A stretch of DNA of 64,000 nt from Trichaptum fuscoviolaceum (Eukaryota; Basidiomycota; Agaricomycetes; Hymenochaetales; Trichaptaceae), in the NCBI GenBank assembly GCA_910574455.1, contig CAJSYZ010000007.1, positions 5,451,974 through 5,515,973 on the forward strand, given 5' to 3'. The notes under the pieces are model-generated. The model saw only the letters and a list, made by a program, of their open reading frames with translations. It ran no database searches and was not told the DNA's origin. Numbering within the stretch: the first letter of the stretch is position 1; each line of letters opens with the position of its first letter. The translations under genes and the position numbers were made by a program. Shown here one piece after another: positions 1 to 64,000 of this stretch.

Positions 1-833
1 AACTGACTTAAAAGCGTTTCTGGACATATCCTCTGGGTATGGGGATGGGAGCCGGCGTTTTTCTATGAACTCTCCGACGGGTGCGTCTTCAACAGCACTA
101 AACGCGCCGGGGCGCTGACCTTACACACTCATTGTGGCCTAGAGTTTCATGCCTTGAGTTTAGCATGTTGCTTCTGCGCACAAAATCAAATTCGAGGGTT
201 CCAACATCCTTAAACACATGCTTGGCATCTGGGGGCACTTGAAGCGCCGTCCGGGACTAGAAAGGCATTCTGACAGCCTTTCGCGAGTGCCTATCCTCAC
301 CGTGCTGGACATCTTTACGTCTTCACCTGCCGATCTACTCACACTCGAATAGAACACTCAGAAAGAGTGTTTGACTCTCCAGCACACACATCAGGGGACC
401 AGCAAGCCTTCAACGCGCTTCTGGAGTTTTGTCTCGTTGCTCGGGCATTTTCTCTCAATATTTTCGGTATATGCTCTAACCGCAACGCTCTGGTATGTGT
501 CTGTAATGAGACGTCAGCCGAAACTCATGATCTTTTGGAGTCTCATGTGCTCGGAGGCAATGGACGTTTGACTTAGTTTAATTGGGGGTTTTGTTAAGGT
601 AATACGAGTCTATTTGTCTAACGTGACTGATGCTGAGTTCTAAAGTCGTCTGGAACTACACGACCACTAAGTGATGTCGCTTCTTTCGTCTCTGATGCCG
701 TTACTGCCTTCAAACCTGCACAATCTGTGCTCTCTGAACCAACATCTGACTCATCTTCACAAAACGACCTTTCAGAAAGGCCAGAGCCTCGCAAACACAA
801 AGAAAATGCTTGGATTCCACGTCCCCCAAACCA
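1..833. other. Upstream flank of paralogue A
   Basis: No convincing gene is visible. Short stretches resemble the flanks before paralogues B (about 12.1-12.8 kb) and C (about 18.7-19.5 kb), for example the 'tttgtctcgttgct' area near 430 against 19110. I read it as the 5' part of the oldest member of the triplicated block. Small open frames here overlap on both strands and show no family match. Confidence 0.5.
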
Positions 834-839
834 TATAAA
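834..839 (+). promoter_or_regulatory. TATA-like box of paralogue A
   Basis: TATAAA sits 41 bp before the ATG at 875. The same box is found exactly 41 bp before the start codons of B (12815) and C (19491). The shared spacing supports both the promoter call and the choice of start codon. Confidence 0.6.
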
Positions 840-874
840 CTCCAACGATCCTTTAACGATATCCATCCATCGAA

Positions 875-2996
875 ATGTCTCTACTAGTCGCCGTTCTGCT
901 TCTTCAGAGAGCTGGGATATCCGCCATGCCTACCATCTCCTCCAACGTTTCAGAGGCACTCACCCATGATCCTTCCTTCGATATCGCAACCTCCCCCGCG
1001 GAGAGAACGCTTTGGGACATCCTTTGGAGCTGCTTGGCAACCACATTCGCGTGCACTTGGGTTTCAGTTCATCCAAATATACCTTGCTTCCAGGAGAGCA
1101 AGTCGTCTAAAACATTGTTGCGCTTATATTTTACGCTTATCTCGTTCCTTGCTCCGGAAATCACGACATTTTGGGCATTTAAACAATTACTTGGAGCATG
1201 GGCAATCAAGAAGGCGGTGAATGATAGTTACTGGATGAAATGTGGGCTACCGCCGATCTTCCTTTTGTAATACAAATTGACATACTTTCATAGTCATTAT
1301 GAAGAAGAAAGTGGGCGGACCAGGTTCAAACATCAACTCAAGTGAGCTAATGCTCTTTTCATTGCTACTCTGATAACTTACAGTCTTTCTCCAGCCGATA
1401 CGGGCACACATAATCTCGGAGAGGCAGAGATAACGTCAAAATATGAAGTCAAAGGTTCGTGTGAACTACAACATGTCTTAATTCCATAGTCCAACTAAGG
1501 ACGCTACTAGATAACTCACCATTTTGGACTCTTACTCATGCGCACTACCTTCAAATGGGCGGATACCGACTGCAGTGTCTTCTTGATGAGAAGGACAAAA
1601 TTCCTTCACTCTTCGGTAGAGAAACGACCGCCGTCCTCGCCGGGAGAAATCGTAGAATCTGGGAACTCCCTCTATCGTATGAACCGATGAAGGAAGCATT
1701 CAATAATAGGTTAATCGACATACCGTTCATCTCAATGGACGAATTGGTTAACCAAAATGGTAGGGACTGCTTGTCAAAGGGGCTCGCTATGTTGCTACTC
1801 TCCTGGTTCATCTTGCAAATTGCTGCACGCATACGTCAGAATTTTGCCATTACGGTGTTTGAACTGACGACGGCTACTCTGGCCGGTTTCAATATCGTGA
1901 TGTACATATCGTGGTGGAGCAAACCCGCGGATGTCCATTATCCAACTCGCATAACGACTAAGGCCCTGCAGAAACAAATGCTCCAGTGGACCGCCGATGA
2001 CGCCCTACATTCCCCACTTGATTCGTCACCCTGCCAACCATCCGCTGGATCTTCCGCATCACCATCCATTGAAGACACACATGGCACCCTAGTACCTTCA
2101 CGTGCTGTATCAACAGCCACAATTGACGCAGATGTCGCCGATGGCAAAGATGTGCGGTACGTCATAGAGCTATCAATGGTCAGATCAGTCTTACGAGTCG
2201 CTTGTGGAAGATGGAGTGGAAAGCACTATTAGAAGGTCCCGGAGTTCGAGCCAATAAAACAGCTAAGGAAATTGTGGACAGTTTCCGACGACACCGGAAC
2301 TCGCATCGGGAAGGTGTATTGAAGCGTTCGCCCAAAGAAATCGGACAGTGGATACGCTCGACATTGATAATTCTCTGCATGATGCCTTTGGCGTTTACCT
2401 ATATTCCTACACTGGCTATAACAGGCAGCGGAAGAAGACAGGCTTGCAACCACGCCGAGATAGTCCACAACCCCACCGCAGACGGCATGACGACACCCCA
2501 GGGAACAGTATTCGCCCGCAGACTGCTCACACTGATGGACACAATCTTCTTCTGCGAAGATGTCGTGAGTGCACAATTGCTCTGCCTCTCAGCACTATCG
2601 GGGGCAATATTTGGAGGAATTCACTGCTTAGCGTGGAACTTCACCTTTCCCTCCGACGTCGAGCAGATTTTATGGCGCGCATCTTCATCTGTAATATCCG
2701 GTATCTGCGTTTGCGTCGCAGTCGCAGCCCTTTTAAATAACCTACAAGCATTTCGGCTTTCGCTTTTGGTCAATCCCAAAGGTTTGTCTGACCATAGTAT
2801 TCTCAACCCGCGTGTCAGTGGTGTATCTTATATTGAAGGGGTTGTATGCATGATATTCGCCTTCTGTTTTCTTTTAAGCCGTCTTTCTCTTCTTACCCTT
2901 TCCGTAGCACAGTTTCGGGATCTCCCTGCGTCGGCGTACCACGCTGTCGAGTGGCTGAAAATTCCCGCTACCCCTTGGGTAGCTGGGTATTCTTAG
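875..2996 (+). pseudogene. Paralogue A of a basidiomycete multi-pass membrane protein family, frameshifted and element-tailed
   Basis: This is the first of three tandem paralogues. Exons can be joined in frame: 875-1241, 1294-1341, 1395-1454, and from 1511 on. The protein has a hydrophobic N-terminus, the family block RTLWDILWSCLATTFACTW, SVHPNIP, APEI..FWAFKQ, and after the introns FWTLTHAHYLQMGGYRLQC and ELTTATLAGFNIVMYISWWS. The large exon of B and C is uninterrupted, but in A the frame changes between about 2157 and 2232. A 32-nt intron could join the frames but is unusually short, so a frameshift is likelier. The membrane-rich C-terminal half continues to 2996, where the last 10 residues come from an inserted element. 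The ancestral stop is at 4544-4546. The family's function is unknown to me; membrane location is inferred from the hydrophobic segments. Confidence 0.75.
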
Positions 2997-3112
2997 GGTA
3001 TGCAACTGTCCGCCGCGCCCGCCAAAAGTCAAAAGGTCACGTGAAATTGCCTGTAAAGGGAATTCCTTCCTCTTAAGGAAGGCATTCCATTGGAAACTTC
3101 TGATGACAAGCG

Positions 3113-4127
3113 ATGACGCAATCTGAGACATTGCGCCGTGTCCTCGCCATCGTCGCCAACGTTCAACGTGTGTACTCTTCCTTCTCCTTTCCTCAGAGTC
3201 GGACTCACATATTGACACTCCTAATGGCGACGCGTCCTCGTGAGTTTCTTTCTGATTCCTACATGTAAATGACATTGCTAATATTTTGTGTTTTTGTCAA
3301 TCTTCTACGACTTGACCTGCCAGGATCTGCCGCCCACCTTTGAAGACCCGCACTCCGCTTTCTTTGCTCTCCTCCTTCAGCTCATACTCAATGTCTCCCA
3401 AGACCGTTCGGTGTGGCTCGTAGCCAGTGTCTATCTCAAGAACACGATCAAACGGCGATGGGAGGATGAGAACTCGCCTTTGGCGGACGCAGAGAAGACG
3501 CAGCTGAAGGGTCAGCTGGTCCCTGCAATGATCGCGCTTTCGAGTCCAGCGGACAAGACATTACGAGCGCAGGTTGCGGAGGCCGTGTCCATTCTCGTCA
3601 AGTACAATTTCGGAGGCCGTGTCCATTCTCGTCAAGTACAATTTCCTCGAGCAGTGGCCTGATCTCATCGTCAGCTCGTCTCTTCACTCTCGCCCGACGC
3701 TGCAAATGATCCAACAAACATCTTTGTTCTCGAAACTGCCCACTCGATCTTCGCGCCTTGGCGTTCTGAAATACGCTCAGACTCGCTCTTCACGACGATC
3801 AACTTCATTTTGAGCCGCTTCTCGGGCACCCTCCTCCAAATCTTCAAACACACCGCCAGCAATCTTCTGAATGGGTCGGGAACTGAAGCGATGGCGCAGG
3901 CTGAGGTTGTGCTTCTGTCAATCTTCTACGACATGACGTGCCAGGATCTGCCTCCCACCTTTGAAGACTCGCACTCCGCTTTCTTTGGCGCTGAGCAGGG
4001 AGTGCTCACCAAGTTCCTTGCTTGGGACCTCGAGATCATGCGCGGTGATCCTAACGATTTGACTCCCTCTTTCCTCACCCAAATCAAAACGTCGATCTTC
4101 GAGCTTGCCAAGCTTTATACCCATTGA
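3113..4127 (+). pseudogene. Rearranged CSE1 (exportin-2) fragment in H1
   Basis: CSE1 returns importin-alpha to the cytoplasm. Recognisable N-terminal HEAT-repeat sequence includes LNVSQDRSVW, YLKNTIKRRWE, GQLVPAMIALSSP.DKTLRAQVAE and QWPDLI. Around 3920-4125 the later block FYDMTCQDLPPTFEDSHSAFF and FLTQIKTSIFELAKLYTH appears. The order is abnormal: a copy of the later 'FYDLTCQDLPPTFED.HSAFF' block (3294-3365) precedes the earlier 'LLLQLILNVSQDRS' block. A 34-bp direct repeat at about 3576-3643 breaks the frame, with further frameshifts after 3660. A short open exon beginning ATG at 3113 (MTQSETLRRVLAIVANVQR) precedes a GT intron; I cannot assign it. Not functional. Confidence 0.8.
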
Positions 4128-4132
4128 TACCC

Positions 4133-4385
4133 GGAGGCCCGCAGTCGTTGGGCAGGACGGCAATGGGGGTGATGTCGTACTTGTGCGCCGGACTGGGTTG
4201 GGTATGTCTGGGTGAGCAAGGGCGAGGACAGGAAGTGGACCTGTGGCTGCTCAGGCGGGTAATCCACTACGAGGCCATCTGCGGTGATGTGATCAGGCTT
4301 GACCCGTGACCAGTGCACTGGTGGACACTGCTTTGGTTGCTGGGGATGACATCTACTTTGCATGCCACCTTCTTGGGCAGTCGAA
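4133..4385 (+). pseudogene. Unidentified captured fragment, shared with 39.4-39.7 kb
   Basis: This stretch matches about 39450-39725 closely (for example the gggcaggacg, tgtgcgccgga and cttcttgg areas), but neither copy has a long frame and I do not recognise the source gene on either strand. It is adjacent to the Helentron 3' subterminal region in both places, so it is part of the element's cargo rather than of the surrounding locus. Confidence 0.5.
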
Positions 4386-4530
4386 GTCCGCAATGGATTC
4401 AAATGTACAGATAGTAAAGTAATAGTCTTTTGTATCTAAAAATGATTTCTTCTTTCTTTAAGTAACACTTCATACCCATCTCCGGGTAGCGGGCTCTGCT
4501 GTGAGGAACTCGCAGCCACTAACTGCTTGT

Positions 4531-4546
4531 TTTCCCTCATATTTAG
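4531..4546 (+). other. Displaced last codons of paralogue A
   Basis: The bases after H1 read, once joined to the codon split at 2961-2962, I-F-P-H-I-stop. Paralogues B and C end F-I-P-H-V and F-I-P-H-I at the same position. These 16 bases are therefore the original end of gene A, separated from it by the 1.57-kb insertion. Confidence 0.8.
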
Positions 4547-4587
4547 ACAAAATGGATCATTCCCGCTACACCCTAGCGGGTTCTAAT

Positions 4588-5968
4588 TCCCGCGAACCGT
4601 AGGGTTCGCTTGGGTACCTTAGGAAAACGCAACTGTGTCGATTCTCAGCGAAAACTGATCCGATCACGTGAATTGCCTTTATGGGTAATTAACCCTTTTA
4701 GGCAGGAGATCCAGTCATGTGATAATCTACTTTAAACAGAAGGTTGTTTCCACGCATTCTTGGCTACGCCTTTGTCGCCAACTTGAATGCATAACGTGTA
4801 TAGCAGCTCAACACAGTCATCAGCTTCTGCAATGGGGTTGCGCATAGCCCGCAAGCGAGTCGGGCGCGAGGCGCTCCCCATGACGATCTACCGCCATTAG
4901 CCCCAGCATCTCCGTGTCTGCACCCCGCGGCAGTGCCAAAACAACTTTGTCTGCGAGGACATCCAACACTGGACACCAAGTGTGACTGTATGAGGTGCAG
5001 TGAGCATTGTAGCTGCCGGAAACAAACTGCTCAAGCACAGTCGATCCCGACTGGTCTTGCTGCATGTCCAAGGTCGAATTGCGGCGCATGGGTACTTGTC
5101 ACGGGCTTTGAGTGGGCACACCGCGTTGTATTGCAGATTATTTAATTGAAAGTCGGCGCGAGGAACGAAGCTGGGTCGTTGGCGGCGGGACTGGGAATGG
5201 TGTCTTTGCAAATGTCGCTAGTGGAAGGTGCGTCTATTTTACTGCATTAACATATTGCTTCTTTACTGTGTATTCTAATGGGACTGTTTTGGCTACTTTT
5301 GCTTTCCATATTCAATAGAAGACGGTGTCCATGTTGTACCGGAGGGGACACAGAAGGATGCACCACCATAGTACACCGCTACTCAGGCGGATGCTGTTCC
5401 GACGCACTGGGAGACAAGGCCATGCGCCTTGTCCTTATTGCCGGGAATGATGCTTCCAGGCAAGCTCTCGATTGATGGTCTCGCTCGCAACGGACACGCT
5501 CTTCTCATTTGCTTGGAACATGCTTGTTTCTATTTCCATCCAATTTGTGGGCTTTCTGCTTACTTACCTCCTGCATACTACACATGCGGTGAAGCTCAGT
5601 GCTCGTGCTGGTCTTGGCTTGATGCTGGTTCAATATGTGTTTTGCATTGAGGATGGGCAAGGATGACGAAGGCATAGGCACAAATGGTGAAGAGAGCATG
5701 TGGGGCGGCGGGGGAAATCCTGAGGACACTGTACCTTTACCGACACTGATGTTTGATACAGCTGCGGCTGCTGAAAGTTGGGCAGCTTCTCACAATGGGA
5801 CTCTTCCTGTGGCAGATGCTTCTGCGGCAGCAAGAGTATGGTGTATAATACTTCTGTACTGTATGTGTGCTTAAAAATATAATGTTTTCTTCCTCTCACT
5901 CTCACTCTAACCGCATTCCCGGGTAGCGGGCTTTGCTGTGAGTTAGCTCACAGCCTTTAACTGCTTGT
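4588..5968 (+). mobile_element. Helentron-like element H2 carrying a BSD2 fragment
   Basis: It starts T^TCCCGC with the perfect hairpin GCGAACC-GTAG-GGTTCGC, followed by the 5' subterminal sequence GGGTACCTTAGGAAAACGC shared with other elements. It ends with GGGTAGCGGG (5921-5930), the hairpin GCTGTGAG-TTAG-CTCACAGC (about 5935-5954) and ACTGCTTGT (to 5968). Its length is 1,381 bp. It is closely related to the element at 26312-27575 and to the inverted copy at 37994-39284. An AATAATGTTTTCT-like motif precedes the 3' repeat, as in the other copies. Confidence 0.75.
5180..5860 (+). pseudogene. Captured BSD2 / NEDD4-interacting (NDFIP-type) fragment in H2
   Basis: BSD2/NDFIP proteins are three-pass endomembrane adaptors that bring ubiquitin ligases of the Rsp5/NEDD4 type to cargo. 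Pieces appear in order: NGVFANV (about 5196), an intron, EDGVHVVPEGTQKDAPP then an in-frame TAG (about 5372), QADAVPTHWE, and the membrane core FSFAWNML then FVGFLLTYLLHTTHA and RAGLGLMLVQY. The C-terminal part ends around FDTAAAAESW. The upstream stretch 4810-5130 is cargo I cannot assign. The TAG and later frame breaks make it non-coding. The same TAG occurs in the 26-27 kb copy. Confidence 0.8.
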
Positions 5969-6179
5969 AGCGTACTGACTTGCACCTTTCAAAAGCAAAA
6001 CCTTATTTATCATGTGATTTAAGGTCTGGACCGGTCTTCGGGGAATATAAAGATCCGGTGAGTCAACTTGACGCATCGGAACCGAATACTAGTAATGTCT
6101 CGGATGTCCCCGAGAATCGTCTTCCTCACTATGACCTCCTCTTCGTCGCCCTTGCTTTCTGCCTCGTCCCCGACTACCA

Positions 6180-7545
6180 CAAACAAGCAGAACAAAATAT
6201 ACTTTCCCTATCCTTGCTCTCATTTTTCAATGTCTCCCATGACCATTCGGTGTGACTTGCAGCCTGAAGAACATGATGAAACAGCGATGGGAGGATGAAG
6301 ACTCGCCTTTGGCTGAGACAGAGAAAGCACAACTGAAGGGTAAGCTGGTCCCTGCAATGATCGCACTTTCGAGGTTCAATATACAAGACATTACAAGCAC
6401 AGGTTGCAGAGGCTGTGTCCATTGTCGCAAACTATGGTTTCACCGAGCAGTGGCTAGATCTCATCGATCAGCCCGTTTCTTCACTCTTGCCCGACGCTGC
6501 AAATTATCCGACAATCGTCTCTGTTCTCAAAACTGCTCACTCGATCTTCGCGCCATGGCGTCCTGCACTACGCTCGGATTCGCTCTATATGATGATCAAC
6601 TTCGTTTTGAGCCGCTTCTCGGGCACTTTCTTCCAAATCTTCGAACTCACCGCCACCAATCTGCTGAATGGAACGGGAGCTGAAGCGATGGCGGAGGCTC
6701 AGCAAAGTGCTGAAGAAGTACCCAAACAATGAGCTGGCGAAGGTACGGGCTATCTATGATATGATGATGGTTGGTCTTATGTGTTTTGTAGGCCCTGAAA
6801 GCGCTGGCGACGGTGCACATGAATATTCTCTTGTCTTCGAATACCGTACCGGCATCTGTCACAGCGCTGTGGAGACTTCTTGATGGAGGTCAGAGATCTG
6901 CAATGGTGTATGACGGACTGGTCTGCCAGTGACTACGCTTCCTCAACACGGACATCCGGTCAGGAAACTATAAGGCGACGTTTGCGGAGAGGGAGACGAT
7001 TAAGGTTGTGATCAAAGGCGTAGTCTTACCCAGTGTCACATTACGAGGTGCGCAAGCTTTTTTCTTTCTTAACGCTCATCTTTACTGATACTGTTTTGAC
7101 CCGCAGAGTACGAAGTGGAGCAATATGAGGACGATCCTCTGGAGTATGTCCGAGTCGACCTTTCTTTTGCGGCATTTGGTCCATTGGCGGATTGGCTGCG
7201 GAGGGAACCACACGGCGACAAGCTGCGGCATGTCCTCCGTACACTCGTTGCCTCAGGTTTCGAGGCTGAGACGACCGAAGTTGTCTTGATGTTGATTGGG
7301 AACGGACTGGAGGAGTACAACAGGAAGAAGGGAGAAGAGAGTTGGAAGAGGAAGGATGAGAGTGTGTGCCTGCTCACGGCGGTGACAACGGTTGGCGCAA
7401 CTGCTCAGGTGAGTGATGCAGCTCTTTCGGCAGGAACAGATACTAATTTTGGAGATCTATAGCAAGGTGTTACAAGCATGAATCCTCTTGTGGACGTCGT
7501 GTAGTTCTCGCGACATGTATACAAGAACCTACAGGCCGGTGAAAA
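6180..7545 (+). pseudogene. Captured CSE1 (exportin-2) segment, front part of a chimera
   Basis: Collinear CSE1 sequence covers the N-terminal third: FNVSHDHS, WEDEDSPLAETEKAQLKGKLVPAMIAL, VSIVANYGFTEQWLDLIDQ, HSIFAPWRPALRSD and FVLSRFSGTFFQIFELTATNLL. Then LRFLNTDIRSGNYKATFAERE (through frame breaks), an intron at about 7047-7105, EYEVEQYEDDPLEYVRVDLSF, LVASGFEAETTEV, and a second intron before QGVTSMNPLVDVV. Kept introns show that genomic DNA, not mRNA, was captured. Several frameshifts and lost stretches make it a pseudogene. It runs straight into AsnRS sequence at about 7550. Confidence 0.8.
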
Positions 7546-7573
7546 TTCACATTTGTTCACATCTTCTACCAGA

Positions 7574-8432
7574 TCTGCAACACTGTAGACAAGCTACTCG
7601 CCGAACGAGAAGCAGCCGCACTCATCAAGCAATTGAACCCTTCTTTCCAAGCTCCGTCACGGCCATTCATGCGACTAGCATATGTGGATGCTATTAGTTT
7701 GCTTAACGACCATGGTATCCAGCATGAAGAAGAGGATGCTGAGGGCAACGTCATCAAAGACGACAAAGGCAATCCCAAGATGGTCGATCACGTCGTTAGC
7801 GAAGATATTGCTGAAGCCGCTGAGCGGCGCTTCCCTGCGGAACTGAAGGCCTTCTACATGAAAAGATGCCATACTCTGGAGAACAAGGTGGAAAGGTGTT
7901 CACCGAGAGTTGTGATCTTCTCATGCCTGGGGTGGGAGAGATTGTTGGTGCGTCTTGATACTTTTTTATGGTCGTCGCGAAAACATGAGAATTGACCTCT
8001 CTTGAAGGTGGATCCATGAGGATTGCGGACACTGAAGAGCTGCTGGCTGGCTACAAGCGTGAAGGGATCGACCCAGAGCCATATTACTGGTACATGGACC
8101 AGTGAAAGTACGGTACGTGCGAACACGGTGGGTATGGGTTAGGCGTTGAGGTATGATTGATCCGAAACTTGTCATATTTCTTTGTCCAATAACACACGAC
8201 CATTTCATTAGCGTTATCTCGCTTGGTTGGCGGATAGGTATACTGTTCGGTAAGTAGTCACCCATAGTTTCATTTTCATTCATTTTCTGAAGACTTCGGT
8301 TCAGGGAATGTTGCTTATACCCGAGGTATGTTAAACATGACTATTTTAATTGTACTGGACTGAAATCAATCGACAGATGGCCAGGCCGTGCGACACCTTG
8401 GAATCTGTTGTAACCCATTTGAAGTTACAGCT
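7574..8432 (+). pseudogene. Captured asparaginyl-tRNA synthetase C-terminal half, rear part of the chimera
   Basis: Cytosolic AsnRS charges tRNA-Asn. The frame starting near 7574 reads NTVDKLLAEREAAALIKQLNP, then RPFMRLAYVDAISLLNDHGI, DIAEAAERR, FPAELKAFYMKR. It then breaks and continues in pieces as SMRIADTEELLAGYKREGID and PEPYYWYMDQ-stop-KYGTCEHGGYGLGVE. After an intron come LAWLADRYTVR, then E-CCLYPR and WPGRATP across two more short introns. These are class II motif 2/3-side segments of AsnRS. A nonsense codon replaces the residue after MDQ and about 15 residues are missing before FPAELKAF. It is non-functional. Confidence 0.85.
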
Positions 8433-8778
8433 TCGTTGTATTTGCTTGGTGTTCAACTTAAATGTACTCACCAATATAGATATGTCCGTATTTGTTTTGA
8501 AGACAAAGCGAAAGGATGGTTCGAACTTCGAACAATCCTGATCATTGTCCTATGATAGCTAAACTGGATGAACCAACGAAAGATTGTTATCGAAGAAGAG
8601 TTGTCCTGTGAGAAAACAATGACCGAGATGACAGCAATCGCAGGATTTCCGGAAATACAAGAAGAATAGGGGATATCAGCGTTGCGGAGCAACTGTAGAA
8701 TGCCTTTCTCAATCTAATGAAATAAAACAAACCTGGGTAGCGGGCTCTGCTGTGCACCCACAGCGTTCGCAATTATGC

Positions 8779-9180
8779 ATGAGCTGTTATGTGATTCTTT
8801 AGTCATAATTATTGTTGACCTGTGCATGTTGTGAATGAGCCACTGAGAAGCGATCAAAGTGACACTGCGACCGAGAATCATGCTTTGAAGACATGTCATT
8901 TCCGAGTCAAGTCACAATCAACTTCTTTCCTGGCAATTTTCCACAACAAAATCTTAGCTGAGCCAACTCGGAATCTCCATCAAACTTTCGCAGAGTTGTT
9001 GAGAGTCCTTGCCTTGTAGTAATCAACAAGTGAGATATGGTCCCTATCAGAGGTGCTTTAGTTTTATTCTCTTAACCGTGAGCGGGCCGGCAATTCTTCA
9101 ACTTGAAGCGAGTGTTTATCGATAAAGTTAATATCTGGACCATGGTTTAAGTATCGGAAAAGACAAGGCACAAGTTCTTC
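8779..9180. other. Intergenic, nothing recognised
   Basis: No frame here shows a family match or a plausible exon chain. It lies between the 3' end of H3 and the first family D remnant. Confidence 0.4.
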
Positions 9181-9970
9181 ACTCACGATCATCCAGTCAA
9201 TCTTCTCCGTCCTGGGTGATATTCGTATCTACTTCCAGATGATCTACATCTTCCATGCCTGAAAGAACGAAGCAGTCAATGAATGTACCATTATCAATCA
9301 AGTTCGTGCTCACCAGGATTTAAGAAGGTTACGTGATTTTGCAGAAGGCGGATCACCACGGCAGTCACCAGGTTCGACGGGAAACGCCCACCTCCACCTG
9401 CAGCAAGCAAGACTCAGCCTACGCTGGACTTGCCGGTTTACGAGGATTTCGGGTCGAATTCTGAGCGCGAACGATTAGATATAACATTTAAGAGGATAGT
9501 TTGACACACTCACTAAATTAGACCGCTGGCATCCCCGCGTACTACGACAGCTGTGTGCCTACGACTCGTGCACTGCCTTCTACAGTATCCGCAGGCTGAT
9601 GTTGGCTACTTTCAAGTAAGATACCTCCCGGCGGTTCAAAGAACGGGTTCAGCATGAAACGAGATCGCAAACGCTATTCAGGTTCTGCGATCATCAGCTC
9701 ATCGACCTAAGAGCACTTCGGGCAAGAGAGTGTGGACGATGGACGACTATAACAAGCCATGTTGATAGGAAGCCCAGTGTGGCCAACGGGAGCATTCACA
9801 AATGGCAACGAGATGGTGTTCAGCTGGGTTGGGCGACGTTCAAGTTGAGCTCGTCGCCGGCGCGTCCCGGGCCACGCTTCAACTTGAAGTTGGGGAGCTT
9901 CAAGTTGAACCTTAACTTGAAATTATTACGTAAGGTCAACTTAAATGAAATTTCAAGTTGTACTTTGTAC
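9090..9970. repeat. Cluster of CAAGTTGAA/TTCAACTTG motifs
   Basis: The near-palindrome TTCAACTTGAA or TTCAAGTTGAA and halves of it occur at about 9097, 9840, 9880, 9900, 9915 and 9952. The same motif recurs at 11670, 16880-16940, 18400, 34690-34730, 45303, 52600 and 59262. It looks like a dispersed short inverted repeat, perhaps ends of small MITEs. Confidence 0.45.
9181..9610 (-). pseudogene. Family D remnant, copy 1
   Basis: Minus-strand exon scraps read GGRFPSNLVTAVVIRLLQNHVTF, then a GTGAGC intron, then MEDVDHLEVDTNIT...EDWLDD. The same layout recurs at 16203-16600 and 58461-58995. Splice sites are partly kept but no full frame survives upstream. I do not recognise the family. Copy 3 carries a short hydrophobic segment (MWLGAAIVHMVTWACG), so a membrane-anchored protein is possible. 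Confidence 0.5.
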
Positions 9971-12814
9971 TAGGGCCCACCGCACCGTCTCACTCCTGCC
10001 ATTGTGGTACTCCTATGCTCCCAAGACAGTCGGAAATCTATTGAGATACTGAGAGGGGGGCTCCATCATATAATACGATCTGCTGTGTTGGCTTACCCTG
10101 CTTTTCAGTTGACAGCTCATGGAAATGCTGGGCCTCCAGTGTGCGGAATGGCCCGGCATGTCAAGAATTTTCAACTTTGGGACTCTCATGCGCACCAGAA
10201 ACTAGGTATCTGAGGGGTGAGGCGCCCGCAGTCGGAGATGGTGCTTCAGAAGCCACTCGAAGCAGCAGGCTTGTGGTGCCCATGGCTTGCATAGAATCCG
10301 GGAGGGAAGAACAAACTATGACAAGTTTGAACTGATCGTGATAGGTCCTTTGTGCATGTGACACGTAGATATTTTTTGTCTGGTAAGCACTCATCTCGAG
10401 CCGTGCACAATATGAAGAAAATGCATTATGACAGATCCTCCATGAAAACAGCACGGACGCGACGTAAGCTAATCACATAGTACTTGAATCTGCATCTGAT
10501 ACGTACAGACACGAAACTGTCCTGCGTATTATAACTACGTGCTAGCAGCATGGCTTCCAGTGATTGAAGAGTTTCAAAGCAAGGCTGGGCCGGTGGAATC
10601 CAATTTTGCATCGAGTCATGCTCGACTAAATGAAGCGTCCCTGTGACATACTTGTAAGTCCAAGTGCTATATTGAAGATACCCACGTCTAGCTGGAGGCC
10701 GGTCTTCAGTACGCGGGCCCAAAATTGTAAGTTCTTCGCTTTATTCCTCCGATCACCAGACTAATCCTCTCTTTTAAATATACTACATTACGTTGAAGAC
10801 TCTCGATATCTTACACCTTGTTATCAGCAGCTCTCGTGAGTATAGCCACTCTTCTTATTGCGCGCCGATTGGTCGACGGAAACTCATAAATTGGTCTCTT
10901 TAATAAATTATCGGAAGTCCCGCTTTGATCTAGAATTCAGTACTCTGGATTCTGGACTCCGAGCCGGGTGGCGTTGGGGGAGGAACCAATCAGCATCATC
11001 CTTAATGTTGGATGGAAGATCTTCCGAAGCTTTGCCGGAACAACGCTGTTATACAACTGGTTCTCCTGCATCAGTTTTGCCTTCTTTTTCTTGGAAGTGA
11101 AGTCAAGTGACCTTTCTCAAAGCGCCTATTTCTCGTGGATATACTTCAAGATCAAGACTCGATAGGCGCTCTAAAGATTTCTAATGAAAAGGTATAATGA
11201 AGTGGGGGGGGCAAGCATCAAATCGTGACTTGAGGCGAGTCTTCCTCCCAGTGTCCGGTCGTTGGTATCGCCTGCTACCTGATTTCCATTACCCTCCGAT
11301 TAGAAGTTTCAGACCTTTCCACAGTTCTGATGAGAGGCGATTCTCCACCGGAAACTCATTTCTGATACAGGGAAGGTCAGTGGTATTCTCGCATTCTACA
11401 TGAGCACGTTAACGTTCACCGGACTCAGAAGTCTTTCGCAGACCGGAACGAATTTCCCGACAATTCCAAGAGGGCTGAAATTTGAAAGCAAAACCCCGCA
11501 TTCACGGCATTAGCTAAACTCAATATCAAATCACGCATTGGTGAAGTTGATTCCTACTTAGTCCTCAACCTTGTTGTCGATGCCTTTGATATTTTTCTTC
11601 CATTAACTAACGAGATATCCTCGATTGGATAGGTTTCTCATTTCAAATAAAATTGAAGGCTCTTCGTACGACTTTAACTTGAAGTAGGGCCCAGAGCGGA
11701 TATGTGTTCCCACGATATCGCACCCGGACGTTCTTACGGAAAGGATTTATCTTTTCTTTCTTTTCCTCCTCGACAACGGGTATTTGTGATACCGCATTTC
11801 CAGTGACCCTGCTCTCAGGATCCTTGAGCTGGCTGAACTAACTCTCAGGCCTGCAAACCTAAACGCAGTCTCTGGAAATGAGGGACCAGACTTTGCTTTG
11901 CGACGAGCGGAAAACAGGTGTCGAATCTCATGTCTAACGATCTTCGGTTTTCCTGCTGAAGAACCTCTTCACCAAAACCATCCAGATTTCATTCAGTTCG
12001 TCTTGTTCTTTATCCCGGAAAAAAGAAGCATTGCTAACTGTAACAGCTTGTTAACATGCTCTTTAGACGCGGAGGTTGACCCGGCGGCGCTCTGCTCTGA
12101 ACACTTCCGATGACCGGGTCTTCGACCAGCCTTGCGCAGTTCAGACGTACGCACTTGATTAAGCATGTTGCTCCAGCGTTGCAGAAGGAGCCATTACTTC
12201 ACCCACTCTTGCTTTACTTCTGGGGCACCAAACAGTATTCGCCTTGAAGCGCCTGTCTGAATTTACTTGGGAATGATAAGCGCCTTTCAAGTTCTTGGCC
12301 AACCTTCCACATTGCACGTGTCCCTGGGTACGTCCTCGCCGCATTTTCTGCTCATCCTCTTACGATCAAATCGCGCATGCGTCCCTACGTATGAAAAGAT
12401 GCCAGCGTCCTCATTCCGCACGCCAGCAGGCTCTTCACTGCGATGCTTTCTCTCATCGTACGTAGAACATGGACCAGCTTTGACGCTCCTGTCCGTGTAT
12501 GCAACAGAAATATATCCGGAATCTGTGATCTCCGAGAATCTCGTACGCTCACATGTGATAGTCGTTCACTACAGTTTTACAATAAGGTAATTCGAGTTTA
12601 TGCATTTGGAACGCTGGCTGCTGAAATTCAGACTTGCCAGGATATACACGACCACCAAGCTTTGTCGATTTTTTGCTCCTTCACGCCGTCAGTATGTTCA
12701 AGCCTTTCGGCAGGTGCTCGCTGAAGCTGAACCGTCACTTTTTATCAGAATATGCTCGGAATCGCGCAAAGTCATGGTTGAAGCGTTGCGAACAGAATGA
12801 GGTCCCTTGGACCA
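9971..12814. other. Intergenic part of the duplicated block before paralogue B
   Basis: No gene is supported. From about 11200 to 12800 the sequence is recognisably similar to about 17960-19490 before paralogue C, including the 'gatcttcggttttcctgctgaagaacctcttcacc' area. That identifies it as one copy of a segmental duplication. A small inverted repeat AGCGCCTAT...ATAGGCGCT lies at about 11120-11172. Confidence 0.5.
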
Positions 12815-12820
12815 TATAAG
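12815..12820 (+). promoter_or_regulatory. TATA-like box of paralogue B
   Basis: TATAAG lies 41 bp before the ATG at 12856, the same spacing as in A and C. The 40 bp between box and start are almost identical to those of C. Confidence 0.55.
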
Positions 12821-12855
12821 AATCAGTGACCGTTGAACGACTTCAATCCATCGAT

Positions 12856-15023
12856 ATGTTTCTCCTCCTCTCCTTTCTGCTTTATGGGAGAGCCGGAACG
12901 TGCGCCTTGCCCATTCTCTTGTCTCGGTTTTCAGAGGCATCGTTCAACGACCCTGACTCCGATGTTACGACAACTGCATCGATCGGCGCGTGCGCCGGTA
13001 GATCGCTTTGGGACATTCTGTGGAGCTGCTTAGCTACCACGTTCGCATGCACCTGGGTTTCGGTGCATCCTAACATTCCCTTTCTCCGAGAAGGAAGGGC
13101 ATCTACTAGGCGCTGGCGCTTATACCTCATGCTTCTCTGTCTCATTGCACCGGAGATTATGATACTATGGGCTTTCAAACAGCTGCAGGGTGCATTGGTG
13201 ATTATGGAGACGGTGAACGAGAGCTACAGGTCTGAAGGTGAGCCAACACTGCCTTCAAAACGCTTCCGAAGGCTGACATTTTCTCTTAGTCGTCAACGAA
13301 AAGAAAGAAGGGACTGAGGTTCAAACAAGTAGGTTAGCCTTTTTTGAAATCAACACCCTGAAAATTCACGCACAATTTCAGTCGACAAGGGCACAGATGC
13401 TTCCAGAAATACCGAAAACTTGACAGGTGAAAACTCAGGTTCGAATTTATACTGTCTTAAAATGGACCGAACTAACTAGTGCTTTCTATAGAGAATCCAC
13501 TGAAATGGACCCTTACACATGCGCACTACCTACAAATGGGTGGATACCGACTGCAGTGTCGTCTTGACGAGAGGGATAGAATTCCTTCCAAATTCGGACG
13601 GCAGGAAAAGGTCGTAATCGCAGGAAGAGAGCGATTTGTTTGGGAACTCCCATTGTCGTTCGAGATGATGAAGAATGTTTTCAACAATCAGCTACTAGTC
13701 GACCTACCGTTCATTTCTAGGGACGAGATCCTCGACAAAAACGGGAGAGATGGATTGTCCAAGGCGATTGCTATGCTCCAGCTCACTTGGTTTGTCGTAC
13801 AAATTGTTGCGCGCGTGCGGCAGAGTCTTGCTGTCACAGAGCTCGAATTGACGACGGCCGCTCTGGCTAGCCTCAATATCGTCATGTATGTGTCATGGTG
13901 GAGCAAGCCCACCGACATCCTCTGCCCGACAGTCATATCGACTAAGCGCTTGCTGGAGCAAACACAGACATGGCGCGAGGCTTCTCTCCCTTCCTCTCCA
14001 CTGGTTGATACCAACGGCGTCAACAACCTCAGTCCCTCCTCTGGGGTGGCACAGAGCACGACTCCGCATGGAATTACTAGCTCTACCTCACAAGGTGCCG
14101 AAGACTCCAGTAATGCGAGAAAGCGTTACTTCATAACAGAAGTTGGAGACACGAAGAAGGTCAATCTTGCGGCACACTATTGCACCGAGCTAAAGAACGC
14201 CTTTCAAGAATCATTGACAACGATAACCAGCTTTCCTAGAAAGTTTGTTACTGGGCTCGTCGACTTCGTTTCGGAAGTCGTTAAACAAACTCGCGGAATA
14301 TGGTCCAATACTCTTGTTGCCAACAAATATCCTGATAACCATCCACCCTCCGACGAGAATCCACCCTCTGGTTATAATCCGACTTCAAATGACAAAGCAC
14401 CCCCGAGCTTCCTCAATAAAGTCATGGAGACGATAATCCTGCCTTGGAGAACCATCACGCACTTATTCTTGGCTTTGATCTACTACCCGATACTGGCAAT
14501 ATTGGATAGCGGGAAAAACCTAACTTCGCCAGGTGTCGATCTCGACGATAGTGAGGTGGATAAGATGGCGAATTTCAAGCTTATATTCAACGAGATAAAA
14601 CTACGTTCAGTAATGGACATGGTTTTCTTCTGTGAAAATGTGGCAAGCGCACCATTCCTCTGCCTCTCTGCGTTTTCAGGAGCCATTTTCGGGGCAATTC
14701 ATTGTTTAGCGTGGAATTTCAAGTTTCCTTCTCTCGTCGAGCAGGTTTTGTGGCGCACGTGCTCATCCATCATCGCCGGCCTCTGCGGTTGCATCATGGC
14801 CATCTCCCTCGTTTACATCATTATAAAGATTATCCGCCAACGGTCCTCGATAATGCCCCAGATTTTCGGTCAGAAGTTCACGGAGATAGTCTTCAGCGCA
14901 TTTGCCATTTGTTTCGTCTTAACTCGTTTCACCCTTCTTTCGCTCTCGGTGATAGGACTTCGGGATCTCCCCGCTTCCACATTCGAGACTGTCCAATGGT
15001 CGGGATTCATCCCTCATGTCTAG
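12856..15023 (+). CDS. Paralogue B, intact multi-pass membrane protein of unknown function
   Basis: Four exons join in frame: 12856-13237, 13290-13328, 13382-13438 (a donor at 13427 also keeps frame) and 13492-15023, giving about 669 residues. A hydrophobic N-terminus (MFLLLSFLLYGRAG) looks like a signal peptide. Then come RSLWDILWSCLATTFACTW, SVHPNIP, LIAPEIMILWAFKQ, WTLTHAHYLQMGGYRLQC, DLPFISRDEILDKNGRDGLSK and ITELELTTAALASLN-type segments (here VTELELTTAALASLNIV), SWWSKPTDILCPT. After a variable hydrophilic centre, the C-terminus has further membrane segments (THLFLALIYYPILAIL, FSGAIFGAIHCLAWNF). It belongs to a large family of basidiomycete hypothetical proteins; no activity is known to me. 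The start is fixed by the TATA spacing and by agreement with C. Confidence 0.85.
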
Positions 15024-15194
15024 ACGTTATATGTATTGTTTGAGACCTGAAGTATTTTATTTTATTTGCTTCCCATGTATTTTATTGCACGAGCTATACT
15101 TTTTAGTCTAATTTCAATACCATTTGTTGCGCTGGAAATTCAACAGACAGAGTTACGGTTCAGGCTCATTAACTCTCAAATCGATTATGTTTAC

Positions 15195-15405
15195 TCAAGG
15201 CGACCGAACACCACAATTAAGACTTTCCGATTACCATGGTACAGAGTGTAATACAAATGTCACTATAAAGGATACGAAGATATGTGAGACTCGGATTTCT
15301 TTCCAAGTACTTCTGAGGACGGATAATCAACATCTAGTTTAACAAGAGCTGGTACATTTGAGAAGATAGTAACATTGGTGCACGTTATAGACGCCTATAT
15401 AGTGA
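15195..15405 (-). pseudogene. Scrap of a DUF6533 gene downstream of B
   Basis: This stretch aligns with about 23275-23485, the middle exons of the intact DUF6533 gene (shared pieces include atcaagactttc/attaagactttc, tggtacag, agatatgtgagac, gacgcct). No frame is left. It shows that the B block once carried the same downstream neighbour as the C block. Confidence 0.6.
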
Positions 15406-15430
15406 TATAGCAGGAATCACAACAAACATA

Positions 15431-15629
15431 GGAGGCTGTCTCAAAGTGTGACATAGTCCAAAAGCGTTGTACCTTCTTTCAAAGGTTGTCAAGCATTGGG
15501 ACAGAACGCTTGAGACAGCCTTCCTCAGCCAATCACCGTCCAGAAACGTAAGAATTATCTGAAAGAAAGACAAACCTTTGAAAAAGTGACAATACTTCAC
15601 AGCCTCTGTCTTGATTTCAGACAGCCTCT
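15431..15629. mobile_element. Probable mariner-type MITE
   Basis: This is a 199-bp sequence bounded by GAGGCTGTCT...AGACAGCCTC inverted repeats and flanked on both sides by TA (15429-15430 and 15630-15631). A second inverted match, AGGCTGTCTCAA against TTGAGACAGCCT, ends internally near 15523. TA target duplication and short TIRs fit Tc1/mariner MITEs. There is no coding capacity. Confidence 0.5.
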
Positions 15630-15631
15630 TA

Positions 15632-16202
15632 TATTTCCCGTGAATCTTCGCTCAATCAATGCAGAATATATATAGAGACAAACACGAATAGGAATATGAA
15701 ATAGGAAAGGAAAGGACAATGACGAGCATACGCTGATGAAAACAATCTCAGAGACCAACCGACACCCATCTTCGTAGCCTTACATCTTTCCTTCTGCTGA
15801 GGCGGTGTAGGAGCAGCTGTGTCCGGAGAATTAGCGCGCTAGAAAACCCCGGACAACTGCTTCAAAGCTGTTATCTGTTACGCAAGACACAGAACGACCT
15901 GCTGACACCACCCATGAGGATTTCGACACAATCAACTCGCATGAGCGGATCCGACTTCATCAGCTTCGCCAAAGCAGAGTGAAGTTACAGTACGTGTTGT
16001 TGAAGATAAGCTGCGTAGTCTGATGGAGCGACTGCACGGGTCGATCCTTGCCCGTCCCTGACGGAGCATGCGAATCTGGGCAGAATGAGACTGAATTGTT
16101 GGATGAAGCACAAGTCTCATAGTGTGTCAGAGACATCCCTCGTTCGGCAGGGTTGATATCTGGAGCACGGCGTCAGTACATGAGAAGACAAGGGATAAAT
16201 CT
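15632..16202. other. Intergenic, nothing recognised
   Basis: Only short frames on both strands are seen, with no similarity I can name. Confidence 0.4.
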
Positions 16203-16600
16203 TCACTCACGATCATCCAGACGATCAAGTTCGTCCAAGGTGAGGTTTGAGTTCCCACTTAGAAGATCTACACCTCCCAAGTCTGCAAGAATGAAGTAGT
16301 TAATGACAGCACAATAATGAACCAAGCTTGTGCTCACCCGGAGTATACGAAGGTTCATTGTTTTGCTAAATGAGCAGCCGTCAGGCCCATTGGGAAAAGC
16401 CCGCCTCCGCCTGTCGCAAGAAAGACACTGCATAAACAGAACTAGTCGTTTTACGAGCATTTATAGTCGACTTCTGAGTGTGAATAATTAGATATAACAT
16501 GTGAATGGATGGTTTGACACACTCACTGAAAAAAACCCGCAGGCGTCCCGGTGTACCACGACAGCTTTGTGCCCACAGCTCGTGCACTGCCTTCTATCCT
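16203..16600 (-). pseudogene. Family D remnant, copy 2
   Basis: Minus-strand pieces read CHELWAQSCRGTPAGF then a GTGAGT donor; RRRAFPNGPDGC...FSKTMNLRI then GTGAGC; and LGGVDLLSGNSNLTLDELDRLDD. Their order and introns match copies 1 and 3. No continuous reading frame is present. Confidence 0.5.
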
Positions 16601-16954
16601 CCAGCTGCTATTGACGAGTTTCACGCGCGGTACTGACCCTCCGTGAAAAGAGTGGGTGTAGCATGGCAGGAAGTCACAAAGGTTGTTCAGACGTTGTTCT
16701 GCTATTCCCAGTGAACGTCAGCTTGTCATCCTTGGAACACTTCGGGCGAGCGAGTGGTTAGGTGGACAAGGACAACATTCCAAAGCGATTTGCCACCCAG
16801 GCTGAGCACAGGGCGCCTTCATGAATGGCGGCGGGATGTGTTATGAGCTCGTCGCCGCGTCGTGGAGAGAGGCACTGCAACTTCAACTTGAACTTTAAAT
16901 TGTGCACGTGACTGCTTCAAGAAGTTCCAGTTGAAGTGGGAACACGCGAACGTC

Positions 16955-17463
16955 CAGTCTCCTACCCAAACCCTCCCACGGTTCGGATTGGCTAAAGCCT
17001 CAGGGTCTCTGCAAAGTTTGCAGACCCTTAATCCTCCCGTTAGGGAGGGTCTGGCGACACCTTTGCTAGCCGAAGCCCGAGCATCGTAAGGGTCCTCTCC
17101 CGCCCATCGCTTACCGCGGGCAAATTATGCCTGTGAAGTAATATCAGTTGGCAGTAACAAACATGCATTTTCATAGCTCTGGCACATAATTTATGCATGT
17201 TAGAGTAGAAGAAAGCTGAGCTAAGTCTAAATAGTCCATAAAGTAATTTGTGTGAAGTGGTCAAAGGAGTTTGAAGGAGTATCAATCCTCCAACAGTTCC
17301 CACGATCAACGATGGTCGGGAGTGGACCCTTACAGCGAGCGGGTCTCGGCTAAAAAGGTGTCATCAGACCCTCCCTAACGGGAGGATTAAGGGTCCACCA
17401 GACTTTTCACGGACCCTGAGGCTGTAGCCAATCCGCCCGTGGGAGGGTCTGAGTAGGAGACTG
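16955..17463. mobile_element. MULE-type MITE with 9-bp target duplication
   Basis: This 509-bp element begins CAGTCTCCTAC and ends GTAGGAGACTG. Long terminal inverted repeats of roughly 110-130 bp can be followed inward, including CCTCCCGTTAGGGAGGGTCT at both ends (17033-17052 and its inverse about 17368). The 9-bp GCGAACGTC is present directly before (16946-16954) and after (17464-17472). Long TIRs with 9-bp duplications are typical of Mutator-like elements. The interior (about 17080-17310) has no gene. Confidence 0.85.
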
Positions 17464-17472
17464 GCGAACGTC

Positions 17473-19490
17473 ACGCGTCAAGTCGCGTCGCCTCTTCTTC
17501 ATGCCACCAACTCATTTACCAACGCACAACTAACAGAACTCCTAAACTCGAAAGCCAGCCACGAACTTCTCGAGATATTGGGAGACTACTCTTGGAAATA
17601 CTCCATAGCGCAGAATTCATGTCAATGAGTGCGGGATTTTTCATGCGTACGAGAATCTTTCTCGCAGAGAACGATATGTGGGGAGACCTCATAGCCGATC
17701 AACAATGAAAGCAGTATGCACGCGAAGTATGTCACTCTTTCGATATTTGAAATTGAATCCGCATCTGATAGACATCGTCATTCTCTTATGTATAATCACT
17801 GCATGATCGTAGCGTGGCTTCCGGTAATTAAAGGTATGCAAAGCAAGGATCTCGACCACGATGGACTGAATAAAACACTTATAGGTATAGTCTCTAAATG
17901 AATCTCAGCCGATTGGTTCATGTCGGTGGAGACTCCTTAATTATGCAGGCACTGGCATCAGATCGTGAATTGAAGCGAATCTTCCTTCCAGTTTCCGGTC
18001 GCTAATAACGCCTGCCCCCCGATTCCCGTAACCCTCCCATGGGAGGTTTCAGATCTTTCTGCAGTTCCTGAGGAGAGGCGATTTTCCACCGAAACTTCAT
18101 TTCTGATTCAAGGAATAACAGCGGGGCTTTCCCATCTTATAGAAGAACTCTCACATTCACCGAACTCAGACGATACTTGGAGATCGGGGGGTAAGGGGGA
18201 CCTAAACTTCACTAAATTTTTGACAATGCTGAAAGCAATACCCCGCATTGGCGGCATGAGCTAAACTCAAGATCGTATCGCGCATTGGTGAAGTTAACTC
18301 CCACTTAATCCTCAACCTTGTTGCCGATACCTCTGGTATTTCTCTCCTATCTGATAACAGGATCTCCTCGATGGGATTGGACTTTCACTTTAAATAAAAA
18401 CTTGAAGTAGGCCCAGAGCGAATACTATGTGTTCCCACGGAGTCGTTCTCGCCGAAATGTCCTACAATTTCCCTCCATTCCGCCTTGATGACGCAGACTT
18501 GCAGTACCGCAACTCCATTACCACCTGTCTCTTAAACCTGCAAACCTAAACGCAGTATCTGGAAATGAGGGACCAGAACTAGCATTGCGACGAGCGGTAA
18601 ACACGCGTCAAATCTCATGTCTAACGATCTTTGGTTTTCCTGCTGAAGAACCTCTTCACCAAGGCCATCCAGCTTTCATTCAGTTCGTCTTGTTCTTTAT
18701 CCCGAAAATAAGAAGCATTGCTAACTGGAACTGCATGTAAACATGATTTTAGGCGCCGGCGGCGCTCTGCTCTAAACACTCCCGATGTCCGAGTCTTCGA
18801 CATAGCCTTGCGCAGCTCAGACGTACGCACTGAACATGGTGCTCCTGCGTGGCAGAAGGAGCCATCACTTCTCCGACTCTTGCTTTACTTCTGGGGCACA
18901 AACAGTATTCGCCATGAAGCGCCTGTCCGAATTTACTTGGGCATGATAAGCGCCTTTCTTGGTCAACCGTCCCTATTACACGTGTCCCGGTGTACGTCTT
19001 CGCCGCCTTTCCTGCCCATATTGTAATTAAATCCCGCATGTGTTCCTACGTATGAAACGAGACTCGCGTCCTCACCGCTCACCAGCAGGCACTCCACTAC
19101 GATGCTTGACCTTTGTCTCGTTGCTTGGATACTTTCTCTCTCTTGCGTAGAACATGATTCAGCTGCGACGCTCCGGTCTGTGTCTGTAACAGGACTGCAG
19201 CCGGAATTTGTGACCTCCGGAAATCTTGTACGCTCACATGTGATAGTCGTTCACTACAGTTCTACATTAAGGTAATTCGAATTTATGCATTTGGTGCGCC
19301 AGCTGCTGATTTGCCAGGATAAGCACGACGACCAAGCTATGTCGACTCATTTGCTCCTTCACGCCGTTAGTATGCTCAAGCCTTTCAACAGGTGCTCACT
19401 GAAACTGAACTGTCTCCTCTTCACAGAATATGTATGGAATCGTAAAGTCGAGCTTAAAGCGTTGTGATCAGAACGAGGTCCCTTGGACCA
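17473..19490. other. Intergenic part of the duplicated block before paralogue C
   Basis: No gene is supported. The sequence is the counterpart of about 11200-12810, diverged by small indels. Confidence 0.5.
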
Positions 19491-19496
19491 TATAAA
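19491..19496 (+). promoter_or_regulatory. TATA-like box of paralogue C
   Basis: TATAAA lies 41 bp before the ATG at 19532, as in A and B. Confidence 0.6.
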
Positions 19497-19531
19497 AACC
19501 AGTGACCGTTGAACGACTTCAATTCGTCGTG

Positions 19532-21740
19532 ATGTTTTTCCTCCTTTCCTTTCTACTCTCTAGCAGGGCCGGCTCCTGCGCCTTACCCATCCTCCCGCCT
19601 AGCTTTCCAGAGACATCCAACCAGGACCTCATTTTCGATGTTACGACGACTGCATCGACCGGCGCGTGCGCCGGAAGATCGCTCTGGGATATTCTGTGGA
19701 GCTGCTTGGCAACTACATTTGCGTGCACTTGGGTCTCAGTCCATCCAAATATTCCCTACCTTCGGGAAGACAAGATATCTACAACGCGCTGGTGCGTGTT
19801 CCTCATGCTTCTCTCTCTCATCGCCCCGGAGATCATGATACTGTGGGCATTCAAACAATTGCAAGGCGCATTAGTGATTATGAAGACGGTGAATGAGTTC
19901 AGGACAACAAAAAGTAAGTTCACTTTCACCCTCACCATAATAAGAGCCCTGCTCATATCCCTGTATTTGTTGCAGGGAAGAAGGAGGAGAACGATGCGAG
20001 ACATACGCTGGTAGAAGAGAAAGAGATCGAAAGGAGGAATAAATTGTCAGGTTCGTGGATAAATATCTAAAACTATCGTAAATAGCTAATCAATTAACAG
20101 AAGAAAGGGAATGGACACTAACCCATGCTCAATACCTTCAAATGGGCGGTTACCGGCTCCAATGCTGTTATCCGGAGAGGGAGAAATTTCGGTTACCATT
20201 CGGCCGGGAAAAGAGCAAAGGGAATCACGAGGTCTGGGAACTACCATTGTCGTTGGAGACGATGAAGACAGTCTACAATCTCGGCATGATTGATTTGCCT
20301 TTCATCTCGAAAGAGGAAATAATGGACAAGAACGGGAGAGATGCTTTGTCTAAAACCATCGCAATGGCTCAGCTCGCCTGGTTCGTTCTTCAGATAGCGG
20401 CACGCGCACACCAAAATCTAGCCATCACAGAACTTGAGCTAACGACAGCAGCCTTAGCAAGTCTTAACATCGCCATGTACATCTCGTGGTGGAGTAAACC
20501 GACGGACATTCTCTGTCCAACGATCGTTGAGACAAGGCAATTGCAGGAACACATCCGCATGGAGAGGAATACTTTCCTTACATTACGTGTATCGGCACCC
20601 AATAACACCGCGCCATCCTCATTTTCACGCGACCACTCTGCAACTCCGGCCGACACTACCAAGCTGATCTCCCCTACCGTCCGGATGACGCCCGGGACGA
20701 ACGTGGAGGTCAATCTTGTTACCTACTACTGTAAAAAGTTGATTGATGCTCTAAGGAAGACGGCTACCTTCCCCATACAATTCATTAAGAAGCTAGTCCA
20801 GGCCATCCCAGGACTTCGGAGTCAGATAGCACGAATTCGCGGCATTTTCTCTGGCATGGTGCGACGCCTTCGAAAGGGATCGGGCTCGACACCTTGCGAG
20901 AAAATGAAGCATGTCGTCACTGCTTTCGCAATGACTATATTCGTCATATGGCATACCATCGCTCATCTGTTTCTGGCATTCATTTACTACCCTACGCTGG
21001 CCATTTTGTGGGGCGGGGCGCGACTGCCGTCTGGAGATGGGTCCGGCAAACACGAAGAGACTACCGCACCCGGTCGCGAAAGTGCCACCGACCCTCATAA
21101 AGCTCAGGGCAGTACGGCTTCTACAGACAAGCCCGTTACACCGAAGGAGGTGGACGAAATGAAGACATTCGATCTCGTATTCAACAAAGACGCCTTACGA
21201 CTGGTAATGGATATAGGCTTCTTCTGTGAAGATGTTATAAGCGCTCCATTTCTGTGCCTCTCGGCCTTCTCAGGGGCAGTTTTCGGGGCAATCCATTGTT
21301 TAGCGTGGAACTTCGAGCTTCCATCGTACATCGAACAGGCACTGTGGCGCACATGCTCGAGCGTCATCGCCGGCCTCTGCATCTGCATCATGACAGTATC
21401 CTTTGGATATATGTGCATGCAGATCCATCGACTGCCTGTGCAACCTAGTGAAGATATCCCGGACGGGCGTCCTCAAGATGCAACCCGTCCCGGAACTGAT
21501 CGCTGTGATCCGTCTCAGCTAGGCTCTCGACGCTCCTCAATGACAGAAAAGACCGTCGTACCACGGCACAAGACTATCACAGGGAGTATCAATAGGACTG
21601 AGGTTGCATGCAGCGCATTAGCCGTTTGTTTCGTTTCAACTCGTCTTACCCTTCTCACCCTTTCCATCATTGGACTTCGCGCTCTCCCTGTTTCTGCGTT
21701 CGATACTGTTCAATGGTCTAGATTTATCCCACACATTTAA
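19532..21740 (+). CDS. Paralogue C, intact multi-pass membrane protein of unknown function
   Basis: Three exons (19532-19913, 19976-20050, 20101-21740) join in frame to about 698 residues. The N-terminus MFFLLSFLLSSRAG is signal-like. Family landmarks are RSLWDILWSCLATTFACTW, SVHPNIP, LIAPEIMILWAFKQ, WTLTHAQYLQMGGYRLQC, IDLPFISKEEIMDKNGRDAL, ITELELTTAALASLNIAMYI and SWWSKPTDILCPT. Likely membrane spans lie near the APEIM block, AQLAWFVLQIAARA, ASLNIAMYISWW, VIWHTIAHLFLAFIYYPTLA, FSGAVFGAIHCLAW, CSSVIAGLCICIM and CSALAVCFVSTRLTLLTLS. The second exon (KKEENDARHTL...) is longer than in B and is charged. The centre (about residues 300-480) is variable and hydrophilic. An upstream GTG in frame is not used here; the ATG matches A and B in position. 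Confidence 0.85.
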
Positions 21741-22102
21741 TTATACACGTACATCTAAATTATTCAAGCCCCATCTATTAGTATTATTTCTGCCATTTCT
21801 TGTTATGTCATGGAGATTTAGTATCACTAATTGGACAACATCAATGGCGGTCTGCTAATGGTAAATATGACCATCGAATGAACGAGTCAAATGTATTATC
21901 ATGTAATTCTTTTTGCGAGAAAGCAAACGAAGACGTATTTAGATGATACTCTGAGTGTGTCCTGACTAGTTGGACTGGACTTATTCCTATCTTAATTTAG
22001 TTTAATCTATTCGCAGCCTACATAGTCCTTCATTAAGTACATTTCCGAGCAGTTTTGACGTTACATAGCGTCCGTATTTATTACCGTCCGATCATTGAGT
22101 TT
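21741..22102. other. Intergenic spacer between convergent genes
   Basis: This is the shared 3' region of paralogue C (+) and the DUF6533 gene (-). AT-rich sequence suits two 3' UTRs. Nothing else is seen. Confidence 0.5.
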
Positions 22103-23889
22103 TCATACAACAGTTTTCTCAGTATCTCGTCCCGCAAAATACAAATCCCTTCGAGCCATCTGCCCATTCCCATCCCTTAGCGTCTTACGCTCATTGCGTT
22201 CGGACTCAAAGCCATCGTACGTCACTGCAGAGTCCAGCTCAGCCTCTCCTTCTTCGTCGTCTTCTTCTCGCATATCAGCAGTGAGATTACCCAGAAACCT
22301 CGGCGCGACCAAGGAGCGAGTCGGGTAAGACATGGTGGAGAGGGGAACGGTGGGAAGACCCCCTCGACATGCCCGCTCGTTCTCCGTTCGTAAGTTGAGA
22401 ATCAGCCGCGATAGAAGGACAGCGGAGAATCTGAAAAGAACGCATATTTCTACGATTAGTGAATGTAAATGAAAAATCAGCGAATATACGCACAAAGCTC
22501 CCAAGATCGAGTTCGATCCCAGTGCGACTTCAATTAGGCGGAAATCTGACAATCTCTACAGTAGTAGAGTATCTCTATAAGCTTATGCGCAAACAGGAAG
22601 TACAGTAGAGGCTTACCCAGACTTCGGCGAAGGAGATCAAATTCACGAAGGCCATCACCCTACGAACGATGGATTAGGTTCAAGTAAATTAGGGCCAGGA
22701 CGACTCGCCACTTCATTATTTACTCACAAGAAATACATGCTCCCTGTTATCAGGGCCAACGCCGTCAGTGTCGGGGTAGAAGGACTTAGGGACATAGAGT
22801 CGCTTACCGTCCCTCATCAGGAGCACATGCAGTGGTGATAGGGTCCGTAGCTCCGGTTGCACCTTCAGCGTATGCAAAGTCCGCCCTATCGTCAAGCCAA
22901 AGATTAAGAAATCGAATAGAATAATCGACGTCATCGATAGGATATAAGCTAGATCAGAAACATCGTCAGAAATCCAACGTATCAAAGAGACATGCGATTT
23001 TATTACAAGTTCTGTATGGCGAAGAGAAAGTTTCAGTATATAGAAGCTTCCACAGACAGATTTCAACTCACTGTTGTCGATCCTCCGCAACGCAGAAATC
23101 GAGCCCGCCAAGATCGCTCACAGGCATCGCGAACACCTCCGTCACCGACCCTCCCCTCATATGAAATATGGCATACTACAAAAGAAAGCGCGGAGCGTTC
23201 CAGCCTTCTCACCGAAGTCGTAATGGGAATACGAGACTTACGAATAATTGGCCTACGCAATATAAACCGAATATCGACGCCACAATCAAGACTTTCTGAT
23301 TACGGTGGTACAGTGCGTACGTTCGTAATATCAGTGTCACTGTAACAAAGATTTAGATATGTGAGACCCAATTACTTTCCGACAATTTGTGGCGGACCGG
23401 ACAGACCGATAATCGATGCTTGATTGACAAGAGCCAGCACAGCTGAGAAGATGGCCGCATTAGCGCACGATATAGACGCCTTTTAAAACAAAAATGAAAT
23501 CGTCAGGAAACTTCGCTCCAAGACATGAAAAAGAGCCATACATTTGGAGGGTTGAACTTGAAATACAGGACGAGGAGGAATCCCGCAAGAGAGAAATATC
23601 GATTGAAGAGGAAGAGGGCGGTTACGCCCGTGATCTTGTTCCTCCAGATTATTCGGACCTCATCGGCTAGTGTGATGATGTATTCGAAGAGTAAAATGGC
23701 TGAGGAAAGCAGATTAGGTTATTGGTTTTTGAAGAGAAGGAACGCCCATTATACTCACTAATGCCCGCCAGGGTGACATTACGTTCCGTCAGTCTGTGTA
23801 CTCGTTCAGCTTAGTTTGCAGAAGGATAGAGGTAAATCAACTTACACATTCTGCAGAAGGACGGACAAGGGTATAGAAGTCGTGTCCAT
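22103..23889 (-). CDS. DUF6533-domain multi-pass membrane protein
   Basis: Minus-strand exons join in frame from MDTTSIPLSVLLQNV (start 23889). The first exons are 23846-23889, 23759-23793, 23542-23699 and from 23479. The DUF6533 core reads ILLFEYIITLADEVRIIW, then FLFNRYFSLAGFLLVLYF. Later exons give LILRTYALYHRNQKV, YAIFHMRGG, AYILSMTSIILFDFLIFG with TIGRTLHTL, VMAFVNLISFAEVW, and a C-terminal cytoplasmic tail with the family's LLSRLILNLR followed by acidic EEDDEEGE. DUF6533 proteins are seven-span-like basidiomycete proteins of unknown role, sometimes compared with receptors. About ten short introns. No break was seen. Confidence 0.8.
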
Positions 23890-24811
23890 GATATGGAGGA
23901 AGCAACGTAGAGGAGGAATGGCATTGACCTGGGGAAGCACGAGGTCACGGAGCTATGTATAAGGTGCGGAGCGAAGCGAAAGAAGTTGATCAGCTGACAC
24001 AGAAGTCAAAAGTCATGAGCTTAGAGTTCTGTTTCAGAAAGCGGATTCGACAGTGAATAAAGGCTTAGCATTGATAGATAAGAATAGGAAGAAGCAGACT
24101 GTGCGAAACAGACCCGTTGGCAGCAACTCTGAGAAACGCGCCCGACATACATATCTGATTGCCATCTCTGTCGCTGAACGGGCGTTGTTCGTTCCGCTGC
24201 AGCGTGTAACTGTGTCTTGCACAGTGGGCTGCGATTTGTGGAAGTTGGACGGCAAATGAGAAATCACTTTTCGCGTATGGCAAACAGACTCGAGAAGATG
24301 ATCAGGAGGTGTTTGCGGTGATTCGAACTGTCACACGTCAGCCTTAATGACAGGAAGATGTTCTCCAAGACGGACTTAAGTAGGCACATTGTTTCCCTAA
24401 GGTTCATCAGAAGAATCGAAGTAGGAAATCCTGCGTTAGCTTCTAGGTCCATCATGTTGATGTTAGGAGTCGATAGTGAAGGAACACGAGGGGCTCTTCT
24501 GAGGCATCCAAAGCTCCAAGTTGCGTCGGGTACTAAGGCTTCGAAGTGCAATCGTATGACGGAAAGTCTACATTCCCGAATAGAATGGGAAAAGCAAAAT
24601 TAGTCGAATCAATCGAAGCTGATGTGAGAAAACGTACATGTGAAAGATGCCCGTTTTATCCAAAAATGGACATGGATGCAAACTTCAGAGTATCGCCTTC
24701 CTTTCGGCTAATAAACAGGTTGGAGAGGAAGTGATCTGAGCTCTAGGATTTGAGTCTCTCATGACACGTTCTGTTAAAGAGCCTTGCAAAAGCCGCGTAG
24801 TGTGAATACCA
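23890..24811. other. Mostly intergenic; one unassigned minus-strand frame
   Basis: The longest frame (24264-24551, minus) ends ...TSILLMNLRE...SLRLTCDSSNHRKH and has no clear family. It could be a decayed membrane-protein tail. The rest shows nothing. Confidence 0.3.
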
Positions 24812-25235
24812 TCAGTGTTCGCTGTTCACTAAACGATGGGCTTCGGCGACGACAGCAGCTGAAAGTCTTTCTTGCAGTTTAGCTAACTTCTCTTCCCAAA
24901 CTTCGGATTTCATGAGATCGCTAATAACAGTGAAGGGCGCCGCTGATTGTCCACCGTAAAGATATAAAAAGATCAGATGCGATGCCACGGAGAGTAAGCG
25001 CAGAACACATACCGTTTACCATAATACAGGCTCTGTGACCATATCAGAGCCATGCAAACTGTGATCTTGTTCAAAAAAATCAGTATCGCGACAGTCGTGG
25101 GTGTTGGCTCTTTGAGATGGCCGTGCATGAGTCTCTCACTGAGAGGAACGGCACCGGTAGCGGAAAGCGGTGAATTGGACAGGCACTCAGGCCAATGTGG
25201 TTCAGTCTGCAGTGACAGCAGAGGTCATAGACCAA
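24812..25235 (-). CDS. Unidentified membrane protein, C-terminal part only
   Basis: The minus strand carries a continuous frame through LQTEPHWPECL, SATGAVPLSERLMHGHLKEP and the hydrophobic TTVAILIFLNKITVCMALIW, ending SLYYGKR. After a probable intron (about 24965-25025) follow APFTVISDLMKSEVWEEKLA and KLQERLSAAVVAEAHRLVNS, ending at 24812. The second exon is helix-rich and charged. The splice phase is not fully resolved. The 5' part is missing: the outer Helentron begins about 100 bp upstream at 25339 and may have separated it from its first exons. Confidence 0.4.
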
Positions 25236-26311
25236 CCAGAAAAACAAAACATATGCAATACGAATGCAGCTCAGGATATGTTTGCCAGATAACAAGGATG
25301 GTCACGGTTCAAGTTGGCCTGGGTTTGAGCGCGAAAATTCCCGCGACCCCGTAGGGTTCGCTTGGCATCACCGAACCGGCGGAAATCTTATGAAGTGCTA
25401 AAAGCTTATGGAGCCTTGTAAGGGCTCTGTAACCCTCTTGTAGTCTTACTTAATTTATTACGTTTCATTGCAATTTGCTTTAAGCTTTTATGGTAGTATA
25501 CAATACCTAGTAAGGTATTATGGGACATTATAAGTGAGTTGTAAGGCCGGAAGTTCCGGAATAAGATTTCTCGGTCCCCGGTATCCAAGTTGCCGGTGGC
25601 TATTACTAAGTGCATGCAAAAGTATATTGCCGCCGCAGATATAGCCACCGTAGGATGTTGGAGTCGTCTCTCTCGGGCCCCCTCTCTCTCATCAACACCC
25701 ATCTCTGTGGAATCTCTGTGGATTTCTTGCCCTTCTTGCCTGTACTGCTTATGTTTGCCTCCGGCCTGCAATGTCTCTGAACAATCTGTTTCACTGTCTC
25801 TGTGTCTCTTCTATGGTCTGGCTTTACTGTGACTATATGCTGTTTAGTTCTCTGTGGGCCTCAGGCTATTCTCCCAAAGTCATCCCCCAAGGTGTGTGAC
25901 ACTAACAATCTGTCTTTGTAGTCATGTCGAAGGCAAGGAGGAATGGAATTATCAAATGGCGCAGGGTATTTGGGGAGGAGGAGGGTGCGGCAAGCATGGA
26001 AGGAATTTTGCTGTTTGCTGGGCAGTTGACCGACATGCGTTGGCCTACGCCTACATGTACATATCTACTAATGTACATATCTATTTTAAATGCATAATTT
26101 ATTACTTAAATTGTCCTTTCTATTAAAACCATCTGGCCTATTCTAATTTGAAATATGTGAGCCGCACGACTATATTAAAGGGCATTATGCATGATTATAA
26201 TGTCCTTACGGTCTCATTACAAGATGGCCGTGGTGGAGTACGAGAAATTTTTTTATTGTAAGGCCCCATAAGGCCTATAAGCTATCTACAAGGTGCCTGT
26301 AACCCCATTAT

Positions 26312-27575
26312 TCCCGCGACCTGTAGAGGTCGCTTGGGTACCTTAGGAAAACGCAACTGTGTCGATTCTCTGCGAAAACTGATCCGGTCACGTGAATTGC
26401 CTTTATGGGTAATTAACCCTTTTAGGCAGGTGATACAGTCATGTGATGACTACCTTTCAAAGCAGGTTGTTTCCACACATTCTTGATTCATCCGAGTCAG
26501 CAACAATAGCAGCGTCTCCGTGTCTACACCCTCAGTGTAAAGCCGACTTTGTCTGTGAGGACATCCAACACTGGCAACAAGCAGACACCTAGCGCAAATG
26601 TGTCGGGTGCAGTGAGCATTGTAGCTGCCGGAAACACGGGGCAAACTACTCAAGCACAGCTGGTCCTGCTGCACGTCCAAGGTTGAATCATGGCACATGG
26701 GTACGTGGCCCGGGCTTTGAGTGCGCACACCGCGTCCTCCCTGGCCAAATTGCAGATTGCTTAACTGGAAGTCGGCGCATGGAACGAAGGCGGGTTGTTG
26801 GCGGTGAGACTGGCAATAATGGTGTCTTTGCAAATGTCACTGTGAAACCGAGAGGTGCGCCTATTTTACTGCATTAACATATTGCTTCTTTACTGTGTAT
26901 TCTAATGGGACTGTTTTGGTTACTTTTGCTTTCCATATTCAATAGAAGACGGTGTCCGTGCTGTACTGGAGGGGACACAGAAGGATGCACCACCATAGTA
27001 CGCCGCTACTCAGGCGGATGCTGTCCCGCCGTACTCGGAGACGTCAGTCCATGCACCTCAGTCCTTATCTCCGGGTATGATGCTTCCAGGCGAGCTCTCC
27101 ATTGATGGTCTCGCAACGGGCACACTCTTCTCATTTGCTTGGAACATGCTCGTTTCTATTTCCTTCCAATTTGTAGGCTTTCTCCTTACCTCCTGAATAT
27201 CACACATGCGGCGAAGCTCGGTGCTCGTGCTGGTCTTGGCTTGACGCTGGTTCAATACGGGTTTGCATTGAGGACGGGCAAGGATGACAAAGGCATGGGC
27301 ACAAATGGTGAAGAGATGTGGGGTGGCTGGGGAAATCCTGAGGACACTGTACTTTTACCAACACTGATGTTTGATACAGCTGCGGCTGCTGAAAGTTGGG
27401 CTTCTCACAATGGGACTGTTCCTGTGGCAGATGCTTCTGCGGCAGCAAGAGTATGGTGTACACATACTTCTGTACTATATGTGTTCTCAACAATAAATGG
27501 TTTTTCTCTTCTATACCCATTCCCGGGTCGCGGGCTTTGCTGTGAGTTAGCAACTCACAGCCTTTAACTGCTTGT
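26312..27575 (+). mobile_element. Helentron-like element H5 carrying a BSD2 fragment
   Basis: This 1,264-bp element starts T^TCCCGC with the hairpin GCGACCT-GTAG-AGGTCGC. It ends with GGGTCGCGGG (note TCG for TAG), the hairpin GCTGTGAGTT-AGC-AACTCACAGC and AACTGCTTGT at 27575. The next element begins at the following base. It is colinear with H2 over its whole length. Confidence 0.75.
26800..27470 (+). pseudogene. Captured BSD2 fragment in H5
   Basis: The order is the same as in H2: NGVFANVT, an intron, EDGVRAVLEGTQKDAPP-stop, YAATQADAVPPYSE, then DGLATGTLFSFAWNMLVSIS, FQFVGFLL, NITHAAKLGARAGLGLTLVQ and NPEDTVLLPTLMFDT. The nonsense TAG is at the same codon as in H2, so the two copies share a defective ancestor. 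The core reading frame for the second half (27139-27567) is longer than in H2. Confidence 0.8.
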
Positions 27576-28289
27576 TCCCGCGAACCGTAGGGTTCGCTTG
27601 GGTACCTTAGAAAAACGCAACTGTCCGGATTCTCTGCGAAAACTGATCCAGTCACGTGCAATTTCTTTTATGGGTAAGCGACTTATAAGTCAATTTCGAT
27701 CACATGCTGATGACAAAGATACCAATCCGCCATCGTCGCCAACGTTCAACGTGTGTCGTCTTTCTTCTCTTTCTTCGGGCTCACAAACAGACACTCCTAA
27801 TGGCAACGCGTCCTCGTGAGTTTCATACTGATTTCTCTTTCATCTATTCTACATGTCCCTAACATTGCTAACATTTTGTGTTTTTGTCAATCTTCTACGA
27901 CTTGACCTGCCAGGATCTGCTGTCGGGATCCCCCAGGACCCCAACATGTCTAAGGCAATCCCGAACAGAACCCGGTATACTGAAACCCGAAATCGCGACC
28001 TTGGCTAGATCCCGAAAGGATCCCCCGCTCTCTGATCCCGGAAGAACCTCTGCTTCGCCATGCATTCTCCTGCTAGAGTTCCGCCCCGCTACGACCTCCT
28101 CGCCCCTGCTTGTCCTCGCCCACGTCTCCTCGTCAGTCCCCCGCCTCGTCCCCGTGTCTCGATCCATCCCTAGCCCGCCTCGTCGTTCCCCCGACTCTAG
28201 GATGATCCCCCGCTCGCTCCCCGCTCCCGTCATGCTCTGTTCCCCGCCCCAGCGAACTCCGTACCTCGCCATAGTCCCGAAGTCACTCA

Positions 28290-28345
28290 CCATAGCCACA
28301 GCCATAGCCATAGCCTGCCAAAGCCATAGCCATAGCCATAGCTAT
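28290..28345. repeat. CCATAG microsatellite in the LTR
   Basis: About eight units of (A/G)CCATAG with small variations (ccacag, ccaaag). Confidence 0.6.
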
Positions 28346-28954
28346 CCCAGACCTCGTAGGTTCTCGACTATGCCCGGATACCAGATCCCGGCCTCGCGTC
28401 CACAGTCATGAAGTGCAGTTAGGAGATTGATCCACTGCGTCCAAAGCCGACCTCTGTCTGGCCTTGAGTAAGCCAACACGACAGCGGTCAAGGATTGCTG
28501 TCCCGCAATCCTGCCCGGTCACGAACCCTGCCCTGCGCTCGTCCTGCCACGGTGCCCTAGCTAACCCCTTCGACATCCTGTGCCTCTCGACCTGCCCTTG
28601 TTCGTCCACAGCCTGCCCCGCCAGGAATCCCGCCTCGCCGCGAACGCTGTCAAGCGTCCTCTCTGACAATCCCGCAACCCACGCTCGTTCCCGGTTGGAG
28701 TCCCGTCAAGACTCCCCCACTCGTCCAGGTTGGAGTCCCGCCAAACTCCCCCCGCTCGTTTCCCGACTAGAGTCTCGCCAGACTCCCCCGCTCATTCCCG
28801 GTAGAAACCCCGTTCGCTTCCCGGTTGGAATCCCGCTCCTTTCCCCCGCACGATCCCAGTCGAAAACCCGCTCGTTTCCCGCCTCGCGTCCCGTCTCGAA
28901 TCCCTGCGCAAATCCCCCGCAGGATTCCCGCCTTCGATCCCGCTACGATTCCCG

Positions 28955-29064
28955 GTCGAACCCTGTCTTGATTCCCGGTCGAAACCCGAACTCGATTCCC
29001 GGTCTAAACCCGAACTCGATTCCCAGTCGAAACCCGAACTCGAAACCCGGTCGAAACCCGAACC
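28955..29064. repeat. 24-bp tandem repeat in the LTR
   Basis: Four to five imperfect units of GATTCCCGGTCGAAACCCGA plus ACTC follow one another. The unit shares the ATTCCCG core with the 18-bp repeat near 30.1 kb. Confidence 0.65.
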
Positions 29065-30073
29065 AGATTCCCTGCATGATCCCGTCGCGAATCGCGCGAG
29101 TTTCCCGTTGTCCAAGGGAAACCCCTTAGCTTCCCGCTCCTCGATGCTAACCTCGTCTTGAGATAGCCCCAGGTGATTGGCCTGGCCACGCACGTGCCAG
29201 CCAACTAGTCTCGCTAGTAGCGTCCTGTCCCGGCCCGCAGACCACATTCCCGCCACCCCGTGTGCGGGATTGATCTCATTGTCCGCAAGGACTCGAACCC
29301 CGTCCTTAGTCGCCCGGCCCCGCGCGCGCCTCGCGATTAGGCTTCGTTACGACATCGAAGCACCGGCTTCTTCGAAGTTGGTCCCTGTCAATCTCCCGCG
29401 ACCCTGATCCACGCCAGAAGTTGCCTGCAACTTATCCCGAGACGATGTATGCATTACATCCGCCCCCCACGCTCGTTACCCCGCTGCCTGTGCGCCAGCT
29501 TGATACCTCGCGCACAATTACATTCCTTTAGTTCTCTTTGTTTCACTTGACCATGCTTCACGCTCGTTCCCTTAGATCTTGCCCAGATGTCCCCCGCACC
29601 GAATCCCGAATCCCGGATTCACGTCACTGTATGCGCGGCCTTCGCCCGCAAGATTGTGTAACTAGTTAGTTGCGCGTTTGTGCATGCCCGTTCCCTGTAG
29701 ATTCTGCCCAGTAGATAAATACCTGTCGCCACCGTAAGGAGCACTCACTTTTGTCCTCTTGTCGAGTGCTTCCTTAGGTGTGTTTCTGTCTTGTCTCTAG
29801 TGTAGTTTTACAATGCTAACTTGTCGAGTGCTTCCTTAGTGGAACCTCCTCCTGATACAGAAGTGTTGCCTTGAGATCCCGGTTATCCTGAGCTCTCTGC
29901 TCCCGTCCTGAGCACGCCTGCTCTCTGGCTCTCTGGTCTCTGTCTTGTCCCGGATCCCGCTCTGCGAATCCCGCTCTGAGTCCTGCCCAGAATCCCGCTC
30001 TGAGATTCTCGCCAGAATCCCGCTCTGCGATTCCCGCCAAAGTCCCGAACGATTCCCGCTCTGCGATCCCCGC

Positions 30074-30146
30074 ACGAATCCAGATTCCCGCACGAATCCA
30101 GATTCCCGCACGAATCCAGATTCCCGCGCGAATCCAGATTCCCGCC
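30074..30146. repeat. 18-bp tandem repeat in the LTR
   Basis: Four near-identical units of GAATCCAGATTCCCGCAC. Related ATTCCCGCTCTG units precede it from about 29950. Confidence 0.7.
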
Positions 30147-32439
30147 AGAATCCCGCTTTGCATTTCCCCGCGTCTCGACTCTGCCTTCCCAGCCTCGACT
30201 CTGACTCCGTCCCGTCCTCACCTTGAGCCCCCTTGCGTCTCGCCCCCGTAGCCCCGCTCCCCGCGCGACTCCGTTGGCGTTGTAGCGTCCTTAACGGTTC
30301 CCCTTCGCCTTCTCCGCTGCCGCGCGCTCTCCCAGGCCTTGCCCCGGCCCCCAGGTTCCCCCCAGGTCGTAACATCTGCCGCCCACCTATGAAGACTCGC
30401 ACCCCGCCTTCTTTGCTCTCCTCATTCAGCTCATACTCAATGTCTCCCAAGACCGTTTGGTGCGCCCCGCAGCCAGTATCTATCTCAAGAACACGATCAA
30501 ACGGCAATCGGAGGATGAAGACTCGCCTTTCGCGGACGCAGAGGAGACGCAGCTGAAGGGTCAGCTGGTCCCTGCAATAATCGCGCTTTCGAGTCCAGTG
30601 GACAAGACATTACGAGCGCAGGTTGCGGAGGCCATGTCCAGTGTCGCAAAGTATGATTTCCCCGAGCAGTGGCCAGATCTCATCGATCAGCTTGTCTTTT
30701 CACTCTCGCCCGAAGCTGCAAATTATTCAACAATCGTCTCTGTTCTCGAAACTGCCGCTCGATCTTCGCGCCTTGGCGTTCTGAAATACGCTCGGACTTG
30801 CTTTACACAATGATCAACTTTGCGGCTTCTCGAGCACCTTCCTCCAAATCTTCGAACACACACCGCTAACAATCTTCTGAATGGATTGGGAACTGAAGCG
30901 ATGCACAGGCTCAGGTCATGCTTCTGTCATTCTTCTACGACTTGACGTGCCAGGATGTGCCGCCCACCTTTGAAGACTCGCACTCCGCTTTCTTTGGCGA
31001 CGAGCAGGGAGTGCTCACCAAGTTCCTTACTTGGGACCTCGAGAACATGCGCGGTGATCCCAACAATTCGACTCCCTCTTTCCTTACCCAAATCAAAACT
31101 TCGCTTTTCGAGCTCGCCAAGCGTTATACGCATCGATACCCGGAGGCCCTCTCGTCTTCGAATACCGTACCGGCCACAGCTCTGTGGGGACATCTCGGTG
31201 GAGGTCAGAGATGTGGGATAGCATGTGACGGGCTGGTCAGTCAGGGACTACGCTTCCTCAGCACGGTCATTCGATCAGGAAACTACAAGGCGACGCTAGC
31301 GGAAAGGGAGATGATTAAGGTTGTGATTAATGGCGTAGTTGTCCCCAATGTCTCATTACGAGGTGCGCAAACTTCTTCTTTCATCGCGCTCATCTTTTTA
31401 CTGATATTATCTTGACCTGCAGAACACGAAGTGGAGCAATTTGAGGACGATCCTCTGGAGTATGTCCGAGTCGACCTTTCTTTCGCGGCGTCTTCTTGGT
31501 CCAGCGGGTTGACTGCGGAGGGAACCACGTGGCGACAAACTGCGGCCGATGTCCTCCGTGCACTCGTTGCCTCAATTTCGAGACTGAGACGATGGAAGTC
31601 GTCTTGACGCTAATAGGGAACGGACCGGAGGATTACAACAGGAAGGGAGACGAGGAGAGTTGGAAGAGGAAGGATGAGAGTGTGTACCTGTTCATGGCGG
31701 GGCAATTGTTGGTGCAGCCGCTCAGGTGAGTGATGCAAATCATTCAGGAGGAACAGTGATTTTGAGGATCTATAGCAAGGTGTTACAAGCACGAATGGTG
31801 CATGTCGTGCAGTTCTTCTCACAACATGTGCACAAGGACCTACAGGCCGATTAGAACTCCGTGCATCCAATTCTCCAGGTTGATGTGATTTGCTTTTTGT
31901 ACTCCTTCCAAAATCAGGTGTGTAATTTTAACATAATAGAATCTTGTCTGCTTGTAACATAGTAGAATATTGTATGTACAGATGTAAAGAAGAAAAATGT
32001 TTTTTTTCTCTAACAATAACCTCACCCATTCACGGGTAGCGGGCTCTGCTGTGAGGAACTCGCAGCCACTAACTGCTTGTTCCCGCTACCCTTAAGGTAG
32101 CTGGGTATCCTATGGCGTATGCAACTGTGTCCGGCGCCTGCCAAATCTCATCCGGTCTCGTGACTTGCAATTTCGGTACCGAAACTGCCTTTCAAAGCAG
32201 GTTGTTCTCACGCGTTTTTGCTGCGTTCTCCTGCCTGTCTGAACAGAACTACGATACCTCACATTATGAAAGTCTCCCTGCTACCTTCTCCTGACTGCCT
32301 GCTAACCGTTGTTGAAGCCGCTGCAGGCCGCCTCCTTTGTTGAAAGAGCTTGTCAATGGGTGGCAAGCAATCCCAACGAAGCGACCAACATGGATCTCAC
32401 GTCCTCTAAACCGCTAGAACTCCCATCGGGAAAGAGGGA

Positions 32440-32945
32440 AAAAGATTATAACTAACATAATCACCCATAATAAGCTAAAATCTCATATATCCGCTACCTG
32501 GGCGACGTAACACATATATTAGGGTAGAATTCAGATACAAGATGTAATCTGTCCGATATATAGTTCTAATCACACGTGAGACTTATGGAGATTATAACCA
32601 ATTCCTAGCCTTGTAATGTCTACATTGTAATAAAATCTCCGTAATCATTATAGCTCTTATATGTACTTGTGAGAGATTATAATGGATTATGAGACTTATA
32701 AGGGCTGGAATGTAATATAATCTTTATGATCATTATGCATATTATAACACATTATGAAGCCTTATATTCAATTATAGACATTATAATCTGCATAATTGCT
32801 TAGAATCACTATCAGAATGATAGCTCATCTACGTGATTATGTGTAAATACATTGGATTATGAGCCTTATGTTCACTAGAAGGTGATAGAACCCTGAGTAG
32901 TTCTTACAGGCCTTCTCACTTGCACGCAAAATAATAGAATAAAAA
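32440..32945. repeat. AT-rich tract with TTATAAT-type words
   Basis: Dense repeats of words such as gattataat, attatga and cttata occur, with no gene. A similar tract lies at 36830-37100, on the other side of the kinase-COPB2 block. They may be the ends of another decayed element that brought the two gene pieces in. Confidence 0.4.
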
Positions 32946-32959
32946 GCAGATTATATTAA

Positions 32960-34480
32960 TTTAGTACTAGCTACATACAAGAAACCCACACTGTCAAAGA
33001 CAAGATCGTAGAACATGACGCCAACGGAGAAACCGTTGGCAAGAGTAGTAATACGACGACCGAGGATCTCTTTGACTCTGAGGCCAACTGCGAGACGATC
33101 CTCTCGCAGATCGGAGAGAACGCTGGCGGCTGCATGAAGATGGGCGAAAAGCAGGCTGGAAATTAATTCCCTGGTCGCCAGCAAAGGGGGGCGAGGAACT
33201 CGTACTCAGCGGGGTCAGGACGCCAGCGCATGAGAGCCTTCGGGTCGTCGACAAGGACGCACATGCTGAGGTACGCACCTTCCTGGATCTTATGCATCAC
33301 AGTTTTCCACCCGGCAGGGACAGGCTGTGTCTTATTTGCGACCTGATCCCAGCTTCTGCGGCGGAGGTTAGCTAGAGAATGGCGTAGATGGGGGTGGTCG
33401 ACTTACACTCCTCGGAAGTACCGGCTCTGCAAGGTATCCTGCATCGGGATGCGGTGGTCTGGGTTCTTAGCTAGCAGACGCCGCATCAGATTGCATGCCT
33501 CTGGGAAACGCTTGCGGAACCGTCGAGGGATGAACATATTTTCGTACAGTGCGTTGGCCTCAAGATCCTTGCGATCCCTCCCACAGAAGGGCAGCTAATA
33601 AAGGCGGTGTCAGTGAGGGTGATGGGTTGGAACGGACGAAGCTCACTCTGCCAAAGACAAGCTCATAGAACATGACGGAGAAACTGTCGGCCTTGTACGA
33701 GTAATGGTCGCCATGAAGCATCTCTGGTGCCATTTAGTCCGTCGTGCCACACTTGCCCTTAGTCCTGTGCCAATAGTCATCGTAAGTTAGTATCTCGTCA
33801 ATGCTTACCGCATGTCCTTTGAAAACGTGTGCGAGGCCAAAGTCCCCGATGACGAGCCGAACTTGCTCATCCATGAAGACGTTGTCCGGCTTGAGGTCGT
33901 GATGGACGATGACCTGATTGTGCAAGGTGCCCACGGCATAGCACTACGAAAAAATATGAGACACAACTTGGGGGAAAGGAAGCGGAGACTTACAATTTGC
34001 GCCATGATGAGCTTGATTTCATGCATGCGGAACAGCTTCTTCACGTTGGTCATCGCTCCTCGCAAGATACCACCGGCTGCCAGACCTTGGATGATGATGA
34101 AGTTGTGCGGGTCCATGAAGGATTATGGTGTAAAATAGGTCAAATTAAGCAAAGTCAAGTCAGAAAGGATCTTCTTCTCCGTAAACAACATCTCCCGAAT
34201 GTCTCGGTCGACACCTGCTTGACCGCGACCTTCTTGTCGTATTCGCGATGAGAGATGTCCACGGCCTGGTAGATACGGCCGAACCCGCCTTTTCCAAGGA
34301 CAGCTTCAAGCTTGTCGTCAGGTCGTTTACAAAGATCCTCGCGGGCGAGCTTCGCGGTGTCAACGACCATCGCTGTGCGTTGAGGGGTTGGTCGATGATG
34401 AAGAGACGCGGCACCCGCGTGACACTGCCACCGTGCCACAGGTGTGACGCACAGTGCAAGCATACAGTCACACTCGGGTG
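32960..34480 (-). pseudogene. Captured Ser/Thr protein kinase, decayed
   Basis: Minus-strand exons in order: glycine loop VLGKGGFGRIYQAVD with AVKQV (34300-34200), FIIIQGLAAGGILR, MHEIKLIMAQI, catalytic loop HHDLKPDNVFMDEQ, metal site DFGLAHVF, then GKCGTTD-stop-MAPEM (activation segment, about 33735), SFSVMFYELVFG, LPFCGRDRKDLEAN, and later KNPDHRIPMQDTL and WDQVANKTQPVP. Key catalytic residues (K, HxDLK, DFG, APE) are still readable, but TAA sits between GTTD and MAPE and other frames are broken. A second copy of the SFSV.MFY.LVF exon appears at about 33040-32990. Not functional. Confidence 0.8.
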
Positions 34481-34734
34481 GCACACCAGTAAATCATCAG
34501 ACAAAGACACAAATCATGATAAGAGTATGAAAACATACCAATTACAACAAAAATACGAAATTTGAAGGCCATCCTGTGGATGGATGGGGAGAGACAAAAC
34601 TGGATGGAGGATGAGGAAGTGGGAGGAGAGAGAGAGTGGGGGGGAAGGGAACTTGTTGAACGCGACGCGTCACGCAAAGGTAATTCAAGTTCAAACTCCG
34701 CAGCATCATCACGCCCTCAACTTGAAATTGCTAA

Positions 34735-36730
34735 GTCCGTAAAACCACTCACGAGAAAGTGACTGAAGTCAAGGCCCATCCTGACTACATTCGAGGCCTC
34801 GTTGTTCACCCAACACTTAGCATTGTGCTGACGGGCTGCGATAATATGACAATCAAAGCATGGGACTGGGATAGACAGTGGAAGTGTATTCGTGTGCGTA
34901 CCTCTACCGCTTCAAAATCAGACCCAGTCTAATTATCTCTGAAGGTTTTCGAAGGACACACGCACTACATCATGAACCTTGTATTCAACCACAAGGAAAA
35001 CAACACCTTCGCCTCCTCTTGTCTTGATCGCACCGCAAGAGGTTGTCTCTCGGCTCCACGCCGCCGAATTTCACCCTCGAGGCACATCAGAAGGGCGGCG
35101 TGAACTACGTCGACTTCTAACCCGGTGACAAGCTGTATCGAGCGGTGACGACCGAATCATCAAAATCTGGGACTACCTCAGCAAATTTGTGTACAGACGA
35201 CGGAGGGACACACTAACAACGTCTCGTTTGCCCTGATCCACCCTAGTCTTCCTTGATTGTCAGCGGTTTGGAGGATGGTACGATTAAGATCTGGATCTCG
35301 GGCACGTACCGTCTGGAAACTACCTTAAGCAACGCTCTTGAACGCGCATGGTACATCGCCATCCGACCGCAGGGAAGGAGGTTGGCGTAGGGTACGACAA
35401 TGGTGTGGTCGTGGTCAACCTTTGCCGTGACGAGCCTTCCGACAGCATGGACCCATCAGGCAAACTGGTGTTCACCCGCAACACAGAAGTCTTGTCTGTC
35501 AACTTCCAAGGCGCTGCGAAAGACGAGACGCCTGAAGGACAACGCATACCGCTGTCTGCGAGAACTCGGTACGACTGAAAATTTCGCGCTTTATGACCGT
35601 GGTCGCAGAAGGAGAGTATATCATCTATACTGCGCTGGCCTGGCGAATCAAGGCGTTTGGCAGCGGTTCTTCCTTCGCATGGGCAATAGACTCGACCACG
35701 TACGCTGTGCTGGAGGGACGGACGAGGGTGCGGGTGTACAAGGACTTCAAGGAGAGGAGTAGTCGGGCAATGAAGTGTGCTGGGATTGTGGCCAGTTGAA
35801 GGGTTGCATGGCGGCCCTTTCCCAGGTGCTCGTGGAAGTGGTTTTGTCGTCTTCTGGGACTGGGAGTCTGGTGAGATCGTGGCCATCATCGTCGACGACT
35901 CATTCTACGTCCTGTGCTTCGACTGTGAGGCGTGCAACGTAGCGTAGGAGGCTGAGGTAGACATAGGAGATGAGGGTGTTAAAGAGGCATTTGATGATGT
36001 CGCAGAAATTTCTGAAAGGTATGATTTTTTGTTCATATTTTCCCGTCAAGACCTCGAAGTAGATCGGCGATTGCTTTATCTACACGGATGACGCTAAGCG
36101 GCAGTGAAATACAGACCTTAGCACATTTCGATAAGCAAGTTTCTTCCTTTTCTCCTCGATTTCTACACACTGACAAGGTCTGATAGCCCAATGTACCAGC
36201 TGGCCTACATCACCGCTCATCTGCGTGTATCTTGCCGATAAAGACATTGAAGAGTTCGGTTACTTCCTGTCTTTGAACCTCACCGAGTATGAGAGTGCAA
36301 TCCTGCGTGGGGATGTGGAGGCTGCGGAGGAGATTCTGCCAACTGTACCAAAAGAGCAGTGGAGTAAAGTCGCTCGTTTCCTAGAAGCTCGGGGTACGTC
36401 TTTGGCAATCATCAAATTCAACAGAAAACCTGACTTGATTGCTCTCCTTTTCACAGATCTTGAGGAGCTCGCGTTACAGGTTAAAACAGACCCTGATCAC
36501 AAGTTCGACCTCGCGCTTCAAATCGACGATTTGGACGCCGCCCTTGAGATCGCGCGTACAAAGCCCGAAAACGAGGCAATTACGAGATAGAAGGCTGTCG
36601 GTGACCGCGCGCTGGCCGTCTGTTCGACCTCGCATGGGAATGCTTTGAGAATGCGGGAGACCCGAGTCCGCTCCTCCTGGTGGTACGCGACCGGGATGGT
36701 CTCACGAACTTCCAGGACCCTGCATAGTCT
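34735..36730 (+). pseudogene. Captured COPI beta-prime subunit (COPB2/SEC27), decayed
   Basis: COPB2 is a WD-repeat coat protein of Golgi-to-ER vesicles. Collinear blocks: HPDYIRGLVVHPTLSIVLTG and DNMTIKAWDWDRQWKCIR, an intron, VFEGHTHYIMNLVFN, NNTFASSCLDRTA, then EGHTNNVSFALIHPSLP (through breaks), SGLEDGTIKIW, STYRLETTL-type sequence, LERAWYIAIRPTAGKEVGVG, DEPSDSMDPSGKLVFTRNTE, TPEGQRIPLS, GEYIIYTALAW, FAWAIDSTTYAVLEGRTRVR, LADKDIEEFGY, AAEEILPTVPKEQWSKVARF, DPDHKFDLALQIDDLDAALE and VGDRALAV. Many frameshifts and stops. Retained introns show capture of genomic DNA. Confidence 0.9.
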
Positions 36731-37169
36731 TACCTTGTGAAGTGTTAGCTTCTTAGTATAGCTCCTCTGTATAATCTGAAAAAATTGAGAATGCAATGAC
36801 TTTTAAAACTTGCATTTCTGGTAATACTTCGTAAGACTAACATCTGAATTGTATCACTCTTATAACAGTGCTATATGCCTTTCAGATAATTGTATGACAT
36901 TTTAGCAAAATATATGATGGACATAATTATGATACCATTCTTACAAGGGGACTATCAGCAAGATAGCAGGATTATAATGTCAGAGTAAGCCTTATGGAGG
37001 ATTATATTCTATCGAAAGCATTATGACGTCTTATAATCACGGTATAAGCCAGATGCCATGTGATAATCTATAATAATCATGACAGCTGAGTTATAATGCC
37101 CGGAATCGTCCGGAATTATATATAAGCTTTTTCCCTTTTTCCTGATGCCGAAGCTTGGACTGTTGACCA

Positions 37170-37460
37170 GGCCCGATGGACAAATACGTCTACTCCAGCC
37201 AGCACCGCAGGCAAGCTTCCATATTCTCCGTTGCCTCCGACTCTTTCTGTCAGACAAAGGTCAAACCCTCCCCGCCCGCCGGTCCATCTTTTCCCAACCA
37301 CCCTCTGTCTCACGCGGTAAAGACAGTGGTAACCGCATCGCGTGTCATCAGGAACATGTCTCTCGGACATCCCACATGATTTGCAACCTTACCCAAAAGA
37401 AGATTCCCAGACAGTGCTATGAGGCACTCCAGTACATATTCATAAAAGGGACAGGCTTGT
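37170..37460 (+). other. Unassigned piece at the end of H7
   Basis: A short frame beginning MDKYVYSSQHRRQASIF runs to 37379. I recognise no family. It is probably another scrap of cargo. Confidence 0.25.
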
Positions 37461-37618
37461 AATGATAGTTCTGTATATATGTCTAAAGAATATAATGTTC
37501 TCTATTTTCTTCCCATAACACTTCATACCTATCCCTGGGTAGCGGGCTCTGCTGTGAGGAACTCGCAGCCTCTAACTGCTTGTAAGTCCCTCATAGTATT
37601 TCCGCCGGTTCGGTGATG

Positions 37619-37993
37619 GGGTACCTTAGGAAAACGCAACTCTCCGGATTCTCTGCCAAAACTCATCCGGTCTCGTGACTTGCACTTTCGGTACCGAAAC
37701 TGCCTTTCAAAGTAAGTTGTTCTCACGTTTTTCTTCAACCCGTCGCCGGATGGCCAGATGCCACTTATCTAACTTCTTACTACTACTGCTGCTGTGCTGC
37801 TCATCGGGCTACTCGACGGTGCGCACGGCGCATGCAGGAGGAAGGCGAGCGCCCGGATTGAACTATCCCTGGGTCGACATCGTGAATGGGCCTTACGGGT
37901 AAGGCGGTCTCCTAGGCACGGCACCGCTGAACTTGGGAGGCGGCGACACAACGCCGTCGCTCTCGTTTGACTCGGACAAGGACATGTTGTGGA
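37619..37993 (+). other. H4 5' subterminal region and unassigned cargo
   Basis: GTACCTTAGGAAAACGCAAC and the following 100 bp match the 5' subterminal parts of the other elements (compare 32110-32210). From 37750 a short frame, MARCHLSNFLLLLLLCCSSG, looks like a signal peptide followed by APGLNYPWVDIVNGPYG. It ends before a GT-like site. The source gene is not recognised. Confidence 0.4.
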
Positions 37994-39284
37994 AAAAGCA
38001 GTTAAAGGCTGTGAGCTAACTCACAGCAAAGCCCGCTACCCGGAAATACGGTTAGAGCAAGAGTGAGAGGGAGAAAAAAATCATATTTTTAAGCACACAT
38101 ACAGTACAGAAGTATTATACACCATACTCTTGCTACCGCAGAAGCATCTGCCACAGGAACAGTCCCATTGTGAGTAGCTGCCCAACTTTCAGCAGCCACA
38201 GCTGTATCAAACGTCAGCGGAGGTGGAGGTACAGTGTCTTCAGGATTTCCCCAGCCACCCCACATGCTCTCTTCATCATTCGTGCCTATGCCTTCGTTAT
38301 CCTTGCCCGTCATCAAGGCAAACCCATACTATTGCAGCAGCGGCAGGCCAAGACCAGCACAAGCATCGAGCTTCGCCGCATGTGTGGTATGTAGGAGGTA
38401 AGTAAGGAGAAAGCCCACAAATTGGAAGGATAGAAATGAGCATGATCTAAGCAAATGAGAAGAGTGTGCCCGTTGCGAGACCATCAATCGGGCGCTTGCC
38501 TTGAAGCATCATTCCCAGCGATAAGGACAACTCGGAAGGCGCATGGGCTGCCATCTCCCAGTCTGTCGTCTCCTGTCCGGCAGGACAACATCCGCCTGAG
38601 CGGCGGCGTGCAATGGTGGTGCATCCTTGTCTGTCTCCTCCAGTATAACATAGACACTGTCTTCTATTGAATATGGGATGCAAAAGTAGCTGAAATAGAC
38701 CCGTTAGACTACAAAGTAAAGAAGCAATCTGTTGATGCAGCAAATTAGGCTCACCTTCCACTTTGGCCTTGGAGAGGCTCAGTTTCGCAGTGACATTCGC
38801 AAAGACACCATCATTCCCAGTCCCGCCGCCAATGACCCGCCTTCGTTCCTCGCGCCGACTTCCGTTAAGCAACCTGCAATACGGCCAGGGAGGACGCGGC
38901 GTGCCCACTCAAAGCCCAGGCCACGTACCCATGTGCCACGATTCGACCTTGGACATGCAACAGGACCAGCTGTGCTTGAGTAGTTCGCCCCGTGTTTCCG
39001 GCAGCTACAATGCTCACTGCATCTGATACAGTTGCACTTGGTGTCCGCTCGTTGCCAGTGTTGGATGTCCTCACAGACAAAGTCGGCTTTGCACCGCCGC
39101 AGGGTGTAGACACGGAGACACTGGGCTGATGTTGCTGACTCGGATGGCGGGCGGTGGAGTCAAAAACGCGTGGAAACAACATGCTATGAAAGGTAGCTAT
39201 CACATGACTGTATCTCCTTCCACAAAGGGTTAATTACCCATAAAGGAAATGTCACGTGACTGGATCAGTTTTTGCAGAGAATTC
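37994..39284 (-). mobile_element. Inverted, 5'-truncated Helentron-like element with BSD2 cargo
   Basis: Read on the minus strand, it has the 3' end GGGTAGCGGGC, the hairpin GCTGTGAG-TTAG-CTCACAGC and AACTGCTT (ending near 37994). It runs through BSD2 cargo to the 5' subterminal ATTCTCTGCAAAAACTGATCC at about 39284. The first 55 or so bases (TCCCGC hairpin and GGTACCTTAGG) are missing. It is the only member in this orientation. Confidence 0.65.
38095..38850 (-). pseudogene. Captured BSD2 fragment, inverted copy
   Basis: The minus strand reads GTGNDGVFANVTAKLSLS, an intron, EDSVYVILEETDKDAPPLH, then MLQGKRPIDGLATGTLFSFA, a break, and NPEDTVPPPPLTFDTAVAAE. At the codon where H2 and H5 have TAG this copy has TTG, so it comes from a different branch. 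It lacks most of the three membrane spans after FSFAW because the frame is lost. Confidence 0.75.
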
Positions 39285-39295
39285 CATAGGCAGGC

Positions 39296-39725
39296 ATGGC
39301 GGAAGACGACAAACCTGCACCCCACGCGGCATGGCTGTTCTGGACGATGCGGGGAGTGGATGCTCTCCCACAGCTGCTTGCTCCGCTTTTTGGTTTGCTC
39401 GTCTTACATCGCGCCTCGAAGTCGTCGTGGGTGCGGCCCGGGCAGCCGCTCTCGAGGAGGGTGCAGTCGTTGGGCAGGACGACAATGAGGACTCAATCAT
39501 ACTGTGCGCCGGAGTGTGTTGGGTATGTCTGGGTTAGTGATGGCGTGGGCGGGAAGTGGACCTGGGGCTGATCGGTCGGGTAGGGCAATACAGGTGTCGA
39601 GGACCTGTTGGCCCGCTACTGCGACCACTTGAATCTACCTCCCATCTTCAAGGCCATTTGCGGTAATATGATCAGGCTTCGGCTGCTGGGGGGCGACATC
39701 TACTTTACATGCCACCTTCTTGGAC
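39296..39725 (+). pseudogene. Unidentified captured fragment, related to 4133-4385
   Basis: The longest frame (39296-39571) reads MAEDDKPAPHAAWLFWTMRG and onward, but only its second half is shared with H1. No domain was recognised on either strand. Confidence 0.35.
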
Positions 39726-39892
39726 AGGCTCATAACCTGAGGAATCACTCAGTATTAGTGGTAGAAAACTCCATTGTATGGTATCACGCCAACTTCACTC
39801 TTTCCAGTACCCACCTTACATTGACTTATGTCTGTATGTATGTTGAAGGAAAAATAAAATCTTTTCTCTTTCTTTTTGTAACTTTACTCTCA

Positions 39893-39978
39893 TCTAGTGG
39901 GCTTTGCTGCGAGTAACTCACCACCCATCACTGGGTAGCGGGCTCTGCTGTGAGGAACTCGCAGCTTCTAACTGCTTG
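39893..39978 (+). repeat. Two Helentron 3' termini in series
   Basis: A worn terminus (GTGGGCTTTGCTGCGAGTAACTCACCA) lies just before a complete one (GGGTAGCGGG at 39934, hairpin, AACTGCTTGT to 39978). Both match the element-end consensus. Confidence 0.6.
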
Positions 39979-42900
39979 TTGTTTTGGAACCAGGCGTTCG
40001 GCACTGGCATCCGCCGGGTGAAACTTAAAAACCACGTGGCATTGCAGCCAGTCTTCCTCAGCTCAGGCTGGTTATATTTATTGTTCTTGTCCGAGAACTA
40101 CCATGATCCATCCATCAACTGTAGTAACTAATGGATTGAGGCGGGAAGCTTTTGCGTCCATTCAAAATCCCTTCTGACTCATTCTACCAAGACTCAAATC
40201 ACTTCTCATCCAAGACCCTGGGTTTAAGCAATTTTAGGCTCTTTTGCGTGCGCCAGCGGCCAACGAACTTTGATTAAGTGTGATGTCTAATATGAACTTT
40301 GCACCCACTCTACAGATCCGTGCTACTCCATATAACATGTGGAACACACAATCGGTCGCATAATCTCGGACTTCACGGAGCAGCCAGGAACACGGCCGCT
40401 ATCCATCCGTTTTCTCAGAAAGATTACAAGCAATAGAGACCAAATAATGCTGCATTAGTGTAGGCGCTTCGGGAGGCAAGCATTCCGCGAATGTACCTCG
40501 AGCATCACGCGAGGGAGGAGCTTCGATGTGCTAGGTGCTAGCCCTGCTTTCCGCTGGCGGAACATGGTCTCCTTGGTCACTCGGAGCAGCGGTTTTCAGT
40601 ATCGCATTTGCCGGATCGGTCAGTACTTGAAATGTGGATGATTATTCTAAAATGAGTTCTTCCTCTTGCCATTGTCTTCGGAGGAAAGGTTCTAGAGTGC
40701 GCTAACGTGTTTCTCTGAACCGCAAGTCACTCTGAGCTTGTCCACGACTTCCTCGGCGCCGAGTGCTGTTTGTTTCCGATGGATATTAACATACATTACG
40801 GTTGCAATAGGTACACTAACAGATAGTAGGCGTCTTCTGCGTCTACGTACAGTTCCGACAATCCGCTCAAACATTTTGGACATTACGGAGAAAATTGGAA
40901 AAGAGAGATTAAGATGTAGTGAAGGAAGATCAAGGAGTTAATAGACAATGAAGGGTTCCGTCTGATGCAAGCAATAGGCTTTGCTTGAAGATTCAATATG
41001 CTCTCCGGGTTCAGGCTCCCTGTGTACAGATATTTATCACGCCGATCAATACCGCGATGGTGGTTTACATGTAGTTCTCAGAGCGAAGCATTGCCATCAA
41101 GGCAAGCCGAGTCCCATCAGTCAATAGTATCGAATCACGCATGAATAGGAGTTCTGCACTACTCATAGTAGCCGTGGCATGAGTTCTACGTGCTGTATTC
41201 AAGGTTTCTGGCACACAGCTACATTTTGTATGTACCTCGGGGTAACCGTGAGCTAATCCGGACACTGCATTGCCAAAACACTAGATGGCTGATCTGCGAA
41301 GGCTCCGGGCTTGTTGACCATTTGCGTATAGTAGTCTACGACTCAAATCTTCCTGTTAGCAGAATAGCAAGATGTGACGCAAATGAGTTCATCAGCCCAA
41401 GGAAACTACAGTATCTTCCTAAGCTATTGGGCAGTGCTCAGTGCTCACAAAGGAAATCAGAAGAATCCACCAACTTGAAGTATGAGTGCATCATTCCCAA
41501 TATATAATAGCCGCAATTCAATCCTTCAATTCCACTTGAGTATTAGACAGGGAATCTTGGTTTGAAGTAGCTTGCTTGAGATGACTTTGGATGAGGTTTA
41601 AATTTTGGGTCAGACATGAGTCAAAGGTGACAAGAACAATCCGAAGTCCGGACGTATCGGGTTCAAAGCTTGCGCGTGACACAGTGACAATGCTGTTACT
41701 AAGCATGTCAGTGTGACCTGTCAACACTGTCACAGAGCCTGCCAGTGTGCTCCTCAGGCCCGCCGGCGGCTTCAACCGGTTGCACATTTTCCATTTACTG
41801 TTCCGTCCCAAATGCCCCTACGAATGGAAAGAAGCTTGACTGATTTATCCCTTATAAGCTCCAAATCAGCCACTAAATGAAAGGGAGGAGGTCAACAAGG
41901 TGAGCACCCACCATTGTCTTTAATGTTGAAGTTTAATGAGCCACTGCAAAAACACGAGGCTGATACTTTGTCGGGGTTTCAACACTGTTTTCAGAGGGAC
42001 AGGTAGATCGAAATGATACCGGCGAAATCGCAAAAGATGTCAGTGCAATAAGGCGCGAAGAAGTAAGACTGAAAGAGACAAAGGGGAGAATGTCGCAATC
42101 AAGCTTACTCGGGCGCGGACATCTACACGCCTCCTAACCGCCCTTCTTCGATCTGGACAATCCTGTCGATTCCACATGCGTACCTTTTCCCTCCCTGTTC
42201 CCAACTACAAATGTTCCGAATGTCTGAAGATCGATAAACGGCCATTTTTTCCCCCCGCGCACTCACAACTCCAGCTCACGAAATCACCTACCTGTAGATG
42301 GGTTGAAAAAGCAGCATCATACATGTACAATCGAGGAAACTCAGTGTAATCTGGGCTGTCAATCCCCTAACCTCCATTTCTAACGCCGCGAACCAGGGAG
42401 GCCATGCCCTCTCACATATTTTTGTGGGTCCTGTTCCGGTTTACGAAGACACACATATTGTCCGTCCAAGAGAGAACAAAAGAGGAAGCTATTAACTGTG
42501 TGTGCACATATTTCCATCCTCACCTTTGAGTTTAAGTGGGCAACTGAATGTATAGAATGCATTGAAGTTGATTACAACTCACCCGCATCTTCTTCACTCA
42601 AGCCGGTCTAGTGAAGGCCGCTGAAAGAGTACTTCACGTTGATCAACACCGTCTACCGCAAATCATGCGTACATGCTCGAAAGCTATCCGATTTCGATAT
42701 CATTATATCCTCGGAGGCCTCTGAAGACAACTGTTTCCCGCGCTAATTGCACAGACAAATTCACCATAGCAAGATCCTGTTCGACTTGGGCACGTACGAC
42801 GTTCGCAGAGTGCATAACCTCAGCATGGGGAGCTGGCGTTGGCGTTGGGAATATTAGAATAGATGGAGATGGAATCTGTTCCCTAGCGTTGGGGTGATTG

Positions 42901-43418
42901 CTGGATGGGTTGAATAGGCTTCCAAGAAGTATGTGAGTATGTCCACCGTTGTAAAGTGTTTCGAAATCGAATAGTTAACGTTTTCTGCGACTTTATGAGG
43001 TACATAAGGAGGTGTGTTATTTTCAGTATCTGTCTGCCAAATCCTTTGTCCTCCGATTACAGTACGTCAAGAAAGCCAATAATACTCTCGTTAGAGTTTC
43101 GAGTCTCTAGTACTGACTGAAGCGACCAGACATCATGTAGACATGCGCAGCTACGTCGTTGGAGAGCTGTAGATATATCCATGGGGAGCCGCGAACCCGA
43201 AGCATTTCGCTTTCTCTCTCATAAAGGTGTATTTATGTGTATCTATCGGAAGATAGAAAGCCACATGTTATTTATGGCCATACACTACAACTTGCTCCTC
43301 CATACAAAACAATCCAATGCATACAATATTGTCATCGAGATTCAACAGCGTCTTCCATCTCGCTTCTACAGTCCATAAGGCAAATAACTCCAACAAGCCA
43401 CCCCGCATTTTCCCAAGA
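39979..43418. other. Gene-poor region, nothing recognised
   Basis: This stretch has many short overlapping frames on both strands. The longest minus frame (41518-41811) has no family match. A plus-strand stretch at 42560-42900 has a faint resemblance to 49600-49700 ('caacaccgtctaccgcaaa' against 'caacaccatctaccgcaaa'), suggesting a decayed duplicate of something unidentified. Confidence 0.4.
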
Positions 43419-45010
43419 TCAGGCAAAGTCTATGCTCGTGAGAGAACTAACAACAAAACCAGGTCTGGAGTCCACACCGTTGTCTGTGAAGGTTGAGCGA
43501 ATGTGTAGAAGCATGCGCGAGCAGAAGCAGCTGTGTAGGTCATGCTGAAGTCTGTGTGGAACAAGATGTAATATGCGTTAAAGATTGATAACTTCATTTG
43601 CTAAATGCACGCACATGATAAACATCAAACGGGATCCGCTCTATATAGTACCCTTAAGTAGGTTCAAGAGTACAAGAGTTCAAGCGAACAACTTACTGCT
43701 TTGGAGAGTATGACTATTAGATTTGCCAGCGAAACACCTAGGTCAAGGATAAAATAAGTATCAGTCACTCAAAAGTATAAGCTTACAAACAGTTTATGGC
43801 GACAAAGTAGAGGACACCTATGAATAATTGCATGAGCCAATCACCCAAACCACAAGTTAATATAACACTAGCAGGACATACCATCCCTATACAGAACTTT
43901 CATTATGATATTTTCTGGTTCGACATCTTTTCCAGTAATGACTACAAGGACGAATGTGAAACAAACATGAATGGTTACATACCTGAGAGCACCTTTTCTA
44001 GGAGTAAGGAAAAGGTAACTATAATTTCGTAGTATATCAGTATTGCAACGTTTCGAAACCTGTGTAATAAAATACTCACTGGACTCGAAAACAATAACCA
44101 ATACAAAGGCCACGTAGATTGGTCGACTGGGAAAAATAATTAAGCAGCCCTTAACTCCGGACACCTCTGTAGCTGTACTTGCTTTCATTCGATGCAGCCA
44201 TGTAAGTGATGGACGTAGCAACCTACTAGACATTCCTTGGAAGACTGAGGTGTCAATGTATAGAATTGCAGCAAAAGAAGCCTAAAGACAAGAATATATA
44301 GTTCTTGAGCCAGTAGTCGAAATAGAGGTAGTCAAGTAGGAACATACGAAAAGGAGAGAGGAGAAGACAGCAAAGATATATCGGGACTGCCCACAGACAG
44401 CCCATGAGCGTAGCATCATAACCACTATATGAATTTGTAATCAGATACCAACTTTATTGATCCGAAAAACCCCTCACAGCATCCAGCACCGACGCCAAAG
44501 ATTGTGGTATCTACAAAAGCGGTCAAACAGGTGTGTTGAGATTCGCATTTGATTTACTTACAACCAGATATCATTGAAGATTTTAGACAAAACTGCAGCT
44601 TGTCATGTTATCACCGACAAAGTCGTATGCGGGCAGCGACGTAGCATACTCACGCTAGCACTACCGCCAACGGTCAGGACTAGTGATTGCTAGTGTTAGC
44701 TTTACATCCATGAATGACCATTAAGGAACTGTGGCGCACTATAGGACAGGAGTGCGGCGTCCAAGATCGGAGAGTATCGGTTGACGAAGTAGAACACTTT
44801 CGATAGGTTCATGCGCGACGGCCATATGAGGAGCTTCTACAATATTGTGAGTGATACGGCACTTCCAGGACGCCTAACATACTTCATCAGTTAACGTTAA
44901 GACTACATCATAGCACTGAAAAATAGGTCAATGCTTTGCGGAAATACACGAGAGGATTGCATACGATGAGTGCAAGGCTGGACACTATCGCCGAGTGTTA
45001 GCTAAGTTAT
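43419..45010 (-). CDS. DUF6533-type membrane protein, N-terminus unresolved
   Basis: Minus-strand exons: AIVSSLALI, CYDVVLTLTDE, KLLIWPSRMNLSKVFYFVNR followed by YSPILDAALLSY (DUF6533 core), VVMMLRSWAVCGQSRYIFAV, RPIYVAFVLVIVFES, then VVITGKDVEPENIIMKVLYR, VLYFVAINC, SLANLIVILSK and the C-terminal LHSCFCSRMLLHIRS, with the stop at 43419. Exon order and splice positions match the plus-strand pair at 50.6 and 55.1 kb. The exon before AIVSSL contains stops in the needed frame, so either the start lies elsewhere or the gene is decaying. Confidence 0.6.
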
Positions 45011-45109
45011 AGGCAGGATGAAGCTGCATCACGAAAATCTCCAATCTATGTTGGTATCTATAATGGGAATACAGTATGCTCTTAGCTTATCATTGGTTTA
45101 TATTAGATA

Positions 45110-46560
45110 TACAATATTCCTAAAATCTGTCATATTTTGGGGGGGCTTACAATTACCATACAATATTTTCTAGCTTGATAATAGAATGACAATCTTTGCA
45201 CCATATTGTGCTGGGTCTGATAATGCTACTGCAATGGGTCACAATATGATGTAATATTACCGGGTACATACCGGTCACTTGTACTAAAATGATGGAGAGA
45301 CATTTCAAGTTGAGGGACAACGGATTGGCGGGATAGTTTGTGTGGCCGGAGTAGCCGGTTCACACGCGATATTCACTTGTGTTAGCCGCGTCTTGTACAC
45401 CGTGAGAAAATTAACTTACCTTTCCCCAACCACGACATGCGAGAGCGAGAGCAAGGACGAGTCTGACGTCTGCGCTGTGTGCGCGTTCTGTAGGACTTGT
45501 CTCTTCCGAGTTCTTTCTGTTTCTTGTCTTCGGGCTTCGACTACAGCGGCGCGCGATTCTTATGGGCAGGGCGCAACTTTACGGACGTGCAAGAGTCCTG
45601 TTTGTTTCTTGTCTTCGGACTTCTCGCGAGCGACGATTGCGTGGCGCACGCAGAAGACACACTACGGACGGTTGACTGGAGTCTGCGCATAGGCGCGTTC
45701 ATCTAGTTGTCTTCTTTCTTTGATCTAGGTCGCCTCTTGTGTTCAAAACACGAGAGGCGACCCTCACGTTGCCTAGGCAACAAGCGTCGCCGTCTTCAGT
45801 TTGCCGCCCTGCGCGCATGTTTAGAGGGCAAACGACGACCGTTACTTGATGAGACAATGAACACTAGGTCTGAAGGCTATATGGCTAATACTCTCTTGCT
45901 CTTGCTGAGGTGTCTGCTTTCTGGATTCTTTGAGCTCGTAGTCTATGCTTTTGCAACTTGGCTGTCTGAATATCTGGTTTCTCTTTTGCGTGCCATCACA
46001 GCTTGGACTTATCAGCTACCCTGAGTTGCTTCCTTGAGCTGTGCCTAATACTCTTGCCATTTTCCTTGTGTGCTAAGTCTGGCCTTTGCATGGTGAACCT
46101 AGCTTTCGTACATATCGTTTGTAAGTTCCCTTCTTTGTATGTAGTAGATATATCCGCATATGTATTTATGTTTTAATAATATATATATTTAATAATGAAC
46201 CAAGTGTGCTATAATTATTAGTGACCCTAATATGGATAGATTGTTGTACCGCAATAGGAACATGTCAGAGCCCTTATCGTGTTATTACCTGTTATAGCAA
46301 TATGGTGGTACATTGCAAGGGCCTGTCAATATTGCGGCACATTGCAAGGGCTTGCAATATGGCGGTCCATTACCACCCATTACAGTCACTACAATACCGG
46401 GATAAAGTACCACCTACGCCTTATATATGTGTACATATTAAGGTTTCTCATTACCATTCATTATGGCTCTACAATGTACATATAAGGGCCTTATCTGAAA
46501 TTAGAGATTTTCGTGATGTGCCAACCTGTCGCATAGTACTAGAATGTATTAGCAGATCGT
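45110..46560. repeat. Repeat-rich region with CAATAT words and hairpins
   Basis: Repeats of (G)CAATAT, CACATTGCAAGGGC and related words are dense at 45110-45260 and 46250-46400, flanking a GC-richer part with strong hairpins (see 45728). The frames at 45342-45692 and 45707-46024 are open but show no family. It may be a decayed transposon. Confidence 0.35.
45728..45762. repeat. 16-bp-stem hairpin
   Basis: GGTCGCCTCTTGTGTT pairs with AACACGAGAGGCGACC with one G-T type mismatch and a 3-nt loop. The perfect palindrome GTTGCCTAGGCAAC follows at 45768-45781. Confidence 0.7.
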
Positions 46561-47721
46561 AAAGTTGCACCAATATGCGCAGCTTACCTGAAAGGCCTGG
46601 ATTTGCTTCAATCCTTCAACCAGGCCACTTGGAGTGTTTCCAAGAGCTATATTGCTCATACGTCTAGCTGCTACTCGGCAGGAGCTGGGTTCTGATCTAG
46701 CAGGCTGTTGTTTTCGACAGTGGCGATCTACTATGACAAGTCAAAGTATTAATAAGAGCATTAGGGCGAGCTAAAAAGAAGCAGCACTCACAGCTTCCAT
46801 TTCCGTGTTTGATAGATCTCTTTAAAATCGATCGTACCTCCTATTCCTGCTGAGCGATCATCTTCGACATCGAGAGCCAACGAACTACATCAGGATGCAT
46901 GCGGAGATGCAGGATTTGATCGCAGATATAGCCTTGAATGTCACCTGTAAAGTTATGCACGGGAACCGTCTAACGAGCGAGATCTGCTGTTCGAGAGAAC
47001 AAGAACTCCGCCTAAATTTAGAGCCAATAGTAACCACTGAAAAGGCAGAGAGTTTTTAATTGAACTTCTACAAGAGACTGAACGTACAGAGTCGATTTCC
47101 GGAGGCAAAGTAGATTAGCATCACGGATGCCGTGCTTTATCTTCAACATCGTTTGAGAAGAAGAGCCCGCAGGAGTGTCGTCGCCGCGTCAGAGTTCTCT
47201 GTTGACATCTTGTTGCTCAGATCATCTTTGATAACGGAGGTTTTATGAGATATTTTCAAGGCAAAAGATCACAATCTCAGAGTAGTATGAAAGTTTATGA
47301 CTGGATGGGTATGTACAAACACTGGTAGCTGATCTTAAACCATGTCATTAGAATCCAGAGTGGTCTCAAGAGTTGAAACTAGCGGATTAAAATCCAGGTA
47401 CACACGTGGAAGCTCACCTGCAGAACAATTGGTCAAGGGCATTCTCCTCACTAAGCCGAAGAGGTACATACACGTGTCTTCCAGTGAGAACTCCAGTGAT
47501 AATAATCATCTTAGAGCTGATCGGTATATACGATGACAAGTTCAAAGTGAGCCAGAATGTTGCTAGTAGGCTCACCAATCTTGCGGGATTTTAGACACTT
47601 GGTCACCAGTACCAGCAGCTCCAGTTTTACCAAAGCCACTAACTACTGCAAAGACGTGGAGTAATTTTACGCAGTAAATATTCCGTGAAGTAACTTAGAG
47701 AAGCAATAATAAATAATTAAA

Positions 47722-47815
47722 AGTGAACGAGAACGAGATTCGAACACACGACCTGCGTCAGAATAAGAATTACCATAAAGAGAAGCCGCGCTCAAGTCAA
47801 CTAGACTACTGAGGC
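47722..47815 (-). repeat. tRNA-derived SINE-like sequence, copy 1
   Basis: On the minus strand it begins GCCTCAGTAGTCTAGTTGA (A-box-like) and holds GTTCGAATC (a perfect B-box core) about 70 nt later. The cloverleaf stems are poor, so it is a degenerate tRNA relative rather than a working tRNA. Its tail (CGTTCACTT then AT-rich) matches copy 2. Confidence 0.5.
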
Positions 47816-47869
47816 TTATACTACCTTGCCTCACTTAGTAATTATATACTGTCCCAACGGGGCGCAGCC

Positions 47870-48010
47870 CCGCAAGGAGTTAGGGTTATTGTTAGGGTTT
47901 TTGTTAGGGTTATTTAAGGGTTAGTGGGGGGTTTGGGGGGCTCTGCCCCCCATAGTTAGGAGTTAGGGTTTGGGTAAGGGTTAGGGTAGATAGGTAGTTA
48001 GGGTTGTTAG
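47870..48010. repeat. TTAGGG-rich tract with G-run hairpins
   Basis: About nine TTAGGG or GTTAGGGT words occur irregularly. GGGGCGCAGCCCCG-type and GGGGGGCTCTGCCCCCC inverted pairs sit inside. TTAGGG is the usual fungal telomere repeat, but the units are irregular and lie between two SINE-like copies. Confidence 0.5.
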
Positions 48011-48035
48011 GCTTAGTGTTGAGGATATATATAAT

Positions 48036-48130
48036 CCCCCTTAGTGTAGTGGTTAATATGTCGTATTAGAATGTTTCCGGTTTAGGCTTTTATAGAGTCA
48101 TAAGTTTGAGTCACGTTTGTGTCGTTCACT
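48036..48130 (+). repeat. tRNA-derived SINE-like sequence, copy 2
   Basis: CCCCTTAGTGTAGTGGTTAA is A-box-like and AGTTTGAGTC is B-box-like. The tail GTCGTTCACTTATATT matches copy 1. The two copies point away from each other across the TTAGGG tract. Confidence 0.45.
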
Positions 48131-50390
48131 TATATTTTGTATTTGTTACCACGCTATTTGGTATTACCACTTTGTATTACTTGGGTATTATTTCTACGTG
48201 GAATAATTACTGCTCCGATTTACCCCACGTCTTTGCAGTAGTTACTGGACTTGGTAATACTGGATTGGCTGGTACGCCTCCCTATAACCGATATGTGTAC
48301 CTTGGACCGCAAGCGCTCGGTCTGCTGTGTCGCGCAAGCTTCAAGTCATCCCGAGATCGATTTCTTCATCAGACAATGCGGTGGGCGAAAGGGATGAGGA
48401 GAAAAGCATCTTATCAGGAGGACTTAGCGATGGCCTTCATGGTGGATCAAACATTTGAGCAGTGATGAAACTCGAGAGCATTGCGAAGGGGGCGTACAGG
48501 TCGTAAGGTATGTTGATGTTCATCTCTTCAGGATCTTTTCCGAAGCTTACGACGTGATATTCTGTGTTTCAGGAACTGCGGAACTACGTAGACGCTGCTA
48601 AGACAAAGCAGCCGGATGATGTCAATTAAAGTCGCTGAATCCGCCGAGCAGTACATCCTACGTGCAATCCCGAACAGACACTCCTCGAAATCGCCTTGTT
48701 CGGTACTACCAACCACCCCTCGTTTCCTGACTCTCACACGTATGTGAAGACGCTATAGACGTCTGGTTACCGCTAGTCTCTAACTATCCGTGGATTCAGC
48801 GGTAGTCGCCATCCTTGGCAGAAGGTCGGGTCAAAGAGCATCGGCACGTCGTTACTATCACCTCAAACATCAATGATAGCCTTGAACTCAAGCTTTCACC
48901 GCGGACCAAGGGGTCCTAGGATAAGGTCAGCACGAGAGACGCTAGGAGGAAGAATCAACAGAGGTGGCGGTGGGGGATGCGGAAGACATCATGGAGTTGC
49001 AGACTGCGTTGATACTGGTTCAGGCGGACGCGAGAGTGCACCCTACACAAAGGTACGCCTTTCAATCAACTTTCTTTTGCTTGTTATGTTTTACCTTCTC
49101 CATAGCTCTCTCGTACGCCTTCCCTCCTTCCTTCCTCGAACAACATACTAAATATCGGCAGACCGACTATAGTAGACCGACCTCCACCTCCTCCGCGCGA
49201 GCGCGTCCGCATTCACCTCGTGACCGACCGACCGACCCGCCCGCATCCGGGTTCGAGAAAACACTGTCCTTCTAAATCTGAGTCTGCATCTCACCTTTGG
49301 GATCATGATACCTGGGTTCTTAGACACCCGAGTCCTGCCGCATTCACCGAAGCAATCATGGGCAGAAGAGACAACGGAGACGCTCAGCACGGCCTTCACT
49401 TAAGGGCATCAATATCATGTGGCCCTCCCATGGTTGAGGTAGGAAATTACCCGCCAGTTTCGCGGGTCTGGGAGAAAGAAACGTGTCTATCGGTAAAAAC
49501 TAAAGGTGGTATGTGTTCACTCTGAATTCATCTTCAAATAAATGACTGACATTTACGTCAGATTGAAATCCAAATAAGCTCATCAACGCGTCTTTCATCC
49601 AAGCCGACTCGATGGAGACGAGCGTGATCATAGACCACTTTGATTTCATTGCTCACATCTCAACACCATCTACCGCAAAGTTCACACTTGCGATGGATGC
49701 ATAGTACCGTTCGACGTCACGGGTGTGCTGGTCTCAGATGCATCTCTCCATTTCACATACACGCTACACGGACAACCTCGCGGACAGCTGGTGCAGGTGC
49801 AGACGACGCTGTAAGAACCTTCATTCCTCCCGGCGCGCATGACCTTCTAATCCCTCGCACACCCGCCAGAACAAGGACAAGTACATCACCGAGTCCAGCT
49901 TGGTACACGCATCATTAAGGAGGTACATATCTACCTCATGGGGAGCTGGAGGCCGGAGGACGAATACGTAATTGTTAGAGATGATAGAGTGAATGGAGTG
50001 CTGGAATCTGTAGCGATGGTTTGACTGACAATCGGACGATGAATCCGGTTGGTTAGTCTCGGGAGAATTGAATAGGAAGGATTTTGTATTAGTACGTGAA
50101 TGAAGTCTTGATTATACTGCATTAAATAATCTGGTCTCTTTGCGAAACTATTGGTATGCATGAGGAGGCTCGTTCTTCGAGCGGGCGCTTATTGGTATAC
50201 AGTATTGACGTCAGGACTGCCCTCCGAATGTTCATCGGAGCTTCGAGTGGTGTATTGTTCGGACATAGTGCTCACCAAACAGTGCATTCGCGCTCCATCC
50301 CGCGGCACTTATGCACTGCCCGTCCGATTAAGTCGGGAGAAATCAATGAAATTCAGGACATTGAGAAGGATATATCAGTGCGGAATTCTG
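48131..50390. other. Gene-poor region, nothing assigned
   Basis: A frame at 48106-48465 is open on the plus strand but starts inside the SINE-like tail. Other frames (48873-49525, 49640-49918) overlap each other without a family match. No gene is supported. Confidence 0.35.
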
Positions 50391-50575
50391 GTCGGGTCGA
50401 ACCACGAACAGATGGACGTTGTACATGTGTATGTTTTATCTTCGCGCTTAGAGTGTAGCAACGTTCATCAATAGCACATCAACACTCGTACCACTTGGTA
50501 TAAAGGCATGCCTTTCATTGTGCGATTCCCATTCCTCAACAAGTGTTCCACATATTTCCCAATCTCTGAGTCGGT

Positions 50576-52341
50576 ATGGACGGGACATATGAAAATGGGG
50601 GCCTTTATGGTTACAATCTGGAAAGTAGTCTTTTTAAATACCGGGCGTATCAGGTTTGCTTCCCCCCTGTTAAGCTAATATACTATCCTTCTGATATACT
50701 TTCAGTATGCAACAGGTAGGTATCTCAGTGACTCTTTAAACCCTTCTAGGAAACTATGCTTAAAGCCCTGCAAGTGTCCGGACTCGCACTTCTTGTAAGA
50801 TGACTCAGTTCAACAGCAATGTACTTATGCTTATGACTACAGTTTTACGATTGTCTTTTGACTTTTGGAGATGAAGTGCGTCACAGAGAAGCATCACCCA
50901 TATGTATATGCTCACCGGAGCTTAGGTAGATCTCCTGTGGAGATCACGTATGAGCATCTCGAAAGTCCTCTACTTCCTGAACCGATATACAGCTTTCATT
51001 GATGCTTCGCTCATGTGCTACGGTACGTACTGCATATCTTGTTGTTCTCATGACTCTCAGACTAATAATTGCTAGGTCTAACGGTTGGCGGGAGTATCTC
51101 CGTGAGTAGTACGCAATTCGACATGAAAACGTTTCATACTAAACCTTTCCCAGTTTTGCAAAGCATCGATTATAGCATCCGGTTGTAGGTGTAAGACGTT
51201 GCACCAGCAAGAGCTGGCCTTGACTTTTTAAATCTCTTCCAGATCTTGTAACGTACGGCGTCGTCATTTCAGGAGGTAGTGTTATCTTATGCCGAAAATT
51301 CTCGCAACTTATTCATTTGAATAGTTATCCTGATGTTTCGCTCATGGGCTGTCTGTGGTCGGTCCCGATTTGTCACTATAACCTGTGCCCTGCTCTTCTT
51401 GGTGCGTTCTTGAACTATTACTGCTTATATTAATCTCTGCCATAGATCTCATATGTTAATAGACCAACATATCTGCGCCTACAATTATTGACAGACTCTT
51501 CTTCGAGGATATATCAGGTATAGACTCGTGCATTCCCGTTATTGACTTTCTTGTTGTTCATTCTTTCTCTCAGTTATCGAGACAAGCATGAGGGGCTGTG
51601 TTTACGACTTGCCCAATCGGACACCGTTCTCAGTTTTTTATTGATCATTCTTTCTGAATCAGGTGAGCGTACATCTCCGAGTCCTGGCATTCCAGTCTGG
51701 GACAACCATGGACTAAATTAAATACCCCAGTGTTTCTTTGGCTACTATTGAAGAAAACACTTTCAGGTTTGTTGCGCTCAATCAAGTTTCAATGTCAACC
51801 AATTTCCAAGAACTCCAAACCTAGATATTTACTCAGGAAGTTCTGCTTTCAAGATTTTATACCAAGATGGTGAGTCACAGATATTCACGGTTCAGGGCCA
51901 GTGTTTAATGCATAACCGGGTTCATAGGCATTCTCTACTACGTTGTCATACTTTGTTCGTAGACTGAAATCCTTTCATTTGATGCAGAGACTAAACTGAA
52001 CACAGGTATTTCTCTGATAAACCTGATTGTTGTTCTTGTTAGTCCAGTAAGTAACACATCCAAAATTCGTTCATGACGCTTACCAGGGCCGACGCAGAGC
52101 GAGACACGGTTAATCTTTGTAACGTGAGCTTCGATCTAGGATGCAAATCCAATGCTAATCGTCCACTTCTAACAATCATATCAGGATTCAGCGTGTCTTA
52201 CACAGCAACTGCTGCACGCGCGTCCTTTTGCACATTCGTTCAGCATTTGGAAAAAGTGAAATACCATCAAGAACCGGCTTCATCGGATCAAAAATTGGCT
52301 TCGTCGTTAACTCTAAAATTATAACGAGTACTTCGCTGTAA
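50576..52341 (+). pseudogene. DUF6533 gene, broken tandem copy
   Basis: It starts MDGTYENGGLYGYNLESSLF at 50576 and has the same exon chain as the copy at 55134: YATG, then LQVSGLALL, YDCLLTFGDE, VDLLWRSRMSISKVLYFLNR, VILMFRSWAVCGRSRFV, VIETSMRG...DLPNRTPF and IQRVLHSNCCTRVLLHIRSA. In the exon at about 50751 one extra C (atgcttaaag against atgttaaag) moves the frame to an immediate stop (TAA). An extra 11-codon segment near the C-terminus (about 52285) repeats neighbouring codons. Confidence 0.7.
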
Positions 52342-55133
52342 TGCGAGTAGATAGCGTAGGTAGAGGAGCTTGTTTTCCAGGGGAGATACCATAGACATGT
52401 GTGGTATGAGGTGATCGATGTGTTCTATTGTTTAATTGTTCCCATAACAGATTAATCTAAGGAGCAATTTGATATCTGGTCTGCAACCGAGAAGCAATAG
52501 CACTTCTTTTCATGGTCCACGTTATTAGTAAATACGGACAAGTTTAGATTGCATACACAGGAGTGAGTATATTGATAAAAGCTACACAGAGTTGAAGGAG
52601 TTCAACTTGAAGTTCGTCCCACCGCCGGCTGAGCCACTGCAGTGACAAATATAGACAAACATGATTATCTCAGCACCGCCGACAGTGACGCCCAGTAGTA
52701 CAGGCTTTTCGGCTAATCCCAACTCGACACGGCTAAACTGCATCTAGTCATTAGAAACTCCGCCAGGAAGGATATATCTCGTCCAAAACGTACTCTGCTT
52801 CCAGAACTTCGGTTTTGTAGGGCCATAACATCTTCTGCAACAACGTCGAGGAGGCATCAACCAGCTGGCGTAGTGAAATGTTGCTTGGAAGCGGGTTCAA
52901 GCTCCAGAGGCCCGACGGCGACGCAAAGGATGTGAATCACAAATGTTGTGTGGGCTGGCTGCTTTGTAATGCAAGGAAGTGTGTGAAGGCTTTCTCTGAA
53001 CTTGAAGGTACGTTGCCCCTCCAATACATTCATCATCAACGAGCTGACGATTGGATATTGTGCACTCAGTGATGCTAGCCAGCTTTAATAATGCCAAGTA
53101 AATGTCGGAGAAAGAGGCTAATTCAGCATAATGCGGACATCTCCTTTAAATACAACTCATCAAGCTTTGCGGCGCGATGTTGGTCTGAACACCATCGCTC
53201 TCTCGTGTTTCTTCAAGCCGGTTTTCGCCGCGAAGACCATCACAGCCCCCAAGCCAAGACATTATTTCATACCTTATCCGTCGCTTGCGTCATGGAGAAT
53301 AGGCCGAGGACCCTACGCTGGGAGGACACACGACTGCAGGAAGTGGATAGGGTATCACGATGTTGGAGGACGAGCGTTGCTCACTGGAAGCGGACTATTT
53401 CGACAAGCTCGAGAGTGTCCGAAGCGGGAGTGCGAGGCAATGGGTGCAGAATATAGATGAATTCAACGAAGGTGCGTTTGTTGTCCAACTCTGTGAACTC
53501 TTTACCTTTGGAGCTAATAATTGGACTGGACACGTGCTTAGGAAGTTCAGTCATTTCAAGTAGTACAAGTCGCTGGCAATGAAAGAAGCTATTTTCGCTG
53601 AAGTGCGATGCATTGTGCTGTATGCTGTTAGGACCCCAATTCCCACCACGCTCTCCCGAATCTATCTGGTATTGCACTTCCATATACTTTCTTTCCGTGC
53701 TGCACCTTTGCGGTATCCATTCGGCGCTATTGCTCTTGAAGGTGGCGTCGGTGGCCACCCTTCTGATTCGATGAAGGACGTTGTTATCTGTGACAAGTCA
53801 ACGTGCTTCGGCACGTACATGCAATGGACTCTATCCACGAGCTGTTCCAGTACAACGAATTCACTCACCTGGCGAAGATCCTCCCCTTGACCAAACCTTC
53901 GATCGCCGACGCCCGAACACAGCCTTTTGAACGCAATCCTCGCTCAGACATCAAGGAAGCAAATCGAACGGACAAGCGCGGTGCTTTAATCTGCACCCAT
54001 CTCCGAGGCTTATATTCCGCCGATATCTCTTGTCAAGATTACGCTCAACTCTCAGTTAATCATCCGTGCGGTTCTCGGAGCTCCTCTTCTTCGGCTGCGA
54101 TCTTGAGGTTCATGGATTTTTGATTATAGGCTTCAGATCTGCACCTCTAACCAAATGCACGCTTGACCGACACATACAAAGTGATCTGAACCGCGCCTTG
54201 CTCGGATGCGCCGATTCCCGCAGTCCCTCGTCTTGTTATAACCGCCTCACCCTGATGAACGACCGAGGATGCTTTGCTCGGGAATCAAGGGAAAGTGGGG
54301 CAAACATGTATATGGGACCGAAACTAGCGATGGGAAAGTGGATGAGTGTCTTGTTATTACGAAACGGAGGGAAAGTTTATAAAAGTGTCGATCGACTTGA
54401 GGTGCAGTCATGTGTGGATTATTTACAATGTATGGGCCATTCTTCACTAAATTAAGTTCAGCCCTTTTAACTTGTTCTGATTATAGCGCCTTAGGTGGAC
54501 AATATCAATCATTGTGTGCAGTCTTTGCTGCACATCATCAACTTCAATTATCCGGGCTGTCCGTCGCTACGTGGTCTATCTACGTCCGCTTTCCCCCCGC
54601 AGTCAGTCTAGGAGAACAATCCCGTGGCTACGAGATGCCGTAAGGCTCATTTCCGCCTCTGCGCCGAACTACTTGCTACGAGGCTGGCGTAGACGGCGCT
54701 TCATGACAAAGATCATGTATGTATAGCAGGGAAAAATAGTAACCAAAGACATACTATTAACAAGTACATACATTGCCATAGTAGCGAATCCCGCGCCTTA
54801 TAACCGCATCGGAAGACTGAATACAGAACACTGAGATTCATTGATCGTATCACAGGTCTTCGATTGATGATCTTACCAGTAATACGTGTTTAACCTTCTC
54901 GACACTCAAATGCCGCTGTCAAACTGTATATATCAGTGCTGCTTTCTAGTCGGGTCGAACCACGAACAGATGGACGTTGTACATGTATACACTTTATCCT
55001 GGCTCGCTTAGAGGGTAGCAACGTTCATCATGAGCGCCTCAACCATTGTATCACAAGTTATAAAGGCATGTCCTTCCTTGTACGATACGTGCTCCCCAGA
55101 AAGCGTCCAGCATCCCCTATTCTCAGAATCGGT
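52342..55133. other. Spacer of the DUF6533 tandem duplication
   Basis: There are several open frames without a family match (53091-53460 and 53131-53460 overlap in two frames; 54066-54455). From 54945 the sequence is the 5' flank shared with 50395, marking the start of the second duplicated unit. Confidence 0.35.
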
Positions 55134-56851
55134 ATGGACGGGACATATCAAGATAAGGTCATTCATGGTTACGATCTAGAAAGTAGCCTTTTTAAATACA
55201 GGGCGTTTCAGGTTAGCATCCCCCCTTCCTGAGCTAATATTTTATCCTTCTGATATACCTTTAGTATGCAACAGGTATCAGTGACTCTTTACACTCTCCT
55301 AGGAAGTTATGTTAAAGTCGTGCAAGTATCTGGGCTCGCACTCCTTGTAAGATGTCTCAGTCAAACACACCGTACTTAAGCTTATGATTACAGCTTTACG
55401 ACTGTCTTTTGACTTTTGGAGATGAAGTGCGTCATTAGAAGTATTACCAGTATATGCTCACCAGAACTCAGGTAGATCTCCTGTGGAAATCACGTATGAG
55501 CATCTCGAAAGTCCTCTACTTCCTGAACCGATATGCAGCCTTCATCGATGTTTCACTCATGTGCTATAGTACGTACTACAGATCTTGTAGTTCTCATGAT
55601 TCTTAGACTAATAGTTGCTGCTAGGTCTAACGGTTGGCGGGAGTACCTCCGTGAGTAGTATGCATACTGACATGAAAACGTTCCATACTTAACCTTTCCC
55701 AGTTTTGCAAAGTGTCGATTATAGCATCCGGATGTAGGTGTAAAAAGCTGGTCCAGCAAGAGTGGGTCTTGACGTCTTGAAACATTCCAGATCTTGTAAC
55801 GTACGGCGTCGTCATTTCAGGAGGTAGCGCTGTCTTATGCCGAAAATTCTCGCAACTTATTTGTACGAATAGTTATCCTGATGCTACGCTCATGGGCTGT
55901 CTGGGGTCGGTCCCGAGTTGTCACTGTGATCTGTGCCCTGCTCTTCTTGGTGCGTTCTCGAACAATTACTTCTTATATGCCATAGATCTCATTTGGTATT
56001 AGACCAACATATCTGCGCCTACAATCATTGACAGACTCTTCTTCGAGGACATATCTAGTATATTTTCGTGCTTTCCCGTCCTTGGCTTCCTTCTTGCTCA
56101 TTATTTCTCTCAGTTATTGAGACAAACATGAGAGGCTGTCTTTACAACTTGCCCAATCGAACTCCATATCTCAGCTTCTTACTGATCATTCTTTCCGAAT
56201 CAGGTGAGCGTAGAATTCCTGGAGTTTCAGTCTGTGACAATCACGGACTAAATTACATCCCGTAGTGTTTCTCTGGCTACTATTGAAGAAAACACTTTCT
56301 GGTACGTTCCGCTCAATCACGCTTCTATTTCAACCAATTTCCTGGAACTTTAAACCTAGATATTGGCTCAAAAAGTTTCGCTATCAAAGTTCTATATCAA
56401 GATGGTGAGTTACGGATATTTATGGTTGAGTTCCAGTGCTTAATGCATAACTGGGTTCATAGGCATTCTATACTATGTTGTCATTATTTGTTCGTAGACT
56501 GGATCTTTTCATTTTGATACAGAAACTAAACCGGGCACATGCATTTCTCTGATAAACCTGATTGTTGTTCTTGTTAGTCCAGTAAGTGTCACATCCAAAA
56601 TCATGGTTCTTGACGCTTACCATCGTCTAAGCAGAGCGAGACACGCTTAATCTTTGTAGCGTAAGTTTTGATCTAGGATGCAGATCCAATGCTAATTGTC
56701 TACTTCTAACAATCATTTCAGGATTCAGCGTGTGTTACACAGCAACTGCTGCACGCGCATCCTCCTGCACATCCGTTCAGCATTTGGAAAAAGTGAAACG
56801 CCGTCAAGAATTGGCTTCGTCGGTAACTCTAAAAGTATGCCGAGTAAATAG
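55134..56851 (+). CDS. DUF6533-type membrane protein, apparently intact tandem copy
   Basis: Exon 1 is 55134-55211 (MDGTYQDKVIHGYDLESSLF then KYRAFQ). A 10-nt exon follows at 55265-55274, then from 55303 SYVKVVQVSGLALL, YDCLLTFGDE, VDLLWKSRMSISKVLYFLNR followed by YAAFIDVSLMCY, VILMLRSWAVWGRSRVVTVI, VIETNMRGCLYNLPNRTPYL followed by SFLLIILSES, FAIKVLYQDG, ILYYVVIIC, and a last exon with IQRVLHSNCCTRILLHIRSA ending at 56851. The first exons join in frame. The middle (55620-55850) was not fully resolved. The function of the family is unknown; integral membrane location is expected. Confidence 0.65.
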
Positions 56852-56959
56852 CGGCAATGCAAGTAAAGAGTGTACTAGAGGTGCTTGTTCTCCAGGGGAG
56901 TCCGTAGATATGCATGGTATGAGGTGATCGATCTGTTCTACTGTTTTATACTTTCCATA

Positions 56960-57480
56960 GTACGTTTGATTTAAGGTGTAAATTGATATTTGATCGACTT
57001 GCTGCTCCTGAATCGATTTGATATTTCCCACTATTCCCTCCACATCATCATGTACGAAACGGACGTCATCGTAAACATCGTCCTTCACATTAAATTCCGC
57101 CCTTGGTGCTAGATTTGCTCTGCTGCTCTCCACCCGGAACATCCTCTGTTGCCTCTTTACTACGGCACGCCCTTGGATAACAGCGACCTATGAAGAGTCA
57201 GATAGACCGTTTCAGATAAGACTCATAAGACATGATACTAGTGAGTTATCAGGAGGCCTCACCGAGAAAGAAAAAACGCTTGAGATAAAGATGAAGTCTA
57301 CAGTCCGATAGATATCCCTTGCCGCATATTCTCTTGCCGCATTCAATAGAATCGCTCCAAGCATGATCCGCCGACGCAGTGAGCGGAGCTGCATCCAGAC
57401 TTCTGATTAAGATGGAATGAGGGAAACGCACTCACGTCTGAAGCGTAAAAAGTCTCAATCAACGCCAGAAGTTCTCTGGG
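56960..57480 (-). CDS. Unidentified protein, C-terminal exons, convergent with the DUF6533 gene
   Basis: Minus-strand exons read LALIETFYASD, then MQLRSLRRRIMLGAILLNAA and REYAARDIYRTVDFIFISSV, then after an intron VAVIQGRAVVKRQQRMFRVE and an acidic tail KDDVYDDVRFVHDDVEGIVG. The splice sites are good, but no upstream exons could be followed beyond 57500, so this may be a partial gene. I do not recognise the family. Confidence 0.4.
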
Positions 57481-58460
57481 TTTTGTAAATTACAATGTTC
57501 TTAACGTAGCGTAGCTTTGTGCCCTGAAGTGACGCTCGCCTGTGTCTAAGTTTAAATTGCTGTGTCATCATACCATTTAACACACAAGGCAATCATAATA
57601 CTGTGTGTAGTGATTTTCAGTAGGACTAGGCAGGATTGCTCTGGAATATCTTACGAGCAGTGCCAAGGCAGACACTTATATGTACGACTATCAACCTCTC
57701 TTCAGTGTAGAGTCTGTTACTCTATTTACCTGCTGCATACTGTCAGCTGTAAACAAAAGATAATCTCGCTTGTGAATAGAAAGCTTACCTTAAGAGTTTC
57801 GTAGCTCGAAAGCTGTGTCTCAAAACCAAAGAACAAGTTTTCGTCGTTGGCTCTTCCCATGAAAGATTAGTTAACCGTCAGTATCTGGACTACGGAATAG
57901 ATTCATTGTAGCTTGAGACTGAATCTCGCTTTCGTAGAAACTGGGAAGGATTGTATTGACGACTGGTGAACAAATGATGGTCGTTGTTAGAGCCTACGGA
58001 GACAAACGTCGTAGTGCTGCAGGCCTTTACATAAAGTGAGAAACCACAAGCTTCGAGAAGACTGCATGGATGATCTGGGCAACTAAGTAGCCATACTGAT
58101 CGTATCATATCAATAATAGAGATGATCACGACAGCTATCGAATGGGGATTGAGAAGGGCACAACACATCCTGCTTCAGAGCCAAACCCGGCATCCCTCTC
58201 CTTCATCCCTCCAAGAAAGTTCTTCGGCCAACGCGTGGCATGAGTAGGACAGGGAAGAGTTTCCTCGGCACGTACTCAGTTCCAAGCTTGAGGTCATCAG
58301 ATTCCCGCCCATCGTTACTTGGCATCACAAAAAGTCACGCAGGGTAAGACCAAGCGAAGGAAGAAATGTGGTAGCAGAAGCGTTACGTTCTTCAGCAAGG
58401 TTTTACCAAGAGCATGACGGCAGTATCTCAGAGACAAAGAAAAAACAAAGGGGTTACTAC
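57481..58460. other. Intergenic, nothing recognised
   Basis: Short frames on both strands only. A minus frame at 57890-58168 has a hydrophobic start but no match. Confidence 0.35.
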
Positions 58461-58995
58461 TCACGATCATGCAGTCTACCTTATCCAAGGTAATGGTCGA
58501 GTCTACTCTGAGAGGATCTGTGTCTGCTAGCACTGCAACGACTCAGTCAACGGATGTACATTTGTGAATCAAGTTTGTGCTCACCAAGATTTTTCGCTTT
58601 ACTCAGATTCAATTGGATGCCAGCGGCAGCCGGCAGGTCCGTTTGGAAACGTCCTCCTCTAATCAATTATCCGCCAGCTCCAGTACCGACCACATTATGA
58701 GGAAATTGACTGGGACAGCGAGTCCGGCATTTAAGCTTAAATGTGGCAAGAGAGGGATAGTTCAACGTACTCACTGAAGCTACCGCAGGCCCATGTAACC
58801 ATGTGTACTATGGCAGCCCCGAGCCACATATACCCTCCCGACTTCCTCATGTTATCTCGTACGTTGCCTTTGAGGTCGAGACGTCTCTTTAATCTGTGGG
58901 TAAAGGCACGAAGTCCGTTTACTTCAAGTTGGATCATTGTCTTCGGGTCAAGATCGTGCTTTCTCTGTTGGTTCGGGTGGCGATGTTGCATACGC
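58461..58995 (-). pseudogene. Family D remnant, copy 3 (longest)
   Basis: Minus-strand pieces: MIQLEVNGLRAFTHRLKRRL, MRKSGGYMWLGAAIVHMVTW ending ACGSFS then a GTGAGT donor; CRTRCPSQFPHNVVGTGAGG then a stop; GGRFQTDLPAAAGIQLNLSK, a GTGAGC intron, and LADTDPLRVDSTITLDKVDC. Introns fall where they do in copies 1 and 2, 40 kb away. The in-frame stop shows that this copy is also decayed. Confidence 0.55.
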
Positions 58996-59917
58996 AGTGT
59001 CGAGATCTTCCTTCAGACGAGCCGCACATGTTCGCACCGGCTGTCGTACAGTTTGGCTAGGCAATTTCTGAACACGATGTCGTCCCAGTGGTGGATAGAA
59101 CGCGCACTGGATTGGAGGAGGTCACTAATATTGTTCTGCGATGCCCAGCATTCATCGTCTAACCATTTATTGGGACATCAGACTTGCGTTGATGGAGATG
59201 GTCGATAGCAATATTTCGGACGTCATGAGTAGCAGAAAGATTGTCGAGCTCCTTCGTACTTCAAGTTGGTTGGTGGCAGTGCCAACCTGAGTGCCGGCCC
59301 GGGATCTTCATCAGGGAAACTACTTTCTGCTGAAAGTGACTTAAGTGTTACTTAAACGTCCTGAGAGACTGAAGTCTTAAATAAGGCAAGCTTTACTTAT
59401 TCATGCATGTCCTCCCATTATTCAGGACAAGTTGGCTGAAATAAGTGTGGGCTGGCTTAAATAAGGAAAGATGGCTGAATCAGTGCTCTAAGTGTTTCAG
59501 GCATTCAGCACCCCAGTGCTCCAGTGTATCATCCTTTAATTACAGCAGTAGACAAGTGTTGTAAGACGAATTGCAGTGCTCAAGAGTCTAAGTGCATAAG
59601 AACGATCCAAGTATTTCATTGCATCAGAAATATATAAGACAACATTATGTAGCTATCAGTGCCTCAGCGTTCAAGTACATCAGTCATTTACACAAGACTA
59701 AGCATAGCAGTCGCTATCATGGGATCCGCCACGACATTATCCCGAACCTCTGCCGTGACGGGCAGTGGCAGGCCACATTTCGCTGCCGTGCCTTCAATTC
59801 TGCATGTTCTTTGGCGTACCAGTAGAAACGAAGGCTGCTCTGCAAGTCGATGGTAATATAATATTGAGCGCACGGACAGAAACGAAAAGAAGAGGCTCAC
59901 CAGTGATCGATTTGCCC
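58996..59917. other. Intergenic, nothing recognised
   Basis: 59320-59640 is rich in short repeated words (aagtgtt, cagtgct, ttaaataagg). No gene is seen. A CTTCAAGTTGG motif lies at about 59261. Confidence 0.35.
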
Positions 59918-59994
59918 TTAGAAGTCTACGCAGTCCGTAGCCGAATCCCATTTTGAAGCGTCGTCCTCCTCATGATCACCATCTCCACCTAAAT

Positions 59995-60029
<35 letters not shown>

Positions 60030-63000
60030 CCCTCGCCCTCAATCTTGTCAACACCCTCGTCCCCGCTCTCGCTCAGGTTGTCGTCACCCTCAGCATTAGC
60101 ATGCTCGTCCTCTGCATCACCTTCCACCTCGCCTCTATACTCAGCCCCCTCACGCTCTTCGCCCTTATCGTCGGTTCCGTCGGTTCCGTCTTCCCAATTA
60201 TCAGCGCCTTCGTCATACGCTTTCTCGCAGGTCGAATCTGCATCTACAACGTCAAAATACAAGGAAAAGTCCCTGCCAGTGATACCCGATCCAACAAGTT
60301 CGGTGTTCTTTCTCGTATCGATATCTGTACTGGCATCGTAAGCTAGGAGGCGGGATCGAACCTTTTCCCAGTTTGATTCAGTGAAGAAAGAGGGATTCGA
60401 CAACAAGTTAACATAGTCGTCCGTATGAGGCTGCCACAGAGCGCTAGTGAAATACCACTCAGCGCCGCCAAGTTCTTCTTTGATATTTTGCAACCGAGCC
60501 ACCTGTTTATCAATGGCAACCTTGACCTATCCATGGGAAGATCAGCGAATAAGGACAATATAAGTGCTGAAAAAAGTAGATACCGCTGTTGCCGCAAGGG
60601 CGAGGGCACCGATAGGCTTTCCTATGGTGTTTCTGTCCAGTATTTTATGCCGACCCATGGCCAAGACAATGTGTACGGACAACACTGAGACCACAAGGTC
60701 AGAGCAGAACAGTCCTTGCTTCTGTACATTTAGGGTCAATGCATGGACACAAAATGCAACAATAAATACTCTTTTTACTTACCCTCTCCATACTATACCA
60801 GCTTTCCCATAGAAACGGTTCGGCTTTCTTCTTGTCAACTAGCGTCTGCAACATCTTCACAATTGCTTCGTTTTGCATTGACTTTGATTGTTCGCCGCTG
60901 ATAAAACTAGCAACTGATTGCTCAGCTTTCTCAAACAGCTTCTTGCGCCAGCTATCAGAGCATCTCTGGGCCGCCTGAAATACGAGGATTGCATCTCAAT
61001 TTGGTAAAGTGATTTGAGAATAAGTAAAAATGACTCAACTAGAGAACAGATATCGGCGAACTGAGTTTCGTAAATGAGTTCCACAGAATCAAACACTTTC
61101 CCCCACAATGAGCTGATGAGCTTATTGTCCGGGGTTTGCCATGGTGTGACGGACTTTCCAACTGCGCGAAATAGTGAAGGTAATAGAATATGAGTCCATC
61201 CTGCCTGAGTACCGGGAGGGAGACACTGGTTCGTCGCCCTTTTCCTGCCTGGCACGCGAGATCCTTCCCTTCCTTCATTTCGATCCTTGTCCTCAAGTCC
61301 CACTGATGTCTGCATATACGTACATCAGCAAAATATGTCATAGAAATGAATTTGATTCGACAAACTGAGCTAGTAGTCCGAGAGACTTTGCGATGACCTT
61401 GATAAGCCCCAGTCACTATCACTTCGGGTCCGGGGGTGCGGGACGCTCTCGTCATTGCAAGCGACGGTGCTCGAGGTGCTAACGACATCTTTTGACCACC
61501 AGACTATTAAGAAAAGAAGGTGAATGCTCACGTTTAGAGTGTATCAATCGACTCTCACTTACTTCATTATCAGCCACCAGCAACTGCCTCTTGCGATTAA
61601 AGGTAGCGGATCCAATCTCCGGCTGCAACACGTCAGAAAGCTGTTATCCATGGCAAGTGAGCAGATCGAAAAGAAGCACTTACCGTCGTGTCGGCCTCAG
61701 GCCGATAAGGAATATCAGAGGGGTTCCTCTTCTTACTCAAGTCCTTTCCGCCTGATCAGATACGAACTTGAAATGCCAATTACCATAGAATTGACACTTA
61801 CTGTGGCACCGGCCTGTGTGTCCATGTCAATCAACAATGACTTATTGATCTTGACAGTCTTATTAGCCTATTGAGATGGTTCAAATTAAGTAAACATGAA
61901 ATGAAGGAATTCATTGCACGTGAAGGTAGAAGAATTACCACATTAACCTGAGAGTCGGTGTCTGGTGGCGACTTCCTCTTTCCGTTCTTTGTGACTGTGA
62001 TGTCCTATTCATATGCACACATTAGCGATCGACTCGAAGTGAAGAAGGAAACGAATAGTTGCTACAGGAGAGCACCGGACGTGAGCCTACGGTGCATCGA
62101 CGCTCACACATACCTGTACACGGGGTTCCAAAGCTAGTGATCGCACCTTACGACCATAAATAAAGGGGGGAACGAGAGAAGTTGAAATAAGATAGACTTA
62201 CCGGTGCGCTAAGCTGCGAGTTAGCAGTCCTCTTGTTTGCATCCTATGCAAATACCAATTCAGCAATGAAGGATATAGAATGAAGATCACTGTGCTTCGC
62301 TGTCTGGCACTCACCTGTCCACCTGGTTTTATCTCGTTGTTCTTATCCTCGAGTACGGGAAGGGATTGCTTAGTAGAATGAAAAATGAAAAATGATATGA
62401 CATCGCTTACCGTTGAAACCTGCGACCCGGAAAGAGTGTCATGCAATAACTTCCTTTTCTTCGAGTTGAGGTTGCTGCTACCTCCATCCTGTTCATGACA
62501 CGGCAGTTGGCAGATAAATAATAACGAAGGGATATGAACAAACGGTCATGGAGTAACTGACGTGAATCGAACAGAAATAAGTCGTACTCACACAAGCTTG
62601 AGCCGGCCTTGTTAGCCTCTTCGGATTGCTTCCGCCCTATAAACAAGTTATTCAGACTGCATTTGCCATTCTAATGCTCCGTCAACTCACAACATTTGAT
62701 TCCGAATCGACAAGATGTGCCTTCTGTTGCACACTGATTGTGCTATTTTTTACACCATGATAGCTTGTAAGGGTGATTGTTTCTCCTTCATCCTCCCAGG
62801 GACTTAAGTTTTCATCATCTGGCAATGAGATGGTGTGTCTGGTGTAGCTTTGCGTCAGCAAGGCTCATAATACAGTGGTAACAAGGACAAGAGCGTCAAT
62901 ATTGCAGGTGAAGGACTTCCAAGTCGGGTCTTGGCCCGGGAGCGTCACGGTCAACTTGAACCGCTGGCACCGTGACCGCAGTGACACTGGCAGCCTGAGT

Positions 63001-63467
63001 GGCAGGCTCATTAGTAATCTAGTACTACTACTAGTAGTAGTCGGGGATGATGTTTAATCGCACTCACCATTACATTGACTTGACAGTACAAGATACTGAT
63101 TCAGACGCAATGCAAGATTCAAACTTCAAACTCACAAATTGATCCTTTCTGAGTCTATCCCTGCCACTGGCACCTCAAGACCTCCACCCTCTTCACCGAT
63201 GAAAGTGGAATCATCTGTGTTGCGAAGCGCCCTGACAGGGCGTTTTGTCTTGTCGTTCCGCCTTGACGTAGCGGGCGAGTCTATTATGTCCGTTTCTTCA
63301 CCAGAAAGACTCTCGTTCGGTCCTGCAGGAGCGTGAAAGAATGCGTCGCTGGGAGTGGCGGCAGACCTGGACATCTTTGCGGTCTGCACACGTGTGCGAA
63401 ATGGAAGTTCACCTTTGGAGTCTTCTTTCCTAGCTTTTTTTGCAGGCTTCCCGTTTGGCTCATCCAT
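59918..63467 (-). CDS. Many-exon protein with DUF6532-like domain and acidic tail
   Basis: It starts MDEPNGKPAKKARKEDSKGE at 63467; exon 1 ends at 63136. The middle is a string of short exons of about 14-26 codons with a common pattern (basic KRK or KKR, then Q or D/T before the splice): NSKKRKLLHDTLSGSQVST, NGKRKSPPDTDSQVNV, KTVKINKSLLIDMDTQAGAT, KDLSKKRNPSDIPYRPEADT, NRKRQLLVADNE. The C-terminal third has GTQAGWTHILLPSLFRAVGK, LISSLWGKVFDSVELIYETQ, SDSWRKKLFEKAEQ, GLFCSDLVVSVLSVHI, IGKPIGALALAATAV and FFTESNWEKVRSRLLAY. This resembles the DUF6532-type domain of basidiomycete proteins (my recognition, moderate confidence). It ends in a very acidic tail. Role unknown; a nuclear site is plausible from the basic N-terminus. 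Confidence 0.6.
59990..60055. repeat. CTCGCC hexamer microsatellite in the acidic-tail exon
   Basis: CCTCGT and CCTCGC units repeat about nine times and encode the (G-E)n and (E-D)n run of the minus-strand gene. Confidence 0.7.
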
Positions 63468-63739
63468 ACTCGCTGCTTCGCATTAACGTGAGTTGGCAGG
63501 ACTTTGAAGAAGTACCACGACTCGTGACAAGCGGGAGCACGCGTACGTCACGCGTCAAACTGCGTCGCGTCTTGATCATCGACCATAACAACAAGGACGA
63601 CTCCGAACCTCAAGACAGCGGCGACACACAATGAAGACCTCAAATATTCGCAACACTTGAGCTCAGCGCTCTTGTGGCCAGGTGTGTCTCGCCCTCCGGG
63701 CCTGACCATCTTTTCTTCTTCGCGGCATACCATCCGCCA

Positions 63740-64000
63740 TCAAGCAGCAGACGCTACCTGCTATAACAAAGCTTGCTCGGACAAGGCCTTATTCGTGCCA
63801 CCCGAATCATTGTTATATGCAGCCTGGCTGTCCAGCGGACGCTACCCGCTTTCAAAGCAGAGGACGCTACCCGCTATAAAAGCAGAGGACACTATCCTCT
63901 TTAAAAAAGCAGCAGATGCCACCTGCTATACGAAAGCCCAGTCGGACGAGGCCTTCTCGTGCCACCCGAATCCTGCAGCCTAGCTGTCCATGCGGATGCT
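63740..64000. repeat. Degenerate tandem repeat at the window edge
   Basis: Units of about 24-26 bp such as AGAGGACGCTACCCGCTATA plus AAAGC recur five to six times with variants. A longer unit (CGGACRAGGCCTT...GTGCCACCCGAATC) occurs twice, at about 63778 and 63944. The repeat probably continues beyond the window. Confidence 0.6.

Follow-up and report, generated by a model that had tools for sequence, protein, structure and literature searches.

Elements of the window

The window, by which we mean the whole stretch of 64,000 nucleotides analyzed here, contains seven elements possessing both family ends. In six of them the 3′ end is AACTGCTTG, and in the seventh it is of a second type, GTTCGCAATTA (Table 1). 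Later insertions interrupt two of the seven, and one additional copy is inverted and lacks approximately 50 bp of its 5′ end. The initial annotation had described at least seven elements with the same ends; the number stands, and the exception is the element with the second-type 3′ terminus. The cargo comprises pieces of CSE1, BSD2, COPB2, AsnRS, and a protein kinase. Ten further frames in the window, six of them within or next to elements, three belonging to a local gene family, and one besides, gave no match to Pfam.

Table 1. Coordinates of the transposable elements and their landmarks in the window
Feature	Position	Strand	Remarks
E1, non-autonomous Helitron with CSE1 exon pieces	2962..4529	+	TTCCCGC...CTTG, flanks A and T
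5′ terminal hairpin (example)	2962..2987	+	DNA fold −9.5 kcal/mol, 0/200 shuffles as good
3′ end (example)	4484..4529	+	Inverse of 5′ terminus GGGTAGCGGG, palindrome, CTTG; 8-bp stem drawn
Second-subfamily (L009-type) non-autonomous element with CSE1 and AsnRS cargo	4560..8775	+	3′ terminus ...GTTCGCAATTA
Parts of the second-subfamily element	4560-4586 (5′ stub) and 5969-8775 (body)	+	E2b lies between them
E2b, BSD2-carrying non-autonomous Helitron	4587..5967	+	Inserted 27 bp into the second-subfamily element, at its 5′ end
Outer Helitron	25338..39978	+	25338-25365 plus 37619-39978; ends read; split by TIR element 25366-37618
CA..TG terminal-inverted-repeat (TIR) element inside the outer Helitron	25366..37618	.	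28-nt inverted repeat I19, 93%
E4, BSD2-carrying Helitron, first of a seamless three-element array	26311..27574	+	NEDD4_Bsd2, E=1.9e-10
Seamless junction E4/E5, CTTG/TTCCCGC	27574..27575	+	Listed as C7:5479541
E5, CSE1-carrying Helitron, second in array	27575..32079	+	Interrupted by 27921-30374
Seamless junction E5/E6	32079..32080	+	Listed as C7:5484046
E6, third in array	32080..37582	+	Most similar at the 5′ end to autonomous copy L011, 126/135 identical
TIR-bounded segment inside E6	32424..37147	.	I18, 32 nt, 84%; CC on both sides
BSD2-type Helitron copy, inverted and 5′ truncated	37991..39283	-	3′ end with one mismatch; 82% to E4 over 1296 bp

E1 shows a Cse1/IBN_N domain match, its two pieces being 93.5% and 85.6% identical to the host CSE1, and its 5′ end recurs at two other loci with 100% identity over 100 bp. 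E5 aligns to host CSE1 over 1548 bp at 85% with its introns kept, and E2b resembles the host-type BSD2 locus L057 (82% over 833 aligned bp). The second-subfamily element, the terminus of which stands before a T at 8776, matches the RepHel copy L009 at 110 of 125 positions of its 5′ end, and its AsnRS piece has an E value of 7e-24 to AsnRS in the PDB. The segment inside E6 holds the kinase piece on the minus strand and the COPB2 piece on the plus strand. Other copies of the TIR element that splits the outer Helitron supply the empty site discussed below and are flanked by 2-bp duplications (AA, AC, TT, and TG at L047, L049, L050, and L051, respectively).

Shared termini and target site

Within the window, TTCCCGC is found 23 times (shuffled sequences: mean 6.1, largest 13) and GGGTAGCGGG, with at most one mismatch, 18 times (mean 1.8, largest 6); 10 and 4 of these, respectively, lie in the GC-rich insertion at 27921-30374. 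Enrichment of AACTGCTTGT at the same tolerance is weak: 12 matches, six of them exact, against a mean of 4.9, a count reached in 1 of 100 shuffles. Across the genome there are 257 exact copies of the 3′ terminus CAGCNNNTAACTGCTTGT and 92 matches to a single degenerate 5′ pattern, the reversed-pattern controls returning 0 in each case, which bears out the earlier claim that these ends are common to other copies in the genome. The second 3′ terminus also recurs, with 78 candidates, of which 40 were scored, most alignments ending near query position 137.

The hairpin that had been proposed at the 5′ end is supported by DNA folding (Table 1). At the 3′ end the folding evidence is mixed, in that the example at 4484..4529 is equaled by 47 of 200 shuffles, and the values for four copies are 47, 4, 3, and 22. 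Just before this palindrome, at 31-40 nt from the 3′ terminus in the four copies measured, the 5′ terminal sequence is repeated inversely, as had been noted. Agreement with the 5′ end is 10/10 only in E1 and E6, 9/10 in E4 (with a variant shared by both ends), the outer element, and the second-subfamily element, and 8/10 in E2b and E5; strict pairing with the 5′ end is thus not required.

The proposal that these elements insert at T-T without duplication is right in its second part. One insertion site is spanned by 12 further copies of the host sequence. Of these, five were read, and all five possess ATTA-T-AAG with a single T, which rules out a T^T target; no target site duplication (TSD) exists beyond one possible, ambiguous T. 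Genome-wide, TTCCCGC is preceded by A in 82 of 92 cases, and CTTG is followed by T in 100 of 100 among the matches listed, of 245. The target is A^T, and which T belongs to the element is ambiguous.

RepHel elements, arrays, and captured genes

A search for a Rep-helicase with the same ends, as suggested in the initial annotation, was successful. All four copies of RepHel subgroup A1 have a family 5′ end, and both of those followed downstream (L015 and L028) reach the family 3′ end, the termini being 23,009 and 23,105 bp apart with no other recognizable family end among the motif hits between them. The L015 RepHel is a single frame of 2,240 codons in which a Pfam scan revealed DUF6570, Helitron_like_N, and PIF1; a PDB sequence search with RepHel gave no match. 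Stretches visible in its translation are presumably the HCH, paired-tyrosine, and Walker-A-like motifs. The L028 RepHel is broken up into three frames and includes an extra stretch, leaving L015 as the only element with an open frame among the two that possess both ends; long open RepHel frames also occur in L009 and L011. Comparison of L015 and L028 indicates constraint on RepHel (pS 0.78 and 0.85 vs. pN 0.21 and 0.20, from two of three pieces, the third, with 12/37 aligned residues, being left out). Constraint is weaker on a multi-exon gene compared in two minus-strand pieces (pS 0.73 and 0.71 vs. pN 0.35 and 0.35). Five frames of the L015 element yielded only one weak Pfam match. A TET/JBP-like frame is conserved in the two 23-kb elements, its match falling far short of the curated cut-off.

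RepHel groups A2, B, C, and D were rejected as parents, one member of each (L012, L019, L025, and L035) lacking the family 5′ end in a stretch reaching 4 kb or more upstream of the Rep domain and approximately 6.5-8.5 kb downstream of it, a 3′ end 20 kb away falling outside that stretch. Inspection by eye of the RepHel copies on C1-C4 found no family 3′ end within 15 kb downstream; that of L028 lies 20 kb off. No RepHel with a GCGAACC-type 5′ end was found. The ~23-kb elements are likely, judging from their shared termini, to be the parents that move the non-autonomous copies. The high density of a rolling-circle family reported for this region is upheld. The window is in all likelihood a hotspot, in an agaricomycete-like fungus, for non-autonomous Helitrons whose ends resemble those of Helitron2 and which are moved by the RepHel of these autonomous elements.

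By analogy with known Helitrons, the RepHel nuclease would nick at the 5′ end, peel off one strand, and come to a halt at the 3′ signal; the ends of the element would be marked by the 5′ terminus together with its inverse copy. Bypass of that signal would carry along flanking host DNA with its introns until a later 3′ end closes a new element; pieces of CSE1 and BSD2 so taken could then have multiplied as high-copy subfamilies. In the least certain step, to which we would give an even chance, new copies would land in the A^T that a resident element preserves at its 5′ edge, giving rise to CTTG/TTCCCGC arrays. Such seamless head-to-tail junctions number 112 in the genome (control, 1).

Unequal recombination or integration of circular multimers might instead have built the arrays. 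Their junctions are head-to-tail, and circular intermediates of Helitrons have been reported and tied to tandem insertions in the available part of PMC5148889, but the members of the window array differ in cargo (BSD2 in E4, CSE1 in E5, TIR cargo in E6), which a multimer of a single element would not explain; we consider this origin possible, if somewhat less than evenly so. More tentative still, and on balance doubtful, is a fuller version of 5′-edge landing in which RepHel would prefer resident 5′ edges and produce seamless arrays, skipped internal 3′ ends would generate composites and capture, and the 23-kb element would bring putative chromatin-demodifying dioxygenases. If landing and skipping do occur in this manner, gene capture and amplification would be a built-in outcome in a fungus.

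Helitron capture of CSE1 and BSD2 pieces is supported by their position. On C1-C3, to which this count applies, 25 of the 30 clusters for CSE1 and 14 of the 16 for BSD2 lie within 3 kb upstream of a same-strand family 3′ end, compared with 0 and 0 in the strand-flipped control and random means of 0.17 and 0.10. Both CSE1 introns examined are retained, in keeping with the earlier observation of introns in the cargo. Genome-wide there are 139 CSE1 and 114 BSD2 domain matches; extrapolating from the clusters per match on C1-C3, the pieces of each have perhaps spread to some 90-100 places.

Five captured genes had been proposed. CSE1, BSD2, and AsnRS indeed lie in Helitrons; COPB2 and the kinase, both within a TIR pair nested in E6, are ruled out as direct Helitron cargo in the window and, because of this nesting, are probably not Helitron captures. 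That a pack-type TIR transposon is the real capturing agent throughout, the Helitron ends merely hitch-hiking, would accord with this segment and with COPB2, which has 128 matches genome-wide and at the two loci read (L067 and L068) showed neither family ends nor the TIR of segment 32424-37147 in 5.4 kb. Against it, inverted repeats of at least 14 nt are absent from E1, E2b, and E4, and 5969-8775 holds only one 17-nt pair, 275 nt apart; we regard this explanation as very improbable. The idea that segmental duplication dispersed the cargo, or that its copies are ordinary pseudogenes, the termini being incidental, is likewise very improbable: some copies share flanks, the 3′ flank words being identical in the pairs C1:5193248/5196640 and C3:5400314/5402545, and some probably do stem from segmental duplication, but 44 distinct flank words occur among the 58 non-junction 3′ ends listed, and the CSE1 and BSD2 pieces adjoin a family end far more often than at random.

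Helitron capture, array growth, and end recognition could thus be investigated in a fungal system that offers likely autonomous partners and an empty site in one chromosome-scale assembly. The finding also bears on annotation: the domain matches to CSE1, BSD2, and COPB2 in this genome are mostly fragments rather than intact genes.

Classification and comparison with known systems

The family is a Helitron2-like, non-canonical fungal Helitron. With the Helitron superfamily it shares a RepHel protein (Rep and PIF1-like helicase), encoded by elements bearing the same termini, and the absence of a TSD at the one site examined. As in Helitron2, there is an asymmetric terminal inverted repeat with hairpins at both ends, the repeat agreeing at 8-10 of 10 positions and folding support for the 3′ hairpin being mixed, but insertion is not between TTTT and T or C, the site given for Helitron2 in the available part of PMC5148889. 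The A^T target is that of canonical Helitron1, from which the family departs in its inverted repeats and in lacking the 5′ TC and 3′ CTRR, its 3′ end being CTTG and its 5′ end ambiguously TC or TTC. The initial label of Helentron fails since Pfam revealed no endonuclease domain in the whole 2,240-codon L015 frame and the empty site is A^T. True Helentrons, with a RepHel-endonuclease inserting at T^T, are therefore hardly credible here, despite the subterminal inverse repeats and 3′ palindrome, given also the A that mostly precedes TTCCCGC. The inverse repeats and the palindrome, together with high-copy non-autonomous partners, are shared with the Helentrons and HINEs of PMC4067079, where the portion available describes the endonuclease domain and TT target that are lacking here.

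The closest description is that of FoHeli1 and FoHeli2 of Fusarium oxysporum (PMC5148889, as far as available), non-canonical Helitron2-like elements which likewise have hairpins at both ends, insert after AT with the same TC/TTC ambiguity, and form double 5′ ends by self-insertion. Their inverse 5′ repeat lies 38-51 bp before the 3′ terminus (31-40 nt in our four copies), and they measure approximately 5-6 kb compared with 23 kb for the autonomous elements here. The same portion of that account lists 27 putative captures for all FoHelis, finds no evidence of an important role for capture in F. oxysporum, and judges tandem FoHeli1 unlikely, one FoHeli4 being located 2 bp from another; unlike the FoHelis, the present family has high-copy CSE1 and BSD2 subfamilies and its 112 seamless junctions.

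HELPO1 and HELPO2 of Pleurotus ostreatus (PMC4289320), likened to this family by description rather than by sequence identity, also target AT, and HELPO2 ends in CTTG; according to the part of the paper available, none of the intact elements showed fragments of P. ostreatus genes, and its main text nowhere uses the word "tandem". Relative to these P. ostreatus and F. oxysporum accounts, as far as available, with no or few host-gene fragments, the amplification of pieces of two conserved genes is perhaps new. Lastly, again by description, the Helitron2 of Agaricus bisporus, a Helitron of the Agaricales, carries a TET/JBP dioxygenase gene (PMC12730594, in the part available), to which the TET/JBP-like frame of the 23-kb elements, with its match far below the cut-off, may be compared.

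Termini and target site

The family 5′ end reads TTCCCGC followed by a hairpin, which folds as DNA at -9.5, -9.4, -9.6, and -8.4 kcal/mol in the four ends modeled, and only 0, 0, 1, and 0 per 200 shuffles, respectively, fold as well. Paired changes preserve this hairpin among the non-autonomous elements: GCTACCC/GGGTAGC (E1), GCGAACC/GGTTCGC (E5), and GCGACCT/AGGTCGC (E4). At the 3′ end, an inverse copy of the 5′ terminus is followed by a palindrome and then by CTTG. Scored over the first ten bases after the TT of the 5′ end, terminus and inverse repeat agree at 10/10 in E1 and E6; 9/10 in E4, the outer element, and the second-subfamily element; and 8/10 in E2b and E5. Folding support for the palindrome is mixed, since 47, 4, 3, and 22 of 200 shuffles equal the four 3′ ends. 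The initial annotation's view that other genomic copies share these ends is borne out by 257 exact 3′ termini genome-wide. A second 3′ terminus, which ends GTTCGCAATTA before T (78 candidates genome-wide, 40 scored), belongs to the second subfamily. Within the window, 10 of 23 TTCCCGC matches and 4 of 18 GGGTAGCGGG-like matches fall in an unrelated GC-rich insertion, which makes counts across the genome the stronger evidence.

The TIR element housing the E4-E5-E6 array has 14 matches; setting aside the two that correspond to its halves in the window leaves 12 other copies that span the site. The five copies read all possess the empty site ATTA-T-AAG, with a single T, and the occupied site is ATTAT/TCCCGC...CTTGT/AAG. 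The 5′ neighbor is A in 82 of 92 matches (T 6, G 3, C 1) to a pattern that excludes G five bases upstream and so drops most array junctions; the 3′ neighbor is T in all 100 listed ends (of 245). Exact junctions account for 42 of these 100, and the remaining 58 comprise 44 distinct flank words in which the next base is T (20), A (14), C (8), or G (2). The target is therefore A^T, not T-T as originally proposed. The 3′ flank TAGCGTA is common to three elements (window 5968, C1:4750310, and C4:1713733), and in the window represents a site 27 bp inside the 5′ end of the second-subfamily element; repeated insertion at one site or duplication of copies would account for it.

Nested elements and seamless arrays

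Features in the window (G000:C7:5451974-5515973; genome surveyed, 59.1 Mb in 12 contigs) and apparent host genes
Feature	Position	Strand	Remarks
E1	2962-4529		Helitron with both ends
Second-subfamily element	4560-8775		Split by E2b
E2b	4587-5967		Inserted in second-subfamily element
Outer element	25338-39978		Split by TIR element
TIR element	25366-37618		Interrupts outer element; houses E4-E5-E6
Array E4-E5-E6	26311-37582		Seamless, inside TIR element
GC-rich insertion in E5	27921-30374		2.45 kb; TG...CA ends; 5-bp duplication TCTGC (27916-27920 and 30375-30379)
Eighth Helitron copy	37991-39283	minus	5′ tip missing
Similar-looking open frames	1465-2229, 13476-15020, 20082-21737		Share TLTHA.YLQMGGYRLQC
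Host gene, Cse1	C3:5093157		
Host gene, Bsd2	C3:3252746		

Seven two-ended Helitrons lie in the window, all within 2962-39978. Genome-wide, 112 junctions read CTGCTTGTTCCCGC, compared with one for the control, and neighboring 3′ ends less than 6 kb apart (among 100 listed) form 37 same-strand and four opposite-strand pairs. A new element inserting at the 5′ edge of a resident element would create such seamless junctions, which would read exactly as seen because the A^T target is retained at that edge. Identical 3′ flank words at C1 5193248/5196640 and C3 5400314/5402545, and at C1 18364/22246 and C2 123472/119587, suggest segmental duplications that may inflate element counts.

The insertion in E5 looks like a solo LTR, with similar sequence in locus L001 and perhaps in L067. 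The TIR element has CA..TG ends, further copies at L047-L051, and 2-bp duplications (AA, AC, TT, and TG in four copies); the other copies read are approximately 1-1.5 kb, compared with 12 kb in the window, where nested Helitrons swell it. The three open frames, a putative local gene family, have no Pfam matches.

Probable autonomous parents

The PF14214 profile reveals 27 Rep copies in several groups. All four members of subgroup A1 possess the family 5′ end: that of L015 resembles E1 (89/104), those of L011 and L028 resemble E6 (126/135 and 110/125), and that of L009 resembles the second subfamily (110/125). L015 (23,009 bp) and L028 (23,105 bp) each also finish in the family 3′ terminus, abutting a further element, and so supply the Rep-helicase with matching termini that had been sought. 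The two are colinear, with ~66-84% DNA identity across much of the first 15 kb and 65-71% RepHel protein identity (pS 0.78 and 0.85 versus pN 0.21 and 0.20 in two well-aligned pieces). RepHel of L015 is a single open frame of 2,240 codons carrying DUF6570, Helitron_like_N, and PIF1, with no endonuclease match in that frame; the open frames of L009 and L011 are 2,222 and 2,308, and L028 RepHel is split into three frames plus a ~1-kb extra stretch. Named relatives of the RepHel occur in the agaricomycetes Trametes and Collybiopsis. In a different family (group C), the eight Rep domains of L020-L027 all round to 100% identity, which hints at recent activity of another Helitron.

Two additional frames are preserved between L015 and L028. 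The JmjC-like match of the minus-strand multi-exon gene is very weak (E=0.041, under cut-off); the gene's best exon gives pS 0.96 versus pN 0.08, with weaker constraint in two other pieces. The TET/JBP-like frame (E=0.0041 in L015 and 0.14 in L028, both under cut-off; pS 0.82 versus pN 0.21) has 31 relatives, including one with PF12851, one named Fe2OG dioxygenase, and two named prolyl 4-hydroxylase. The named relatives of this frame come from Lentinula, Psilocybe, and other agaricomycetes.

Captured genes and known fungal Helitrons

Cse1 (PF08506) has at least 139 genome matches (358 candidates, 111 scored) and Bsd2 (PF10176) has 114 (119 candidates, all scored), of which one element may contribute several. 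On C1-C3, 25 of 30 Cse1 clusters (21 with the main end, four with the second) and 14 of 16 Bsd2 clusters are followed on the same strand by a family 3′ end no more than 3 kb away, with end lists that cover the exact pattern and 40 of 78 candidates for the second end, versus none for either when strand-flipped and means of 0.17 and 0.10 under random placement. Of the five Cse1 and two Bsd2 clusters lacking a nearby end, one in each set is the apparent host gene; a further near-full-length Bsd2 match lies at C8:2528259. CSE1 pieces in the elements share 81-95% identity with the host gene and 78-97% with one another. A piece from approximately host 2018-2094 stands ahead of one starting near 1502 in E1, E5, L005 (twice), L006, L007, L045, and L046, and this common rearrangement points to a founding capture. 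It is absent from L003, L004, and L008 as fetched; L001 has the first piece only. The rearrangement is also absent from the window's second-subfamily copy, whose CSE1 may represent a separate capture. In three copies, the BSD2 cargo matches the host-type locus L057 at 82-83% over 820-843 aligned bp.

Capture of at least five genes with introns had been proposed; capture is supported for CSE1, whose cargo retains two introns with boundaries, and for BSD2, whereas in the window COPB2 and the kinase are probably not Helitron captures. Their block in E6 has its own 32-nt inverted repeat (84%) with CC on either side; no such repeat of ≥14 nt is found inside E1, E2b, or E4. COPB2 has 128 domain matches genome-wide. 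L067 (C2:823200-828600) and L068 (C9:1123700-1129100), 87% alike across 4 kb, carry COPB2 pieces, L068 also a kinase piece, with no Helitron ends in view, and form a putative second gene-fragment carrier; the frames that follow are presumably PPR-like.

A literature search of titles and abstract beginnings, with subscription papers mostly outside it, returned no account of fungal Helitrons that carry captured host genes in high copy or form seamless arrays. Agaricus bisporus is described as having a TET/JBP-bearing Helitron2 (PMC12730594). As far as the consulted portions indicate, Pleurotus Helitrons share the AT target and CTTG end but differ in that intact elements hold no host gene fragments (PMC4289320), and those of Fusarium, with 27 putative captures, have ends and a target very similar to those described here (PMC5148889). 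The present fungal family combines Helitron2-like ends, a Helitron1-like target, and 23-kb autonomous elements with dense gene capture and with arrays.
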